A stretch of 49,601 bases of DNA from a virus. Below the pieces are notes generated by a model, which made no database searches, was not told the origin of the DNA, and worked only from the letters and a program-made list of their open reading frames with translations. Numbering within the stretch: the first letter of the stretch is position 1; each line of letters opens with the position of its first letter. The stretch is from IMG/VR virus record IMGVR_UViG_3300022562_001357, positions 1-49,601 of that record; one strand, written 5' to 3'. This document shows positions 1-49,601 of the stretch, piece by piece. The position numbers and the translations under genes were made by a program.

Positions 1-315
1 CAGGCTCCGGAGCACTCGCCCGACCTTGGCGTCGCTGGCGTCGCTGTCCATGAGGTGCCGGATGCGGTCTTCACGCCAGGTCTCGGCGTTGGAGACCGTG
101 AGAACCCATCCCAGTGCGTCCAGCAACTCGGCGGCCCCCTCCATGGTGAGGCCCTGCTTGCCGGACTCGATGAGGGAGATGGCCGCGCGGGAGTACTTGG
201 AGCGCACGGCCAGGTCCTCCTGCCTCATGCAGAGGTGCCTGCGGCGCTCTCGGATCATGGCGCCCAACTCGACACGGCGTCGCGGCACCGTGCGCACGTC
301 TTCATCGTGAGACAT
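1..315 (-). CDS. XRE-family helix-turn-helix regulator, 3' end beyond window
   Basis: A leftward reading frame starts at ATG 315 behind GGAGAAG and stays open to the window edge, giving at least 105 residues. Residues about 27-60 (RQEDLAVRSKYSRAAISLIE, then SGKQGL) have the classic Cro/C1-type helix-turn-helix pattern: Q-E-x-L-A, a turn, S-x-x-x-I-S-x-I-E-S-G. Such proteins bind operators as dimers. It is transcribed away from the operon starting at 539, the usual place for a phage repressor or early-gene regulator. The intervening 223 bases hold a 20-base dyad and a class A promoter. Its exact role is inference. Confidence 0.85.
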   Translation of the reverse strand, partial: MSHDEDVRTVPRRRVELGAMIRERRRHLCMRQEDLAVRSKYSRAAISLIESGKQGLTMEGAAELLDALGWVLTVSNAETWREDRIRHLMDSDASDAKVGRVLRSL

Positions 316-364
316 CGTTCTTCTCCAGTGAACTCGGTTGCAGCGCCTCGGAGGGGTGTGGGCG

Positions 365-384
365 GGGAGGTGTCGACTCCTCCC
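365..384. promoter_or_regulatory. 20-base dyad, candidate repressor operator
   Basis: The arms GGGAGG and CCTCCC flank a central GTCGAC, with a single T/T mismatch pair on either side of the centre. It lies 50 bases upstream of the XRE start codon in the divergent region, where an autoregulatory operator would be expected. No second exact copy was noticed. Confidence 0.4.
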
Positions 385-490
385 GCGCCCGCCGAGGTCA
401 CTGGCCCCGAAGGGCACCACCAGTCTACACGGCTGCCACGCCGCGTGCCACTGGCGGGTGCGAACGGCCGGGCCGGCTGATCGTCTGATC

Positions 491-519
491 GGGTTGTGGC
501 CAGGGGCGCCCCGCGCCAT
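491..519 (+). promoter_or_regulatory. Class A promoter-like element 1
   Basis: GGGTTGTGG (491-499), 15 bases, GCCAT (515-519). The motif ends 19 bases before the ATG at 539, leaving room for a short leader with the AGGAGG ribosome site. Confidence 0.7.
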
Positions 520-538
520 GGGTGGGAAAGGAGGACCG

Positions 539-871
539 ATGAAGCGAAGCGAGATCCATGTGGGCGGCATCTACGCCAACAGCAAGGGCGACCGGTTCCG
601 GCTGGTGACCGGCGAGGGTGAGGAGTTCGCGGTCTTTGGCCAGAGCCAGACGGACGCGGATTGCGTGCAGGTCCAAACCGTGCGCAAGAAGGCGGACGGG
701 TCCTTCGTGGTGGCCCTGGGCAACTACGATGCTGATGGGCTCTGGCGCGCGATGTGGCGCCCCGCGCGCGAGACCTACAACCATTGCACGCGCACGTCCA
801 TGGCGACATGGGCGCACCGCCAAGCCACCCCGGCCGAGGCGCGCAAGGTGCGTGCGGCCTTGAAGGGCTGA
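539..871 (+). CDS. Hypothetical protein, 110 aa
   Basis: The start is ATG 539 behind AAAGGAGGACCG. It is the first gene of a three-gene rightward operon under a class A promoter. The N-terminal half (GGIYANSKGDRFRLVTGEGE) looks like a small beta-rich fold of the 'setting/value' type seen in phage accessory proteins. The C-terminus is basic and helical. There are no cysteine clusters, membrane segments or catalytic motifs, and the family is not recognised. It may be an early takeover protein, judged only from its position. Confidence 0.75.
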   Translation: MKRSEIHVGGIYANSKGDRFRLVTGEGEEFAVFGQSQTDADCVQVQTVRKKADGSFVVALGNYDADGLWRAMWRPARETYNHCTRTSMATWAHRQATPAEARKVRAALKG

Positions 872-880
872 GGAGGACCG

Positions 881-1129
881 ATGCGAGTGATCAAGACGCG
901 CTCTCCACGACTGCTGGAGAAGTGGGCGAAGTTGGAGGACGGCCGGACCATTCGGACCGCCCTCAATGGGATCAGGTGGTGGCCGAATGGGGCGCTGCTG
1001 ACGCGCAAGGAGCGGCGGAAGTTCATCGCCGCGCTATCCGAGTACGAGACGGTGATGGCTGTGTCCCCGTTCGACGAGGATGCGCCAGTCGTGGAGATCG
1101 CTCCGGTGAAGGTCGAGGAGGACCGATGA
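881..1129 (+). CDS. Hypothetical protein, 82 aa
   Basis: It starts at ATG 881 after AGGAGGACCG, nine bases after the previous stop. The first half is basic (KTRSPRLLEKWAKLEDGR) and the last 25 residues are acidic. The end overlaps the next start (1126) by four bases, so the two are probably translationally coupled. No family is recognised. Confidence 0.7.
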   Translation: MRVIKTRSPRLLEKWAKLEDGRTIRTALNGIRWWPNGALLTRKERRKFIAALSEYETVMAVSPFDEDAPVVEIAPVKVEEDR

Positions 1130-1527
1130 GCACCAGCTACTACCTGCTCTGCGACGCCCACCGCGAAGTCGTGAAGGCGAACTACCACCGCGCGCGCGGG
1201 CTCCTTGGGCCGAGCGACGAGAGGCGGCTGCACGCGTTCATCTACCGGCACTCGGGGTGCGCCCTCCGGGTCTGCAACGAACACGAGGACGAGCCCTGGG
1301 ACTACAGCGACGACTGGTGGGTGGCGCCGGACGAGAGCGGCGAGGTTCCGATTGCAGAGCCTGTGACGTCGCCCGCGCCAGAGGGGCACGAGCCGGTGAT
1401 CCGCCGCATCGACGCCCGGCCCGGGGACGTGATCCTGCTCAAGGGTGGCGAACGATACGAGGTGGTTCGGGCAGAGAAGCGGCGCGGCGTCCCCGGGTTC
1501 ATCGTGAGGCGTCCCGAGGAGGCATGA
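1126..1527 (+). CDS. Hypothetical protein, 133 aa
   Basis: The ATG at 1126 overlaps the previous stop (ATGA), with GAGGAGGACCG as ribosome site. Residues 1-50 include paired cysteine/histidine positions (CDAHREVV, HSGCALRVCNEH) that could bind a metal. A proline-rich linker near residues 75-90 leads to a short basic beta domain (RPGDVILLKGGERYEVVRA). This is the last gene of the operon, and a conserved 23-base palindrome begins immediately after its stop. Function unknown. Confidence 0.72.
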   Translation: MSTSYYLLCDAHREVVKANYHRARGLLGPSDERRLHAFIYRHSGCALRVCNEHEDEPWDYSDDWWVAPDESGEVPIAEPVTSPAPEGHEPVIRRIDARPGDVILLKGGERYEVVRAEKRRGVPGFIVRRPEEA

Positions 1528-1550
1528 GGAGTGGCCAACTTGTCCACTCC
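1528..1550 (+). repeat. 23-base intergenic palindrome, copy 1 of 3
   Basis: The arms GGAGTGG (1528-1534) and CCACTCC (1544-1550) flank CCAACTTGT. As DNA the whole 23-mer is symmetric except at three central positions. As RNA it forms a 7-bp hairpin. It abuts the stop codon of the 1126 gene. The other copies are at 10348 and 37272, identical and in the same orientation. Confidence 0.8.
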
Positions 1551-1651
1551 ACCACGAGATGCGGTCCCCGCAGGCATGCCGCGTTGTGAATCGCCTCGCC
1601 TCGCGCTACAACCAGGGTGCCGGTGGGCACCGGTACGGCCTCGGTCGTGAT

Positions 1652-1703
1652 CCCCCCAGTCCTCGACGCCACGATGTGGCTCCTCGTCGAGGGTCCTGGG
1701 GGG
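1652..1703 (+). terminator. Strong hairpin between operons, probable terminator or RNA element
   Basis: CCCCCCAG-T-CCTCGACG (1652-1668) pairs with CGTCGAGGG-TCCTGGGGGG (1685-1703), leaving a loop of about 16 bases and a small bulge. It lies just upstream of class A element 2 (1716), so it would insulate the ERF operon from upstream transcription. There is no T tract, so termination is inferred. A smaller hairpin (CCGGTG/CACCGG) lies 20 bases before it. Confidence 0.55.
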
Positions 1704-1715
1704 ATTCGACGTTCC

Positions 1716-1744
1716 GGGTTGTGATCGTGGGCTGCTCACGCCAT
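1716..1744 (+). promoter_or_regulatory. Class A promoter-like element 2
   Basis: GGGTTGTGA (1716-1724), 15 bases, GCCAT (1740-1744). It ends 25 bases before the ERF start codon at 1770 and would drive the recombination, repair and replication operon. Confidence 0.7.
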
Positions 1745-1769
1745 CTCTGGTGACACACAGGGAGGCCCC

Positions 1770-2462
1770 ATGGGCGATCGGGTGAAGCACGAGACGATCG
1801 GCGCTGCGTTGTGCGCTGCGATCGCGGACGTCGAGTTCGTGGTCGAGAGCGGCAGGAACACGCACCACAACTACAACTATGCCAACGACACCGACCTGTT
1901 GAGGTCGGTTCGGCCGGCGATGATCAGGCACGGCCTGGCGCTGGTGCCGCACGAGATGGCCGCGAACCGATCCGGCGGCCTGACCGAGGTGCACGCGACC
2001 TACCTGCTGGTGCATGCCGACAGCGAGCAGACGCTCAAGTTGGCGGTGGTCGGCGAAGGGTCCGGGGGTCGGGGCAGCGAGGACAAGGGCGTGTACAAGG
2101 CGCTGACGGGCTGCTACAAGTACCTGTTGCGCCACACCTTCGCGATCCCCACTGGCGACGACGCCGAGGCCACGAAGTGGGACACTCGCCGCGACGCCCC
2201 GGAGACGAAGGAGGAGAAGGCGGCACGACGGGCGAAGCACGATCCGGAGTGGGAGGATGGCGGCCGCGAGCGGTTCATGGTTCGGTTGTCCGAACTCGGG
2301 CTGAAGTACGACGCGTTGCGCTGGTTCATCACCACGCGCGGGAAGGACAAGCGCAAGCCATCGGAGCGGTCCGCGGAGGAGCGCGCGGAGATCCTGAATT
2401 GGCTGGAGGATCCTGCGCAGGTCGAGCGCGTCCAGCGTGATTTCTTTGAGGGTGGTCGGTGA
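1770..2462 (+). CDS. erf: ERF-family single-strand annealing recombinase
   Basis: ATG 1770 follows AGGGAGGCCCC. The 230-residue protein has the ERF-family pattern. HHNYNYANDTDLLRSVRPAM near residues 32-51 is the conserved aromatic and helical core, and residues about 108-131 (DKGVYKALTGCYKYLLRHTF followed by AIPTGDDAEA) match the second conserved block. ERF proteins such as P22 Erf anneal complementary single strands and act in phage recombination and genome circularisation. The C-terminal third is charged and likely a separate small domain. It heads the operon with DenV and DnaB. Confidence 0.88.
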   Translation: MGDRVKHETIGAALCAAIADVEFVVESGRNTHHNYNYANDTDLLRSVRPAMIRHGLALVPHEMAANRSGGLTEVHATYLLVHADSEQTLKLAVVGEGSGGRGSEDKGVYKALTGCYKYLLRHTFAIPTGDDAEATKWDTRRDAPETKEEKAARRAKHDPEWEDGGRERFMVRLSELGLKYDALRWFITTRGKDKRKPSERSAEERAEILNWLEDPAQVERVQRDFFEGGR

Positions 2463-2650
2463 TGCACCGGCTTCAGGTAGAGGAGCGGGTCCGCCATGGC
2501 CGCCGCCACGTCGAGGCGCAGTGCACGTGCGGCTGGCGCGGCTTCGACACGGATGCCTCGCTGGTGCGGTTCGTCGATGCCGCAGCAATCCACGAACACT
2601 TCGACCGCCCTCCCGTGGAGGGTGGACGGCGTACGAGGAGGGAGCCATGA
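2462..2650 (+). CDS. Small CxCGW-motif protein, 62 aa
   Basis: The ATG at 2462 overlaps the ERF stop; a GTG just upstream is less likely. The protein contains C-T-C-G-W and several histidines (HRLQ, RHGRRH, IHEHF), a pattern common in short phage proteins that carry half of a zinc-binding site. Its stop overlaps the start of the endonuclease V gene. Function unknown. Confidence 0.65.
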   Translation: MHRLQVEERVRHGRRHVEAQCTCGWRGFDTDASLVRFVDAAAIHEHFDRPPVEGGRRTRREP

Positions 2651-3069
2651 CCCGGATCAACGTGGTGGAGCCCGACCGCCTCACCGACCAGCACCTCTTC
2701 GCCGAGCTGCGCGAGTTGCCACGGGCATGGAAGTACGCGAGGCCCGGACGCCTCGACATCCCGGAGACGTACCGTATGGGGGATGGGCACGTCCTGTTCT
2801 TCGCTGACAAGACGGGCTGGCTGTCCGAGCGCTTCGCGTTGCTGCTCAACGAGTGGCGCGGGCGCGGCTTCGTCTGGAACGGCCCCGACGCGCTGATCCC
2901 CGTCCCCGGCGCCGATGGGTGGTGGACGCCCACTGACGAGGCGCGCCGGGCCAACGCGAGGCGGCTGATCGACCGGATCACCACGTCGTCGCAGGTGCCC
3001 CGGTACCGCGGGGAGGTCGTGCCCCGCTCGTTCTATGCCGGGCTGCTCGTGTCCGAGGAGGCGGCATGA
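2647..3069 (+). CDS. denV: Pyrimidine dimer DNA glycosylase (T4 endonuclease V family)
   Basis: The 140-residue product matches T4 DenV (138 residues) along its length. The N-terminus MTRINVVEPDRLTDQHLF is followed by AELRELPR, which places Thr2 (the Schiff-base nucleophile after Met removal), Arg3, Arg22, catalytic Glu23 and Arg26 at the T4 positions. GHVLFFADK and RYRGEVVPRS correspond to T4 GHVTFFYDK and EFRGDYIPHE. The enzyme cleaves the glycosyl bond at UV-induced pyrimidine dimers and then nicks the strand. It overlaps its neighbours by four bases inside the ERF-DnaB operon, so it is expressed with replication genes. A UV-exposed host habitat is inference. Confidence 0.93.
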   Translation: MTRINVVEPDRLTDQHLFAELRELPRAWKYARPGRLDIPETYRMGDGHVLFFADKTGWLSERFALLLNEWRGRGFVWNGPDALIPVPGADGWWTPTDEARRANARRLIDRITTSSQVPRYRGEVVPRSFYAGLLVSEEAA

Positions 3070-3698
3070 GCGACTGGTACAACGAGGGCATGGTGAAGCC
3101 CCCGGGGCAGCGCCCCTCCGAGACGGTGAAGAAGGACGGCTACCGCGTCGCCCCCGGGAAGGATGGGGCCTGGGCCATCGCCGGGTTCTCCGACGGCAGG
3201 GTCCTGTGGAGTCGGTGGCTCCGGAAGACCAAGGCGGCCCGAGCCGCAGAGCCGGGCCTCCCGGAGTGGTTGCAGCGCCGCAAGATCCCGAGCCCCTTCA
3301 CCAAGTCGGCGGTGCTTGCTGCGGTGGTGCGGTGCATCGGGTCCATCACGGAGCGTCCCGTCGACCAGCACCGCTGCAGTGGTGCAGCGGCAGAGGTGCT
3401 GAAGCTCTGGAAGAGCCTCGGACGTCCGCCACTCGAGCCGTTCGCCGCCGAGGTCGCACTGGTCGCCCGTGCCGCTCGGGACTGCCCGGACGGGATCTTC
3501 GCCCAGGACATCCGAAACGACGGCAGAGACGGCCCTGACCGGAGCCACAGCGTCGCGACGTTGTGCGTCGTGCGTCGCTGGGGGGACCGCGTCGCGGCGG
3601 CCCAGGCATGGCAGGAGAAGACCGGCTCGGCTCGGACGCCCACCGCCTTGGACATCGACACCGACGAAGACGTGGCGCCGCCGCGACAGGAGTGGTGA
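3066..3698 (+). CDS. Hypothetical protein, 210 aa
   Basis: Its ATG overlaps the denV stop (ATGA) and its own stop overlaps the helicase start by one base. The N-terminal 60 residues are basic with several tryptophans (DGAWAIAGFSDGRVLWSRWL). The rest is mostly helical, with no recognisable catalytic motif. The position between a repair enzyme and DnaB suggests a replication accessory role such as helicase loading or origin binding. That is guilt by association only. Confidence 0.75.
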   Translation: MSDWYNEGMVKPPGQRPSETVKKDGYRVAPGKDGAWAIAGFSDGRVLWSRWLRKTKAARAAEPGLPEWLQRRKIPSPFTKSAVLAAVVRCIGSITERPVDQHRCSGAAAEVLKLWKSLGRPPLEPFAAEVALVARAARDCPDGIFAQDIRNDGRDGPDRSHSVATLCVVRRWGDRVAAAQAWQEKTGSARTPTALDIDTDEDVAPPRQEW

Positions 3699-5119
3699 TG
3701 AGGGTGGACGCCCCAGAGGCCCCGGCGAACCGGTTGGCCGAACGCTCGATCCTCGGTGGGGTGATGCGGGCCCCGGAGTGGCTTCCGGAGTTCTCCGACT
3801 CACTCAAGCCCGAGGACTTCCACTGGCCGGAGCATGGCGAGTTGTGGAGGTGGATGCTTGCGGAGCACCAGGCCGGTCGAGCCATCGATCCGATCACGAT
3901 GTTGGATCGGATGCCTGGAGCCATGCTGTCTCGGGTCGGTGGGTTCGAGTACGTGCTGGAGCTCCCGGACCGGGTGCCATCCACCGCCAACCTCGGGCAC
4001 TACGTCGAGGTCGTGCTGGAGCTGTCCTGCCGGCGTCGCGTCCTGGAGAGCTGCGAGCGGTGGTCGACTCTTGCCTGCCAACCGGACCCGGAGGGCGCGC
4101 TGCTCGAGACGGTGCTCGCCGACATCTCGAAGATCCGTGTCCCCGGTGCGGTTCGAGGGGAGTGGGTGGGTGACACGCTGGGGCCCTACATCGAGGAGAA
4201 CGACCGTCGCGCCGAATCGGAGGCCCCACCGTTCGAGCGTCTTGGATGGCGTGACGTCGATGCCCTGCTGAAGCTGGGTCCCGGAGACCTCTGCTTCGTC
4301 GGTGCCCGACCCGGCATGGGAAAGAGCGCCTGGGTCCTGAATGCCCTGTTGTGGCGGGCCGGAAAGCTGAGCGAGGTCGGTGGGATGTTCTCCCTCGAGA
4401 TGAGCCGCCGCCAGCTCATGGACCGGCTCGTTGCGACACGGTCCGGGGTGGAGTTGGAGCGGGTCAAGCTGCCGAACCTGCGGACACAGGAGCAGTGGGA
4501 CGCCATCACGGCGGCAGAGGTGGAGATCCGTGATCTTCCGATCCTGATTGACTACCGGTCCAGCCTGACCATCGAGGAGATCAGAGCAGAGGCACGGCGC
4601 TGGGTAGCGCTGCATGGCTGCTCCGTGGTCGTCGTGGACTACCTGCAACTGATCCGTGCCACGGACTCCCGGGTGTCCCGGGAACAGCAGATCGCCCACA
4701 TGTCCCGGGAGCTGAAGAACCTGGCCCGCGATCTTGGGGTCGTGGTGATCGCGTTGGCCCAAGTCAACCGGGCCTGCGAGCAGCGCAACGACAAGCGGCC
4801 CATGGTCTCCGATCTCCGGGAGAGCGGCAGCCTGGAGCAGGACGCCGACGCAATCTGCTTCTTGTACCGAGACGCCTACTACACGCGGAACGCGGCGACT
4901 CGGTACGACGCCGAGTTGCTGGTTCCGAAGCAGCGCAACGGACCGCGTGGCGTCGTCCATCTCCGCTTCTACGGCCGCACCCAGGTCTTCGTGGACGGCC
5001 CGAGTCTGGAGGAGCGCCGCGCCGAGGCGAGGCAGCGCAGTGCCGGGAAGCCCAACGCTGGCGCGGAGGGGGCTGACGACACCGGCAAGCAGCAGGAGAT
5101 CCCGACCCCCCGGAAGTGA
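3698..5119 (+). CDS. dnaB: Replicative DNA helicase, DnaB family
   Basis: The product has 473 residues, close to the family norm. Residues 1-150 form the helical N-terminal domain (NRLAERSILGGVM, HGELWRWM). The RecA-like domain has Walker A GARPGMGKSA near 202-211, GMFSLEMSRRQLMDRL, Walker B VVVVDYLQL near 310-318, IALAQVNRACEQR, and DLRESGSLEQDAD. These are the standard DnaB motifs H1 to H4. It should form the hexamer that unwinds phage DNA ahead of replication. The tail after about residue 440 is low in complexity. The start is ATG 3698, overlapping the preceding stop; longer upstream extensions lie inside the 3066 gene. Confidence 0.95.
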   Translation: MRVDAPEAPANRLAERSILGGVMRAPEWLPEFSDSLKPEDFHWPEHGELWRWMLAEHQAGRAIDPITMLDRMPGAMLSRVGGFEYVLELPDRVPSTANLGHYVEVVLELSCRRRVLESCERWSTLACQPDPEGALLETVLADISKIRVPGAVRGEWVGDTLGPYIEENDRRAESEAPPFERLGWRDVDALLKLGPGDLCFVGARPGMGKSAWVLNALLWRAGKLSEVGGMFSLEMSRRQLMDRLVATRSGVELERVKLPNLRTQEQWDAITAAEVEIRDLPILIDYRSSLTIEEIRAEARRWVALHGCSVVVVDYLQLIRATDSRVSREQQIAHMSRELKNLARDLGVVVIALAQVNRACEQRNDKRPMVSDLRESGSLEQDADAICFLYRDAYYTRNAATRYDAELLVPKQRNGPRGVVHLRFYGRTQVFVDGPSLEERRAEARQRSAGKPNAGAEGADDTGKQQEIPTPRK

Positions 5120-5131
5120 TTCTCCTGCGCT

Positions 5132-5160
5132 ATGTTGTGGCGGCGCGGCTCTCACGCCAT
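5132..5160 (+). promoter_or_regulatory. Class A promoter-like element 3
   Basis: TGTTGTGG (slightly diverged 5' end), 15 bases, GCCAT (5156-5160). It ends 31 bases before the ATG at 5192 and directs the operon that ends with the sigma factor. Confidence 0.6.
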
Positions 5161-5191
5161 AGGCTGGGAACCCCACGACAACGGAGGGAAC

Positions 5192-6049
5192 ATGGAGCCC
5201 ACCCCCATCACCTGGCAGCCCGGAGGCGAAGGCGTCGGCGTCTTCAACATCACGGGAGCCCCGAAGCTCGAGAAGGGCGCCGACACACGGCGGACCTGGA
5301 AGTGCGAGATCGTCACCGAGGTCGCGTCTGCGGAGATCGCCGGTCAGCTTCACCTCTTCCACGAAGACACCCGCAACTATTGGGTGGACGCCGAGGAAGA
5401 GGAAGTTCGGACCCGCGTGCTCCGCGACCCGCTGAAGGATCACCAACTCGTGGTGAGCCTCACCAGTGGTAGCGGTGCCGGCATTCAGAAGCTCCGCGTC
5501 GAGTTGGGGCAGGTGAAGACCGACTTCAACACCAACCGCAAGGTGCAGGTCTCCAGGTTGGTCGTTCGCGGCCTTGGCGTCGGGGACAGCAACACGCTGG
5601 TCGACCTGCAGGGCCGCCTGGTCCGGGTGGCGGTCCACGTGCAGGTCACGGAGCGCAAGGGTCTGGACCCGGAGGTCGGGCAGGTCGTCAGTGGCACCAC
5701 GTCGAGTGGCGCCGTGGTGGTGGGTCGCATGACCGGGACCGACCCGGACACCGATGCGGTGCTTCTCGACGACTTCGGGGCGACCTACGAGGTCAGCAGT
5801 GTCGTCAGCGCCTACACGCTGGAGTCCACGACGGCCCAGGACGTGGACCAACACCTCGAGCTGTACCGCAACCAGGTCATCGCAGACGCCGGGGAGTGGT
5901 CGTGGGCCAGCATCGTGGAGGCCGCCTTCGATGCTGCGAAGGCCGGCGAGGTTCAGAGGCCGAGCGGCTCGACGCTGTACATCAACCCCGCGGTGGTGCA
6001 GCGCGCCATCGACGCTTCGAGGCTGCCTGCTGAAGCCGCGGGTGGCTGA
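5192..6049 (+). CDS. Hypothetical protein, 285 aa
   Basis: ATG 5192 follows CGGAGGGAAC. The protein is predicted beta-rich, with a central stretch of alternating hydrophobic residues (RKVQVSRLVVRGLG, VDLQGRLVRVAVHVQVTERK) that could be an OB-like or jelly-roll sheet, and a helical C-terminus. It has no catalytic signature. It is the first gene of an operon that ends in the sigma factor. A single-stranded DNA-binding role is possible from its place after DnaB, but no diagnostic residue supports it. Confidence 0.75.
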   Translation: MEPTPITWQPGGEGVGVFNITGAPKLEKGADTRRTWKCEIVTEVASAEIAGQLHLFHEDTRNYWVDAEEEEVRTRVLRDPLKDHQLVVSLTSGSGAGIQKLRVELGQVKTDFNTNRKVQVSRLVVRGLGVGDSNTLVDLQGRLVRVAVHVQVTERKGLDPEVGQVVSGTTSSGAVVVGRMTGTDPDTDAVLLDDFGATYEVSSVVSAYTLESTTAQDVDQHLELYRNQVIADAGEWSWASIVEAAFDAAKAGEVQRPSGSTLYINPAVVQRAIDASRLPAEAAGG

Positions 6050-6423
6050 TGACCCGAGCCTTCGAGTTGGTGGAGATCGAGCTGACCGGCTCCGGGAAGG
6101 AGCGGGCGGCGATCAAGAACGACGATCTCGCGGCGCTCTGGCATGAGGGCTGGGGGGTCGCGTTCTGCTGGATCGCGACGAAGAAGGAGATCGTCGACGG
6201 CACCCCCAAGGGCCAGACACGCCAGTTCCTCTTCATCATGATGGGTCCGCCACGACAGACGCCAACGACTCGGTCCATGGATGCGGTAGCTGCGGCTCTG
6301 GAGGCAGCGCGGACACCGGAGCCGGGACCACCCACCCCTGGGCCTTCTCCGCTCCTGTACGCGGCCGTGGTGGCCCCGTGGCTGCTCCTGATCATCGGGA
6401 TCGCCATCGCGTGGCAGTCATGA
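6049..6423 (+). CDS. Small protein with C-terminal membrane anchor, 124 aa
   Basis: The ATG at 6049 overlaps the previous stop by one base. The N-terminal 70 residues are soluble and mixed charge. A proline-rich linker (TPEPGPPTPGPSP) is followed by a hydrophobic segment of about 20 residues (AAVVAPWLLLIIGIAIAW) and only two further residues. This is a tail-anchored layout with the bulk in the cytoplasm. No family is recognised; a membrane-tethered early protein is the most that can be said. Confidence 0.72.
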   Translation: MTRAFELVEIELTGSGKERAAIKNDDLAALWHEGWGVAFCWIATKKEIVDGTPKGQTRQFLFIMMGPPRQTPTTRSMDAVAAALEAARTPEPGPPTPGPSPLLYAAVVAPWLLLIIGIAIAWQS

Positions 6424-6821
6424 AACGTGGGGAGCGGCAGCGGTTCCTGCAGAGTCACAACGGGCTACTGCGGGTCCGCGCCGATCTCAAGGTCTACGGC
6501 GTGCACTTCGAGTGCCGTCTTGTCGAGCACCGCACCGGTTCCGGGCTCGTGGAGATCCGCCTGATCGCCACGATGCGGGGGAGGGTCGACAACGAGCAGC
6601 GTCGCATCACGGACGTCGACGGCAACATGACGCTCAAGGCGTCCCAGCACACCGGTTTCGCGGCGGCTGCCTTCGCGATGTCCATGGTCTCTCCGCTATA
6701 TCCGAACGCCATCATCGAGAATGGCGGCGTCATGAGGGATGGGTCGTGGCTGGCGGAGGTCTGGCTCAACCCATCGGACGCACAGGTCGCCGAGCGAGAG
6801 GCCGCAGCGGCGGCGGGGTGA
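6420..6821 (+). CDS. Hypothetical protein, 133 aa
   Basis: ATG 6420 overlaps the previous stop by four bases, with CGTGGCAGTC before it and no strong ribosome site, so coupling is likely. The first 80 residues look like an antiparallel sheet (LLRVRADLKVYGVHFECRLV, LVEIRLIATMRG) and the rest is an amphipathic helix. No motif is recognised. It lies directly before the sigma factor, with one base between genes. Confidence 0.7.
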   Translation: MKRGERQRFLQSHNGLLRVRADLKVYGVHFECRLVEHRTGSGLVEIRLIATMRGRVDNEQRRITDVDGNMTLKASQHTGFAAAAFAMSMVSPLYPNAIIENGGVMRDGSWLAEVWLNPSDAQVAEREAAAAAG

Positions 6822-6822
6822 C

Positions 6823-7995
6823 GTGCCGTCGTCGTTCACCGCCGAGGAGGAGTTGGAGACTTCGCGGGAGATCCTGCGGCTGGAGCATCGGCTCCTGCTG
6901 GCGCTCTGTCGCTTCCAGGGCCACCCCGTGGTGGCAGACGCCCTCCGGCCCCGTCGTCGCGCCCAGACCCGGAGTGCTGCGGTAGAGCGGCTACGGGCGG
7001 CGGTGCGAGAGGTCCGAGGGCTGAAGGAGCCTGGGGCTGCTGCGGTGGCAGAGCTCTGGGACCGGTCCGAGGATCTGCGCTGGCGTCTCGCCATGTGCTG
7101 CGACCACATCGCTCGAGCCGAGGCGGAGAAGCGGGCGACCTGGCTGCTCACCGAGAACGACCTGCACACCGAGGGCCAAATCGGGCTGTATCGTGCGGCC
7201 CTGCGGTTCGAGCCGACACTGGGGTTCCGGTTCGGGACCTATGCGAAGTGGTGGGTGCGTGCCGCGATGACGCGTGCCATCGACGAGAAGTCGCGAACAG
7301 TCCGGGTCTCCGGGAACCTGATGGAGCGGCGCCGCAACATCCGCAAGCTGGTCCGCAGGCTCCAGGCGGAGGGGCTGCCGCATCCCCGCGAGGACATCGC
7401 CGAGTGGATGGGCCTCTCCGTACAGCAGGTCTCCGAGGCGCTGGACGCTCCCGTGGAGTCGGTGTCGATCTCGACAGCCCCGAATGACGAGGACCGACAT
7501 CCCCGCACCGAGCCGAGCGAGGAGCCCACGGTCCTGGCCGATCTCGAAGACGAGGAGCAGAGTCGCTGGCTGTGGTGGGCGCTGGCCCAACTCCGGCCCC
7601 GCCACCGCAAGGTGCTCCGCATGGTCTCGGGCCTCGACAGGACCCGGCACCAGCACTCCCTCCAGGAGGCAGCGGGTGCTCTAGGCGTGACGCGGCAGCG
7701 GGCGCAGATCATCCGAGACGACGCGCTGGAGGCGCTGCTGGACCTGCCGTACCGCAGATGCATGGATTGCCCCATGGCGGCCCCCAGCGGCCTCCTGGAT
7801 GCGGAGGCGGCGGTCCTGGACGCGGTGTGGGACGGTGCCACCACTGCGGAGGATGTCGCCGCGAGGACTGGGCTGGTGGTGGGTGAGGTGGCGGAGGTCT
7901 TGGGGCGGTTGGTCGCGCAGCGGCTGCTCTGCGTTGTAGCGGGAGGGCACCATCCATTCGGCGCGTTGTGGGATCGGAGGGGTCGCGCCATGTAG
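6823..7995 (+). CDS. Phage-encoded sigma factor (sigma-70 type) with extra C-terminal domain
   Basis: From GTG 6823 the product has 390 residues. Residues about 106-170 are a clear region 2 (DLHTEGQIGLYRAALRFEP, then FRFGTYAKWWVRAAMTRAID and SRTVRV). Residues 173-210 match region 3 (HPREDIAEWMGLSVQQVSEA) and 253-308 match region 4 with its helix-turn-helix (LQEAAGALGVTRQRAQIIRD). It should direct RNA polymerase to alternative promoters. Residues 309-390 are additional: a CMDCP cysteine pair, then a winged-helix-like segment (ATTAEDVAARTGLVVGEVAE). The N-terminal 100 residues are not a typical region 1. An ATG at 6739 lies inside the previous gene, so GTG 6823 is preferred. Confidence 0.88.
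   Translation: MPSSFTAEEELETSREILRLEHRLLLALCRFQGHPVVADALRPRRRAQTRSAAVERLRAAVREVRGLKEPGAAAVAELWDRSEDLRWRLAMCCDHIARAEAEKRATWLLTENDLHTEGQIGLYRAALRFEPTLGFRFGTYAKWWVRAAMTRAIDEKSRTVRVSGNLMERRRNIRKLVRRLQAEGLPHPREDIAEWMGLSVQQVSEALDAPVESVSISTAPNDEDRHPRTEPSEEPTVLADLEDEEQSRWLWWALAQLRPRHRKVLRMVSGLDRTRHQHSLQEAAGALGVTRQRAQIIRDDALEALLDLPYRRCMDCPMAAPSGLLDAEAAVLDAVWDGATTAEDVAARTGLVVGEVAEVLGRLVAQRLLCVVAGGHHPFGALWDRRGRAM
7963..7991 (+). promoter_or_regulatory. Class A promoter-like element 4, inside the end of the sigma gene
   Basis: GCGTTGTGG (7963-7971), 15 bases, GCCAT (7987-7991). It overlaps the last codons of the sigma factor and leaves an unusually long leader of about 104 bases before the ATG at 8096. 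Confidence 0.65.
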
Positions 7996-7996
7996 T

Positions 7997-8013
7997 ACGG
8001 GGCCCGACCGGAC
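7997..8013 (+). repeat. 17-base sequence shared with 25339-25355
   Basis: ACGGGGCCC followed by GACCGGAC occurs just downstream of class A element 4 and again just upstream of class A element 9. Here no matching second arm was seen. At 25343 it forms one arm of a hairpin. Confidence 0.5.
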
Positions 8014-8095
8014 CCACGCATCCCCAACGGCGGTGTATCTCCAATCCTCCGCCGCGATCTGGCCGGGCTCCCGTACTCACCAAGAGGGATCACTC

Positions 8096-9130
8096 ATGGG
8101 CACGGGAATTGACTGGACCGATCACACCATCAACCCAGGGATCTACGGCTGCACGGCTATCAGCGAAGCCTGCCGCAACTGCTACGCGGCGACGATGGCC
8201 CGGCGGCTGGCGACCATGCCGCACACCGCAGAGCGCTACGCAGGAGCCGCCAAGCGGGTGTACGGGCGCGATGCGTGGACCGGCACCGTCCGGGTCGACT
8301 TCGACGCCATCCAGCCCGCGTTCGCCAAACTGCCGAAGAGGAAGCCGGCGAGGGTGTTCGTCACCTCGATGTCGGACCTGTTCCACAAGGACGCGCCCCA
8401 CGGCTTCATCGAGGACGTCTTCCTGGAAATGGCCAACCGGCCACACCTGACGTTTCAGGTCCTGACGAAGCGACCACAACGGATGTTCGAGTGGTGGGCC
8501 GACATGATCCGGGGACCGCTCATCGGCTGGAACCAGATGGACGCGGTGCTCAACAGCGGCCAACTGGCGTGGCCCCGCAACGTGTGGGCCGGCTGCACCG
8601 TCGAGGACCAGCGTGCGGCCGACGAGCGGATTCCGTGGCTGCTCAAGGTGCCGGCGCGCGTGCGCTTCCTGTCCATGGAGCCACTTCTCGGACCGGTAGA
8701 CCTGCCGCGCATTGCCGCCCTTCGAAACCCGATGTGGCAGTGGGGCTGTGGTGGCACGGTCCCAGACCCCAAGACGGGCCGCCCGGTGCATCATCACGAC
8801 GAGCGCTGCCGGTGCCCGATCCACTGGGTGATCGCCGGTGGCGAGAGCGGCCCACATGCGCGTCCGACTCACCCCGACTGGGCCCGTGGCATCCGCGACC
8901 AGTGCCGCGCCGCGGGTGTTCCGTTCTTCTGGAAGCAGTGGGGCGCCTGGGTCCCGTCCGAGCGCCCCGGCTGGGTGTGCTACCACGACGATCCGGGTGG
9001 CGACGAGTTCGCCTACGGCATGCTCGACAAGTCGCGGCCGCATTCGTTCCTCGACAGGGGCGAAGACCCGAAGACCCTCGACGGCGTCGCGCATCGGGAG
9101 TTCCCAACGACCAAGGGAGGCCAGCGATGA
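8096..9130 (+). CDS. DUF5131 family protein (phage Gp37/Gp68-like, radical-SAM-like)
   Basis: ATG 8096 gives 344 residues. The N-terminus NPGIYGCTAISEACRNCYA carries Cys19, Cys26 and Cys29 in the family's C-x6-C-x2-C arrangement, thought to hold an iron-sulfur cluster. Later blocks also match: VFVTSMSDLFHKDAP, FQVLTKRPQRM, NVWAGCTVEDQ, RFLSMEPLLGP, WVIAGGESGPHARP and FFWKQWG. The family is widespread in phages and its reaction is not established. The next two genes may be functional partners because they follow at -4 and +2 bases. Confidence 0.9.
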   Translation: MGTGIDWTDHTINPGIYGCTAISEACRNCYAATMARRLATMPHTAERYAGAAKRVYGRDAWTGTVRVDFDAIQPAFAKLPKRKPARVFVTSMSDLFHKDAPHGFIEDVFLEMANRPHLTFQVLTKRPQRMFEWWADMIRGPLIGWNQMDAVLNSGQLAWPRNVWAGCTVEDQRAADERIPWLLKVPARVRFLSMEPLLGPVDLPRIAALRNPMWQWGCGGTVPDPKTGRPVHHHDERCRCPIHWVIAGGESGPHARPTHPDWARGIRDQCRAAGVPFFWKQWGAWVPSERPGWVCYHDDPGGDEFAYGMLDKSRPHSFLDRGEDPKTLDGVAHREFPTTKGGQR

Positions 9131-9363
9131 TCCAGGTAGCCAGCCCGGCATGGGGACCTGCGACCATCAAGTGGGAAGACCACCCCGGTACGGAGTCGGT
9201 GGCCATCCGCACCAAGAGTGAGCGCCGATACGACTGGCGGAGCAAGCGGGTCGTGACGGTCGTGGATCCGGTGAGCGAGGAGCGCCCGAGGTTTTACGGG
9301 GTGCGTCCCTGGTATCGCGCGCCATGCGGCTTCCGTCGTGCCCCCAAGCCAGGCTGCGACTGA
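9127..9363 (+). CDS. Small hypothetical protein, 78 aa
   Basis: The ATG at 9127 overlaps the DUF5131 stop and is preceded by GGGAGGCCAGCG. The protein is basic and rich in tryptophan and arginine, with WYRAPCGFRRAPKPGC at its end. No family is recognised. It sits between the DUF5131 gene and a GNAT-like gene, so it may belong to that module. Confidence 0.68.
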   Translation: MIQVASPAWGPATIKWEDHPGTESVAIRTKSERRYDWRSKRVVTVVDPVSEERPRFYGVRPWYRAPCGFRRAPKPGCD

Positions 9364-9365
9364 GC

Positions 9366-9938
9366 ATGTCTGTTGCCCTGATCCCGTGCAGCACCTGGGA
9401 CCCGTGGTTCGTGGCGGTGCTGCGGGAGCACTACACGGAGTCCGGAGGAGCGCCACCAGGGCGAAAGCTTGGTTGGTTCATCTTCGACCACGGAGTCCGG
9501 CGGGGCATCATCGGACTCGGAGAGCCGCCCTACAAGCTCGCAGCTCGCCGCCGCCTGGGCCTCGAGGATGCGCGCCCACTGCCCGGCACGGTGTGCTGCT
9601 TCATCTACCGGCTTGAGTTGGGGGGGGCGACCCCTGCATCCGTCATCCTGAAGCAGTGGCACGATCTCGCGGCGGAGCAATGGAAGCGCAGGTACGGCGA
9701 GGACGTCGAGCACTGGGAGACGATGTGCGACCCGAGCCACGGCGAGGACGTCACGGGCTACTGTTTTCGCCGAGCCGGATACAGGTCTCTCGGCATGACC
9801 ACCGGACGGAGCGCGCGCAGGCCGGCCGGATCGACGCGAGGCTCGCGGGTCTGGTCTGACTCGGACCCGAAGCTCGTGCTGTACCGCGGCCCGCTCGCGC
9901 GACTGCCCCGGCAGGAGCAGAGCGTCCCGAGACCCTGA
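9366..9938 (+). CDS. Mom-like / DUF4338-like protein, possible DNA modification enzyme
   Basis: ATG 9366 gives 190 residues. The order of features fits the Mom/DUF4338-type acyltransferase-like fold: LGWFIFDHGVRRGIIGLGEP (early beta-hairpin), CCFIYRLEL, an amphipathic helix (WHDLAAEQWKRRYGEDVE), then WETMCDP and GYCFRRAGYRSLGMTTGR. The last block resembles the G-x-x-Y-x-x-A-G/N-w-x-x-x-G-x-T-x-G-R signature. Mu Mom modifies adenine in phage DNA, and DruA (DUF4338) is a Druantia defence component. Which branch this belongs to cannot be told by eye. An eight-G tract at 9620 stays in frame. Confidence 0.5.
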   Translation: MSVALIPCSTWDPWFVAVLREHYTESGGAPPGRKLGWFIFDHGVRRGIIGLGEPPYKLAARRRLGLEDARPLPGTVCCFIYRLELGGATPASVILKQWHDLAAEQWKRRYGEDVEHWETMCDPSHGEDVTGYCFRRAGYRSLGMTTGRSARRPAGSTRGSRVWSDSDPKLVLYRGPLARLPRQEQSVPRP

Positions 9939-9961
9939 CGGCCCCGCGGACCAGCCCCGAT

Positions 9962-9969
9962 GATACGGT
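9962..9969 (+). promoter_or_regulatory. Class B promoter (-10 TACGGT)
   Basis: TGATACGGT places a TANNNT -10 at 9964-9969, 16 bases before the ATG at 9986. No convincing -35 was found at the normal distance. Confidence 0.55.
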
Positions 9970-9985
9970 GCCGCCGGAGGTGTTC

Positions 9986-10288
9986 ATGGCACAGTGGGAC
10001 TACACGACCCCAGAGGGTCAGCAGACCGACAAGCTCGAGATCACGAAGCTGACGATCGAGGGCTTCGACACCGCGACCCCGACGGCGGTTGTCGAGTACG
10101 ACGAGTTCGAGACCGACGGCACGACGTTCATCCGATCCCGACGGGTCAGCATCACGGACGGCGCCGCGCTGCGGGTGCTGCTCGATGCGGCGGTGGTGAG
10201 TGGCAACACCGCGGACAACCTGGCGGAGGACCTGTTCACGCAGATGCTGGCCGAGGGCACGATCAGCGCCGGAGCCTTCGTGCCGTAG
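9986..10288 (+). CDS. Hypothetical protein, 100 aa, probably late-expressed
   Basis: ATG 9986 follows CCGGAGGTGTTC; a GTG at 9968 lies inside the -10 and is rejected. The protein is acidic and beta-rich for about 60 residues (KLEITKLTIEGFDTATPTAV) and then helical, with no cysteine. It is a single-gene unit with a class B promoter, like the virion genes, so a small structural or head-associated role is inferred. No family is recognised. Confidence 0.7.
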   Translation: MAQWDYTTPEGQQTDKLEITKLTIEGFDTATPTAVVEYDEFETDGTTFIRSRRVSITDGAALRVLLDAAVVSGNTADNLAEDLFTQMLAEGTISAGAFVP

Positions 10289-10672
10289 CGATGAGCCATC
10301 CTGAAACTCATCCCGCAGGACATCCATCGGCGTGGTGTCCGTTTCCAGGAGTGGCCAACTTGTCCACTCCTCCGGGGTCCCGAACTTTCTCTGCACACTC
10401 CGGGTCGCTCGCGCCATGAGTACGTGGGCGGCGCGCGCGGCTGCGCCGGCGGACCGTGCGCTGAGGATGACCTGTTGCAGCCCCGGGGGTCGCACCTCTG
10501 GGGCTCCGGGTCACGGCCTGTCGCAGACGGGGTTGCAGCGCGTCACCGGGCCATCTTCTGGCAACGGTGGGCGACAGGACTGGAGTGGCAACCGCTCCAA
10601 GGTCCTGCGACAATGCACAGCCACCACCGCTCCAGTAGCCAGTGACCGTGCAGTTCCGACAGAGGAGAAGCG
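10289..10672 (+). other. 384-base intergenic region with two related hairpins
   Basis: This is the longest stretch without a confident gene. It holds palindrome copy 2 (10348-10370) and a second hairpin with the same GGAGTGG arm (10582-10598: GGAGTGG, loop CAA, CCGCTCC). An open frame from ATG 10418 or 10467 ends overlapping the next start (stop 10674-10676), but neither start has a ribosome site and the codon pattern is weak. It could be a leader, a small RNA or a degraded gene. Confidence 0.5.
10348..10370 (+). repeat. 23-base intergenic palindrome, copy 2 of 3
   Basis: It is identical to the copy at 1528: GGAGTGG (10348-10354), CCAACTTGT, CCACTCC (10364-10370). It shares four further flanking bases with copy 3 (A before, TCC after). 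Confidence 0.8.
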
Positions 10673-10942
10673 ATGAACGACGAGACCCCGAAGCTGACCG
10701 TTCTTGGGAAAGACCAGGACGACGGCCAGCAACCACCGACCCCGATGCAACGAGCTCAGATCGCCATCGATGTCTGGGTCCGGACGCTGTCCGAGATGAC
10801 GCGTGGCAACCTCTCCCACAACGACCTCGGGGCGCTGCGAGACCACGTCGTGGCGGCGATGACGGACCCGGAGGCTGTGGTGGCGCATGCGGAGCAGTGG
10901 CCCTGTTTGGACCCGCCGTTCATCGTCGGCGATGGCGGCTGA
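10673..10942 (+). CDS. Hypothetical protein, 89 aa
   Basis: ATG 10673 follows AGAGGAGAAGCG. An acidic, disordered N-terminus of about 20 residues leads to a helical segment (QRAQIAIDVWVRTLSEMTRG) and a second helix. There is no metal site or membrane segment. No class A or B element lies immediately upstream; its leader is the hairpin-rich region before it. Function unknown. Confidence 0.7.
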   Translation: MNDETPKLTVLGKDQDDGQQPPTPMQRAQIAIDVWVRTLSEMTRGNLSHNDLGALRDHVVAAMTDPEAVVAHAEQWPCLDPPFIVGDGG

Positions 10943-11048
10943 ACTGAACGCGTGTGCAGTCAGATGTAAAGTCTTGCCCTGGGTTACAGATTTCGCTCGA
11001 CTGGAATCAGACGGCGGAGCATACTGAAATCACCAACGGGGAGCCACC

Positions 11049-11138
11049 ATGACCCGCATCGTCAGCCGCCCTCACTTCATCCCCACCCCCCGCAGCGCGC
11101 CCGGTCAACCTCCAGCAGGAGCCTGCGGGTTGGGATGA
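11049..11138 (+). CDS. Possible 29-aa leader peptide or small protein
   Basis: ATG 11049 follows GGGGAGCCACC and encodes 29 residues rich in proline and glycine. The stop overlaps an ATG (TTGGGATGACC) in another frame. An AT-rich patch with a possible -10 (CATACT, 11018-11023) precedes it. It may be a leader peptide for the 11223 gene or not translated at all. Confidence 0.3.
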   Translation: MTRIVSRPHFIPTPRSAPGQPPAGACGLG

Positions 11139-11222
11139 CCACCGGCGAAACGCCCTCCTGGGCGTCGCGGGGGCCTGCCCTACCCCGCCTGATGAGCCAG
11201 GGCACAACCCAGGAGCCACACC

Positions 11223-11465
11223 ATGACCCCGACCAGGAACCTTATCGACACGGCGGCTTCCCTCACCGCCAGAAATCCCTTCGCTGGCACAGAGGCGGAG
11301 GACGACTACGACAACGTCGTACGCGTGATCCTCTACCCGCACGACGGGCCCGTAGATTCGTTCGAGGCGATCTGCCGCGCGTTCGAGGCCGCTTCGTCCA
11401 GCGTCGACGTGACGGCTGAGGCTTTGCACGACTGCCTGAAAGCCATCGGCGCTCTCACCGCCTAG
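11223..11465 (+). CDS. Hypothetical protein, 80 aa
   Basis: ATG 11223 follows CCAGGAGCCACACC. The small, mildly acidic protein has two predicted helices (SFEAICRAFEAASSSVDVTA, ALHDCLKAIGAL) after a short strand (NVVRVILYP). No known motif. The position before an AT-hook-like pair of genes gives no firm clue. Confidence 0.7.
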   Translation: MTPTRNLIDTAASLTARNPFAGTEAEDDYDNVVRVILYPHDGPVDSFEAICRAFEAASSSVDVTAEALHDCLKAIGALTA

Positions 11466-11531
11466 CCCCCGACGTCGGCGCACCGGGTCCGCTCGGTGCG
11501 TCGGAGCCGCGTGCTACGCGAAGGAGGAAGG

Positions 11532-11855
11532 ATGGGAGCAATCAAGAAGGGACTGGCGTTTGCCGAGACCATCACCCCGAAGGTCGTACTCAGCGACGTG
11601 AGCAAGGCGCACCTGTTTGACATGCTGCTCGATCGTGCGCGCGCCGAGTTGGGCGAGGACGCGACGGATTACCAGTGCCTGCGCCTCATGGGCAGATGGT
11701 CGGAGCCCGTCGCGGTGGTTCGTGGTGACAAACCGATCGACGCGGAAAGGTCGCTGGCGAGCGCTGTCCGAGTCGCACGCCGCAGTGGATTCCAGCGCTA
11801 CGTGAACGCCTACACGTCGGAGCATGAGAAGTACCTCCGCACGGACCTGCCCTGA
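11532..11855 (+). CDS. Hypothetical protein, 107 aa
   Basis: ATG 11532 has a strong ribosome site (AAGGAGGAAGG). The protein is basic and mainly helical (SKAHLFDMLLDRARAELGED, ERSLASAVRVARRSGFQRYV). It begins a tightly overlapping trio in which the next two products carry AT-hook-like GRPR sequences. A nucleic-acid role is possible, but no motif in this protein shows it. Confidence 0.72.
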   Translation: MGAIKKGLAFAETITPKVVLSDVSKAHLFDMLLDRARAELGEDATDYQCLRLMGRWSEPVAVVRGDKPIDAERSLASAVRVARRSGFQRYVNAYTSEHEKYLRTDLP

Positions 11856-11929
11856 TGGCGCTCCCCAAGCGCCCCCGCGGCCGTCCCCGTACCGACTGGT
11901 TGGCGCGCGCTCTCGCCGAGGCCACCTGA
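11855..11929 (+). CDS. 24-aa AT-hook-like microprotein
   Basis: ATG 11855 overlaps the previous stop by one base, and the stop at 11927-11929 overlaps the next ATG, so translation could be coupled through the reading frame. The peptide begins MALPKRPRGRPRTDW; PRGRPR is the core of an AT-hook, which binds the minor groove of AT-rich DNA. It may be a true microprotein or a coupling bridge. Conservation in relatives would decide. Confidence 0.4.
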   Translation: MALPKRPRGRPRTDWLARALAEAT

Positions 11930-12114
11930 TGCCCCGCGGAGGACGCCGGAAGGGCGCAGGCCGCCCCCGCACCCGCGATCCAGGCCTCGTGCGTGTGGAG
12001 GTGCTCGCCACGCCAGAGGAGGCCGCGGAGTGGGCGCGGCGCGCTGCCGAGGCGGGTAGGCCCCGCGACGGGTGGCTCGCCGACGTCGTGCGTGAGGCTC
12101 TCGGCCGGAAGTAG
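11929..12114 (+). CDS. Small basic protein, AT-hook-like N-terminus, ribbon-helix-helix-like body
   Basis: ATG 11929 yields 61 residues. It opens with PRGGRRKGAGRPRTRD, a basic GRPR segment. A short strand (VRVEVLATPEE) and two helices (EEAAEWARRAAEAG, DGWLADVVREALG) follow. Strand-helix-helix is the layout of CopG/Arc-type dimers that bind operators as a paired ribbon. This family fit is from pattern alone. It is the last gene before a class B promoter. Confidence 0.6.
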   Translation: MPRGGRRKGAGRPRTRDPGLVRVEVLATPEEAAEWARRAAEAGRPRDGWLADVVREALGRK

Positions 12115-12148
12115 CCGCACGGGAGGCACGGGACCGCTGACGGCCCGG

Positions 12149-12157
12149 TGATAGTGT
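12149..12157 (+). promoter_or_regulatory. Class B promoter (-10 TAGTGT)
   Basis: TGATAGTGT sits 16 bases before the ATG at 12174, with CAGGAGG between. The same spacing is seen at 9962 and 16080. Confidence 0.55.
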
Positions 12158-12173
12158 CGGCGCAGGAGGCTCG

Positions 12174-12644
12174 ATGTCCATCACCGCCCGTCTCGTCCAG
12201 AGGCTCCGCCTCGCCCTCAACGACACCGGGGCAAGCTCAGAGCTGGTGGCGGTGCTCAACAACCTGCTCGGCGGCTCTGCGGCGCCGTGGCTACCTCTGA
12301 CCCCTGGGACTGGCTGGGCGGCGGAGGCCGTGCTCTACGGGGCTCCGGAGTACCGGGTCATCGGGGACGTCGTGCAGCTCCGGGGTGGCGTGGAGTCTCC
12401 CGTCGGGGACCAGTCGTTGCCGTCGGTGCTGCTGACGCTACCCGCCGCCGTGCTGCCGCCACCGACCGGGAGTGCGTGGACGTTTCCGGCGTCGTACCAG
12501 GCCAGCGGGCCTACGACGGTGCACAGCGGGCAGCTACTGCTCTCGACCTCGACCGGGACCCTCACGTTGTTCGGGAACACCGGTGCTGCGGCGACGGCGA
12601 AGCGCGTGTCCCTGGCCGGACTGGCCTGGTCGATCTCGCCGTAG
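12174..12644 (+). CDS. Probable virion surface or tail-fibre tip protein, 156 aa
   Basis: ATG 12174. After a helical start (residues 1-35) the protein is all-beta in pattern: WLPLTPGTGWAAEAVLYGAP, VIGDVVQLRGGV, LPSVLLTLPAAVLPPP, then LLLSTSTGTLTLFGNTG and VSLAGLAW. This run of G/T-rich strands, with L-P-x-x-L-P turns, resembles C-terminal beta-sandwich domains of phage tail fibres and baseplate proteins. It has its own class B promoter and lies apart from the head genes. The structural assignment is inference. Confidence 0.55.
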   Translation: MSITARLVQRLRLALNDTGASSELVAVLNNLLGGSAAPWLPLTPGTGWAAEAVLYGAPEYRVIGDVVQLRGGVESPVGDQSLPSVLLTLPAAVLPPPTGSAWTFPASYQASGPTTVHSGQLLLSTSTGTLTLFGNTGAAATAKRVSLAGLAWSISP

Positions 12645-12651
12645 AGATTCT

Positions 12652-12679
12652 GGGTTGTGGTCCTGCTGTCCCCGGCCAT
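12652..12679 (+). promoter_or_regulatory. Class A promoter-like element 5
   Basis: GGGTTGTGG (12652-12660), 14 bases, GCCAT (12675-12679). It ends 18 bases before the ATG at 12698. Confidence 0.7.
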
Positions 12680-12697
12680 ACGGGGCAGGAGGTGGTG

Positions 12698-12916
12698 ATG
12701 ACAGCGACACTGCTCAACGGTGAGCCCCGTGGCGGCCAATGGGTGCGACGACGTGATGCCGATGCCGACGACGAGACTGGTCTGGGCGCCTACGTCTGGA
12801 GCGAGGACAGCGCGGCGGCCTACGGCTGGAGCACGGAGACGGAGGACGGCCGCTGCGTCGAGTTCGACGGCGCGGACGAAGCCCTCGCGGCCATCTACGC
12901 CGAGGTGACCCCATGA
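12698..12916 (+). CDS. Hypothetical acidic protein, 72 aa
   Basis: ATG 12698 follows GCAGGAGGTGGTG. The protein is strongly acidic (DADADDETG) and tryptophan-containing, without a known motif. It ends in EVTP because the ribosome site of the next gene (GAGGTGA at 12902) is embedded in its last codons. Confidence 0.7.
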   Translation: MTATLLNGEPRGGQWVRRRDADADDETGLGAYVWSEDSAAAYGWSTETEDGRCVEFDGADEALAAIYAEVTP

Positions 12917-13344
12917 GCCGGCGCGAACAGTCCGATTCGGACCTGCGGGACCTCCTGGAGGACATGACCGCCCAGCGGGACGTGCTGCGCTCGCAACTCG
13001 CGTCCCCCGAGGAGTCGCAGCGCTTGCTGCGCGTGGTCGAGCGGCTGGCCAAGCGAGGCCCGCTGACCCTGGAGCGCCTGCCGGACGGGCGCTGGACGGC
13101 CAGCACGGGGCACGACGGGCCGATCTGCGAGGCCGACTCCCTGGCACACGCGCTGGACCGGCTGGACGACCGGATGGCGACCACCTTCGACGGGACGGCC
13201 TGCGGGCTGTGCCTGCTGGACCTGGCCGACTGCCAGGCGGCGGGCCGGTGTGGGTTCCAGATCATCGCGGTGATCCCCACCAGCGAGGCCGACGAGAATC
13301 TCATCGACAGCTACCTGGCATCCCGCGCCGAGGTGACCCCATGA
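12913..13344 (+). CDS. Hypothetical protein with coiled coil and CxxC motif, 143 aa
   Basis: ATG 12913 overlaps the previous stop. Residues 10-48 are a charged helix (LRDLLEDMTAQRDVLRSQLA) that could dimerise. A central sheet follows (LERLPDGRWTASTG). Residues about 96-112 hold C-G-L-C...C-x6-C (CGLCLLDLADCQAAGRC), a possible zinc site. It ends in EVTP with the next ribosome site embedded. No family is recognised. Confidence 0.72.
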   Translation: MSRREQSDSDLRDLLEDMTAQRDVLRSQLASPEESQRLLRVVERLAKRGPLTLERLPDGRWTASTGHDGPICEADSLAHALDRLDDRMATTFDGTACGLCLLDLADCQAAGRCGFQIIAVIPTSEADENLIDSYLASRAEVTP

Positions 13345-13895
13345 CCGCCTGCACCGCCGCCGACCTCGCGGCGCTCCGTCTGCCTGCCACCCCCGAGCTA
13401 CTGGACGGGTGGTGTGGTCCCATCATGGTGCACCGCGGACTCGCGGACGCTCCATGCTGGGTCCCCGGCGTGTGGCTGGGCTGGGACGGGGACAACGTCG
13501 CGCTGCTCAACTACGTGGCCGTCGACATCAACGCCGAGATTGGCTGGCCCGAGGGACACGAGGATGTGCACGTAGACTCCGTCTACCTCGACATGGCCCG
13601 CGCGGAGTGCCGGGATCGGGTGGCGCGATTCATCCATGGCAGCCGTCCCGACAAGCTCGGCGTGTCGACCCGGGAACCGGATTCGATTGGCGTCGGCGAG
13701 ATGCGAATCGGCCGGATGAGATTCGCGGATGGGTGGCATGACGATGGAGCGGCCTACTTCCCTGGCGATGGTGTCCCCACCCTCGCCGACCTCGACCCCG
13801 AGGACCCGCGCCTCCTCCCCGACGGCAGCCGCTACGTCGACGCCCTGGCGCTCATGCTGGTGTGCCGACATCTCGCTGGGGTGACCCATGGATGA
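13341..13895 (+). CDS. Hypothetical protein, 184 aa
   Basis: ATG 13341 overlaps the previous stop, with GAGGTGACCCC as its site. It begins with a leucine-rich helix (AADLAALRLPATPELLDGW), continues with a tryptophan-rich region (WVPGVWLGWDGDNVALLNYV) and ends with a helix (RYVDALALMLVCRHL). It has no clear catalytic motif. It belongs to the coupled series 12698-14201 under class A element 5. Confidence 0.72.
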   Translation: MTACTAADLAALRLPATPELLDGWCGPIMVHRGLADAPCWVPGVWLGWDGDNVALLNYVAVDINAEIGWPEGHEDVHVDSVYLDMARAECRDRVARFIHGSRPDKLGVSTREPDSIGVGEMRIGRMRFADGWHDDGAAYFPGDGVPTLADLDPEDPRLLPDGSRYVDALALMLVCRHLAGVTHG

Positions 13896-14061
13896 TCCGC
13901 GACAAGCAATCTCCTGGTGGGTGCTCTGCATCGTGCACAACTGCATCGTGCACCCGTGGCTACCCGTAGCAGAGCTGGCCGCCCTATATCGCCCCGGAAA
14001 CCGCCTGTCCGCCTGGGTGTTCCGCGCCCACGACGACACTGTCCCAGAGGGGGGTGGCTGA
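13888..14061 (+). CDS. Small VHPWLP-motif phage protein, 57 aa
   Basis: ATG 13888 overlaps the previous gene by eight bases. The core SWWVLCIVHNCIVHPWLPVA resembles the short N-x-x-V-H-P-x-x-P motif found in many small phage proteins of unknown role. The segment is hydrophobic enough to touch a membrane but is too polar to be a confident membrane span. Confidence 0.65.
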   Translation: MDDPRQAISWWVLCIVHNCIVHPWLPVAELAALYRPGNRLSAWVFRAHDDTVPEGGG

Positions 14062-14201
14062 TGAGCGTCTGCGTCGACCGGATCAGGCCCAGGCCCGAGC
14101 GCTCTGTCGACGATCGCCTGGAGGCGCTGGAGGCGGTCGCGCATCCACCTGTGGCGATTCCGATCGGCGAACTCTTCGACCGGATCGCAGCGCTGGAATA
14201 G
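14061..14201 (+). CDS. 46-aa protein ended by amber codon inside a heptad pattern
   Basis: ATG 14061 overlaps the previous stop. The frame encodes a basic start, then ELFDRIAALE and TAG (14199-14201). Without the TAG the same frame would continue QVAELASKLDSAAGL to a TGA at 14256-14258. The hydrophobic spacing of I-A-A-L-E-x-Q-V-A-E-L-A-S-K-L is that of a continuous coiled coil. The amber codon is therefore either a recent nonsense mutation, an error, or a readthrough site. Confidence 0.5.
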   Translation: MSVCVDRIRPRPERSVDDRLEALEAVAHPPVAIPIGELFDRIAALE

Positions 14202-14307
14202 CAGGTGGCTGAACTCGCCAGCAAGCTGGACAGCGCGGCGGGGCTCACCACTCGATGATTCGATCACAACCCGGCGCTCTCGCGCCACTACTGCCCAGGA
14301 GGCACCC

Positions 14308-14505
14308 ATGTTCGAACCCCATCAGCAGCGCGTCGTCGATGAGCACGCCGAGCTGTACGACAGGCTCGGAAAGCTGACGGTCTTCATCGAGTCGAGTCCC
14401 ATCTTCGCGGGACTCGATCCCGACGAGCAGGGGCGGCTGTTCATCCAGCGGGCCGCGATGTCGGCCTACGAGGCCGTCCTGGCCGAGCGCATCCGGCACT
14501 TCTGA
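14308..14505 (+). CDS. Widespread small phage protein, 65 aa
   Basis: ATG 14308 follows CCAGGAGGCACCC. The sequence (HQQRVVDEHAELYDRLGKLT, DEQGRLFIQRAAMSAYEAVL, ERIRHF) closely follows a pattern common in phages: a helical protein with Q-R-V-V-D-E near the start and E-Q-x-R-L-x-x-Q-x-x-x-M-x-x-Y in the second half. I know the pattern from many temperate and virulent phages, where its function is not established. Confidence 0.75.
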   Translation: MFEPHQQRVVDEHAELYDRLGKLTVFIESSPIFAGLDPDEQGRLFIQRAAMSAYEAVLAERIRHF

Positions 14506-14611
14506 CGGCTACCCCTCGCTGACCACCACGAGCCGCACCCCGGCCTCGTAGGGCTCCCGCTGCTCGGCCCATGTCGTGCAGCGCCGCCACAGTCGCCTAC
14601 CCGGAGCCTGG

Positions 14612-14621
14612 GTGCTACGCT
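14612..14621 (+). promoter_or_regulatory. Class B promoter (-10 TACGCT)
   Basis: GTGCTACGCT, the same context as at 16080 and on the minus strand at 17178. The -10 ends 26 bases before the ATG at 14648. Confidence 0.5.
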
Positions 14622-14647
14622 CGTCTCTGGGCAGTAGGGAGTCGGTC

Positions 14648-14836
14648 ATGGCGAGACGAGAAGGCGAGACGATCGGGCAGTTCAAGGCGCGCATGGCTCG
14701 TGAGGTGCGGGAGGTTCCGGACCCGGCGGAGGTGATCCGAGAAGCCAACGCCACCGCACGCGACGCGATCTCCGGACTCGGCAGACCGAAGCGATTGCGC
14801 CGGATGTCGAAGTTCCCGGGCGACTACGAGGGGTAG
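14648..14836 (+). CDS. Small basic protein before the possible terminase small subunit, 62 aa
   Basis: ATG 14648 follows AGTAGGGAGTCGGTC; upstream ATG 14576 lies before the promoter and is rejected. The helical protein (TIGQFKARMAREVREVPDPA, REANATARDAISGLGRPKRL) ends in a basic tail. It lies three bases before the 14840 gene. Class B control suggests a late packaging or head role, without family evidence. Confidence 0.65.
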   Translation: MARREGETIGQFKARMAREVREVPDPAEVIREANATARDAISGLGRPKRLRRMSKFPGDYEG

Positions 14837-14839
14837 GCC

Positions 14840-15880
14840 ATGGCGACGATTCGCTACGCGGACTCGCCACCATGGGCCGACAACCGGACGGACGAGGCCG
14901 GGGAGGTGCAGCCGGAGCACCGCCGCTGGACGCAGGCTGACCCGGACCCGAAGACGCTGAACCCCTGGCGTCGGGAACGGAGGGAGCAGCACCGCGCCCT
15001 GCTGCTCCTGGCGATGCAGGACCCGAACTGCAACCTCGCTCATGGCCCCGCAGGCAAGGGGGTCTGCGACGGCCGCTCGCTCAACGCGGTGGCCCGGACC
15101 CTCTCCGGCGAGAGGAGCCGCAGCGCCGTGGTCTCGTCGTTTCGGCGCAACGCCTGGGCCGACCGGATTGCCGCTCACGGTGACGGGGCGCAGCGCTATG
15201 CCGTCCGCCTGTACCGGCACCTCTACTACCAGGAGCACGGACGCGGCGACATGGAGGTGCTGGCGCCGTACGTCTCCGTCCCGGTGTCCAACCACAAGCC
15301 TCGGCGCGGCGAGGACTCCACGGAGGTGCAGGAGCGGGCAGTGGAGATGCTGCGCCGGCTTCTCAACGGTGGTGACCTCACCGAGGAGTCCTTCCTCCCC
15401 GACGACGTGGCGGACCCGGTACGAGAGGCGTGGGAGCAGCGACGGGCACGGGGGCGTGAGACCAACGCCGCGCTGCGGAACACGGCGCTCCACGCGATCC
15501 GTGCCATCCAGCAGTCGGTCAAGATGACCGTGGACGAGAAGTTCGCGGCAGACCCGAAGAACGCGCACATCCGACCTGCCGCCGTGAAGGTTGCGGACCT
15601 ACCGAGGCTGGTGTCGATGCTGCGCGACCTCGAGGATGAGGAAGCCAGGCTGCTCGGACTGCCTACGGCCAGCAACGCGCAACGGCTTCCGGATACCGCG
15701 CGGGTCGCCATCGCCAAGGAGCACGGGCAGCCGGTCCTCCCTGCAATCCTCGAGGACCTGGCGGAGGCCACGACGCTGTGTCGGCAGCTCATCGCGCGCG
15801 AGCCGTTGGACCTCGCCGCGTTGCAGCTCGCCCAGAACGAGGACACGGCACCCGCCACCGATGGAGCGGCAGAGGCGTAG
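14840..15880 (+). CDS. Possible terminase small subunit / DNA-binding protein, 346 aa
   Basis: ATG 14840 follows GAGGGGTAGGCC. Residues about 79-115 (SLNAVARTLSGERSRSAVVS, FRRNAWADRIAAHG) resemble the helix-turn-helix of terminase small subunits, in which a recognition helix is followed by W-x-x-R-I/A. A long helical region follows with a likely oligomerisation coil (LPRLVSMLRDLEDEEARLLG). It is longer than usual for TerS (about 150-250) and far from terL at 29609. Late promoter and DNA-binding layout support the call; an unrelated regulator is possible. Confidence 0.4.
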   Translation: MATIRYADSPPWADNRTDEAGEVQPEHRRWTQADPDPKTLNPWRRERREQHRALLLLAMQDPNCNLAHGPAGKGVCDGRSLNAVARTLSGERSRSAVVSSFRRNAWADRIAAHGDGAQRYAVRLYRHLYYQEHGRGDMEVLAPYVSVPVSNHKPRRGEDSTEVQERAVEMLRRLLNGGDLTEESFLPDDVADPVREAWEQRRARGRETNAALRNTALHAIRAIQQSVKMTVDEKFAADPKNAHIRPAAVKVADLPRLVSMLRDLEDEEARLLGLPTASNAQRLPDTARVAIAKEHGQPVLPAILEDLAEATTLCRQLIAREPLDLAALQLAQNEDTAPATDGAAEA

Positions 15881-16079
15881 TGGCCCACGTGGGGGCGTGC
15901 CCCGCGGACCGAGGGACGCGCGACCGCGATCCCGTGGCTTCGTGTCGTCGATGGCGGTCGTGCTGACGAGGAGTCGCGGGCGCTACCACGGAATCGGGCG
16001 GTCAGGTTGAATTAGGACACTCGGCCCCAAGTTAGGACAGCACCTCCCCACAGCGGAGTGACGCCTCTCCCTAGGCGCG
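15881..16079 (+). other. Gene-free stretch with TTAGGACA direct repeat
   Basis: No credible frame was found. TTAGGACA occurs at 16012-16019 and 16032-16039, exactly 20 bases apart, about two helical turns, so both would face the same side of the DNA. They lie 40-70 bases upstream of the class B -10 at 16084. Confidence 0.5.
16012..16039 (+). repeat. Direct repeat TTAGGACA x2, candidate activator or repressor site
   Basis: Two identical octamers are separated by 12 bases (period 20). This patch is AT-rich relative to its surroundings and lies upstream of the promoter for the 16106 gene. Confidence 0.45.
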
Positions 16080-16089
16080 GTGCTACGGT
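16080..16089 (+). promoter_or_regulatory. Class B promoter (-10 TACGGT)
   Basis: GTGCTACGGT, with the -10 ending 16 bases before ATG 16106 and CCGGAGG between. Confidence 0.55.
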
Positions 16090-16105
16090 GTGAGCCGGAG
16101 GACCC

Positions 16106-16837
16106 ATGCCAAGGATCATCCCCCCGTCGACCACCGCCCAGCAGATGGCGCAGGCGTTCTACGACGTCCAGCGCATGTACATGCACGGCTGGGCGTTTCC
16201 TAGTGCGGACGCGACTCCAGCCGTCACCTCAGGTGGCTGTCTCGGTAGCTGGGCGAACAACACGATCTCGGCGCTGGCGCTGACCTACACGTCCACGACC
16301 AGCGGTCCCTACATCGAGATCGCATCGGACACGACTGCGGGGCTGACCCGCGGGATCCGAGACGGCACGGTCTCCGGGGTCTACGGTGCCAACCCAGCCA
16401 TCGACGTCAAGGCGGCCGTGGACAGCATCGCGGCGATCCGCACCTGGTCGGGCCTCGCCAACGGCCCGCTGGCTGCCGCAGGGGTCGACGATCCTGCCGT
16501 GGACCACGTGCTGTTCCAGTTCTCGACGTCACGGGCCGACACGAACTGGATGCTGTCGCGGAAGGCCGGGGGCTCCCAGGTCCTGGTGGACACCGGTGTC
16601 GCCGCTGCCGCGGGGGTGCCGCTCCACTTCATCATGGAGGTCGTGGACGGGACCCTGACCGCGGAGATCCAGTCCGTCGACCTCACTTCCCTGTGGACTA
16701 GCGGTCCGCTCACTGCGGACGTCCCGGCCTCCGGGACCGCGTTCCAGCAGCAGGTCGGTCTGGCGCCAACCACGACGACGCGGAAGCGGCTCCGCTTCTA
16801 CCAGGCCACGGCGCGACAGCGGGCCGGCGCGGCCTAG
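16106..16837 (+). CDS. Probable virion surface protein, 243 aa
   Basis: ATG 16106. A short helix (TAQQMAQAFYDVQRMYMHGW) precedes about 200 residues of Ser/Thr/Gly-rich beta pattern (SALALTYTSTTSGPYIEIAS, HFIMEVVDGTLTAEIQSVDL). This suggests a jelly-roll or lectin-like fold. Its stop overlaps that of the leftward gene 16834-17160, and each has a class B promoter, so the pair may be two late structural proteins. Head fibre, decoration or receptor-binding protein are all possible. Confidence 0.55.
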   Translation: MPRIIPPSTTAQQMAQAFYDVQRMYMHGWAFPSADATPAVTSGGCLGSWANNTISALALTYTSTTSGPYIEIASDTTAGLTRGIRDGTVSGVYGANPAIDVKAAVDSIAAIRTWSGLANGPLAAAGVDDPAVDHVLFQFSTSRADTNWMLSRKAGGSQVLVDTGVAAAAGVPLHFIMEVVDGTLTAEIQSVDLTSLWTSGPLTADVPASGTAFQQQVGLAPTTTTRKRLRFYQATARQRAGAA

Positions 16838-17160
16838 GCGTACTCGACGCGCATGGTCTGCGAGGCACCAGCGGTGTGCGCGAAGTAGACCGTGCCACGG
16901 TACGTCCCGGCGTCGTAGACCCACTGTCCCCCCGCGACCACGGGAGTCCCACCGCCGGGGGTGGCGACCTGACCGGCGGTCGTGCTGACGCGCCACGGCT
17001 GGGTGGCGAGACCGGTGGCGGTGTCCTTCATGATGAACAGGACCTCGGACGCCCCTGATGGGATCGTCCACGAGTACTGCGTGTCGTCGCTGGCCATCAC
17101 GACCTCATCGGACTTGACGGACTTGACGCGGAACTTGGAGCTGAGGCCGTCGTTGGGCAT
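16834..17160 (-). CDS. Probable small virion protein, beta-rich, 108 aa
   Basis: It starts at ATG 17160 behind GAGGTGACC. Residues follow an immunoglobulin-like alternation of strands (KFRVKSVKSDEVVMASDDTQ, YSWTIPSGASEVLFIMKDTA, GTYRGTVYFAHTAGASQTMR). The leftward gene converges on 16106-16837 with overlapping stops and has its own class B -10. Structural assignment is inferred from composition and promoter class. Confidence 0.6.
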   Translation of the reverse strand: MPNDGLSSKFRVKSVKSDEVVMASDDTQYSWTIPSGASEVLFIMKDTATGLATQPWRVSTTAGQVATPGGGTPVVAGGQWVYDAGTYRGTVYFAHTAGASQTMRVEYA

Positions 17161-17177
17161 GGTCACCTCGTGCGAAG

Positions 17178-17187
17178 ACCGTAGCAC
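17178..17187 (-). promoter_or_regulatory. Class B promoter, leftward (-10 TACGGT)
   Basis: On the minus strand this reads GTGCTACGGT, identical to the rightward element at 16080. It ends 17 bases before the ATG at 17160. Class A element 6 lies back to back with it. Confidence 0.55.
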
Positions 17188-17195
17188 GCGACCTG

Positions 17196-17223
17196 GGGTT
17201 GTGGTCCTGGCTTGGCGGGCCAT
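17196..17223 (+). promoter_or_regulatory. Class A promoter-like element 6
   Basis: GGGTTGTGG (17196-17204), 14 bases, GCCAT (17219-17223). It ends 18 bases before ATG 17242. Confidence 0.7.
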
Positions 17224-17241
17224 GAGGGGTAGGAGGTGAGG

Positions 17242-17637
17242 ATGAGTGACCAACCCAGGACCCCGACCGTGCCCACGATCGACCTGGCCGAGTTGCGGCG
17301 CCTGGAGGCCGAGGCGACCCCGGGGCCGTGGATGGACTTCGGCAACCTCGAGCCGTACGAGGGGCACGTCGTCGCAGTCGGTGGAGACTCGCTGTCTCCG
17401 ATCTGCCAGGACCCGGACGGCGACGACCGCCCGCACGATCGCGCCCTGATCGCCGCCCTCCGCAACGCCGCGCCGAACCTGCTGGCCCGCGCGGAGCTGG
17501 CGGCGCGGATGGCCGCGCGGCTGAAGGCGGACAAGGAGCGTCTCGCATGGTCCTATGGCGACGGCTCTGATTGGGACCTCGATCGCATGCTCAACGAGGC
17601 CCACGCGCTGGGCCTGCTGGAGGTGGATGATGGGTGA
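17242..17637 (+). CDS. Ead/Ea22-like phage protein, paralogue A
   Basis: ATG 17242 follows AGGAGGTGAGG. LAELRRLEAEATPGPW and DRALIAALRNAAPNLLARAE are the two signatures of the Ead/Ea22-like group, phage accessory proteins of unknown function. The gene at 22918 carries a second copy of both blocks, with nearly identical DNA over about 38 bases in the first block, and both end GLLEV. The two arose by duplication. Confidence 0.78.
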   Translation: MSDQPRTPTVPTIDLAELRRLEAEATPGPWMDFGNLEPYEGHVVAVGGDSLSPICQDPDGDDRPHDRALIAALRNAAPNLLARAELAARMAARLKADKERLAWSYGDGSDWDLDRMLNEAHALGLLEVDDG

Positions 17638-18106
17638 GGTGCATGCCGTGCTGCTCGTGCCGCACCAGGGTGACCGGTCGGGCTTGCTGGCCGATGGGCT
17701 GTGCGGGGCGCGGCCGCCGATGCTTATGGAGTGGCGCTGCTACCGCGATGGATGCCTCTACAACTGGTGGGAGTACCGTGCACCTGGAGCGGCGCCTGTC
17801 TGCGCGGAGTGCGGTGACTGGGAGAGCGTTCGGCTGGTCCGCAAGGCTCTTGTGCTGGCCTGGGATGGGAAGCTGGCGGCTGAGGGGATGGATCGGCTGG
17901 ACTGGGCGCAGCACCGGGGCGCTGGCTGGCCCGGCCGCGGGCGAACCGCGAACTTCACCCCACACCACCCGCTTGTGCCTGAGTCGCTTTGGCGCACATA
18001 CGAATGTGGCTGGCTGGCCTGCCACGGGGGCGACCACAAGGGGAGGCCCGGCCTTGGCACCCTCGTCCTGCTCGACGCTGACGGTCGGGAGGTGACCGAT
18101 GGGTGA
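17630..18106 (+). CDS. Hypothetical protein with MGEVHAVLL start, 158 aa
   Basis: The start is ATG 17630; an in-frame ATG at 17627 is equally possible. It overlaps the previous gene by eight bases. MGEVHAVLLVPHQGDRSGLL matches the N-terminus of the following gene (MGDVHAILLEPHPEHSGLV), so they are tandem relatives. The protein has many tryptophans and cysteine pairs (CYRDGC, CAECGDWES, CGWLACHGGDH) suggestive of zinc binding. Function unknown. Confidence 0.72.
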   Translation: MGEVHAVLLVPHQGDRSGLLADGLCGARPPMLMEWRCYRDGCLYNWWEYRAPGAAPVCAECGDWESVRLVRKALVLAWDGKLAAEGMDRLDWAQHRGAGWPGRGRTANFTPHHPLVPESLWRTYECGWLACHGGDHKGRPGLGTLVLLDADGREVTDG

Positions 18107-18548
18107 CGTGCATGCCATCCTGCTGGAGCCGCATCCCGAGCACTCGGGCCTTGTGGCCACATCGGCACGGTTCTACTCGAAGCCGCCCACTTCGCAAGCT
18201 TGGATCAACGGCAAGGGCCGTGCATCGCGTCTCTCGCTGGTGCTCTGGTGTGATGACGAGATCGAGCCGCTGGGGGTGGCCAGGCTGGCCCACTACTACA
18301 AGTGGGAGCCCTACGACATGTGCCGCGCGTGGGTGGAAGAGATCGCCGGCGGCACTGGTGACGAGTCCGCGATCGATGACCTCGGTCGCATCATCCGAGT
18401 GGACCCAGACTGGAACGAGGTAGAGCCGATTCGGACGGACAGCGAGGCCAGCCGCAGCGCCCGTGAGTGCGGCTGCTGCGGCGCTCCAGAGGGCACGCCC
18501 TGTGACGACGACTGCGACTCCCGAGACGGGGCTGAACGATGTCTCTGA
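18099..18548 (+). CDS. Hypothetical protein with MGDVHAILL start, 149 aa
   Basis: ATG 18099, with GGAGGTGACCG before it, overlaps the previous stop by eight bases. The first 20 residues repeat the start of the 17630 product, and the rest differs. The C-terminus has a cysteine cluster (CGCCGAPEGTPCDDDC) typical of a small zinc-binding tail in phage accessory proteins. Tandem duplication followed by divergence or domain exchange is likely. Confidence 0.72.
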   Translation: MGDVHAILLEPHPEHSGLVATSARFYSKPPTSQAWINGKGRASRLSLVLWCDDEIEPLGVARLAHYYKWEPYDMCRAWVEEIAGGTGDESAIDDLGRIIRVDPDWNEVEPIRTDSEASRSARECGCCGAPEGTPCDDDCDSRDGAERCL

Positions 18549-18736
18549 CCGGTGCCCACGTCGTCATGGCCTACGGGAGGACACCGCCCTTCGACCCGGA
18601 CGACACCGGTACGACGTGGCCCGGGGCCGGGGTGGAGTGGCGCTGTCCGTCGCCCCTGTCTTGCCCGTGTCGACGCAACCCCAGCCATCCACATCGGCTG
18701 GACCGCCCGCCACCGCAGAGGGGCCGCCGTGGATGA
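18539..18736 (+). CDS. Small cysteine-containing protein, 65 aa
   Basis: ATG 18539 lies inside the end of the previous gene. The product has C-x6-C-P-C (CPSPLSCPC) and a basic, proline-rich tail. Its stop overlaps the next start (GTG 18729). The codon pattern is acceptable but the protein is unlike any family I recognise. Confidence 0.5.
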   Translation: MSLTGAHVVMAYGRTPPFDPDDTGTTWPGAGVEWRCPSPLSCPCRRNPSHPHRLDRPPPQRGRRG

Positions 18737-18968
18737 GGCATCGCGCTTCGACCCAGCGGCAACCAGCGTCGGGACGGCCACCACGGACGCGGAGTACCAG
18801 CTCGCGCTCGCCGCTCTGGCTGACGCGGTGGAGTCCGGTATCGACGCCTTCGTCTCTGCCCACCGCTGGCGCTTCACCTGGGGTGTCCCGGAGGAGCCGC
18901 AGCAACGGCGCCTCCGCTTCCACGCGATGCGTTTGGCGCTGATCACGAGGCCACGGGAGGAGATGTGA
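18729..18968 (+). CDS. Hypothetical helical protein, 79 aa
   Basis: GTG 18729, eight bases before the previous stop, is the best start because upstream codons in this frame lie inside the previous gene. The body is helical (DAEYQLALAALADAVESGID, PQQRRLRFHAMRLALITRPR). It is the last gene of the operon under class A element 6. No family recognised. Confidence 0.6.
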   Translation: MDEASRFDPAATSVGTATTDAEYQLALAALADAVESGIDAFVSAHRWRFTWGVPEEPQQRRLRFHAMRLALITRPREEM

Positions 18969-18972
18969 AGGC

Positions 18973-19001
18973 GGGTTGTGGTAGGGGCGACGCGACGCCA
19001 T
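18973..19001 (+). promoter_or_regulatory. Class A promoter-like element 7
   Basis: GGGTTGTGG (18973-18981), 15 bases, GCCAT (18997-19001). It ends 18 bases before ATG 19020. Confidence 0.7.
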
Positions 19002-19019
19002 AGGAGGCGAGGAGGTTCG

Positions 19020-19592
19020 ATGAACTACGACCCGAAGACTCAGAAGCTGACACTGTCCGGGGGCCAGAGATTGGACCGGCACGTCGTCGAAGCCGTGCTC
19101 GAGGATGTCCTGGAGGGTCGCGCCGTCGTCCTTCGACCCGTCGACGGGAACGGCAAGTACCCCTACCTGGCCCGGACAGCCACCGACGTGGACGGGCGCA
19201 GCATCGTCGCAGAGCGTCGCGTCCCCGCGGAACGGTTGGTCCGCCGCATCGACCGCTACTTCCGGTCGTGGGGACAGCGTCAGGCCCCCGCCCAGCGCCA
19301 GGAGGACTGCACCTACCCCAGTTGCTCGTGCCGGCCCCTGGAGGCTGGTGGGCCGGCGCGCTGTCACCCTCCGGTGCTGGAGTTGCCGGAGCTGCAACTC
19401 GTGCCGGCGGACGACATCGCCCCGCCCTGTGGGGCCTGCGGGAAGTCGATCCGTGTCCCCGCGAAGCCGGAGCCCCAGTCCGGGAGCGACGTGTACCGGG
19501 CGGTGTGCTCGGACCCGGAGTGCGGGTGGAGGGCCCTCGTCGTGGTGACGACGCAGGTACTGCCACCGGCGCGGGCGCAGGGGGAGCAGTGA
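19020..19592 (+). CDS. Hypothetical zinc-ribbon protein, 190 aa
   Basis: ATG 19020 follows GAGGAGGTTCG. Residues 1-80 are a mixed domain (KLTLSGGQRLDRHVVEAVLE). A cysteine-rich middle (CTYPSCSC) and a C-terminal C-x2-C...C-x4-C ribbon (CGACGKSIRV, CSDPECGW) suggest two metal sites. It opens the operon 19020-20870. No catalytic signature. Confidence 0.72.
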   Translation: MNYDPKTQKLTLSGGQRLDRHVVEAVLEDVLEGRAVVLRPVDGNGKYPYLARTATDVDGRSIVAERRVPAERLVRRIDRYFRSWGQRQAPAQRQEDCTYPSCSCRPLEAGGPARCHPPVLELPELQLVPADDIAPPCGACGKSIRVPAKPEPQSGSDVYRAVCSDPECGWRALVVVTTQVLPPARAQGEQ

Positions 19593-19642
19593 TGCCGACG
19601 TTCTGGAGCGTTGGACCGAAGCGGGAGCGCCCCGATGGTTAG
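19592..19642 (+). CDS. Possible 16-aa coupling peptide
   Basis: ATG 19592 overlaps the previous stop, and the frame ends at 19642, past the ATG of the next gene at 19635. It may only serve to carry ribosomes to that start, which has no good ribosome site of its own. Confidence 0.25.
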   Translation: MPTFWSVGPKRERPDG

Positions 19643-19922
19643 GCATGTGGTGCCCAACCGGGAGGACCACCCAGGGGCGACGGACAAGGAGTGGCAGATC
19701 GCCATGGACGTCATCCGGGTTGCCCGCGGACGTCACTGGCCGGGAGCGACGCTCCGGGTGCTGGCGGAACGTCACCTGATGGCTGATCGCCCCTGGGCGC
19801 TGGAGGACCGGGATGGCAACCCGTCGACGCTGCACGAGGACATCCACGAGGCGCGAACCGTGTACCTCACGCCAGCGGCCTACCGCATCGTGTGTGACGC
19901 GGCGCAGAGGGCGGAGCGATGA
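19635..19922 (+). CDS. Hypothetical protein, 95 aa
   Basis: ATG 19635 is chosen; the frame opens earlier without another ATG. The protein is mixed alpha/beta (KEWQIAMDVIRVARGRHWPG, LHEDIHEARTVYLTPAAYRI) and ends overlapping the next start. No known motif. Confidence 0.65.
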   Translation: MVRHVVPNREDHPGATDKEWQIAMDVIRVARGRHWPGATLRVLAERHLMADRPWALEDRDGNPSTLHEDIHEARTVYLTPAAYRIVCDAAQRAER

Positions 19923-20185
19923 CCGAGGCGCACGTGTTCATGGTCGGCGCCCTGTTCGGGGCCGCACTGGTGCTCCTGGCGCTGGCCGCGGTCGGGTGGA
20001 TGCTCGGGGTGTTTGACAGACCGGGGCGGTCTCCGAGCGAGGAGCGGCTTCTCATCGCGGTTCGGAGGCTCCTGCTGGACCCGACGCATCATGACGCGGC
20101 GACCTACGTGGGCGATCACCTCGACCGGTTGCGCGAGTTGGTGGCGCGGGCGGACCGCGAGGACCTACAGGAGATGGGCGAATGA
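19919..20185 (+). CDS. Small single-span membrane protein, 88 aa
   Basis: ATG 19919 overlaps the previous stop. Residues about 6-31 are a strong membrane span (GALFGAALVLLALAAVGWML), followed by a basic boundary (DRPGRSPSEER) and a cytoplasmic helical tail (IAVRRLLLDPTHHDAATYVG). The N-out/C-in layout is inferred from charge. Its operon is class A, so it is less likely to be a late holin and more likely an early membrane protein. Confidence 0.68.
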   Translation: MTEAHVFMVGALFGAALVLLALAAVGWMLGVFDRPGRSPSEERLLIAVRRLLLDPTHHDAATYVGDHLDRLRELVARADREDLQEMGE

Positions 20186-20646
20186 ACAGCCGACAACGAC
20201 GCAAGGAACGCCGACGCCTGCTGCGGGAGGGACTGCCGGTGCCGGAGTGGATGTGGCCGCGCCAGGTCGTGCGCGTGGTGCAGTCGATGAAGTTGGACAA
20301 GACCGCCAGGGACCAGCCGAACTGTGTTCGAGCCGACGCCCGAGATGATGGAGGAGCCATGAGCAACACGATCTCACCCGAGGCTCTGGATGCGTTGGCG
20401 GTGCTCCTCCGGCAGCGTAAGGAAGTTGGCAATGGGTGCTGTCTGCACATCGCGGTCGTGGACCACAACGTCAGCGACGACAGCCTGCGCTTCTGCGAGA
20501 CCTACGCACAGGAGCAGGCGCACCCGCACTGTGAGCACTTGGCGGCCTTGTTCAGGGCGATGGTGCCGGAGCAACATCGAGAGGCGTTTCTTGGCGTGAA
20601 GTGCACAGACGGATGGACCGATTGGGTAGACCCGTGGCGGGGCTGA
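20182..20646 (+). CDS. Hypothetical protein, 154 aa, possibly two genes joined in frame
   Basis: ATG 20182 overlaps the previous stop. The first 58 residues are very basic (MNSRQRRKERRRLLREGLPV), like small stand-alone phage proteins. At 20359 an in-frame ATG with its own GGAGGAG site starts a second, differently composed part (MSNTISPEALDALAVLLRQR, then histidines and cysteines). Either one two-domain protein or two products from one frame are made. Confidence 0.62.
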   Translation: MNSRQRRKERRRLLREGLPVPEWMWPRQVVRVVQSMKLDKTARDQPNCVRADARDDGGAMSNTISPEALDALAVLLRQRKEVGNGCCLHIAVVDHNVSDDSLRFCETYAQEQAHPHCEHLAALFRAMVPEQHREAFLGVKCTDGWTDWVDPWRG

Positions 20647-20870
20647 TGCGCCTGTGGCGGAAGTCCGACCGGCACAACGCCCCCTGCGAGCGCAAGGGCT
20701 GTGGCGTCGTCGACCCGGAGGGTGCTGCGACCGGCATGGGAGGCAGGCGTGGCAGCGGTGGCGACGTAGGCGGCGGGCTACTCGCCGCGCTTGACCCGCG
20801 CCTTGCGCTTCCGCTTCGGCTTCTTCGGGGCCTCCACGGCGGCGGGCTCCACGGCGAGGACCTCGTTTGA
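20646..20870 (+). CDS. Doubtful 74-aa protein overlapping the endolysin gene
   Basis: ATG 20646 overlaps the previous stop, and residues 1-25 (RLWRKSDRHNAPCERKGCGV) look genuine. From about residue 30 the frame is glycine-rich and runs antisense to the end of the endolysin gene for 93 bases. It may be a real short gene with a tail read from the opposite gene, or chance. Confidence 0.35.
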   Translation: MRLWRKSDRHNAPCERKGCGVVDPEGAATGMGGRRGSGGDVGGGLLAALDPRLALPLRLLRGLHGGGLHGEDLV

Positions 20871-21683
20871 GAAGTCCAGGATGGCATCGGAGAGGGCATC
20901 GGCGAACGGCTCGTCCCACCAACGCACCCAGCCACGAAGGGACGACACGGGGCGCTCACGGAGTCCCACGCGGTTCGAGACGTTGCCGTCCAGCGTGGTG
21001 ACAACGTCACCCTCCACGCTCTCCACCAGGCCAGACAGCCAGAAGCCGCAGTGCCCCTTCCTCGGCGAGGTGGCCGGGTCGCTGTCGGTGCCGTCGCGAC
21101 TCATCGTGTAGATGGCGCCCGCCGGGACCTCGGAGAAGTCGGTGGACCAGCGCCCATTCGCCCGCGCCCAGTCCTCCAGTTGCCCGACGCCCCCGAACCA
21201 TGCCCCGAAGGGATGGAGCGTCCAGTCGACGTCTCGTCCCCGGTCCCCGAGTCCCAGTGCGCGTGCCGTCCAGGAGGAGCAGGCGATCATGCACCAGGGC
21301 GGGGCCTTTGGGCTGTCGATCTGCCAATGCTCTCGGTAGCCGTCCACGAGGTGGGCGATGGGTGCCCCGGCGTTGCTGCCGTCCGGCCTTTCTGCGGCAC
21401 CCAGGTCGCCGCGCGCGAACGCCAGGGCCTTCCCTGCGACGCCCTCGACGTCCGGAACTGTCGACGCGTCCAGGCCCACGGCCGGGAGCTTCTCCAGTGC
21501 CGCCCAGGTCCTGGGCCCCACCACGCCGTCGACCACGAGGCCCTGGGCAGACTGGAACTGCCGTACAGCCCGCTCCGTCTCCGGCCCGAAGCGGGCGTCC
21601 ACGACCAGCGGGTAGCCGAGGGCGTTGAGTCGTCGTTGCAGGGCGGTGACGCGCGTGCCACGAGCGCCGAGGTGGATGGTCAT
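20778..21683 (-). CDS. Endolysin: peptidoglycan-binding domain plus cysteine peptidase/amidase
   Basis: It starts at ATG 21683 behind AAGGAGGCTCG. Residues 1-67 are a peptidoglycan-binding domain type 1 (VTALQRRLNALGYPLVVDAR, FQSAQGLVVDGVVGPRTWAA). Residues about 105-255 resemble a CHAP-like/TIGR02594-type hydrolase: PPWCMIACSSW puts the nucleophile at Cys131, and GHCGFWLSG puts the general base at His211, followed by TTLDGNVSNRVG. The C-terminus is lysine-rich (APKKPKRKRKARVKRG), possibly for wall binding. It should cut cell-wall peptidoglycan at lysis. It is alone, leftward and under a class B promoter amid rightward accessory genes. Confidence 0.85.
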   Translation of the reverse strand: MTIHLGARGTRVTALQRRLNALGYPLVVDARFGPETERAVRQFQSAQGLVVDGVVGPRTWAALEKLPAVGLDASTVPDVEGVAGKALAFARGDLGAAERPDGSNAGAPIAHLVDGYREHWQIDSPKAPPWCMIACSSWTARALGLGDRGRDVDWTLHPFGAWFGGVGQLEDWARANGRWSTDFSEVPAGAIYTMSRDGTDSDPATSPRKGHCGFWLSGLVESVEGDVVTTLDGNVSNRVGLRERPVSSLRGWVRWWDEPFADALSDAILDFSNEVLAVEPAAVEAPKKPKRKRKARVKRGE

Positions 21684-21701
21684 CGAGCCTCCTTCGCGGC
21701 G

Positions 21702-21711
21702 ATCGTATCGC
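21702..21711 (-). promoter_or_regulatory. Class B promoter of the endolysin gene (-10 TACGAT)
   Basis: The minus strand reads GCGATACGAT, ending 18 bases before ATG 21683. It is back to back with class A element 8, as at 17178/17196. Confidence 0.55.
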
Positions 21712-21714
21712 GAC

Positions 21715-21743
21715 GGGTTGTGGGGCGGGGTTCGCTGCGCCAT
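21715..21743 (+). promoter_or_regulatory. Class A promoter-like element 8
   Basis: GGGTTGTGG (21715-21723), 15 bases, GCCAT (21739-21743). It ends 18 bases before ATG 21762. Confidence 0.7.
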
Positions 21744-21761
21744 GGGAGGCAGGAGGTTCAC

Positions 21762-22271
21762 ATGATCGAAAGGCCCCTGACCGTACCCGCCGCGCTGCTG
21801 CACCGGCTGGGCTGCTTGCCGTTGCCGTGCCCCGGCTACTCGGTGGGCGACTGCATCATCCTCGACGTCTGCGAGACCGGCGGCGATCTGGCGCTGGACG
21901 AGGCGCTGCTGTGGAACACGGAGGAGGGTTTCGAGGAGGGCGCGTACATCTCCACGGTGGGCGCCCTCCTTACCCCCGACACCCAGACGGCCATCTGCCG
22001 GTGCCTGGCGATGCGGTACGGGGACGACGGGGAGGCTGCGGCGTACTGGCTGCGCTTCGACCACGAGGGGGGCGTGTGGGAGTTGTGCTGCTCGTGGCAC
22101 GGTATCCCCGTGGCCGAGTGGGACACGCTCGAGCGGGCGCCGCAGAGCGACATTGTGACCGAGCTGTTCGGCGGGCCTGCCCCGTACGCGCCGTGGCTGG
22201 AGGGCATCACCAACCGCACCGAAGCCCTCCTCGCCATCCTGACCCATCTGGACAGCGAGGTGACGCCGTGA
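21762..22271 (+). CDS. Hypothetical protein, 169 aa
   Basis: ATG 21762 follows CAGGAGGTTCAC. The protein is acidic with several cysteines (LGCLPLPCPGYSVGDCIILD, ICRCLAM, ELCCSW). It ends SEVTP, with the next gene's ribosome site embedded. It leads the longest accessory operon (21762-25306). No family recognised. Confidence 0.72.
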   Translation: MIERPLTVPAALLHRLGCLPLPCPGYSVGDCIILDVCETGGDLALDEALLWNTEEGFEEGAYISTVGALLTPDTQTAICRCLAMRYGDDGEAAAYWLRFDHEGGVWELCCSWHGIPVAEWDTLERAPQSDIVTELFGGPAPYAPWLEGITNRTEALLAILTHLDSEVTP

Positions 22272-22921
22272 ACACACCATCTGCCGTGCTACTCGTACCA
22301 CCTGCGCGTCATCGCGCAGCGCTTCTCACCGACGGCGCCCCGGTCACCGTGCTCGACGGACCGCATCGGGGTCTCAGCGGATTCTACGTGGTCGACACCG
22401 TGCGCGCGGGCTGCGGCGTGTTGATCTACCGCGAGGACGGGCTGGTGCGGCAGCGCCTACTAGCCGCCGACACGCGCGTGGGCCTCCGGCTGGCGTTGTA
22501 CGGACAGGTGGTCCGCGAGGTCGAACCGTACCTGAACCGCTACGGCGAGGGCGCGCGTATCCTGCACGCCGTCGGACAGTTGCTGGACACTGCGGGGCCA
22601 ACGGAGAATGCGGCGGCCTTCCTGCGCGCGAACGCGTGCGGCGGTACCATCGTGTTGCTGGACGCCGCGGGCCAGGAGCTTCCGGAGCGCGTGTTCTTGT
22701 CCCGGAACCAACGCTCGGTGCTGGCGCTGATCGCGGACCGCACTGAGGCAAACAACCCGCTGACATCACGTGCGATCGCGGATGTGCTTTCGCTGCCGTT
22801 TGGCGATCTCGCGCACGCCCTGAGCATTCTGCTCGAACACGAGTTCGTCCGCCGCGGGGATCAAGCGGAGCCGTGGCGCGTGACGTCCGCGGGCCTGACG
22901 TGGCTAGGGAGGACCCCATGA
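22268..22921 (+). CDS. Protein with C-terminal winged-helix domain, 217 aa
   Basis: GTG 22268 overlaps the previous stop. Residues 1-145 are an unrecognised alpha/beta region (AVLLVPPARHRAALLTDGAP, VLDGPHRGLSGFYVVDTVRA). Residues about 148-217 fit a MarR-like winged helix: LSRNQRSVLALIADR, then LTSRAIADVLSLPFGDLAHA, LSILLEHEFVRRGD and WRVTSAGLTWL. It may bind DNA as a phage regulator; its target is unknown. Confidence 0.65.
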   Translation: MNTPSAVLLVPPARHRAALLTDGAPVTVLDGPHRGLSGFYVVDTVRAGCGVLIYREDGLVRQRLLAADTRVGLRLALYGQVVREVEPYLNRYGEGARILHAVGQLLDTAGPTENAAAFLRANACGGTIVLLDAAGQELPERVFLSRNQRSVLALIADRTEANNPLTSRAIADVLSLPFGDLAHALSILLEHEFVRRGDQAEPWRVTSAGLTWLGRTP

Positions 22922-23535
22922 GCGCTGATCCACACGTATTCCAGGCACGTAGCGGCAACATCTGGCGATACGGACCCTGCGATCCGGCTGCACATCCGTG
23001 CGGTTGGGCGCGAGGATGGACGCGTGATGGCGACGGCCGCATCGCGTTTTCGCTGGGACACCCGGAAGGTCTCGAAGGCGTCGATCGCGACCACCCGATC
23101 GCGCGCGGTGAGTCCTGTGCGCCCGCGCCGTTGTCTGCGAAGACCTTGGCGGAACTGCGGCGCCTGGAGGCCGAGGCGACCCCGGGGCCGTGGGAGTGGG
23201 TCGGTGATGGGCTGTACGGCCATGAGCCCGACGATTGGGTGCTGTATCTCCGATGGGTCGAAGACAACCGGGTGGCGCTGCACCGTAGCGACCACGACGC
23301 CGCCCTGATCGCCGCCCTCCGCAACGCCGCGCCTGCCCTGCTGGCCCGTGCGGAGCTGGCGGGGCGACTGGCCCGGTGCCTCGATGCGACGCTGTGCCCG
23401 GACTGCGACGACGGCGTGGTCGACGAGGAGGAGTGCCCGCACTGCTGCGGCGAAGGCTGGGTGTTGCCGCCGGCAGGGGCGGCCAAGCTGCTCGACGAGG
23501 CCCGTTCGCTGGGCCTGCTGGAGGTGATCCCATGA
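22918..23535 (+). CDS. Ead/Ea22-like protein, paralogue B, with cysteine-rich insert
   Basis: ATG 22918. An extra N-terminal region of about 75 residues precedes LAELRRLEAEATPGPW and DAALIAALRNAAPALLARAE, both shared with the 17242 product. Unlike that product it has an insert resembling one half of a DnaJ zinc finger (CPDCDDGVVD, CPHCCGEGW). Both end GLLEV. Duplication followed by insertion or domain acquisition is the simplest history. Confidence 0.76.
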   Translation: MSADPHVFQARSGNIWRYGPCDPAAHPCGWARGWTRDGDGRIAFSLGHPEGLEGVDRDHPIARGESCAPAPLSAKTLAELRRLEAEATPGPWEWVGDGLYGHEPDDWVLYLRWVEDNRVALHRSDHDAALIAALRNAAPALLARAELAGRLARCLDATLCPDCDDGVVDEEECPHCCGEGWVLPPAGAAKLLDEARSLGLLEVIP

Positions 23536-23783
23536 CTCCCGCGCGACTGGCCGAGATCCGTGAGCGGCATGCGAGACGCGCGTGGATGCTGACGTTTAAG
23601 GATGAGGTGCGCGACGATGTCATGGCCCTTCTCGACGCCCTCGACGTCGCCACCCGCCGAGCCGAGCAGGCCGAGCAGCGCAACGAGGCGCTGCGCACCG
23701 AGGTCGACGCGCTCACGTTGCGGCTGGCCGTTGCGGCGCGTGAGCAGCGCGGTGTCGACGGCGCCGTCGAGGTGACGCCGTGA
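23532..23783 (+). CDS. Small coiled-coil phage protein, 83 aa
   Basis: ATG 23532 overlaps the previous stop (GAGGTGATCCC site). The start LAEIRERHARR is a recurrent motif of small phage Ead-like proteins. Residues 38-70 form a coiled coil (DVATRRAEQAEQRNEALRTE). It ends VEVTP with an embedded ribosome site. Function unknown. Confidence 0.72.
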   Translation: MTPARLAEIRERHARRAWMLTFKDEVRDDVMALLDALDVATRRAEQAEQRNEALRTEVDALTLRLAVAAREQRGVDGAVEVTP

Positions 23784-24055
23784 AACGGGCGTATCGTGCG
23801 GACGTGTTTCGTGTCGGCGACACCGTGCAGAGCACGTACCGCGCGCGCTGGTTCGGCGTCGTCGAGACGATCACGCCGCGCCAGGAGCAGAATCCGTTGA
23901 TCACGGCGCGGTGCGTGTGCACAGCCGACGGACGGCCTTTCCGCAAGCAATTCACGCACACATACGACGCCTATTGGTTCACGCACGCAGAACTGCCCAC
24001 GCGCTGCGCAGCGGCCGTGGACGCCGACAAGCATCCGGAGAGTTCCGATGTCTGA
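23780..24055 (+). CDS. Hypothetical protein, 91 aa
   Basis: GTG 23780, with GAGGTGACGCC before it. It is beta-rich and basic in the first half (VFRVGDTVQSTYRARWFGVV, like an SH3-type barrel), with two cysteines later. Its stop overlaps the next start by eight bases. No family recognised. Confidence 0.68.
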   Translation: MKRAYRADVFRVGDTVQSTYRARWFGVVETITPRQEQNPLITARCVCTADGRPFRKQFTHTYDAYWFTHAELPTRCAAAVDADKHPESSDV

Positions 24056-24215
24056 TGTCCAAGCGCAGGGAGCGCATCCGCTGCTGCCCTGGTGGGCGGT
24101 CATGTGGGAGGACTCAATCGCCTGCCGTCGCTGCTGTCGGAGCATCGAATGGCTGGCTGAATGGGGCGAGCCTGGGAAGTCCGGGCGAGTGGCCCCGGAT
24201 GGGGAGACGCCATGA
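24048..24215 (+). CDS. Small cysteine-containing protein, 55 aa
   Basis: ATG 24048 gives PLLPWWAVMWEDSIACRRCC, then RSIEWLAEWGEPGKSG. The C-x2-C-C cluster and tryptophans look like a genuine compact protein. Both ends overlap neighbouring genes in the coupled style of this operon. Function unknown. Confidence 0.62.
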   Translation: MSDVQAQGAHPLLPWWAVMWEDSIACRRCCRSIEWLAEWGEPGKSGRVAPDGETP

Positions 24216-24463
24216 CCGACATCGACCGACTGCGGGCCGAGAACGAGCGCGCGAAGGAGGCCCTGCGCCGGGCTGGAGAAGCGGATGCCGAGCTTCGGGA
24301 CCTCACCGAGGCGCTGATGGGCACGCTCCGGAGGTGGGCCCAGGTGGTCGAGGATATCGACATGTCTCCGCTGGACCTGTCCAACCGCCAACGCGCGGGC
24401 GTGGCCAACATCCTCGCGGAGGCGAGAGACCTGGGTGTGCTACCCAAGGACCCGACGCCATGA
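24212..24463 (+). CDS. Hypothetical helical protein with MTDIDR start, 83 aa
   Basis: ATG 24212 follows GGGGAGACGCC. A coiled-coil start (RLRAENERAKEALRRAGEAD) is followed by a helical body (AQVVEDIDMSPLDLSNRQRA). The bases around its start are nearly identical to those of the next gene, which also begins MTDIDR. Confidence 0.7.
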   Translation: MTDIDRLRAENERAKEALRRAGEADAELRDLTEALMGTLRRWAQVVEDIDMSPLDLSNRQRAGVANILAEARDLGVLPKDPTP

Positions 24464-24690
24464 CCGACATCGACCGCCCCCGACGCCGAGACCGAGCGCT
24501 GTCCCTCGTGCGTGAGGTGGCCACCCGCCCGATGTCCGTGGCAGAGTCGTTCGTGCTGCTGTGCCGAGACCAGGGCACGCGGCTGGTGGACGTGCTGGAG
24601 CGGGGCGTGGACCTGTACCAGCGTCAGGTCGAGGCGCAGGAGGCGCTCTTGGAGTTGGAGCGGCGGCGGCAGGGCGAGGAGCGAGAATGA
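24460..24690 (+). CDS. Hypothetical helical protein with MTDIDR start, 76 aa
   Basis: ATG 24460 overlaps the previous stop. After MTDIDRPRRRDR the sequence is helical (SVAESFVLLCRDQGTRLVDV, QRQVEAQEALLELERRRQGE). The shared 5' end with the previous gene suggests a small duplication of the start region. No known motif. Confidence 0.68.
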   Translation: MTDIDRPRRRDRALSLVREVATRPMSVAESFVLLCRDQGTRLVDVLERGVDLYQRQVEAQEALLELERRRQGEERE

Positions 24691-25306
24691 TCGCCGCGCT
24701 CTACGTCGAGACGGGGGGGCATACTTCGGAATCGATGACGTCGACCCGTGGCATGGCCGGACGAAAGGTCATCGGTGCACAATCGAGCGGGATGCTCGCG
24801 ACTACGACGGGCCGTGGCCTGTGATCGCTCACCCGCCCTGCCAGCGGTGGTGCCAACTCGCGCGCGTGAACGAGGCGCGCTACGGGCTGAAGGTCGGCGA
24901 CGACGGTGGCTGCTTCGCTCATGCGCTGGACTGCGTCCGCAGGTTCGGCGGCGTGCTGGAACATCCGGCGCTCACGCTGGCCTGGACTCGGTTCAACCTA
25001 TTGCGGCCGGTCCGCGGCCGCTGGAGTTGTACGCTGTTCGACTCGGGCTGGGTGACCGAGGTGCACCAGCGGAACTACGGGCACCCGGCAAATAAGGCGA
25101 CCTGGCTCTACTACATGGGCCCGGAACCGCCTGCACTCGACTGGAGCGACCCGGCACCGACGTCGGCCTGGATCAGTTCCGACCGCCCTCGCTCCGAACT
25201 CACGGCTCGAGGCATCCGACAGTTGTCCAAGCGTGAAGCAAAGGCCACCCCGCTTCCGTTCCGCGATCTGCTGCTCGACATGGCGAGGAAGTCGCATACG
25301 CGATGA
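24687..25306 (+). CDS. HPPC-motif phage protein (DNA methyltransferase-like?), frameshifted at G7
   Basis: ATG 24687 encodes MIAALYVETGG and then hits seven G (24713-24719). The zero frame ends at 24824. A shift of -1 gives A-Y-F-G-I-D-D-V-D-P-W and the rest of a known phage family (VIAHPPCQRWC, GDDGGCFAHALDCVRRFGGV, LEHPALTLAW, LSKREAKATPLPFRDLLLDM) to 25306. The PPC and L-E-H-P motifs recall motifs IV and VI of cytosine-5 methyltransferases, but this is not established. The break may be an assembly error, a mutation, phase variation or ribosomal slippage. Confidence 0.7.
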
Positions 25307-25326
25307 CAGCCCCGGATCCAGGCTCG

Positions 25327-25336
25327 GCGATACGGT
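25327..25336 (+). promoter_or_regulatory. Class B-like element (-10 TACGGT) before hairpin
   Basis: GCGATACGGT lies about 160 bases before the next start (25498), with a hairpin and class A element 9 in between. It would give a structured leader, or act together with element 9. Confidence 0.4.
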
Positions 25337-25342
25337 GGACGG

Positions 25343-25405
25343 GGCCCGACCGGACGTGGACTGCCCATCGTCCTGTTGTTCCATGCGACGTCGTTCGGTC
25401 GGGCC
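25343..25405 (+). terminator. Long-armed hairpin between operons
   Basis: GGCCCGACCG (25343-25352) pairs with CGGTCGGGCC (25396-25405), enclosing 43 bases; short ACGT segments inside each arm could extend it. The first arm belongs to the 17-base sequence also found at 7997. It probably separates the operon ending at 25306 from that starting at 25498. Terminator versus regulatory RNA is open. Confidence 0.45.
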
Positions 25406-25414
25406 TCACCTCCT

Positions 25415-25442
25415 GGGTTGTGGTCTGACGATGCGGGGCCAT
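25415..25442 (+). promoter_or_regulatory. Class A promoter-like element 9
   Basis: GGGTTGTGG (25415-25423), 14 bases, GCCAT (25438-25442). The leader to ATG 25498 is 55 bases, longer than for most copies. Confidence 0.65.
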
Positions 25443-25497
25443 AGCTGGTAGGCCCAGTGGCCATTGACCATGCGCTACGCGCGCAGGAGGACAACCG

Positions 25498-25866
25498 ATG
25501 AGCATCAAACGAGCGACTTGGCAGGAGTTCCGGGATTCCGGTCTGCTGTGGTGGACCAACCGCATCCTCCACACGGTGGGCTGGTGCATCGTGACCGAGG
25601 TGGACCAGGAGAGTGGCGTCATCACCGACGCTTACCCGGCGCGCACGAATTGGCTGGGGTTCTCGGAGGCGGTCGATGAAGAGGAGTGCGGGAAGTTCCG
25701 CATGCATGTCAGCCAGACCATCGCGACTGCTGGCGTGCTGACGATGGATGGCGCGGTCTTCACGGAGGACGCGCTGGGTCAACTCGCGGATGCTGCGGCC
25801 CGTGACCCGGGCGGACGCATCCAGATCGTGCACACGCCCCCTGCCGGCGAAGGAGTCTCCCGATGA
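25498..25866 (+). CDS. Hypothetical protein, 122 aa
   Basis: ATG 25498 follows GCAGGAGGACAACCG. It has a tryptophan-rich first half (LLWWTNRILHTVGWCIVTEV) and a helical second half (MHVSQTIATAGVLTMDGAVF). It overlaps the ParB-methyltransferase start by four bases, so it may be a partner of that protein. No family recognised. Confidence 0.7.
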   Translation: MSIKRATWQEFRDSGLLWWTNRILHTVGWCIVTEVDQESGVITDAYPARTNWLGFSEAVDEEECGKFRMHVSQTIATAGVLTMDGAVFTEDALGQLADAAARDPGGRIQIVHTPPAGEGVSR

Positions 25867-27287
25867 TCGAAGCCGTGCCCATCAGCGAAGTGGTGATCCC
25901 GGAGAAGCGACTCCGGGGTCTGAAGGATGTCTCCGACCTCGTGGGGAGCATCGCAGCCGTAGGGCTGATCACACCGATCTCCGTCACAACGGACTGCCCG
26001 CCTCGGCTCATCGCCGGGCTGAGGCGGATCACGGCGTGCCGGCAACTCGGGTGGGAGCGGATCCCCGCCATCCCCACCGACGCCAACGCCGAGTTGGTGG
26101 AGATCGACGAGAACCTGTGTCGCGTCGAGCTGACGGCCCTGGAGCGGGCCCAGCACCTCGCCCGCCGCAAGCAGGTCTGGGAGGCGCTGTACCCGGCCAC
26201 TCGCCACGGCACGAATCAGCACACCAAGGGCGACGCCCCCCCGAGCTTCGCCGCCAGCTCGGCGCAGGCCACCAAGCAGAGCGGGCGGACGATCCGACGT
26301 GCCGTGAAGATCGCCGAAGGTCTCGACGACGAGGCGGCCGACCTGATCAGCGGCACCCCGACCGCCGACAACCAGCAGGAGCTTCAGCGCCTCGCCAGGC
26401 TGCCAGTGGAGGACCAGCGTGCCGTCGCCCAACTCCTCGCCGATGGGGAGGTGACGCGGGTGAAGGTTGCGCAGCGTCGACTCCGCGCATCCAAGCCGCT
26501 CCCGGACCTGGCAGGGGACGTGCCGGCCTCGGTGCAGATCCGGTGCTGCACGGCCGCCGAGATGGTGGGAGAGCTCGCCGAGGCCGGGACCACCGTGGGC
26601 TTCGTGACCGCGGATCCGCCCTGGCCGTACAAGAACCAGAGGATCAACGGGAGCACGGACGGCCACTACGACGACGGGGCCAGCGAGGGCTACGGGCTGG
26701 AGGACATCGCCCGGGACATCGACGCTGCCTACGACGTGGCAGCGGACGACTGCTACCTGGCGCTCTGGGTGACCGGGCCGTTTCTGTGGCCGTGGTTCGA
26801 GGCCGTGCAGCGCTTCGGCATCGACGACATCGAGCCAGACGGGGAGGACCCGACGCGCTTCCGATGGGAATACGTCGGCGCCGGGGTGTGGAACAAGCGC
26901 CCCGACAACACCGGGCGGATCGGGTCCGGGACGCACTGGCGGGGAGACGGAGAGTTCCTGCTGCTCTACCGCAAGGGCAAGCCGGCGCCGCTGGCCACGA
27001 TCAGCAACGCCCACGTCTCCGACCGCACCGAGCACTCGGAGAAGCCCGGGATCTTCTGCTACAACCTCGTGAAGGCGTTCTGCCCACCTGGGACGCCCGT
27101 GCTGGACCTGTTCTGCGGTCGTGCCCCGACGGCCCGTGCCTGCCTCGGTCTGGTGCGACCGTACTACGGCTGCGACACCGACGAGGCTCGAGTCCACGAC
27201 GCCAAGGCGGCCATCGAGGAGGCGCGTCGACCCGGGCGGGAGAGCACGGCGGCGGCGAAGGCTGCGGGCGTGCAGGTGACGTCGTGA
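25863..27287 (+). CDS. ParB-like domain fused to MT-A70-type adenine methyltransferase
   Basis: ATG 25863 gives 474 residues. Residues 1-110 are a ParB/Srx-type domain (DLVGSIAAVGLITPISVTTD, RLIAGLRRITACRQLGWERI), followed by a helical ParB-like middle. Residues about 249-259 are ADPPWPYKNQR, the DPPW catalytic motif of N6-adenine methyltransferases. VLDLFCGRAPTARACLGLV near 417-435 is the SAM-binding motif I. Motif IV before motif I is the beta-type order. It probably methylates adenine in phage DNA, giving protection or regulation; the ParB part may set sequence choice. Such fusions are known in phages and mobile elements. Confidence 0.88.
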   Translation: MIEAVPISEVVIPEKRLRGLKDVSDLVGSIAAVGLITPISVTTDCPPRLIAGLRRITACRQLGWERIPAIPTDANAELVEIDENLCRVELTALERAQHLARRKQVWEALYPATRHGTNQHTKGDAPPSFAASSAQATKQSGRTIRRAVKIAEGLDDEAADLISGTPTADNQQELQRLARLPVEDQRAVAQLLADGEVTRVKVAQRRLRASKPLPDLAGDVPASVQIRCCTAAEMVGELAEAGTTVGFVTADPPWPYKNQRINGSTDGHYDDGASEGYGLEDIARDIDAAYDVAADDCYLALWVTGPFLWPWFEAVQRFGIDDIEPDGEDPTRFRWEYVGAGVWNKRPDNTGRIGSGTHWRGDGEFLLLYRKGKPAPLATISNAHVSDRTEHSEKPGIFCYNLVKAFCPPGTPVLDLFCGRAPTARACLGLVRPYYGCDTDEARVHDAKAAIEEARRPGRESTAAAKAAGVQVTS

Positions 27288-27541
27288 AGCCCTTCCCCTT
27301 CTCGCACCACCGTGGATGCCGCGACACCGCGAGGCGGCTCCTGTGGGAGGCAGGAGTGGACGCCAGTGAGGCGGACTGGATGGACCCGGAGACCATCGAG
27401 GTGCTGGCTGCGACGGGGAGGCTCGCGCGCACAGCAGAGGATGGCCCTCTCGCGATTGCGACCCTGCTGACGGAGGCGGACCGCGAGTGGCGCATGAGCG
27501 TGTCCGGGATGACCCCGCGCGAGGTATGGAGGAGCGCATGA
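27284..27541 (+). CDS. Hypothetical protein, 85 aa
   Basis: GTG 27284 overlaps the previous stop (CAGGTGACGTC site). The small helical protein (CRDTARRLLWEAGVDASEAD, LAIATLLTEADREWRMSVSG) has no known motif. It is coupled to the methyltransferase gene. Confidence 0.66.
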   Translation: MKPFPFSHHRGCRDTARRLLWEAGVDASEADWMDPETIEVLAATGRLARTAEDGPLAIATLLTEADREWRMSVSGMTPREVWRSA

Positions 27542-27741
27542 CCCGCTACCACGACGACTGGGACGACGAGTTCGCCTCGTACGACGACGGGTGGGACGAC
27601 GACCACCAGGGCACCAGCCTGTGCCCCGGGACGTGCGTGCCGCAGTGTGCGTGGTGCCGGGTCGCACACTCCTGCCCGGAGGACTGCGCGGGCGGGACGT
27701 GTCCGTACGATGTACTAGCGAGGGAGGGAAGCGATGGGTGA
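27538..27741 (+). CDS. Small cysteine-rich acidic protein, 67 aa
   Basis: ATG 27538 overlaps the previous stop. An Asp/Trp-rich start (YHDDWDDEFASYDDGWDDD) precedes seven cysteines (CPGTCVPQCAWC, CPEDCAGGTC) that could hold one or two metal ions. No family recognised. Confidence 0.68.
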   Translation: MTRYHDDWDDEFASYDDGWDDDHQGTSLCPGTCVPQCAWCRVAHSCPEDCAGGTCPYDVLAREGSDG

Positions 27742-27949
27742 GATGGCGGAATACTACAGCGCCTACGACCCTTGGGACGAGGACGATCGCGGAGACGACA
27801 CCTGCTGGCGGTGTGGTGGTGAAGGCTATGGGCTCATCGGGGCGGACTGGGACTGCGACGACCCGCTGAACGGCCCCTACGATGGCGAGATCGAGGAGTG
27901 CAACTGCTGCGGTGGCAGCGGGAAGGCCGAAGACGTTCGGTACTGGTGA
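27734..27949 (+). CDS. DnaJ-type zinc-finger-like protein, 71 aa
   Basis: ATG 27734 follows GAGGGAGGGAAGCG. The pairs CWRCGGEGYG and CNCCGGSGK are the C-x2-C-G-x-G repeats of the DnaJ cysteine-rich domain, here as one stand-alone zinc centre between acidic segments. Such small proteins are common in phage accessory regions, function unknown. It converges on the leftward block, six bases from the next stop. Confidence 0.72.
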   Translation: MGEMAEYYSAYDPWDEDDRGDDTCWRCGGEGYGLIGADWDCDDPLNGPYDGEIEECNCCGGSGKAEDVRYW

Positions 27950-27954
27950 GCGCC

Positions 27955-28206
27955 CTACAGGTCCTCGTAGAGCGCCACCTCGGCCAGCCCAGCCGCAGTG
28001 ATGCGGTACTGGAGGGGCGGGTGGAGGTTCGACCCCACCCGCTCCGGCGTCACATTGTCGACCAGGCCCGCGGCATGCGCGCCGAGCAGGATGGCCCGCG
28101 TCTTCTTCCGGCAGATCCGAGTCCGTGGCGACAACTCGATGAGCAGCCATCCCTTCGCGGGATCCGTGGCCATCACGGTGAGGGTCTTGATCCCGCCTTC
28201 GGTCAC
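27955..28206 (-). CDS. Hypothetical protein, 83 aa
   Basis: GTG 28206 overlaps the upstream gene's stop (GTGA). The C-terminal half (YRITAAGLAEVALYEDL) resembles the wing of a winged-helix protein, and GAHAAGLVDNVTPERV the helical part. DNA binding is possible. It is the last gene of the leftward operon from class A element 10. Confidence 0.62.
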   Translation of the reverse strand: MTEGGIKTLTVMATDPAKGWLLIELSPRTRICRKKTRAILLGAHAAGLVDNVTPERVGSNLHPPLQYRITAAGLAEVALYEDL

Positions 28207-28622
28207 GCGCCTACCTTCTCGGCAAGGCCCTGCATAGCCTCGGCCCACGTTGCGCCCATGCCCCTCGCAGTTTCTGGGGCATTGGTGTCGGCGTTCTTCG
28301 TGGCGAAGACGCACCATAGTTCCGACCCAAGGTTGGGCGGAAGGGTTCGCCAGTGCCATCCAGCAGCCGCCAGCCGATCAACCAGCGCAACCAGCGCGCC
28401 CGGGTGCTGTGTTGCGTTGGCTGTGATGCGATTGGCGTCGCGATGGGAGGCGAGCGCTTCGATCCGCGCGATCCGCTCGGCGACGTCGGCCGCCTCCTCG
28501 CGCAGCGATCTTCGTGTCTCGTTGGGCATGCCCTCCACGCGTGCGAGTTCCAGTAGTCCGATCGCCATCCTGCACAGGAGATCAAGGCCGCTCTCCGTCG
28601 ACGGGGTCGTCTGCTCTGCCAT
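28203..28622 (-). CDS. Hypothetical protein, 139 aa
   Basis: ATG 28622 follows GAGGAACG. A helical first half (LDLLCRMAIGLLELARVEGM, EAADVAERIARIEALASHRD) precedes a compact C-terminal segment (LVDRLAAAGWHWRTLPPNLG, ATWAEAMQGLAEKVG). That end resembles the small 'W-x-A-E-A-x-x-x-L' domains of phage accessory proteins. Function unknown. Confidence 0.7.
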   Translation of the reverse strand: MAEQTTPSTESGLDLLCRMAIGLLELARVEGMPNETRRSLREEAADVAERIARIEALASHRDANRITANATQHPGALVALVDRLAAAGWHWRTLPPNLGSELWCVFATKNADTNAPETARGMGATWAEAMQGLAEKVGA

Positions 28623-28631
28623 CGTTCCTCC

Positions 28632-28970
28632 TCAGTCGGTAGCCGTTGTGGCGCCGTGCGCGTTCCACAGGCAGCGCAGCCGCCACCATGCGGAGCAGGC
28701 GTCCACGCTCGTGAATCGGTCCTCCGGGAAGGCATGCTCCCTGCACGCGGCGGCAAAGACCGGAATAGGCGACAGCACGCCGTACTCGATGCATTCCTCC
28801 GCCGCAAAGACGATGCCCTCTTGAGCCGGCGACGCGCCCAGAAACCAGTGGAGCCAGTCATGCAGCCCCTGGTGTTCGAACAGCGTGTCGGGGTCCCACT
28901 CGGTTTCTAGCCGGGCATACCAAACGGCTGTTTGGCTGGTGATCGTGGACGTGTCAGGCAGCTTGAACAT
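28632..28970 (-). CDS. Hypothetical protein, 112 aa
   Basis: ATG 28970, whose start lies inside the end of the upstream gene (28954-29169). It is aromatic-rich, with several histidines and cysteines (FEHQGLHDWLHWFLGASPAQ, VDACSAWWRLRCLWNAHGAT). No known motif. It is part of the leftward operon from class A element 10. Confidence 0.7.
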   Translation of the reverse strand: MFKLPDTSTITSQTAVWYARLETEWDPDTLFEHQGLHDWLHWFLGASPAQEGIVFAAEECIEYGVLSPIPVFAAACREHAFPEDRFTSVDACSAWWRLRCLWNAHGATTATD

Positions 28971-29169
28971 CAAGCACCTCTGCAACAGTGAGCCAGTGCC
29001 ACCAGAACGAGTCCTCGTCGTCCGCGTCGTCGAAGCCCGCGAGCATCGCCAGCACGTCAGCGTCGCGATCCTGCTCCTCGTCGTCCCACCCGCCCCACTC
29101 GTACCCCGCAGGGTTGGGCCGGGTGTGCAGGCTGTGACCGATACCAGCGTCTGGGGCTTCGTAGAGCAT
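28954..29169 (-). CDS. Small acidic protein, 71 aa
   Basis: ATG 29169 follows AGGAGGACGCG. Highly acidic (WDDEEQDRDADVLAMLAGFD, DADDEDSFWWHWL), with the composition seen in phage DNA-mimic or inhibitor proteins, but nothing specific supports such a role. First gene behind class A element 10. Confidence 0.68.
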   Translation of the reverse strand: MLYEAPDAGIGHSLHTRPNPAGYEWGGWDDEEQDRDADVLAMLAGFDDADDEDSFWWHWLTVAEVLDVQAA

Positions 29170-29187
29170 CGCGTCCTCCTGTTGTAG

Positions 29188-29216
29188 ATGGCGCGACACC
29201 CCACGACTCACAACCC
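29188..29216 (-). promoter_or_regulatory. Class A promoter-like element 10, leftward
   Basis: On the minus strand GGGTTGTGA (29216-29208), 15 bases, GCCAT (29192-29188). It ends 18 bases before ATG 29169. Confidence 0.7.
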
Positions 29217-29218
29217 AA

Positions 29219-29566
29219 TCAGAGCGATCGCGGCTGCCTCGAGGCACGACGCGCCTTGACCTTGGCGACGAGGTGGTCGACCTCGTCGTAGATCGAGAAC
29301 ACGACCTGGACGACGACCCGCGCGATCAGCACCTCGACGAACTCGGGGACGATCGGGATGTCGATGAGCTGCGCCAGCGCCGTGGACGTGGCGTCGAGGC
29401 GCCTACGACCCGCCTTGAGTCCCTGGATGGTGTCCTCCGCGTCGACGATGAAGTCCTCCGCCACCTCGATGACAGCCCTGGTGCTCTTGAACAACGGCAG
29501 CCGCTCCAGGGCCTCGCGTCGCTCCTTCCGGTTCTCGATGAGCTTGAGAGCTTGTCGGTCGCCCAT
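29219..29566 (-). CDS. Hypothetical helical protein, 115 aa
   Basis: ATG 29566 follows CAGGAGAACCGAC. The protein is almost entirely helical, with a basic start and end (LIENRKERREALERLPLFKS, VDHLVAKVKARRASRQPRSL) and a hydrophobic central stretch (VPEFVEVLIARVVVQVVFSI) that may be a membrane-associated or buried helix. It is divergent from terL, with which it may share a -10, so it may be late. Function unknown. Confidence 0.68.
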   Translation of the reverse strand: MGDRQALKLIENRKERREALERLPLFKSTRAVIEVAEDFIVDAEDTIQGLKAGRRRLDATSTALAQLIDIPIVPEFVEVLIARVVVQVVFSIYDEVDHLVAKVKARRASRQPRSL

Positions 29567-29595
29567 GTCGGTTCTCCTGTTGGGTGTTCCGCGGT

Positions 29596-29602
29596 TAGCC
29601 TA
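29596..29602. promoter_or_regulatory. Bidirectional class B -10 between terL and the 29219-29566 gene
   Basis: TAGCCTA reads TAGCCT rightward (29596-29601) and TAGGCT leftward (29602-29597, in the class B context GCGATAGGCT). The rightward -10 ends only seven bases before the terL ATG, so transcription would start at or next to the ATG. Confidence 0.5.
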
Positions 29603-29608
29603 TCGCTG

Positions 29609-31330
29609 ATGGGCATTGCACAGAAGCAACTGGACCGGCAGTACCACTGCGCCCTCTCGCACATCGGGCGGGAGCCCCTGCTGCGGTACGCCATGCACCA
29701 TCACCGCAACCTCGTCGGGCGTCCCATGTCGTTCCGAGACATGCCGTTCCTGGTCTGGCTCTACGTCATCCTCCCCGACGTCGCGGAGCTCGTGGTCTCG
29801 AAGTGCACGCAGGTCGGGTTCACGGAGATGGCGCTGCTGTTCGCCATGTATCAGGCCGGGGAGCGGGGGCGCCGCCACACCTTCGTCTTCCCCGACGAGG
29901 ACATCGCCAAGCGCGTCGTCCAGACCCGCATCGACCCGGTGATCGACCGGGTCCCGCACTACCGCGAGATGGCCAGGCACAGCCGTCCCGGGAAGACCGC
30001 GGCTTCGGTGAAGCGTCGCCACTTCGGGATGGGCAGCTTCCAGTATTTGGGGTCGAACCAGCCCGCGAAGTTCGAGGAGTTCCAGACCGACTCAGTCCTG
30101 GTCGACGAGGTGGACCGCTGCGAACAGGCGCACCTTCCACTTCTCGACGCCCGCCTCGAGAACAGCGACTTCCCGCAGAAGCTGTTCTTCGGAAACCCGA
30201 GATCGACGCAGCGGATCCACGCCAGGTTCGAGCGCAGCGACCAGCACCGCTGGTACCAGAAGTGCGAGCACTGCGGATGCCTCCAGCGGGTCGACTGGTT
30301 CGCCAACATCGTGAGGCAACTCGATGACGGTAGCTGGGAGCCCCGGGACCGGGAGCGTGCCGCGGGGCTGTCGGCTGCTGTGTCGAAGCCACCGAGGTCG
30401 AAGGACATCCGGCCGGTGTGCGTTCGCTGCGACCGCCCCTGGGAGCGCCGAGAGGAGGGGTCCTGCTGGGTGCGTGAGACCTCCGGGACCGGGCGGGTTG
30501 GCGTGTCCGTGGCGAAGATGGACCACCTGGGACGGCGGCTCTGGACGATGTTCTGCAAATGGGTGGAGGTCCAGCACAACCTGACAGAGCTGCAAATCTT
30601 CTACGGCTCCGAACTCGGAATCGGGTACGAGCCTGCCAACGCCCGCCTCTCCGTCGAGGACCTGCGGAGCTGCGAGCGCGACTACGACATGGATCGCCTC
30701 GGTGGCGACGCCTACAAGCAGAAGACGGTGGTGGCGGGGATCGATGTCGGGGCGGTGCTCAACATCGTGATCGACAGCATCGAGAAGCGGCCGGACCTGC
30801 TGGACGCGGAGAAGTCACGGCCCACCAGGGTCAACGTCCTGACGGCGGCGTGTCGCACCTTCGAGGAGGTCGGGGAACTGTTGCGGCTCTACCACGTCAA
30901 CTGCGCCGTGATGGACGCGGAACCAGAGCACCACAAGGCCCAGGAGTTCCGTGACTGGGCGCGACGCAACACGCGGTGCTTCTTCTGGCTCTGCCGCTAC
31001 CACCCGACGCCGCGGGTGGGGCGCATGGTCTACGGGATGCAGATGGACGGCCCTGCCGGCGTCGTGACCGTCGACAAGACGGCCGTGATGGATGAGACCA
31101 CGGCGGAGATCCGGGGGATGCGGCGCTGGTACCCACGCGACATCCGGCACGTCCTGCACTGGCAGGAGCACATGCGGGCCCCGGTCCGGAAGCCGCGGAA
31201 GAAGGGGGACGGGTACGAGTGGGACCGCGGCAACAAGCGCGACGACTACAGGCAGGCGGAGAACTACAGCCGCATCGCCTGGGATCTACTCAACATGGCT
31301 GGTGGGGTGACGACGCTGTCGCTGCGGTGA
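29609..31330 (+). CDS. terL: Terminase large subunit, lambda gpA type
   Basis: ATG 29609 gives 573 residues. SKCTQVGFTE near 64-73 is the lambda-gpA style Walker A, where the catalytic lysine (here Lys65) sits at the start rather than in G-K-T. SVLVDEVDR gives Walker B Asp166 and Glu167. Zinc-type pairs (CEHCGCLQ, CVRCDRPW) lie mid-protein as in gpA relatives. The nuclease half has GIDVG near Asp379, VMDAEPE near Asp436 and a distal SRIAWDLL. It pumps DNA into proheads and cuts it. No ribosome site precedes the ATG, so it may be leaderless. The frame extends upstream but runs antisense to 29219-29566. Confidence 0.9.
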   Translation: MGIAQKQLDRQYHCALSHIGREPLLRYAMHHHRNLVGRPMSFRDMPFLVWLYVILPDVAELVVSKCTQVGFTEMALLFAMYQAGERGRRHTFVFPDEDIAKRVVQTRIDPVIDRVPHYREMARHSRPGKTAASVKRRHFGMGSFQYLGSNQPAKFEEFQTDSVLVDEVDRCEQAHLPLLDARLENSDFPQKLFFGNPRSTQRIHARFERSDQHRWYQKCEHCGCLQRVDWFANIVRQLDDGSWEPRDRERAAGLSAAVSKPPRSKDIRPVCVRCDRPWERREEGSCWVRETSGTGRVGVSVAKMDHLGRRLWTMFCKWVEVQHNLTELQIFYGSELGIGYEPANARLSVEDLRSCERDYDMDRLGGDAYKQKTVVAGIDVGAVLNIVIDSIEKRPDLLDAEKSRPTRVNVLTAACRTFEEVGELLRLYHVNCAVMDAEPEHHKAQEFRDWARRNTRCFFWLCRYHPTPRVGRMVYGMQMDGPAGVVTVDKTAVMDETTAEIRGMRRWYPRDIRHVLHWQEHMRAPVRKPRKKGDGYEWDRGNKRDDYRQAENYSRIAWDLLNMAGGVTTLSLR

Positions 31331-31333
31331 GCC

Positions 31334-31792
31334 TCATCGGCCTCGGCGCCGGTGGTACTCCTCCGCTGCCCGCTCCGCAGCCTCCCGCATCCGGTCACGG
31401 TGGCGCAGCTCCGCCAATGCCCGGAATGTCGCGTACCGCCGAGCCAAGGGCCCCAGGCCGCGTCGACGCAATACTATCCAGAGCGTCCGCTGCTCTGTCG
31501 TCAGTTCGGACCGCCGCTTCGAGCATGCGGACAACTGACGGCGGAGTCGCCCGACCTCGTCCTCGGCGGAGATGCAACGCGCCTCCAACGTGGCGCAGAC
31601 GCAGTCCTGCGGGCCGCCAACGGCGCCGGGGTAGCAACCTGGGACGTACAGCCAGTCGGCATCGCCCAGCGGCTTCTGTCGCAGCGTTCCCGGGGGCGGC
31701 TTCGGCATGCCGGAACCGATCCAGGCATTGATCGCGTCACGCTGCTCCTGGGAGAAGGTCTGGCCCCAGATGAAGTGGCAGCGGTCCGTCAC
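31334..31792 (-). CDS. Hypothetical protein, 152 aa
   Basis: ATG 31792 overlaps the upstream gene's stop. A tryptophan/proline-rich first half with cysteines (WLYVPGCYPGAVGGPQDCVC) leads into a coiled coil and a very basic helical tail (RDRMREAAERAAEEYHRRRG). It converges with terL, with three bases between stops. No family recognised. Confidence 0.7.
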   Translation of the reverse strand: MTDRCHFIWGQTFSQEQRDAINAWIGSGMPKPPPGTLRQKPLGDADWLYVPGCYPGAVGGPQDCVCATLEARCISAEDEVGRLRRQLSACSKRRSELTTEQRTLWIVLRRRGLGPLARRYATFRALAELRHRDRMREAAERAAEEYHRRRGR

Positions 31793-32550
31793 GTCTGCCC
31801 CTCCGCACGAAGGGCTGCGGCGATCTTCGGGTACACAAGGTCAGGACGGTTGGGTGGCGGTGGGTCCACGAACTCGTACACGGTGCGGCGTCCCTCCTTC
31901 CCGACGGCGATGACCCATCCCGCCGCGACGAATCTCCGGATGTCGACACCCAGGTCGGCACTGGTGACCCGGCCGCCACGGAGACAGGCCCGGACCGCCG
32001 CGACCTTCCACGTCGTCACCTTGCGAGGAGCCGGCACTCCAGCGGGCACATCGACCTCCAGTACCGGGACGATGCGTTTTCCAGGTGGTGACCGCATCCA
32101 CAGCGGCCATCCCGGATCCCAACGGATGTCGCGTTCCCACTGCTCGCGCCACCATCTATCAGCCTCGTGCGGCAGTTCTGGTACGGGGACGTGGACGGCA
32201 ACCCCAAGAGCGGCGGCCAACTCCCGGAACGTCCGAGACGCCGCGCCGACCACCGAGACGTGCCAGTCCGGTACCGGTGCTGTGAACGGGCCGCCATCCC
32301 GGTACCAGGGCTGTAGCCACTCGGGCTTGATCTGGTTCAGAACGTCCATGTTGCCGCGGAGCTTCGCCTCCACCGCCACGACATCGCCCTCTCGTGGGCC
32401 CTTTGGGTTGTCTCTGGGGCCGGCGACGAGAACGGCGTCGTACCCGCACTGCTCTGGGTAGACCGTCCAACCCGCGGCTCGCACACGGTCCAGAAAGACG
32501 CCGAGCATGTGGGCCTCGGACTTCCACTCCGGCTTCTTCTGACGGCTCAT
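31789..32550 (-). CDS. PD-(D/E)XK nuclease-like protein, 253 aa
   Basis: ATG 32550 overlaps the upstream stop. Residues 1-77 carry the nuclease-fold signature in order: Glu12 in the first helix, Asp38 (GYDAVLVA), then Glu61-x-Lys63 (VVAVEAKLRG) and Gln73 (VLNQIKPE). This E/D/ExK/Q set is typical of the Holliday resolvase/VRR-like part of the superfamily. The last 65 residues (TTWKVAAVRACLRGGRVTSA) look like a winged-helix DNA-binding domain. Cutting of a DNA substrate is inferred. It is embedded in a leftward accessory block. Confidence 0.6.
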   Translation of the reverse strand: MSRQKKPEWKSEAHMLGVFLDRVRAAGWTVYPEQCGYDAVLVAGPRDNPKGPREGDVVAVEAKLRGNMDVLNQIKPEWLQPWYRDGGPFTAPVPDWHVSVVGAASRTFRELAAALGVAVHVPVPELPHEADRWWREQWERDIRWDPGWPLWMRSPPGKRIVPVLEVDVPAGVPAPRKVTTWKVAAVRACLRGGRVTSADLGVDIRRFVAAGWVIAVGKEGRRTVYEFVDPPPPNRPDLVYPKIAAALRAEGQT

Positions 32551-32774
32551 GACGCTCCCCACTCACGCAGCCGTCGCCTCGTACCGATGATGTTGGCCAT
32601 CATCCACATCCACAGCGCCCCGGACAGGACGACGCACAGCAGTCCGGAGTCGAGACGCCAACCCAAGCAGGAGCCGGCGAACTGCACGCCACAGGTGAGG
32701 ACGATCCCGGCGATGCTGCCGAGGTGGAAGATGGTTGCAGTGGTGCCGCTCCGTGCGATCTCCTCGCGCGTCAT
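32547..32774 (-). CDS. Small membrane protein with two spans, 75 aa
   Basis: ATG 32774 overlaps the upstream stop (ATGA). Two hydrophobic segments (ATIFHLGSIAGIVLTCGVQF and LLCVVLSGALWMWMMANIIG) are separated by a short loop, with a basic tail (TRRRLREWGAS) in the cytoplasm. The size and layout resemble class II holins, but the class A operon argues for another membrane role. Confidence 0.65.
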   Translation of the reverse strand: MTREEIARSGTTATIFHLGSIAGIVLTCGVQFAGSCLGWRLDSGLLCVVLSGALWMWMMANIIGTRRRLREWGAS

Positions 32775-33049
32775 GGTAGCACCCACAGGGCCAGGGCCCG
32801 AACTAGCGGCCCGCACGGCGTCGTCCATGTCGGATGCCACCACAGGTGGTAGCGAGGGCCCAGCGCGCGCTCGATGGCCTCCATGTTCACCAACAGCCGG
32901 CTCAACGAGACCTCAACCGACATCGGAAAGGTCAGAGGGACGGGGTCGTTGCTCTGCTTGCCGTGGTCGATGTCGAGGACGGTCACGCTGTCGACTTCTC
33001 CGACCTCGACTTGCGCACCACTGGCGTCACTCAGGATCATGCGGGTCAT
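32771..33049 (-). CDS. Hypothetical protein, 92 aa
   Basis: ATG 33049 overlaps the upstream stop. The first half is beta-like (MILSDASGAQVEVGEVDSVT) and is followed by an amphipathic helix (SVEVSLSRLLVNMEAIERAL) and a tryptophan-rich end. No motif recognised. Confidence 0.68.
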   Translation of the reverse strand: MTRMILSDASGAQVEVGEVDSVTVLDIDHGKQSNDPVPLTFPMSVEVSLSRLLVNMEAIERALGPRYHLWWHPTWTTPCGPLVRALALWVLP

Positions 33050-33597
33050 GCCGCCACCCACTCGGCCCGGCGAACCCGCTCGTCGATCTCGGGGGACACG
33101 CGGTCGAGGTGCCACAACCCGAGTTGCCCGCGGAGGGGCTTCGGGAAGGGCACCGGGTCGACGAGTCGGCGGACGGCGTCGAGGCGCCACCAATAGGCGG
33201 CGGACGTATCCCGCCACGCCAGCCAGCCCGGAGTACTCTGCCACTCCACGATCTCGTCTTCCTGCGCGTCGACACAGGCCGCGAGCACAGCCGTCGCGAC
33301 GATGGCGCGGGTGAGGATGCGGGGGCCGTTGCTGATCTCCCTCCGCCGCTCTACATCCAACGGATCGCCGTAGCCGACGAAGCACGGACCAGGGGGGCTG
33401 CTGACCACGAACAGCAGTTCGCCCGGAGCAGCCGCGCGCAGGTCATCGTTCCACCCCTTCGGCAGCGTTGCCCCCGCGTGGATGGCGATGCGCTGGCCCA
33501 GCAGGCCATCTGGGATCGGGAGCTTGCGATTCTCGCAGCGCTTCCCAAGCCAAGTGACAGCGTGGGACCATGGGGGAAGCAAGGTCAGGGCTCTCAT
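33046..33597 (-). CDS. ASCH-domain protein, 183 aa
   Basis: ATG 33597 overlaps the upstream stop. The N-terminus RALTLLPPWSHAVTWLGKRC, then ENRKLPIPDGLLGQRIAIHA, is the ASCH-domain pattern (R-A-L-T-L-x-x-P-W, G-K-x-x-E-N-R, G-x-x-x-I-H-A). ASCH folds are PUA-like beta barrels thought to bind RNA or modified nucleotides; some have nuclease activity. Common in phages, function here unknown. The C-terminal half (WWRLDAVRRLVDPVPFPKPL) fits the domain's end. Confidence 0.78.
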   Translation of the reverse strand: MRALTLLPPWSHAVTWLGKRCENRKLPIPDGLLGQRIAIHAGATLPKGWNDDLRAAAPGELLFVVSSPPGPCFVGYGDPLDVERRREISNGPRILTRAIVATAVLAACVDAQEDEIVEWQSTPGWLAWRDTSAAYWWRLDAVRRLVDPVPFPKPLRGQLGLWHLDRVSPEIDERVRRAEWVAA

Positions 33598-33785
33598 GTC
33601 GCCTCCCTCGCGCTGTGGATCCAGCGCCCCAGCGCTTCGCCATCCTCAGTGGTGCACTCGTCAGCGCCGGACGCCCCGCATTCGGGGCACTCGTTGTCAT
33701 CCCAGTCGATGTCGGCGTCATCCGCCAACGTGAACGGGCCCTGCTCTACGCGTCCGGTGTAGCGGCATCGCAGATTCTCAATCAT
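33594..33785 (-). CDS. Small CxxC protein, 63 aa
   Basis: ATG 33785 overlaps the upstream stop. An acidic middle (LADDADIDWDDNE) is followed by CPECGASGADEC, a likely single zinc site. Function unknown. Confidence 0.66.
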   Translation of the reverse strand: MIENLRCRYTGRVEQGPFTLADDADIDWDDNECPECGASGADECTTEDGEALGRWIHSAREAT

Positions 33786-33934
33786 CGCTCCACCTCCGAC
33801 GGCTGTGGGCAGCCCATGCGAACCCAGCGGTTCAGGTCGCCGCGGAACGGGTCGAACTCGGGCCAGTAGCGGGCGACCTCGACGGGAGGCGCATTCGACT
33901 CCGCGTCCAGGTCGGCGAAGATGTCGTCAGTCAT
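33782..33934 (-). CDS. Small hypothetical protein, 50 aa
   Basis: ATG 33934 follows AGAGGAGGCGCC and overlaps both neighbours. The product (DIFADLDAESNAPPVEVARY, WPEFDPFRGDLNRWVRMGCP) has a plausible composition. Function unknown. Confidence 0.62.
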   Translation of the reverse strand: MTDDIFADLDAESNAPPVEVARYWPEFDPFRGDLNRWVRMGCPQPSEVER

Positions 33935-34305
33935 GGCGCCTCCTCTGGCCACTTACGCGACGGTGTGCGCTGGCCTGTGCAGGCGTGGGCGGCGCCCTCC
34001 GGAAAGCGACCGTTGCAGATGCCGCAGACCCAGAAGCCCTGTCCCGAAAGCGGCGAGACAGCCACTACCTTCCGCTCCACGAGGTCCCTGGCGATCTGCT
34101 TCGCGGCCACCTCCCTCAAGTCGAAGTCGGCGACGATCTTGAGCACGGTGCCCCACGTCCCATCGGGATGGCAGGAGTCCGGGTAGGCGTCCACGAGCTT
34201 GGCGATGACGTTCCCGCCACCATCCAGCAGCAGCACCTCCACATCCGAGGCGCAGAGGGCGGCCTGCTGGCGCAGCCTCCCGACAGTCAGAGTTCTCTCG
34301 GTCAT
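33931..34305 (-). CDS. Hypothetical protein with zinc-knuckle-like motif, 124 aa
   Basis: ATG 34305 follows GAGGAGGATGAG. The N-terminal half is alpha/beta (DVEVLLLDGGGNVIAKLVDA) and resembles small ASCC- or gpR-like accessory proteins only in general shape. The end has C-G-I-C-N-G-R-F-P...H-A-C, a C-x2-C-x9-H-x-C set that could bind zinc. First gene behind class A element 11. Confidence 0.7.
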   Translation of the reverse strand: MTERTLTVGRLRQQAALCASDVEVLLLDGGGNVIAKLVDAYPDSCHPDGTWGTVLKIVADFDLREVAAKQIARDLVERKVVAVSPLSGQGFWVCGICNGRFPEGAAHACTGQRTPSRKWPEEAP

Positions 34306-34324
34306 CTCATCCTCCTCGTCTCTT

Positions 34325-34353
34325 GTGGCCTCTGAGCCGCGGCGTCACAACCC
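34325..34353 (-). promoter_or_regulatory. Class A promoter-like element 11, leftward
   Basis: Minus strand: GGGTTGTGA (34353-34345), 15 bases, GCCAC (34329-34325), the only copy with C as the last base. It ends 19 bases before ATG 34305. Confidence 0.62.
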
Positions 34354-34357
34354 GAAG

Positions 34358-34591
34358 TCAGAGTCGAACGGTGCAGCGCTTGAGGACGCCACAACACACC
34401 GCGCCACTGACGTCCTCTCCGTTGGGAGCCCTCGCCGTGAATCGGGTAGCAAACGTGTCGTCCTCCGAGCACGCGAATGGCGCGTAGCCCTTGGTCTCGA
34501 TGTCGGTGTAGCCTTGCTGCAACAGCACCTCCTCGGCCTTGTTCGGGGTGGTGCAGGCTGCGATGACGGTGAGCAGCGTGACGAGTCGCAT
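34358..34591 (-). CDS. Small lipoprotein, 77 aa
   Basis: ATG 34591 follows CAGGAGGTTCC. The start MRLVTLLTVIAAC is a signal peptide with a lipobox-like V-I-A-A-C, so Cys13 would be lipidated. The mature part (YTDIETKGYAPFACSEDDTF, FTARAPNGEDVSGAVCCG) matches a recurring small phage lipoprotein family with conserved F-A-C-x-E-D-D-T-F. It would sit in the cell envelope. Some phage lipoproteins block superinfection; that role is inference here. A single-gene unit under class A element 12. Confidence 0.78.
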   Translation of the reverse strand: MRLVTLLTVIAACTTPNKAEEVLLQQGYTDIETKGYAPFACSEDDTFATRFTARAPNGEDVSGAVCCGVLKRCTVRL

Positions 34592-34611
34592 GGAACCTCC
34601 TGTGCACTCTC

Positions 34612-34640
34612 ATGGCGTGGGGGGAGGCGAACCACAACCC
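34612..34640 (-). promoter_or_regulatory. Class A promoter-like element 12, leftward
   Basis: Minus strand: GGGTTGTGG (34640-34632), 15 bases, GCCAT (34616-34612). It ends 20 bases before ATG 34591. The class B -10 of the portal gene lies five bases to its right. Confidence 0.7.
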
Positions 34641-34644
34641 GAGC

Positions 34645-34654
34645 GCGATAGTCT
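34645..34654 (+). promoter_or_regulatory. Class B promoter of the portal gene (-10 TAGTCT)
   Basis: GCGATAGTCT, ending 15 bases before ATG 34670. It is divergent from and nearly touches class A element 12. Confidence 0.58.
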
Positions 34655-34669
34655 GGCGACGGAGCGCCC

Positions 34670-37228
34670 ATGATCGTCACGACTCACCGCAGCGCCAACG
34701 AACTCACGGTCCACACCCACGTCACCCGCCGGACGATTGGTCGTCGGACTTGGGGGCACTCCTCCCGCCAGGACATCGAGTCGATGTCTCTTCGAGAGCG
34801 CCAGACCAAAGCCTTCGCGACGGTCTACGGGGGCGGTGCCTCGGCCGACATGAACCACCACCGTGCGGTGCGACGCGACGCGACGCTGACCCCGGAGCAG
34901 CTGTGGCTGGTCTACGTGATGTGCGGAGACGTCCGCGCCGCCGTCGACAGCATCGCGCGCCGCGTCAGCACCCAGACCTGGCGGGTGCAGCCCACGGTGG
35001 AGCCGGACGACCCGCTCTACCCCGACGCGGTGGCCCAGGCAGCGGCGGTCACGGCGGGGCTCCGCGGGCCGTCACCGGAGGACGACTGGCGGACGTTCTG
35101 CCTCAAGGTCACCATCGACGCACTGGTGTTCTGGCATGGCGCCATCGAGAAGGTGTTCGCCAGCACGCTCCGTGGACAGGCCGGGTTCATCACGGAGCTC
35201 GGGACGCCACATGGCCCCACGATCCATCCCGACGTCACGAGCTACGGCCGATGGGTCGGGTACACGCAGGACATGCAGGGCGGCTCCTTCTACTACGGGC
35301 CCGCCGATGACCGGAACCAGACGACCCGACTGACCCTCGACCAGATCGCGCTGCTTCGCCTCACCCCGAACACCCGCAGCCCCTACCCGGTCCCGATCAT
35401 CGAGACCATCGTTCGCGAGGTCACGACGCTGGTGCGGGCCTCGGAGCGGACCATGTACACGATGGACCGCCACGAGATCCCAACCGGCTTCCTCGTCCTC
35501 ACCGGCACCCCACCGGACGCAGTGGACGAGGTCGAGGACGGACTGGCAAACAAGGCCGGGCGCGACGACAAGGTCCGCGTCATCCACAGCATGAACGCCA
35601 CGGCCCCGGCGCAGTGGCTTCGGATCCAGGAGACCTTCAAGGAAGTCGAGTACGCCCCGGTGATCGCGCAGACCCAGAACGTGATCTGGCGGAACTTCGG
35701 GGTCAACCGCGTCGAGATGGGCGAGACGGAGGGCAACACCAAGACCTCGTCACAGGCCCAGATCGAGATCGGAGACTCCCATCTCATCGAGCCACTACTG
35801 GAGGCGTGGGCGTCTCTGGCGAACAGACACCTCGTCCCCGCCTACGTGGCGCGGTGGGAGCGCAGCGAGCGGAAGCCGGTGCTGTGCGAGTTCGTGTTCG
35901 CCGACGAGCAGGACTTGACTCCAGAGGAGGAGTTGGACCGAGCCAACGCCGTCCGTGTCCGGATCGAGTCGGCGCAGAGCACGATCAACGAGGAGCGGAA
36001 GCTACAGGGCAAGCCCCCGGTGGAGAATGGTGACGTGCTCCGCCTCAAGGACGGCGCCAACTGGGTCGACGTCGGGGTGGTGCGCGACGGCGACGCCAGC
36101 GCCGAGGACGACGACGAGACCCCAGATGACGATCCGCCGAACGGCACGGATGGCAACAACGGCCAGCCATCCGACGACGGTGACGATGCCGGCGACGACG
36201 GTGAGCGGCACCGATGCGGTGATGGTTGTAGCCATGACGACACACCGAGTGCCGCCGCGATGACGGTGGCCCAACTCGCTGTGGCAGCGGAGTGGTCGCG
36301 TCGTGCCCGTCGTGCCGCCGAGTTGTTCCCCAGCGACTGGCAGAGCCCGGGACGATTCGACGGCTACCGGACGCTCGACCTGCGAGCGCTGTTCGACGTC
36401 GTGCTGGCCTACGGCAGCGAGGTCGATCCGCTGTGGCAGCAGGCCAGGTCGGCGGCGGTGGCCGCGGTGGCCGCCGCGTACCGAGCCGATCGTCTGGACG
36501 GCACGGAGCTGCGGACGCGCCTCGGTGAAATCGTGGAAGAGCTGCGGGTGGGCTGGTCGCTGTCGACGCTGAAGCACTACGAGACCGCGGCTGGGCTCGG
36601 GGCCGATGCGGCTCGGGAGTTCACCGAGTTCTCCGACATGGGCCAGGACACGCCGGAACGCGCCGCGCTGTACCACGGTCAGGCCATGGCCTACCTCGAC
36701 GCGCTGATGTCGGACCTTCAGGTGCGGATGCTGCGCAACATCACGGCGGCACTGCAGGCCCAGGAGGCCGAGGAGGAGCGTGCGGATCACCCGGAGGTTC
36801 GTCAGGAGGCCGTAGAGCACGCCCTGTTGACGTCGGTGGAGCGGACCTGGGACGCCAACGAGCACCGCATCACCAACTGGTCCGGCAAGCTGGTGGAGTT
36901 GGCCAGCGCCACGATGGTCGGGCTGCTCGCGTGGTGGAGCGGCCAGACCGATGCCGCGCCTGCCGGTGAGGTTGTCATTGCCGATGAGCCGATGGAGACA
37001 GAGCGGATCGAGCCGGTGGAGTGGGGGGGGCTCTGGGTAGCAACTGGGGGCCCAGGAGGTGACGAGAACACCTGCGAGGACTGCGCGTTCGAGAGCCTTC
37101 AGGGCTGGCGGCCGATGTCTGCGATTGCGCGATACCCGGCCGGCGACGTCCGCTGCGGAGCGCGGGACAGGTGCGCGCTGGTCGTAGCCACGCGCTCCGA
37201 GGTCGAGGCCGGGATCACGCCACCGTAG
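34670..37228 (+). CDS. Portal protein with C-terminal MuF-like head morphogenesis part
   Basis: ATG 34670 after GGAGCGCCC gives 852 residues. Residues about 60-470 fit a phage portal: a clip and wing with RAAVDSIARRVSTQTW, FWHGAIEKVF, LRLTPNTRSPYPVPIIETIV, HEIPTGFLVLTG, GNTKTSSQAQIEIGDSHLIE and AINEERKLQGKPP-like spacing. Residues about 473-525 are an acidic, low-complexity linker. The last 320 residues are helical and end with DENTCEDC...VRCGARDRC, resembling the C-x2-C...C-R-C end of SPP1 gp7/Mu gpF minor head proteins. The portal forms the dodecameric DNA gate. A fusion with MuF is inferred from pattern. Confidence 0.82.
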   Translation: MIVTTHRSANELTVHTHVTRRTIGRRTWGHSSRQDIESMSLRERQTKAFATVYGGGASADMNHHRAVRRDATLTPEQLWLVYVMCGDVRAAVDSIARRVSTQTWRVQPTVEPDDPLYPDAVAQAAAVTAGLRGPSPEDDWRTFCLKVTIDALVFWHGAIEKVFASTLRGQAGFITELGTPHGPTIHPDVTSYGRWVGYTQDMQGGSFYYGPADDRNQTTRLTLDQIALLRLTPNTRSPYPVPIIETIVREVTTLVRASERTMYTMDRHEIPTGFLVLTGTPPDAVDEVEDGLANKAGRDDKVRVIHSMNATAPAQWLRIQETFKEVEYAPVIAQTQNVIWRNFGVNRVEMGETEGNTKTSSQAQIEIGDSHLIEPLLEAWASLANRHLVPAYVARWERSERKPVLCEFVFADEQDLTPEEELDRANAVRVRIESAQSTINEERKLQGKPPVENGDVLRLKDGANWVDVGVVRDGDASAEDDDETPDDDPPNGTDGNNGQPSDDGDDAGDDGERHRCGDGCSHDDTPSAAAMTVAQLAVAAEWSRRARRAAELFPSDWQSPGRFDGYRTLDLRALFDVVLAYGSEVDPLWQQARSAAVAAVAAAYRADRLDGTELRTRLGEIVEELRVGWSLSTLKHYETAAGLGADAAREFTEFSDMGQDTPERAALYHGQAMAYLDALMSDLQVRMLRNITAALQAQEAEEERADHPEVRQEAVEHALLTSVERTWDANEHRITNWSGKLVELASATMVGLLAWWSGQTDAAPAGEVVIADEPMETERIEPVEWGGLWVATGGPGGDENTCEDCAFESLQGWRPMSAIARYPAGDVRCGARDRCALVVATRSEVEAGITPP

Positions 37229-37271
37229 CCGGGCGGTGGTTGCGGGTCTCTCGTTCCCTCCTTGCGCCAGA

Positions 37272-37294
37272 GGAGTGGCCAACTTGTCCACTCC
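37272..37294 (+). repeat. 23-base intergenic palindrome, copy 3 of 3
   Basis: GGAGTGG (37272-37278), CCAACTTGT, CCACTCC (37288-37294), identical to copies 1 and 2. Here the outer arms extend by one more pair (A and T). Confidence 0.8.
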
Positions 37295-37409
37295 TCCCGC
37301 CCCGGAGTCGTTCGGATCTGCACGTCACGTCGATACCCAGCGCTGGTGCCTGTGCATTCCCGCGCGAGATCCGAGCCGCCGGACCGGGTCGTACGGGACC
37401 GCGACGACA

Positions 37410-37439
37410 TTGACAGTTCGCGCGAGACGCTGATAGGCT
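37410..37439 (+). promoter_or_regulatory. Class B promoter with consensus -35
   Basis: TTGACA (37410-37415), 18 bases, TAGGCT (37434-37439) in the context TGATAGGCT. It is the only class B site with a good -35, and looks like a standard housekeeping promoter. It serves the prohead protease and major capsid genes. Confidence 0.68.
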
Positions 37440-37491
37440 CACCGCGTCGCCGCCACGGCCACCTGTTTGCACGACCTCCCAGGTGGGCCAC

Positions 37492-39486
37492 GTGAATCTC
37501 GACGACCGCATCCAGCAGGGCACGATCGATACCGTCGAGCACCTCCGCGATCTGGAGGGTGGCGGGCGAGAGATCCGTGTCCGCGGCCGGCTGTATGGAA
37601 GGCTGTCTGCAATCGCGCTTGGTGCGGCCACGGTTGCGCTGCCGCAGCGATCCGCCGATGGCGATGCCGAAAACCGAGAGTCCGACGACGGGTACGAGGA
37701 CGACGACGAGATCCCGACCTCCGGGACCGCCACGATCCGCGGGGTCGCATCCTCCACCGGTGTCGATTGGTACGGCACGGAGATGAGCCGTCGCGCCCTG
37801 GACTCCATGAAGCGCCAGATGGACGGCGGCACCGTTCGCTACCAGCCGACCCATAGTGAGTACGAGTGGGACGGCGAGATCGGATTCGTGCGCTCGGCCC
37901 TCATCAATGAAGGCGATGTCCCGTCGCAGGCGGACGGGTCGGACGACCGTGCCTTCTTGCTGACCTCGGAATCCGAGATCGACATGGCGCATCCCCGCTC
38001 GCAAGCTCTGATCCGGGCGATGCGGCGTGCCAGGAAGATGGGCCGCAGCATCGGGCAGAGCATCGGCGCTTGGTTCACGGAGCTTCGCTTTGTCGAGGAC
38101 GCGGACGGTGAGATCGAGCGGGTGATCATCGAGGATTTGGAGATGGACCATCTGGCCGCGACCCGGTCCCCAGCCAACCACGAGAGCACGGGTCTGGAGG
38201 AGATGCGGGCCCGTGGTGCTGCCGCGATCCGAAGCGCCTGCCCACGCTCCACTGCGCCCGCCCCGGTCCCGCACCCCGCCGAGATCCGAGGCACGCCCCC
38301 GGTCGCGACGCCCCCGGAGCCTCGAGCCGTGACGCTGCCGGATGGATTCAACCTCTCCACTATCGACCAGCGCCACGTCCTCGCCGCCCAGGACAACGGA
38401 GACGGCACCTTCTCGATCCGCCTGGAGATCAGCCCCGACGCCGGGGACGTCGCCGAGGCCGAGGAGGAAGACGACGACATGCGCGACACCCGCGCCGCCA
38501 TCCCGAAGCAGGACCTCCGCACCGCCGACCGCGACACGGAGTGGACCTGGGACACCGACGCCCAGGACGAGGTGCTGGGGGATGGGAACTGGAGCCGCTA
38601 CCGCAGCGCTCACGTCTGGGAAGATCCCGACGCCGACGCCGAGACCAAGGCCGCCTACAAGCTGCCGATCGCCAAGATGGTCGGTGGTGAGTTGAGCGTG
38701 GTGTTCCGTGGCGTCTCCGCTGCCATGGCCGCGCTCAACGGTGCCCGTGGCGGTGTCGACATCCCCGATGCCGATCGCCAGGGCGTCTACGATGTCCTGG
38801 CCTCCTGGTACAGCGCCTTCGACGAGGAGCCGCCTGAGCTTCAATCGCTGGCCACCGATGATTCCGACGCCGCCACTCGTGGTGGTGACACCCCCAACGT
38901 CGAGGAGATCGACATGACCAACGAGGAACTGGCGGCGCTGATGGAGCGCACGGTCCAGGCGGCGGTATCGGCGGCCCTTGCCGCGCGTACCGCGGATGGG
39001 TCCGGGGGCGACACCCCGGCCGACGACACCCCGCCAGAGCCGGCGACGGAGCGGGAGCGGGAACTGCTCGCCCAGCTCGAGGAGCGGGACCGGGCACTGC
39101 AGGCGGAGCGCCGAGCTGCGGAGCGGCTGCTCGACAACCCGGGATCCGGGCGTCGGGCCATGGCCTACGACTCGCCGGTGATGCGCGAGGTGATGACCGC
39201 GGTCGACGACGGCGACCTCTCGCCGCTGGTGACGCTCTGCAAGGAGCAGAACCCGAACTCCCGTCTGGTGCGGACCGTGGAGTCCAACCGCCTGGTGCGT
39301 CGGATCTTCGCCGCCGCCGAGGACGGGTCCGAGGACGACGACCAGTTCCGTGGCAAGCCGATCAGCAGGCGTGACCTGGAGGGTGCCCTCAAGGCCGTCT
39401 TCCGGTCGCATCACGCCGATGGCGGGCTGCAGTGGATGAACCCCAACTCGCCGAGCCGTCGTGGCTGGGCCAACGCCGGCCAGTAG
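37492..39486 (+). CDS. Prohead protease fused to scaffold protein
   Basis: GTG 37492 is preferred because AGGTGG lies six bases before it; GTG 37483 is in frame. Residues about 60-240 match HK97-type prohead proteases: TATIRGVASSTGVDWYGTEM, QPTHSEYEWDGEIG (catalytic His near 120), SIGQSIGAWF (catalytic Ser near 185) and DHLAATRSPANHES. Residues about 353-446 are a further phage domain (AAYKLPIAKMVGGELSVVFR, GARGGVDIPDADRQGVYDVL). Then comes an acidic linker and a coiled coil near 518-546 (REREL, LEERDRALQAERRAAERLL), typical of scaffolds. It would shape and then mature the prohead. Fusion of protease and scaffold is known; the middle domain is unusual. Confidence 0.85.
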   Translation: MNLDDRIQQGTIDTVEHLRDLEGGGREIRVRGRLYGRLSAIALGAATVALPQRSADGDAENRESDDGYEDDDEIPTSGTATIRGVASSTGVDWYGTEMSRRALDSMKRQMDGGTVRYQPTHSEYEWDGEIGFVRSALINEGDVPSQADGSDDRAFLLTSESEIDMAHPRSQALIRAMRRARKMGRSIGQSIGAWFTELRFVEDADGEIERVIIEDLEMDHLAATRSPANHESTGLEEMRARGAAAIRSACPRSTAPAPVPHPAEIRGTPPVATPPEPRAVTLPDGFNLSTIDQRHVLAAQDNGDGTFSIRLEISPDAGDVAEAEEEDDDMRDTRAAIPKQDLRTADRDTEWTWDTDAQDEVLGDGNWSRYRSAHVWEDPDADAETKAAYKLPIAKMVGGELSVVFRGVSAAMAALNGARGGVDIPDADRQGVYDVLASWYSAFDEEPPELQSLATDDSDAATRGGDTPNVEEIDMTNEELAALMERTVQAAVSAALAARTADGSGGDTPADDTPPEPATERERELLAQLEERDRALQAERRAAERLLDNPGSGRRAMAYDSPVMREVMTAVDDGDLSPLVTLCKEQNPNSRLVRTVESNRLVRRIFAAAEDGSEDDDQFRGKPISRRDLEGALKAVFRSHHADGGLQWMNPNSPSRRGWANAGQ

Positions 39487-39495
39487 GAGACCACC

Positions 39496-40608
39496 ATGGT
39501 TGCCCACACCACTCGTACCCATTGGGGCGACTTCTCCGCCAAGGGACTGTCTCACGACGACCTCGTGGCGACTCGCGCCATCCTGGACATCGCCACCGCG
39601 GGAGATGCGCTCTTCCAGGAGGTCGTCGATCGCATCCTGTACATCTGCCACAAGCGGATCCACGGTGCGGTTGCTGTCCTCGACACGAAGCCCGGGAGCG
39701 GCGACGCCTGGCACCTGAACAACGCGACCCCGGGCCCCGATGGCGTCTGGGTCGACGACACCGACCAGTCGGAGTGCGACGCCGAGCTGACCGACCCGAA
39801 CTGCGACACGTTCACGCCCACGAAGGTGTCGTTCCCGTTCCGGAACGTCTGGGTCTGTGGTGCTGTCTCGACCTTCGTGATCAAGCGTGGCCGCGGCTTC
39901 ATGGACGTCTTCGCCGAGGCCATGGCCGACGCGGTGTTCCGGATGACCGAGGCACTGGAGAACACGACCTTCCAGGGCAACTTCGGTGACGGCGCCCCGA
40001 AGGAGTTCGACGGGCTGTTCGAGCTGATCAACCAGTACAACGGGACCGGTGGCACCCCGGTGCAGGTCTTCACCCCGGAGAACGCGGTCGGCGACGTCGT
40101 GCCGGCGAACTCCGTGTCCGGAGACCTGCTGCTCGAAGACCTCGACGAAGCGATCGACGAGACCGGTGTCGGGTCCGGCATGGGCCGCAAGATCATCTTC
40201 GCGACCAAGGCCGGGAGCAGGATCATCAACAGCCGTCTCGTCGCGCAGCGTGAGTACAACCCCGGAGACCGGATCACGATCCGTGGCGGCTTCCGGGTCA
40301 CGCACTACGATGATCACCCGATCATCAAGACCACCGGCATCAACAACGACATGGCCTGGGGTCTGGACGGCAGTGGCAACCCAATCCTCACCGCGATGTC
40401 CGGAGCGACCGGGGATGCTGCGACGACCGCGATCGTCATCGTCGATCCCGACGACGTGTTCTACGCCGAGCTGATGCCCATGACGATCGAGCCGATCGGC
40501 AAGTGCACGATCCTGCGAACCAAGTTCGAGGGCCTGGCCTGCATTTCGCTCGTGGAGAACTGCCCCGAGTCCGCGTCGATGATCATCGGGATGAAGGCAG
40601 CCGCGTAG
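39496..40608 (+). CDS. Major capsid protein, probable HK97 fold
   Basis: ATG 39496 follows TAGGAGACCACC, nine bases after the protease/scaffold gene. The 370-residue acidic protein has the layout of HK97-like shells: a helical N-arm (DDLVATRAILDIATAGDALF), an E-loop region, a spine helix (FMDVFAEAMADAVFRMTEAL), a P-domain (FDGLFELINQYNG, LLLEDLDEAIDETG) and an A-domain with GRKIIFATKAGSRIINSRLV. No delta domain precedes it because scaffold is in the previous gene. The assignment rests on position and pattern. Confidence 0.82.
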   Translation: MVAHTTRTHWGDFSAKGLSHDDLVATRAILDIATAGDALFQEVVDRILYICHKRIHGAVAVLDTKPGSGDAWHLNNATPGPDGVWVDDTDQSECDAELTDPNCDTFTPTKVSFPFRNVWVCGAVSTFVIKRGRGFMDVFAEAMADAVFRMTEALENTTFQGNFGDGAPKEFDGLFELINQYNGTGGTPVQVFTPENAVGDVVPANSVSGDLLLEDLDEAIDETGVGSGMGRKIIFATKAGSRIINSRLVAQREYNPGDRITIRGGFRVTHYDDHPIIKTTGINNDMAWGLDGSGNPILTAMSGATGDAATTAIVIVDPDDVFYAELMPMTIEPIGKCTILRTKFEGLACISLVENCPESASMIIGMKAAA

Positions 40609-40631
40609 TCCAGCGTGACGACGGAGTGCCG

Positions 40632-40656
40632 AGCCCTGGGCCTTGTGCCCGGGGCT
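40632..40656 (+). terminator. Hairpin terminator after the major capsid gene
   Basis: AGCCCTGGGC (40632-40641), loop CTTGT, GCCCGGGGCT (40647-40656), 10 base pairs with one G-T pair. It is followed by TCGT, not a T tract. It lies between the capsid stop and the convergent gene's stop and can act in both directions. Confidence 0.65.
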
Positions 40657-40669
40657 TCGTGCGTCTGGG

Positions 40670-41098
40670 TCAGCGGCGCTTCTTCTTGAATGGCTTCGTG
40701 CCGATCACCACCGTCCGGTCACCGAACGCTGCCACCTGTCGTCCCGGGCTGAACCGGGGACTCCGGATCCATGCCGGGACCGTCATGTCGGAGGGGAGCA
40801 GCGCCACCAGCAGCGCGTCGTCACCGTGCTGGCGGAGGTTTCGGAGTTCTCCAGGCGCGTCCTCCCACGGCCAGACCACCACGGCTCGCCCCTGCTCTTC
40901 CGCAGTGGGGACCGGTGGTCCGAGCCAGCGCCAACACGCGATGATGCCGTGTACCGCCTCGGCCTTCTGTGCAGGGGCGTTCCAGCGCACCCAACCGTCG
41001 TGACACTGCGCGACGTGTTGGATCGCCCCGCCATCCTTCATCGTGAGTTCGACGTAGCCGACAACGTTCTTGGGCGGCTCGCCAGGGATCCAGTCCAT
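40670..41098 (-). CDS. Hypothetical protein inserted among head genes, 142 aa
   Basis: ATG 41098 follows ACGGAGGAAAGGC. The alpha/beta protein (VVGYVELTMKDGGAIQHVAQ, GRAVVVWPWEDAPGELRNLR) ends in a basic tail (GTKPFKKKRR). It is leftward, between the capsid and the next head gene, and carries class A element 13. It therefore looks like a moron: an extra gene with its own promoter and terminator placed in a structural operon. No family recognised. Confidence 0.7.
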   Translation of the reverse strand: MDWIPGEPPKNVVGYVELTMKDGGAIQHVAQCHDGWVRWNAPAQKAEAVHGIIACWRWLGPPVPTAEEQGRAVVVWPWEDAPGELRNLRQHGDDALLVALLPSDMTVPAWIRSPRFSPGRQVAAFGDRTVVIGTKPFKKKRR

Positions 41099-41119
41099 GC
41101 CTTTCCTCCGTGCCCGTGT

Positions 41120-41148
41120 ATGGCCCAGTAGTCGCGGAGCCACAACCC
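41120..41148 (-). promoter_or_regulatory. Class A promoter-like element 13, leftward
   Basis: Minus strand: GGGTTGTGG (41148-41140), 15 bases, GCCAT (41124-41120). It ends 21 bases before ATG 41098. Confidence 0.7.
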
Positions 41149-41154
41149 CCAGCG

Positions 41155-41163
41155 TGATACCCT
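41155..41163 (+). promoter_or_regulatory. Class B promoter (-10 TACCCT)
   Basis: TGATACCCT ends 20 bases before ATG 41184. It re-starts structural transcription to the right of the leftward insert, and is back to back with class A element 13. Confidence 0.55.
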
Positions 41164-41183
41164 CCGCATCGGAGGTCGATCGC

Positions 41184-42548
41184 ATGGAAACATCGGCAGC
41201 AGCACGCCCCACCAGCAAGACGGGGGCTCAAGCAGAACGCGGACTCCCTGACTACCCGTGGCAGGCGGTGTTCCGACACCCTGACATGGACCCAGCCATG
41301 CCGTACCGCGAGACGACGTACGGACGTCACTTAGTCGCCAGGGACTGCGAGCAACCGGATCTCGCGCAGGCGCTCGGGTCCGGGAGTGCGAGGGCAAGAC
41401 GGGCCACGATCTTCGTCGACGCCGACAACCCCCACAAGCTCAGGACGTTGTGCAGCATCCTCAACCGTCGCGGCTGGGACGACTGCACGTCGGTCTGGGC
41501 TGCCAGCCTCGCCGAGATGATGGACGGCGCCGAGCAGTGCGGTGCCTGCTTCTACATCCTGCCCGAGGACAGGACCTGCACCAATCCGCAGTGCCCGTCC
41601 ACCCTGCCGCAGCGAAAGGCGAAGGCGAGGGCGGATGCCATCGCGGTCGGGGAGGGAAGGGCCCGCATCATCAACGGTGCCGTGGTCTACCTCGACGAGT
41701 TGCCGGAGGGACAACGGAGTCCGACGCCACAGACCGTGGAGCCGTTCGCCAAGGTGCTGGCGACCCGCGACGTCGATGGTGGGCAGCTCATGGCGCTGCC
41801 GCTGGACCCACATGCTCTGGTCGTCCTGTACCGCCCAGCCCTGCGGGGACGGACGGCCTACCCCTGGGGCCCGGCGTCCGTCATGTGTGCCGAGATGCGG
41901 GAGCGTGGCTTCTCGAGTGCAACGGCCTCGGAGTTGCTGGGCGGCCTGGAGTGGGACTCGACGAAGGAGCGGCTTGCCGCGCCGCGTGAAGCACAGTCCA
42001 TGGTCGATCTCGTCGTGTTGAACAAGCCGGCGACGACTATCGCAACCGCCACGGCGCCACACTCGCCAGAGGCCGCCCCTGCCCCAGTGACGAAGCGTCC
42101 CGACCCGACGATCCCGAACTTCACCGGGAAGGCGCTGGCGCGTCGCAGTGTCGACGGCTTCGGGGAGTTGGCGATCCAGGATGCCCGCACCCACCTCGTC
42201 GTCCACGAGTGGCGAGACGGCAGCGACCACTGGGTCGTCAGAGACGCCAGGGTCAGCACCGACTACCGCGAGTACGCGGACGCCTACCTGGAGCGGGTGG
42301 AGCGCGAGATCGTCGCCCAGCATGCTGAGTCGGTCGGGGCTGCGGCCACCTCCGCTCCCGATGACGGTGAGGAGCCCGCACCGATGACCGCCAAGGAGAT
42401 CCAGGCGTTGGACTGGCACGCGCTGCGTGCCGCCTGCCGGGATCTCCCCGAGGGTGCCGCCGGCTCCCGCGGCGACCTGCTGCGACGTCTCGGTGAGGCC
42501 AACGGCGTCTCTGCTGCGGAGCTCGGGCTCGAAGACGACGAGGAGTAG
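41184..42548 (+). CDS. Head-region structural protein, 454 aa, unknown role
   Basis: ATG 41184 follows TCGGAGGTCGATCGC. It has a middle segment with four cysteines (CGACFYILPEDRTCTNPQC), possibly a zinc finger, a linker rich in Ala/Pro near 285-300, and a C-terminal 45 residues (MTAKEIQALDWHALRAACRD) resembling a small SAP- or LEM-like helix pair. Located between the capsid and connector genes, it is probably a minor virion component. No family recognised. Confidence 0.7.
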   Translation: METSAAARPTSKTGAQAERGLPDYPWQAVFRHPDMDPAMPYRETTYGRHLVARDCEQPDLAQALGSGSARARRATIFVDADNPHKLRTLCSILNRRGWDDCTSVWAASLAEMMDGAEQCGACFYILPEDRTCTNPQCPSTLPQRKAKARADAIAVGEGRARIINGAVVYLDELPEGQRSPTPQTVEPFAKVLATRDVDGGQLMALPLDPHALVVLYRPALRGRTAYPWGPASVMCAEMRERGFSSATASELLGGLEWDSTKERLAAPREAQSMVDLVVLNKPATTIATATAPHSPEAAPAPVTKRPDPTIPNFTGKALARRSVDGFGELAIQDARTHLVVHEWRDGSDHWVVRDARVSTDYREYADAYLERVEREIVAQHAESVGAAATSAPDDGEEPAPMTAKEIQALDWHALRAACRDLPEGAAGSRGDLLRRLGEANGVSAAELGLEDDEE

Positions 42549-42550
42549 CG

Positions 42551-43201
42551 ATGGCCATCGCCGATCTCGACAAGCTCAAGGGCGTGCTGGGGATCCCCAC
42601 CGGGGTCGTCACCAAGGCGGACGCGGCGATGCAACTTGCCGTCGATGCCGCCAACGCCGAGATCGTGCAGTTCCTCTGCCTCGATCCGGACGAGACGGTC
42701 CGGACCTACTCGGTTCGTGCCATCGCCCGTGCCGGCCGTGACGACCGAGTGCAGGCCATCGCGATCTGCCCGCGTCCCGTGGTGAGCATCGCCAACGTCG
42801 TGCTGCTTGGCAGGACGCTGACGGAGGGCGCGGACTTCGAGTTGGTCGGCAACGTCGTGAAGCTCTGCGACCCGTGCCTCTGCCCGTCCTGGTACTGGAC
42901 GCAGACGTGGCGCGGGATCGGCGGCAACGAGTGCGACTTCTTCACTGCGGATGTGGATGCCGGCTTCGCGACGGTGCCGGCCAACCTCTGCCTGGCTGCT
43001 GCCCACCTGGCGGCGGCGTACTACCGTGGCGGTGGTGGCGCGGGGATCAAGCGCCACAAGATCCGCAACCACGAGATCGAGTACGCCACCGGATCGGCGG
43101 ACTCACCTCTGGGCCTGGGTGGTCACTGGCCCCCGATGCTCACGATGGCCCTGGGTCGGCAGTTCCGAATGCTCAAGATGCTCACCGCGAACCCGGTGTA
43201 G
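42551..43201 (+). CDS. Head-tail connector / adaptor protein
   Basis: ATG 42551 follows AGGAGTAGCG. The start DLDKLKGVLGIPTGVVTKAD, then MQLAVDAANAEIVQFL, is the typical opening of gp6-like head-tail adaptors (helical bundle that binds the portal). The middle is beta-like (VVSIANVVLLGRTL, DFELVGNVVKL), followed by a helix (NLCLAAAHLAAAYYRGGGG). It would form the ring under the portal. It is shortly followed by two small genes. Confidence 0.75.
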   Translation: MAIADLDKLKGVLGIPTGVVTKADAAMQLAVDAANAEIVQFLCLDPDETVRTYSVRAIARAGRDDRVQAIAICPRPVVSIANVVLLGRTLTEGADFELVGNVVKLCDPCLCPSWYWTQTWRGIGGNECDFFTADVDAGFATVPANLCLAAAHLAAAYYRGGGGAGIKRHKIRNHEIEYATGSADSPLGLGGHWPPMLTMALGRQFRMLKMLTANPV

Positions 43202-43209
43202 GAGGAGCG

Positions 43210-43425
43210 ATGCAGTTCGACAAGCGCCGTCAACGCGCCTGGTGCTGCGACCCCGGGGTGCACCCGCTGGATGAAGAGGCGTTGATGCCTGCCCTGCCCG
43301 ACGGCGTGGAGCCGTACTCCGCGTGGGAGGTCCACGGCTTCTGCTTCGCCATCGCGCCCGACGGGACGCAGGTCTGCAAGGTCGGGTGGGTGCAGGCTAC
43401 GATCGGGTGCGAGGTCGTTCCATGA
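43210..43425 (+). CDS. Small hypothetical protein, 71 aa
   Basis: ATG 43210 follows AGGAGGAGCG. It is cysteine-containing (RAWCCDPGVH, GFCFAIAPDGTQVCKVGWVQ), with no known motif. It lies in the head-tail gene series; a neck or completion protein is possible but unproven. Confidence 0.65.
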   Translation: MQFDKRRQRAWCCDPGVHPLDEEALMPALPDGVEPYSAWEVHGFCFAIAPDGTQVCKVGWVQATIGCEVVP

Positions 43426-43775
43426 GGGCTGCGTCCACGGTCTGCCAGGAGCCCGGCTGCACCTCCGAGTGGACTGACATGGTGCGGGAGCACGGCATCA
43501 CCCGTCACTACTGCCGAGGACACGCTTGTGATGCCATCCGCCGCGGCGCGACTGCCACAGGCGTGCTGGCCATACTCGGAAGCCAGTGCTCTACGGTGCC
43601 GAAGCGCATCGCTGAGCGTTTCGTCGTTGACATGGTCGCCGACCGGCTCGATCCATTCGAGACACCGCTGGGGCTGCCGGGTCTGGAGCCCATCACCATC
43701 ACGATCGAGTTCAATGGTCGAGCCATCGGAACGGTCTCGGCAGAGTGCTCGCCGCATCTCCGACGGTCTCTCTGA
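43422..43775 (+). CDS. Small zinc-binding-like protein, 117 aa
   Basis: ATG 43422 overlaps the previous stop. Residues 8-38 hold CQEPGC and YCRGHAC, a C-x4-C...C-x2-H-x-C set likely to bind zinc. A helical region and a short beta end (EPITITIEFNGRAIGTVSAE) follow. Role in the virion series unknown. Confidence 0.66.
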   Translation: MRAASTVCQEPGCTSEWTDMVREHGITRHYCRGHACDAIRRGATATGVLAILGSQCSTVPKRIAERFVVDMVADRLDPFETPLGLPGLEPITITIEFNGRAIGTVSAECSPHLRRSL

Positions 43776-44224
43776 TGCCGCGCCCTGGCTGCCCCTGTCA
43801 CGGCGATCTCCGTCAGCGCCTCGCCGGCACCCGCGGCGGCGACCTCCAGGTAGCATGGACGCCGACGTGGCAGCCCGGGAAGCAGTGGCCCGGGTGTCAC
43901 GCCGTGTTCAGTCACGAACCGCCCACGGAGACCCGTGCCGGGTTGGGCTGGGCGGTCTGTGCCTGCGAGCCTGGGAGCACTCGCCTCGGTCGAGGGTGGG
44001 CAGTTGTGTACGGGCAAGTCGATGGCATCGCGGAGCACCTCGCCTCGGTTCCGGAGCGGTCGGTGCTGGCGCTGCTGTTTCCGGGTGAGGCGGTGGGGCC
44101 CGAACTGGTGCGGGCCGTGACGGACGCGGACAGTCGAGGCGGACGCGTGATCTACGTGCGGAGCATCGAGACCGCCGGGGCACTGCGGCTGCCACGGGAC
44201 GGGACGGCACCGACGCCAGCCTGA
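43775..44224 (+). CDS. Hypothetical protein, 149 aa
   Basis: ATG 43775 overlaps the previous stop by one base. Early cysteines (GCPCHG) and a later Rossmann-like stretch (VLALLFPGEAVGPELVRAVT, GGRVIYVRSIETAGALRLP) are visible, with no diagnostic motif. The head-to-tail completion position (gp10/minor tail) is suggested by order only. Confidence 0.66.
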   Translation: MPRPGCPCHGDLRQRLAGTRGGDLQVAWTPTWQPGKQWPGCHAVFSHEPPTETRAGLGWAVCACEPGSTRLGRGWAVVYGQVDGIAEHLASVPERSVLALLFPGEAVGPELVRAVTDADSRGGRVIYVRSIETAGALRLPRDGTAPTPA

Positions 44225-44230
44225 TACGGT
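44222..44230 (+). promoter_or_regulatory. Class B promoter (-10 TACGGT)
   Basis: TGATACGGT overlaps the stop of the previous gene and ends 24 bases before ATG 44255. Confidence 0.52.
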
Positions 44231-44254
44231 GGTGGCGTCTCCATGGAGGACGTC

Positions 44255-44464
44255 ATGGCTACCGAGATCGAAGACCTGCTGCTGACCCCCGGCACCAAGC
44301 TGATGCTGGAGCTGCCGATCCCGAAGGCCGCAGGTCTCGCCAAGACCGTCGTGCTGAGGAAGGCCGACAAGCGGAAGCTGCTCGATCTCGAGGTCGTCAG
44401 CGTCGGTCCAGCGTCCCGCCCCACTCTCCGCACCGTGACCCTGCAGGTCCCGCCCGAGAAGTAG
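44255..44464 (+). CDS. Small structural-region protein, 69 aa
   Basis: ATG 44255 is chosen because GGAGG lies just before it; ATG 44243 is in frame but lacks a site. The small beta/alpha protein (KLMLELPIPKAAGLAKTVVL, PTLRTVTLQVPPEK) may be a decoration or tail-completion protein. No family recognised. Confidence 0.66.
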   Translation: MATEIEDLLLTPGTKLMLELPIPKAAGLAKTVVLRKADKRKLLDLEVVSVGPASRPTLRTVTLQVPPEK

Positions 44465-44486
44465 GCCCAGCAGCCCGGAGGAGCGC

Positions 44487-45161
44487 ATGCCAATCGGGGC
44501 CCTTGCCACGTTCACGTTCCGGGTGCTGCGGCGTCTCTCCGTGCTCCTGGAGCCCACCACGGCTGCGGCATCGATCCCGGTTCGGATCGTGAACTGCCTG
44601 GAGCAGCCTGCGTACATCGAGTTCACGGTGACCGGGAGCACCGCCCTCACCGGAACGATCACCGTGACCGGCGAGCTCGCGGGCGCCCCGCAGTCCGAGA
44701 CGGTCAACGTCGTCGGACCCGTGGGCGGCACCGGTACTGCGCTCGTGCGAACCTGCAAGCGCTTCGACTGCATCACCGCAGACCTCACGACCACAGGTCT
44801 TGCCGACGAGGTGCCTGCCCCGACGATCCGCGCCGACCTCGTTGGCGTCGACGGGGCGTCGATCCACGCCGTGACGGAGTTGGCGGATTGCGTCCTTGGT
44901 CACCGCGAGGAGCGGCTGTCGTCGTGGCGGGCACGCCCTCCAGGTCCGAACGAGGAGGGGACCGACACCATCGACTACGACGACTGGTACGACTTCACCC
45001 CGCTCAAGGGCGACCTCTGGGTGGAGCAGCGCGACGGCGTCGATGCGGACACCTGGGAGGTCGTGGGGAACCCCCGGTACAACGGCGACCTGATGCCCCA
45101 CCACTGGGAGCTGCGGGTCAAGCCTGCCAACGCTCGGAGCACAGCGGTCGTGACGCCGTAG
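44487..45161 (+). CDS. Probable virion protein, beta-rich, 224 aa
   Basis: ATG 44487 follows CCGGAGGAGCGC. Residues 25-95 have an Ig-like alternation (IEFTVTGSTALTGTITVTGE, SETVNVVGPVGGTGTALVRT), and the rest includes WYDFTPLKGDLWVEQRDGV. This is the last rightward gene of the head/neck series. A tail-terminator, decoration or neck protein would fit, but nothing is specific. Confidence 0.66.
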   Translation: MPIGALATFTFRVLRRLSVLLEPTTAAASIPVRIVNCLEQPAYIEFTVTGSTALTGTITVTGELAGAPQSETVNVVGPVGGTGTALVRTCKRFDCITADLTTTGLADEVPAPTIRADLVGVDGASIHAVTELADCVLGHREERLSSWRARPPGPNEEGTDTIDYDDWYDFTPLKGDLWVEQRDGVDADTWEVVGNPRYNGDLMPHHWELRVKPANARSTAVVTP

Positions 45162-45175
45162 GTCTCACCGAGACC
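45161..45175. terminator. Short bidirectional hairpin at convergent stops
   Basis: GGTCTC (45161-45166), loop ACC, GAGACC (45170-45175), a perfect 6-bp stem. It overlaps the stop codons of both convergent genes (ending 45161 rightward and 45165 leftward). There is no T tract. Confidence 0.5.
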
Positions 45176-45491
45176 ACACCCAGCGGAGACGTTCCCGGCA
45201 CGCCTGCTCTTCGGCCGAAGTGAGCCCGGCGTCGTCCCCGAAGCTGTCGTACCAGCCTGCAAGCGCTGAGGCTGTCGAGTCGAAGGCGGCCTGGCTGGTC
45301 GCAGCGGCAGCCTTCAGGGAGGATCGCTGGGCCGAGGTGAGAGACGTGGCTTCGTCGATGCCCTTGCTGCCCCAGTGGAGTCGGATCTGCTGTGTCGGCT
45401 CCGTGGTCACGGTCTCCGTGTCGTAGGGCGCGGGATCCGGCCCATAGGCATGAAGCTGCCCCTCGTACCCGTTCGCGTCGACCTCACCCAT
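45165..45491 (-). CDS. Hypothetical protein, 108 aa
   Basis: ATG 45491 has GGAGG six bases upstream; ATG 45497 is too close to that site. A short beta start (YEGQLHAYGPDPAPYDTETV) precedes a helical, alanine-rich region (SLTSAQRSSLKAAAATSQAA) and a C-terminal helix (EEQACRERLRWVWSR). It overlaps the possible holin gene, so it may belong to the same late unit. Confidence 0.68.
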   Translation of the reverse strand: MGEVDANGYEGQLHAYGPDPAPYDTETVTTEPTQQIRLHWGSKGIDEATSLTSAQRSSLKAAAATSQAAFDSTASALAGWYDSFGDDAGLTSAEEQACRERLRWVWSR

Positions 45492-45936
45492 TGTCATCCT
45501 CCAATTCGTAGCGCTGCAACTCGCGCGTGATTGCACCCTGACTCACCGACAGGGCGCCCTCGGCGCCGCTGGGGGTGATGTTCCTGCGGCCTGCCTGGCT
45601 GCTCCGCCAGTCGAGGTGTTCCCGCAACGCCAGCCGATTCCGCTCGGCAATCGAGCGTAGCACCATCTCGCGGGCCTCACGAGCCGACCGATCGGACTCT
45701 CGGCGCGCGGCGTGCTCGGCGGCCATGGAGTCCAACGCTTTCTGAAGAGTCTCGATTGTTGCGATGCGGCTGGAGACCAGTTCGCGGACCACCCAGACGA
45801 AGAGACCAACCACAGGGCCGATGAAGACCACGAGCATCCACGTCACCGGGTCGGTGGCGCCGGACAGCGCGGCTGCGCCAGTCGCTGCTCCGGTGGTGGC
45901 AATCGTCGCAACCGTAGAGGGGTCAGTTGGGTTCAT
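45484..45936 (-). CDS. Membrane protein with coiled coil, holin candidate, 150 aa
   Basis: ATG 45936 follows CAGGAACGGTGCGC. Residues 8-30 are alanine/threonine-rich and weakly hydrophobic. Residues about 35-56 are a clear span (WMLVVFIGPVVGLFVWVVRE). A long charged coiled coil follows (ATIETLQKALDSMAAEHAAR). A class B -10 precedes it, consistent with late lysis expression. A holin is the best guess, although the lysin gene is 24 kb away; a tail-associated membrane protein is the alternative. Confidence 0.55.
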   Translation of the reverse strand: MNPTDPSTVATIATTGAATGAAALSGATDPVTWMLVVFIGPVVGLFVWVVRELVSSRIATIETLQKALDSMAAEHAARRESDRSAREAREMVLRSIAERNRLALREHLDWRSSQAGRRNITPSGAEGALSVSQGAITRELQRYELEDDNG

Positions 45937-45966
45937 GCGCACCGTTCCTGCAAGCGGTTCGGCTGC

Positions 45967-45976
45967 ACTGTATCTC
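45967..45976 (-). promoter_or_regulatory. Class B promoter, leftward (-10 TACAGT)
   Basis: The minus strand reads GAGATACAGT, ending 30 bases before ATG 45936. Confidence 0.5.
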
Positions 45977-46083
45977 TCGGCTGTGTCGTGCTGGTCGGCG
46001 CTGCCGTTCGTCTGTCGGTGCTGCACAGTGACCGGATGCTCATCGGTGAGCACTGTGCATCTGCGCTGGATCAGCGGGGGCCG

Positions 46084-46299
46084 CTACGGGAGCTGTTCGC
46101 CGCGTTGCTGCCTGTCCAGCAGCCACAGATCAGCATCGGCGAGCCGACCACTGGCGGCAAGGCACTCCACCAACTCCGGGTCCAGCCGACCGCCTCGATC
46201 CCCTCGATGGAAGGGCAGCGGGAACGCGGTCATCGTGGCGCCCCGCAACCGACGCACTGCCCATGAGAGATCCGTCCGCATCTGCAATGGGACGGTCAT
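46084..46299 (-). CDS. Hypothetical protein, 71 aa
   Basis: ATG 46299 overlaps the upstream stop (ATGA). Basic and helical, with the end LVECLAASGRLADADLWLLD resembling the compact Ead-type ends of other phage accessory proteins. Last gene of the RusA operon. Confidence 0.64.
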   Translation of the reverse strand: MTVPLQMRTDLSWAVRRLRGATMTAFPLPFHRGDRGGRLDPELVECLAASGRLADADLWLLDRQQRGEQLP

Positions 46300-46655
46300 G
46301 ACTCCACTCCCGTGAAGTGCGCCTGCCACACCTCGTACGCAGGTGGGTCCGGCTCCTCGACTTGGCGGTCGAGGTCGACGTCATGGGCCAACACCAGCAC
46401 ATGGTGATCGCCCCAGCGGAAGGCATTGGCCATTCTGTGCCCGTTAGCCAGCCAGTGGCCAGCCTCTGACGGCACGTCGAACTCTGCATCCGCAGCGAGT
46501 TGTGCCGCGTGGAGACGGGCCAGCAGGTCGATTAGCCTGTGCACCTCGATCACGGTGACAGGTGGGTACGCGTCGTGCACGTATGTCCAGGCTCCGAACT
46601 GGTGCAGGACTCGCTGGACGTCCAAGAACAGCATCTCATGAATTCGATAGATCAC
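46296..46655 (-). CDS. Hypothetical protein, 119 aa
   Basis: ATG 46655 overlaps the RusA stop. The helical protein has a histidine-rich middle (HWLANGHRMANAFRWGDHHV), with HDAYPPVTVIEVHRLIDLLA before it. No catalytic arrangement is evident. Function unknown. Confidence 0.68.
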   Translation of the reverse strand: MIYRIHEMLFLDVQRVLHQFGAWTYVHDAYPPVTVIEVHRLIDLLARLHAAQLAADAEFDVPSEAGHWLANGHRMANAFRWGDHHVLVLAHDVDLDRQVEEPDPPAYEVWQAHFTGVES

Positions 46656-47212
46656 GCCGCCTCCACTCGCAGCCGGATCGAGGGCTCCTCACCCACGGCT
46701 GCGTACCACTTCCCGGTACCACGCCCCCACGTCACCGCCTGGGAGTCATCCCACCACACCGCGCACTTGGTGCAGACGTCGAACACCGCGTTGGTGAGCC
46801 GGTCGAGGTCAGGGGTGCGGGGACACCAGACCCGCTCACCGCGCTTCCAGTCCTCGGCGGACACGATGAAGTCGGTCTGGTACCGCGGGTTCGGCACCTT
46901 GAATCCGTCCCGCACGACCACCTTCGGCACGTTGGGGCGCGTCTTGGGTCTGGGCAGGACGAACGCCAGGGTGACCCTCAGCGGGCCGTTGAGCGGCTTG
47001 TTGCCCCACCAGGCCATCGCGACCTTCGACTGGGCCAGCGCCACCCACTCCGGGTGGCCATGGTCGGAGTCCGGGCGAGACGCCGCCCACATCTTCGCGC
47101 GCTTGCCACAGGCGCGGCACGGCTTACCGGCGCTCTGAAGCATTGGGGTGAGACGCGCCTTCGGCTTCGGGGGCATGTCCAGTGTCACGTCGAGGACGAG
47201 TTGCGGGGTCAT
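46652..47212 (-). CDS. RusA-like Holliday junction resolvase with zinc knuckle
   Basis: ATG 47212 overlaps the upstream stop. The 186 residues contain the RusA pattern: PLRVTLAFVLPRPK (core strand), then TPDLDRLTNAVFDV with Asp135, Asp137 and Asp145, and WWDDSQAV with Asp155 and Asp156. These correspond to the metal-binding aspartates of RusA dimers, which cut four-way junctions. An insert near residues 32-50 (CRACGKRAKMW) carries a C-x2-C pair; the family core lacks it. It would resolve branched phage DNA before packaging. Confidence 0.8.
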   Translation of the reverse strand: MTPQLVLDVTLDMPPKPKARLTPMLQSAGKPCRACGKRAKMWAASRPDSDHGHPEWVALAQSKVAMAWWGNKPLNGPLRVTLAFVLPRPKTRPNVPKVVVRDGFKVPNPRYQTDFIVSAEDWKRGERVWCPRTPDLDRLTNAVFDVCTKCAVWWDDSQAVTWGRGTGKWYAAVGEEPSIRLRVEAA

Positions 47213-47619
47213 CGTCCCCCCTTCGGCCATCCCTGCCCTCGTCTCTCACGCACCGCCAGCAGCTCGGCCCCCATGCGGCTGAACAACGTCCACTCCGGTC
47301 CGCCCAGCACGCTGGAGGCCAGCGCGAGGTCCATGGCCCTCTGATAGCTCATGGCCCCACGCTTCGGTCCGGTCTCCGTCACCATGTCGCCCGTGGGGCT
47401 CACGCCGTGCGCGCACCAGTCCAGCGCGAGGAGGCGGAAGTGGGCGCGCACCCGTGGGGTGTCCCGCATCGACACCCACCTGTCATGCCCGTAGCCGGGC
47501 AGGCGGTGGGGTCCAGACAGGCGCAGCCATAGGCCGTCCCTTTCACAGCGCATTGAAGCCAGTCGGCCTCCCGGTCCCCTCCAGGAGGCGAGGTCGCAGG
47601 TGAGGGAGTTGTCGTTCAT
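47209..47619 (-). CDS. Hypothetical protein, 136 aa
   Basis: ATG 47619 follows GGCAGGAGGAACG. A mixed protein with DGLWLRLSGPHRLPGYGHDR and a helical end (MDLALASSVLGGPEWTLFSR). No motif recognised. First gene behind class A element 14 and coupled to rusA. Confidence 0.68.
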   Translation of the reverse strand: MNDNSLTCDLASWRGPGGRLASMRCERDGLWLRLSGPHRLPGYGHDRWVSMRDTPRVRAHFRLLALDWCAHGVSPTGDMVTETGPKRGAMSYQRAMDLALASSVLGGPEWTLFSRMGAELLAVRERRGQGWPKGGR

Positions 47620-47636
47620 CGTTCCTCCTGCCCCTC

Positions 47637-47664
47637 ATGGCCCGGGATCCTCAACCCACAACCC
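47637..47664 (-). promoter_or_regulatory. Class A promoter-like element 14, leftward
   Basis: Minus strand: GGGTTGTGG (47664-47656), 14 bases, GCCAT (47641-47637). It ends 17 bases before ATG 47619. Confidence 0.7.
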
Positions 47665-47698
47665 CGGCTCACGACTACCCGAAGAACAGCCCGCGGCC

Positions 47699-47704
47699 TA
47701 TGCT
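47699..47704 (+). promoter_or_regulatory. Class B-like -10 (TATGCT) before the glycosyltransferase gene
   Basis: TATGCT lies 38 bases before ATG 47743. The context (GCGGCC) is not the usual GATA form, so this is a weaker call. It is divergent from class A element 14. Confidence 0.42.
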
Positions 47705-47742
47705 GTCGGCGGCGATGGGCAACACGCCGAAAGGAGACTCGC

Positions 47743-49601
47743 ATGGACGCAGCAGTGGTAGTGCTACACGAAGACTGGGAGGCGACTCGACGGGCAGCCT
47801 CGTACATGAACCGGCTTCTCGGGCAGTTCACGCACCCGACACGGCTGTTGGTTCCGGAGGAGGTTGCCAACACGCTCGGTGATGGGGTGGTCGAGGAGGC
47901 GTTCAAGCTGATGGCGCCGACGGGGTTGGGCGGCCCGTCGGGCGGCAGTGTGATCGGACGAGTGAATCAGGCTGTCTCAGACGCAGTGCAGGACGGTGCA
48001 GAGATCGTCTCCGTCTTCGACAGCCGCGTGATGGTCTCGGCCAATTGGCGCTCCCATACCAGCATGGCGCGAGTCATGTACGCTGGGTGCGGCGTCGTGG
48101 GACCGCAGTTCACCGGGTCGCAGCACGTCACCCCGCCAACCGACGACTTCGCCGCGTCGTGCCAGTTCCTCGCCGGCCGCTTCGCCGGGAAACTCGGCAG
48201 CGCGGAGGTACTGGACCCGGAAGCCTTCGCCATCTCCGCGGACGCGTGGCGGGAGGTCGGGCCACTGGACGATGACATCGAGGACCTGTCCTGGGCGCTG
48301 CGGGACTGGTGCCTTCGGGTGCAGCGGTCCGGGCGACGAGTCTGCGTCGCGCTCGCCAGCTACGGGCACCTCATGGGTGGTCGCCTCCACCCCTGGGCGG
48401 AGCGCGGCTTCGAGGGCCGCGCCGCGTTCTACCGCAAGTACAGCGAGGAGACCGGGGCGGAGCCCAACGTGGCGGCGCTGTTCCTCCACGAGCCCCAGAA
48501 CCGCCACCAGTACTCGCTGCTCCTCGAGTCCATCCGGTCGGCGGGGGCCGTCGTGGATCAGATTGTGATCTGCCTCGTCGGCCACCCCAAGGAGTACGCG
48601 TCGGACCCGGGACCGAAGCTTCACGGACGGGAAGCGGGGGCGCTCCAGCGACTGGCCCGGGAGACAGACATCAACGCTGCCTGTCTGGCGCTGCAGAAGC
48701 ATCTCGGGAAGCTCGTGGCGGTGCCGGTCAAGGTCGGCATCGTGCCGCCGGGCTGGGTGTCGCCGCAGGCCCTCGAGGCCACCGCTGCGAAGGCGTGCGC
48801 GGACGAGGGGGCGACGTGGTGCCTGCTGCTGCGCGAGGGCGACTTGCTCCCGGATCTGGACCGCACCGAGCTGCACCGGCTCTGTCGCCACCCGGACCCG
48901 TCCGTCACCGCGTACAACTTCGGGCTCCGCTATTCCTGGGACTCGCGACGGCTGGTGCGGGAGGATGCGCCCTACGGCGATGGCGGCAGCCTCCTCGACG
49001 ACGGGGAGGGAAGCAACGACTACCGGCTGTTCCGGTCCTGGGCGTCGCGTCGCGCCACTGACGGCGCCCGCGTCGCCAACGCCAGGATCCTGAACATCGG
49101 GCTGGAGGCCGCCGAGTACCGCAATGAGGTCGACGAGGTGGGGATGCGGCTGTCCGCTTGGCACGGGTGGACAGATGTAGGCGGCCACATGCTGGCATAC
49201 AGCGGCGAGGACCCCGAAGACGTGGCGAGATGGCTGGACTGGACCCACGGCCTGGTGCGGGAGTGGGTCATCGGCTGGACGGACGATGGAGATCACGACG
49301 TTCACGCGCAGGCGGCCGCAGCCTTCGGGGCACGCGTCTTGCGAGTCGGCGTCCCCAGCGGCATCGACTTCTCGGCGTGGCGCAACGGATGCCTGGACGA
49401 CTTCGATTCCGATGAACAGGTCCAGATCCCCCCGCGACCCCACTGGCACGCCTTCGTCGACCCTGACGAGTGGGTCGGTCACCCCGTCCACGACCTCATG
49501 GCGTGGCGTCGCCTCGTCGAGCAGAGCAACCGCTACGCCTGGATGCAGCGCTTCGAGAACCGTCGCGCCGGTGGCGGCGACAGCCAGTCCTCCGTGGCGA
49601 G
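47743..49601 (+). CDS. Multi-domain family 2-like glycosyltransferase, 3' end beyond window
   Basis: ATG 47743 follows AAAGGAGACTCGC and the frame stays open for at least 619 codons. Residues 1-230 look like a GT-A domain: VVVLHEDWEATRRAASYM, a VVGPQF strand, REVGPLDDDIEDLSWALRDW and YGHLMGGR, as in GT2 rhamnosyltransferases. Residues about 265-400 resemble a second GT-A unit (VVDQIVICLVGHPKEY, ATWCLLLREGDLLP). Residues about 500-600 look like a third (EWVIGWTDDGDHDVHAQAA, GIDFSAWRNGC, HAFVDPDEWVG, with the F-S-x-x-R-N and D-P-D-E metal/sugar motifs). It may decorate virion proteins, phage DNA or the host surface. Roughly three domains in one phage protein is unusual. Confidence 0.7.
   Translation, partial: MDAAVVVLHEDWEATRRAASYMNRLLGQFTHPTRLLVPEEVANTLGDGVVEEAFKLMAPTGLGGPSGGSVIGRVNQAVSDAVQDGAEIVSVFDSRVMVSANWRSHTSMARVMYAGCGVVGPQFTGSQHVTPPTDDFAASCQFLAGRFAGKLGSAEVLDPEAFAISADAWREVGPLDDDIEDLSWALRDWCLRVQRSGRRVCVALASYGHLMGGRLHPWAERGFEGRAAFYRKYSEETGAEPNVAALFLHEPQNRHQYSLLLESIRSAGAVVDQIVICLVGHPKEYASDPGPKLHGREAGALQRLARETDINAACLALQKHLGKLVAVPVKVGIVPPGWVSPQALEATAAKACADEGATWCLLLREGDLLPDLDRTELHRLCRHPDPSVTAYNFGLRYSWDSRRLVREDAPYGDGGSLLDDGEGSNDYRLFRSWASRRATDGARVANARILNIGLEAAEYRNEVDEVGMRLSAWHGWTDVGGHMLAYSGEDPEDVARWLDWTHGLVREWVIGWTDDGDHDVHAQAAAAFGARVLRVGVPSGIDFSAWRNGCLDDFDSDEQVQIPPRPHWHAFVDPDEWVGHPVHDLMAWRRLVEQSNRYAWMQRFENRRAGGGDSQSSVA

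Follow-up and report, generated by a model that had tools for sequence, protein, structure and literature searches.

Which polymerase reads the promoters of a phage that encodes its own sigma factor, and do its promoters divide the genes by function? The question is raised by a 49,601-nt stretch of DNA (the window) from an uncultured phage of 68% GC; both ends of the contig fall inside genes and the contig is incomplete. A sequence-only reading had proposed that TANNNT elements mark virion, packaging and lysis genes, that a second motif precedes all remaining blocks, and that the two form a two-stage temporal program. Our analysis supports two promoter classes that divide the genes by function. 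The earlier interpretation was right about this split and had overlooked that class 1 has a second box, that the phage encodes a sigma factor and that class 2 is of host-SigA type.

Two Classes of Upstream Elements

Class 1 is bipartite, with the consensus GGGTTGTGR-N14/15-GCCAY, and occurs at 14 sites in the window (Table 1), 12 of them with at most one mismatch against ~0.1 expected. The gap between the boxes is 14 or 15 nt, with no other spacing; all 14 sites have GTTGTG and GCCA unchanged, and G-5 is present in 11/14. The exact first box, GGGTTGTGG, was found in 10 copies and its reversed pattern in none, and GCCAT lies 14–15 nt downstream in nine of the 10. Degenerate bipartite copies lie at 1716, 5132, 7963, 29216(−) and 34353(−). 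The GGGTTGTGG copy at 33112(−) is intragenic and has no second box, and was rejected as a promoter. Read as a promoter, class 1 has GGGTTGTGG as −35 box, a spacer of 16–17, SGCCATR as −10 box and G at −5; C-12 departs from the host consensus while G-14 and A-11 are kept. Such a repeated motif with −35/−10 spacing upstream of transcription units, far above chance, is what a phage-sigma regulon would present.

Comparison of the class 1 pattern plus SD with 84,980 species genomes gave 17 matches, isolated, single and in unrelated phyla; therefore, no host promoter class resembling class 1 was found among them. Matches in other contigs were single chance matches.

The common form of class 2, YG(A/C)TANNNT, has 19 matches genome-wide, of which 10 lie 18–40 nt upstream of a start codon (0.37 expected; 0.5 after upstream-region shuffling). 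Counted separately, seven of the 15 copies of GATANNNT (expected 0.30, p ~1e-8) and four of the seven copies of GCTACGNT (expected 0.14, p ~5e-6) lie 18–40 nt upstream of a same-strand called start. Same-letter permutations and the reversed pattern showed no enrichment near starts. These comparisons answer the objection, raised with the original proposal, that TANNNT might be equally frequent inside genes; both classes are real and non-random, and a class 2 element was found at, or within ~7 nt of, every coordinate then listed. YGM-TANNNT is present at 12/13 sites, the remaining one being AGA-TANNNT, and T-12 in 13/13. When a −35 box was sought at class 2 sites, it was found only at 37407.

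In both classes the −10-like box usually sits 18–28 nt ahead of the start codon, an arrangement that resembles core promoters with very short leaders; at 11/14 class 1 sites −12 is 20–28 nt from the ATG, which coincides with the position of the class 2 −10. The SigA promoters of M. tuberculosis have TANNNT without a −35, mostly preceded by CGN, with TGN strongest (PMC3898074). Class 2 matches this actinobacterial −10 (CGN/TGN-TANNNT, no conserved −35, near the start codon), though an actinobacterial host is hinted at only by the 68% GC and the promoter form. Neither a relative nor a host link was found.

Table 1. Predicted promoter sites of the window and two genes discussed in the text.
Feature	Position	Strand	Unit	Detail
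Class 1	491..521	+	g02–g04	GGGTTGTGG-N15-GCCATGG; −12 to ATG 22 nt
Class 1	1716..1746	+	g05 (Erf), probably g06–g08 (pyrimidine-dimer glycosylase, DnaB)	one mismatch
Hybrid	5128..5170	+	g09–g12 (sigma operon)	ATGTTGTGG-N15-GCCATAG overlapped by two host-type −10 hexamers, CGC-TATGTT and CCA-TAGGCT
Gene g12	6823..7995	+		sigma70-family factor, proposed class 1 reader; phrog_351 3e-34; Pfam; PDB
Class 1-like	7963..7993	+	possibly g13 (DUF5131)	one mismatch; 3′ end of sigma gene; 105 nt to g13
Class 2	9961..9969	+	g16	TGATACGGT; −12 to ATG 22
Class 2	12149..12157	+	g21 (tail-fibre-like by eye)	TGATAGTGT
Class 1	12652..12681	+	g22–g26	exact
Class 2	14613..14621	+	g28–g29	TGCTACGCT
Class 2	16081..16089	+	g30	TGCTACGGT
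Class 2	17178..17186	−	g31	TGCTACGGT
Class 1	17196..17225	+	g32–g34	exact
Class 1	18973..19003	+	g36–g39	exact
Class 2	21702..21710	−	g40 (endolysin; family matches, PG_binding_1)	CGATACGAT
Class 1	21715..21745	+	g41–g42	exact
Class 2	25328..25336	+		CGATACGGT; no called gene directly downstream
Class 1	25415..25444	+	g49–g50 (g50, ParB-DNA methyltransferase; family matches)	exact
Class 1	29186..29216	−	g56–g53	one mismatch
Class 2	29597..29605	−	g57	CGATAGGCT; absent from the sequence-only list
Gene g58	29609..31330	+		terminase large subunit (TerL); phrog_675 4e-61; GpA_ATPase
Class 1	34323..34353	−	g66–g59	two mismatches
Class 1	34610..34640	−	g67	exact; interlocked with portal class 2
Class 2	34646..34654	+	g68 (portal; family matches)	CGATAGTCT
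Class 2	37407..37439	+	g69 (protease-like by eye) and g70 (major capsid candidate, phrog_212 4e-4)	only class 2 site with −35 (TTGACA-N18)
Class 1	41118..41148	−	g71	exact; interlocked with g72 class 2
Class 2	41155..41163	+	g72–g75 (g73, head-tail adaptor, phrog_442)	TGATACCCT; g72 start corrected to 41184
Class 2	44222..44230	+	g77–g78	TGATACGGT
Class 2-like	45967..45975	−	g80 (holin candidate, one membrane segment)	AGATACAGT; 36 nt before in-frame ATG; start probably 45936
Class 1	47635..47664	−	g84–g81 (g83, RusA-like resolvase, RusA match 1e-11)	exact

Division of Genes by Promoter Class

All four recognisable virion or lysis units (portal, protease/capsid, head-tail adaptor, endolysin) are preceded by class 2 and all four recognisable DNA-metabolism or regulatory units (Erf, sigma, ParB-methyltransferase, RusA) by class 1 (Fisher p 0.014). 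TerL may be a further class 2 member, as TAGCCT lies 13 nt before its ATG: the −10 of g57 is near-palindromic (TAGGCT/TAGCCT) and also offers a + strand −10 to TerL. With TerL included, the virion count becomes 5/5 and p 0.008. Within 75 nt upstream of class 1 units, TANNNT occurs at the sigma operon only, where there are two. The pair at 25328/25415, earlier named as the exception with both classes, is joined by the sigma operon promoter (5132) with its host-type hexamers. The claim that class 1 precedes every remaining block did not hold, since g17, g18, g35, g43, g46, g51 and g76 are among the unit heads with neither class.

The back-to-back pairs reported before are real and lie at 17178/17196, 21702/21715, 34632/34645 and 41140/41155. 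Each of these four divergent gaps has a class 1 −35 interlocked with a class 2 −10 and −12 positions 34–38 bp apart; therefore, only one polymerase should be able to bind at a time.

The Phage Sigma Factor and a Probable Two-Holoenzyme Programme

In the g12 product, Sigma70_r2, r3 and r4 all score above the Pfam gathering cut-offs, so that regions 2–4 are represented, and the C-terminal part is winged-helix-like. It matches RpoD/SigA in the PDB at 5e-24 and has ~33% identity to known sigmas. Alignment to RpoD revealed Q437→A and H455→N, while E458, Y430, W433 and W434 are kept. In E. coli sigma70, Q437 reads T-12 and Q437H restores the use of C-12, and H455 and E458 contact the −14 G:C (PMC2613000); sigma32 likewise uses a paired C-12 and a flipped A-11 (PMC10216364). 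The changes in g12 are consistent with the C-12 of class 1, the E. coli contacts being transferred at ~33% identity. Single-sequence AlphaFold models were unusable (mean pLDDT 32 and 42).

No close relative was found among viral contigs searched with the sigma, TerL and capsid proteins, class 1 patterns and a TerL active-site pattern, or among genome contigs. When 50,697 phage records were searched by megablast and tblastn, nothing matched at the DNA level, nor did the portal or capsid; TerL reached 21–25% and sigma at most ~35%, the latter across no more than 57% of its length.

We consider it fairly probable that two holoenzymes share the transcription of this phage. The g12 sigma factor would bring the core enzyme of host RNA polymerase to class 1, from which genes for replication, recombination, DNA modification and regulation, the sigma operon included, would be transcribed. 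Host RNA polymerase with its primary sigma would read class 2, an extended −10 YG(A/C)TANNNT without a −35, at packaging, capsid, adaptor, lysis and other virion-like units. The first sigma would be supplied through the host-type −10 hexamers of the sigma operon promoter, with positive autoregulation thereafter. The units with neither class argue against this programme; since the contig is incomplete, another polymerase or activator could be encoded elsewhere. More tentatively, and with rather more doubt than confidence, the usual sigma strategy may be reversed here: an autoregulated phage sigma would serve replication and takeover and the host sigma virion and lysis genes, the divergent pairs acting as mutually exclusive switches. 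This assignment is the opposite of that in the sigma-encoding phages studied (phiEco32, 7-11, SPO1, T4), where late or structural genes are served by the phage factor.

Alternative Readings

If class 2 is read by host SigA, nothing in principle would keep the virion promoters from firing immediately; therefore, any timing needs extra control, which could be an activator, occlusion or SigA competition, or may not exist. Both holoenzymes might be active together, the split tuning dosage or resisting host shut-off. This reading, compatible with two holoenzymes, we regard as rather unlikely, though a serious contender: neither an anti-sigma factor nor a late activator was seen in the phage sequence, and 7-11 leaves host sigma70 transcription running. 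Nevertheless, so clean a functional split is usual for temporal classes, and simultaneous activity at the interlocked divergent pairs would interfere.

A conventional order, with class 1 used early through a host or virion-delivered factor and g12 then reading class 2 to turn on late virion genes, appears improbable. It would follow the pattern of 7-11, whose late genes are served by the phage sigma; the sigma gene does belong to a class 1 operon, virion genes have class 2, and g12 retains E458, which suits the extended −10 G, as well as the residues of the A-11 pocket. However, g12 has lost the T-12 reader Q437, yet T-12 is present at every class 2 site; class 2 corresponds exactly to the common actinobacterial SigA −10, for which no special sigma is needed; and the species genomes yielded no class 1-like host promoter class.

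Still less probable is that class 1 is no promoter, being instead a binding site or a start-associated leader signal with a part in repression or translation. Both Cluster K mycobacteriophages and Microbacterium EF phages do have start-associated sequences, with no known role, upstream of starts. Those of Cluster K resemble class 1 in being repeated, oriented, placed before non-structural genes and absent from the host genome. They are, in contrast, 13 bp long, located at the ribosome-binding site and without a bipartite form, and have no reported partner sigma, whereas class 1 lies further upstream in two boxes with promoter-like spacing, the second at the position that the −10 takes in class 2. 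A phage RNA polymerase encoded beyond the contig ends, which do fall inside genes, is very improbable as the class 1 reader, because a sigma factor is already encoded in the contig and the two boxes spaced by 14 or 15 are unlike T7-type promoters, which form a single continuous block without a variable spacer.

Comparison with Known Phages

Salmonella phage 7-11 and phiEco32 also encode a sigma subunit and have predicted phage promoters upstream of its gene together with host promoters; the 7-11 phage promoters are, like class 1, two-box (GTAAtg-16-aCTA, 16-nt spacing). The motif here differs, and g12 has the regions 2, 3 and 4 of a sigma70 factor. The phage sigma drives late genes in 7-11 and middle and late genes in phiEco32, host sigma70 driving the early ones, whereas no class 1 site was found here before any recognised virion or lysis gene.

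Coliphage N4 is similar in its division of labour, as phage-specified transcription serves early and replication genes and host sigma70 RNA polymerase serves virion and lysis genes; here, too, the portal, capsid, adaptor and endolysin units have host-type (class 2) promoters. N4 employs phage RNA polymerases and an SSB activator, neither of which was recognised within this incomplete contig, where only the sigma was seen. If the proposed assignment is true, an N4-like division (phage machinery for replication, host machinery for the virion) would be achieved with a sigma factor alone. Promoter class would also help to spot virion genes where most proteins have no known relatives, and the changes in sigma residues and in the motif would offer a ready test of promoter-specificity rules.

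The lytic Microbacterium cluster EC/EI phages Quhwah and MementoMori are, like this phage, high-GC, with repeated oriented intergenic motifs near starts and annotated sigma, Erf and ParB. Their protein relatedness to it is limited to a weak Erf match, their annotated sigma is just 77–86 aa, unlike g12, and their motif is a single 18-bp block (TAGACTATAGGTGTAAGC), unlike the bipartite class 1. A second class at structural genes was sought in Quhwah and not found. The Quhwah motif precedes genes 5, 8 and 12, the exonuclease and other non-structural units, and not the portal, capsid or tail genes.

Contig and gene content

The contig is viral, with 49,601 bases and a GC content of 66-70%, and both of its ends fall inside a gene. 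A total of 85 genes were called, covering ~90% of the sequence, and no close relative was found in any sequence collection searched. The portal is unusually long (852 aa), carries a large extension beyond the portal domain and gave no tblastn match among 50,697 phage records. The g85 product, truncated to 619 aa by the end of the contig, resembles a glycosyltransferase by eye; Pfam and PHROG gave no match for it. The hexamer TATGCT is found 44 nt upstream of the gene.

Table. Genes and sequence features of the contig
Feature	Gene	Position	Remark
Erf	g05		recognised gene
Pyrimidine-dimer glycosylase	g06		recognised gene
DnaB	g08		recognised gene
Sigma factor	g12	6823-7995 (+)	recognised gene
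DUF5131	g13		recognised gene
Endolysin	g40		recognised gene
ParB-methyltransferase	g50	25863-27287	ParB-like N-terminal domain fused to DNA methyltransferase domain
TerL	g58		recognised gene
Portal	g68	34670-37228	recognised gene
Capsid candidate	g70
Head-tail adaptor	g73		recognised gene
RusA	g83		recognised gene
Partial gene	g85	47743-49599
Orphan class 2 match		25328-25336	no called gene downstream
Near-palindrome		29590-29615	between g57(-) and TerL(+)

Two promoter classes

GGGTTGTGG forms one of the two halves of the element GGGTTGTGR-N14/15-GCCAY (class 1), for which 12 sites with at most one mismatch were found against 0.1 in a first-order Markov control. Two more sites with two mismatches, both upstream of units, were accepted. 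GTTGTG and GCCA are invariant in all 14, with a spacer of 16-17 from TTGTGG to the CAT box; G occupies -5 in 11 of the 14, and the distance from -12 to ATG is 20-28 in 11. C replaces T at -12, T is absent at -15 and G is retained at -14. Since a search of 84,980 species genomes for class 1 plus SD returned only 17 isolated single matches in unrelated phyla, class 1 represents no recognisable host promoter class.

In the case of class 2, YG(A/C)TANNNT, 10 of 19 matches sit 18-40 nt before a start (0.37 expected), and reversed and letter-permuted patterns showed no enrichment near starts. After correction of the starts of g72 (to 41184) and g80 (to about 45936, by eye), a start lies 18-58 nt downstream of 12 of the 13 sites; where a gene was called (11 sites), -12 to ATG is 18-26 in eight. 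The two motif classes of the sequence-only reading hold. Both are read as core promoters, mainly because the usual distance between the -10-like box and the start codon is the same in the two classes, implying leaders of about ten nucleotides.

A -35 is absent from class 2 sites except at 37407 (TTGACA-N18), and their form agrees with the consensus of the actinobacterium M. tuberculosis, in which CGN or TGN precedes TANNNT (PMC3898074). Because of these two features, the most plausible reading of class 2 is a promoter for the host primary sigma. The orphan match, a good one, stands 87 nt upstream of a class 1 promoter that has the same orientation, and a short RNA or peptide may be its product.

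Functional split

Class 2 precedes the units in which a virion or lysis gene was recognised (portal, g69/capsid, adaptor, endolysin), and class 1 those in which the recognised gene belongs to DNA metabolism or regulation (Erf, sigma, ParB-methyltransferase, RusA). For these eight classified units the Fisher p is 1/70 (1/126 with TerL added), in agreement with the earlier proposal that class 2 marks virion and lysis genes; motifs and split are well supported. By eye, five other class 2 genes (g16, g21, g30, g31 and g78) appear beta-rich or tail-fibre-like; they were left out of the count because family searches did not confirm a virion-like character. For TerL the sole candidate is a TAGCCT hexamer on the + strand, 13 nt upstream of the ATG, and the TerL transcript would be nearly leaderless if this is the -10. 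The near-palindromic GGTTAGCCTATCGC carries a -10 hexamer on each strand (TAGGCT/TAGCCT).

Phage sigma factor and its operon

Phage gene g12 codes for a full factor of the sigma70 family, whose residues were numbered by E. coli sigma70 from alignment to RpoD. It retains the -11 pocket residues Y430, W433 and W434, as well as E458, and has A at 437, N at 455 and Q at 585 and 588. In sigma70, residue 437 governs -12, where Q437H accepts C; H455 and E458 contact the -14 pair, and E585Q and R588H relax -33 (PMC2613000). Paired C-12 and flipped A-11 are known from sigma32 (PMC10216364). The residue and class 1 base changes are consistent with each other, short of proof, and g12 is the likely reader of class 1.

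Among the class 1 promoters, only that of the sigma operon (5128-5170) has host-type -10 hexamers close by: CGC-TATGTT overlaps its -35 and CCA-TAGGCT its -10, where TANNNT density (76 per 99,202 strand-bases) predicts about 0.06 in 75 nt. This suggests that host sigma would start the operon and phage sigma would then autoregulate it, as proposed for phage 7-11 (PMC4331800).

Interlocked divergent pairs

The back-to-back class 1/class 2 pairs noted earlier are present at four gaps, facing away, with -12 positions 38 (g31/g32), 34 (g40/g41), 35 (g67/g68) and 36 bp (g71/g72) apart. Polymerase bound at one promoter would cover the other, and the pairs could be a switch or plain compaction.

Comparison with known systems

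Late genes of phage 7-11 are under the phage sigma factor (PMC8948821), whereas in N4 host sigma70 polymerase makes late RNAs (PMC4496689), a functional division closer to that of the present phage. Microbacterium EC phages likewise have a repeated motif mostly limited to non-structural units (PMC7302621), but theirs is a different motif in a single block, and the sigma annotated in them is very short. In Quhwah, a Microbacterium phage, the 18-bp motif of the EC cluster lies 37-48 nt ahead of the starts of non-structural units and of one gene between MuF and protease, and never before portal, capsid or tail genes; the sigma annotated in this phage is an HTH-like protein of 77 aa.
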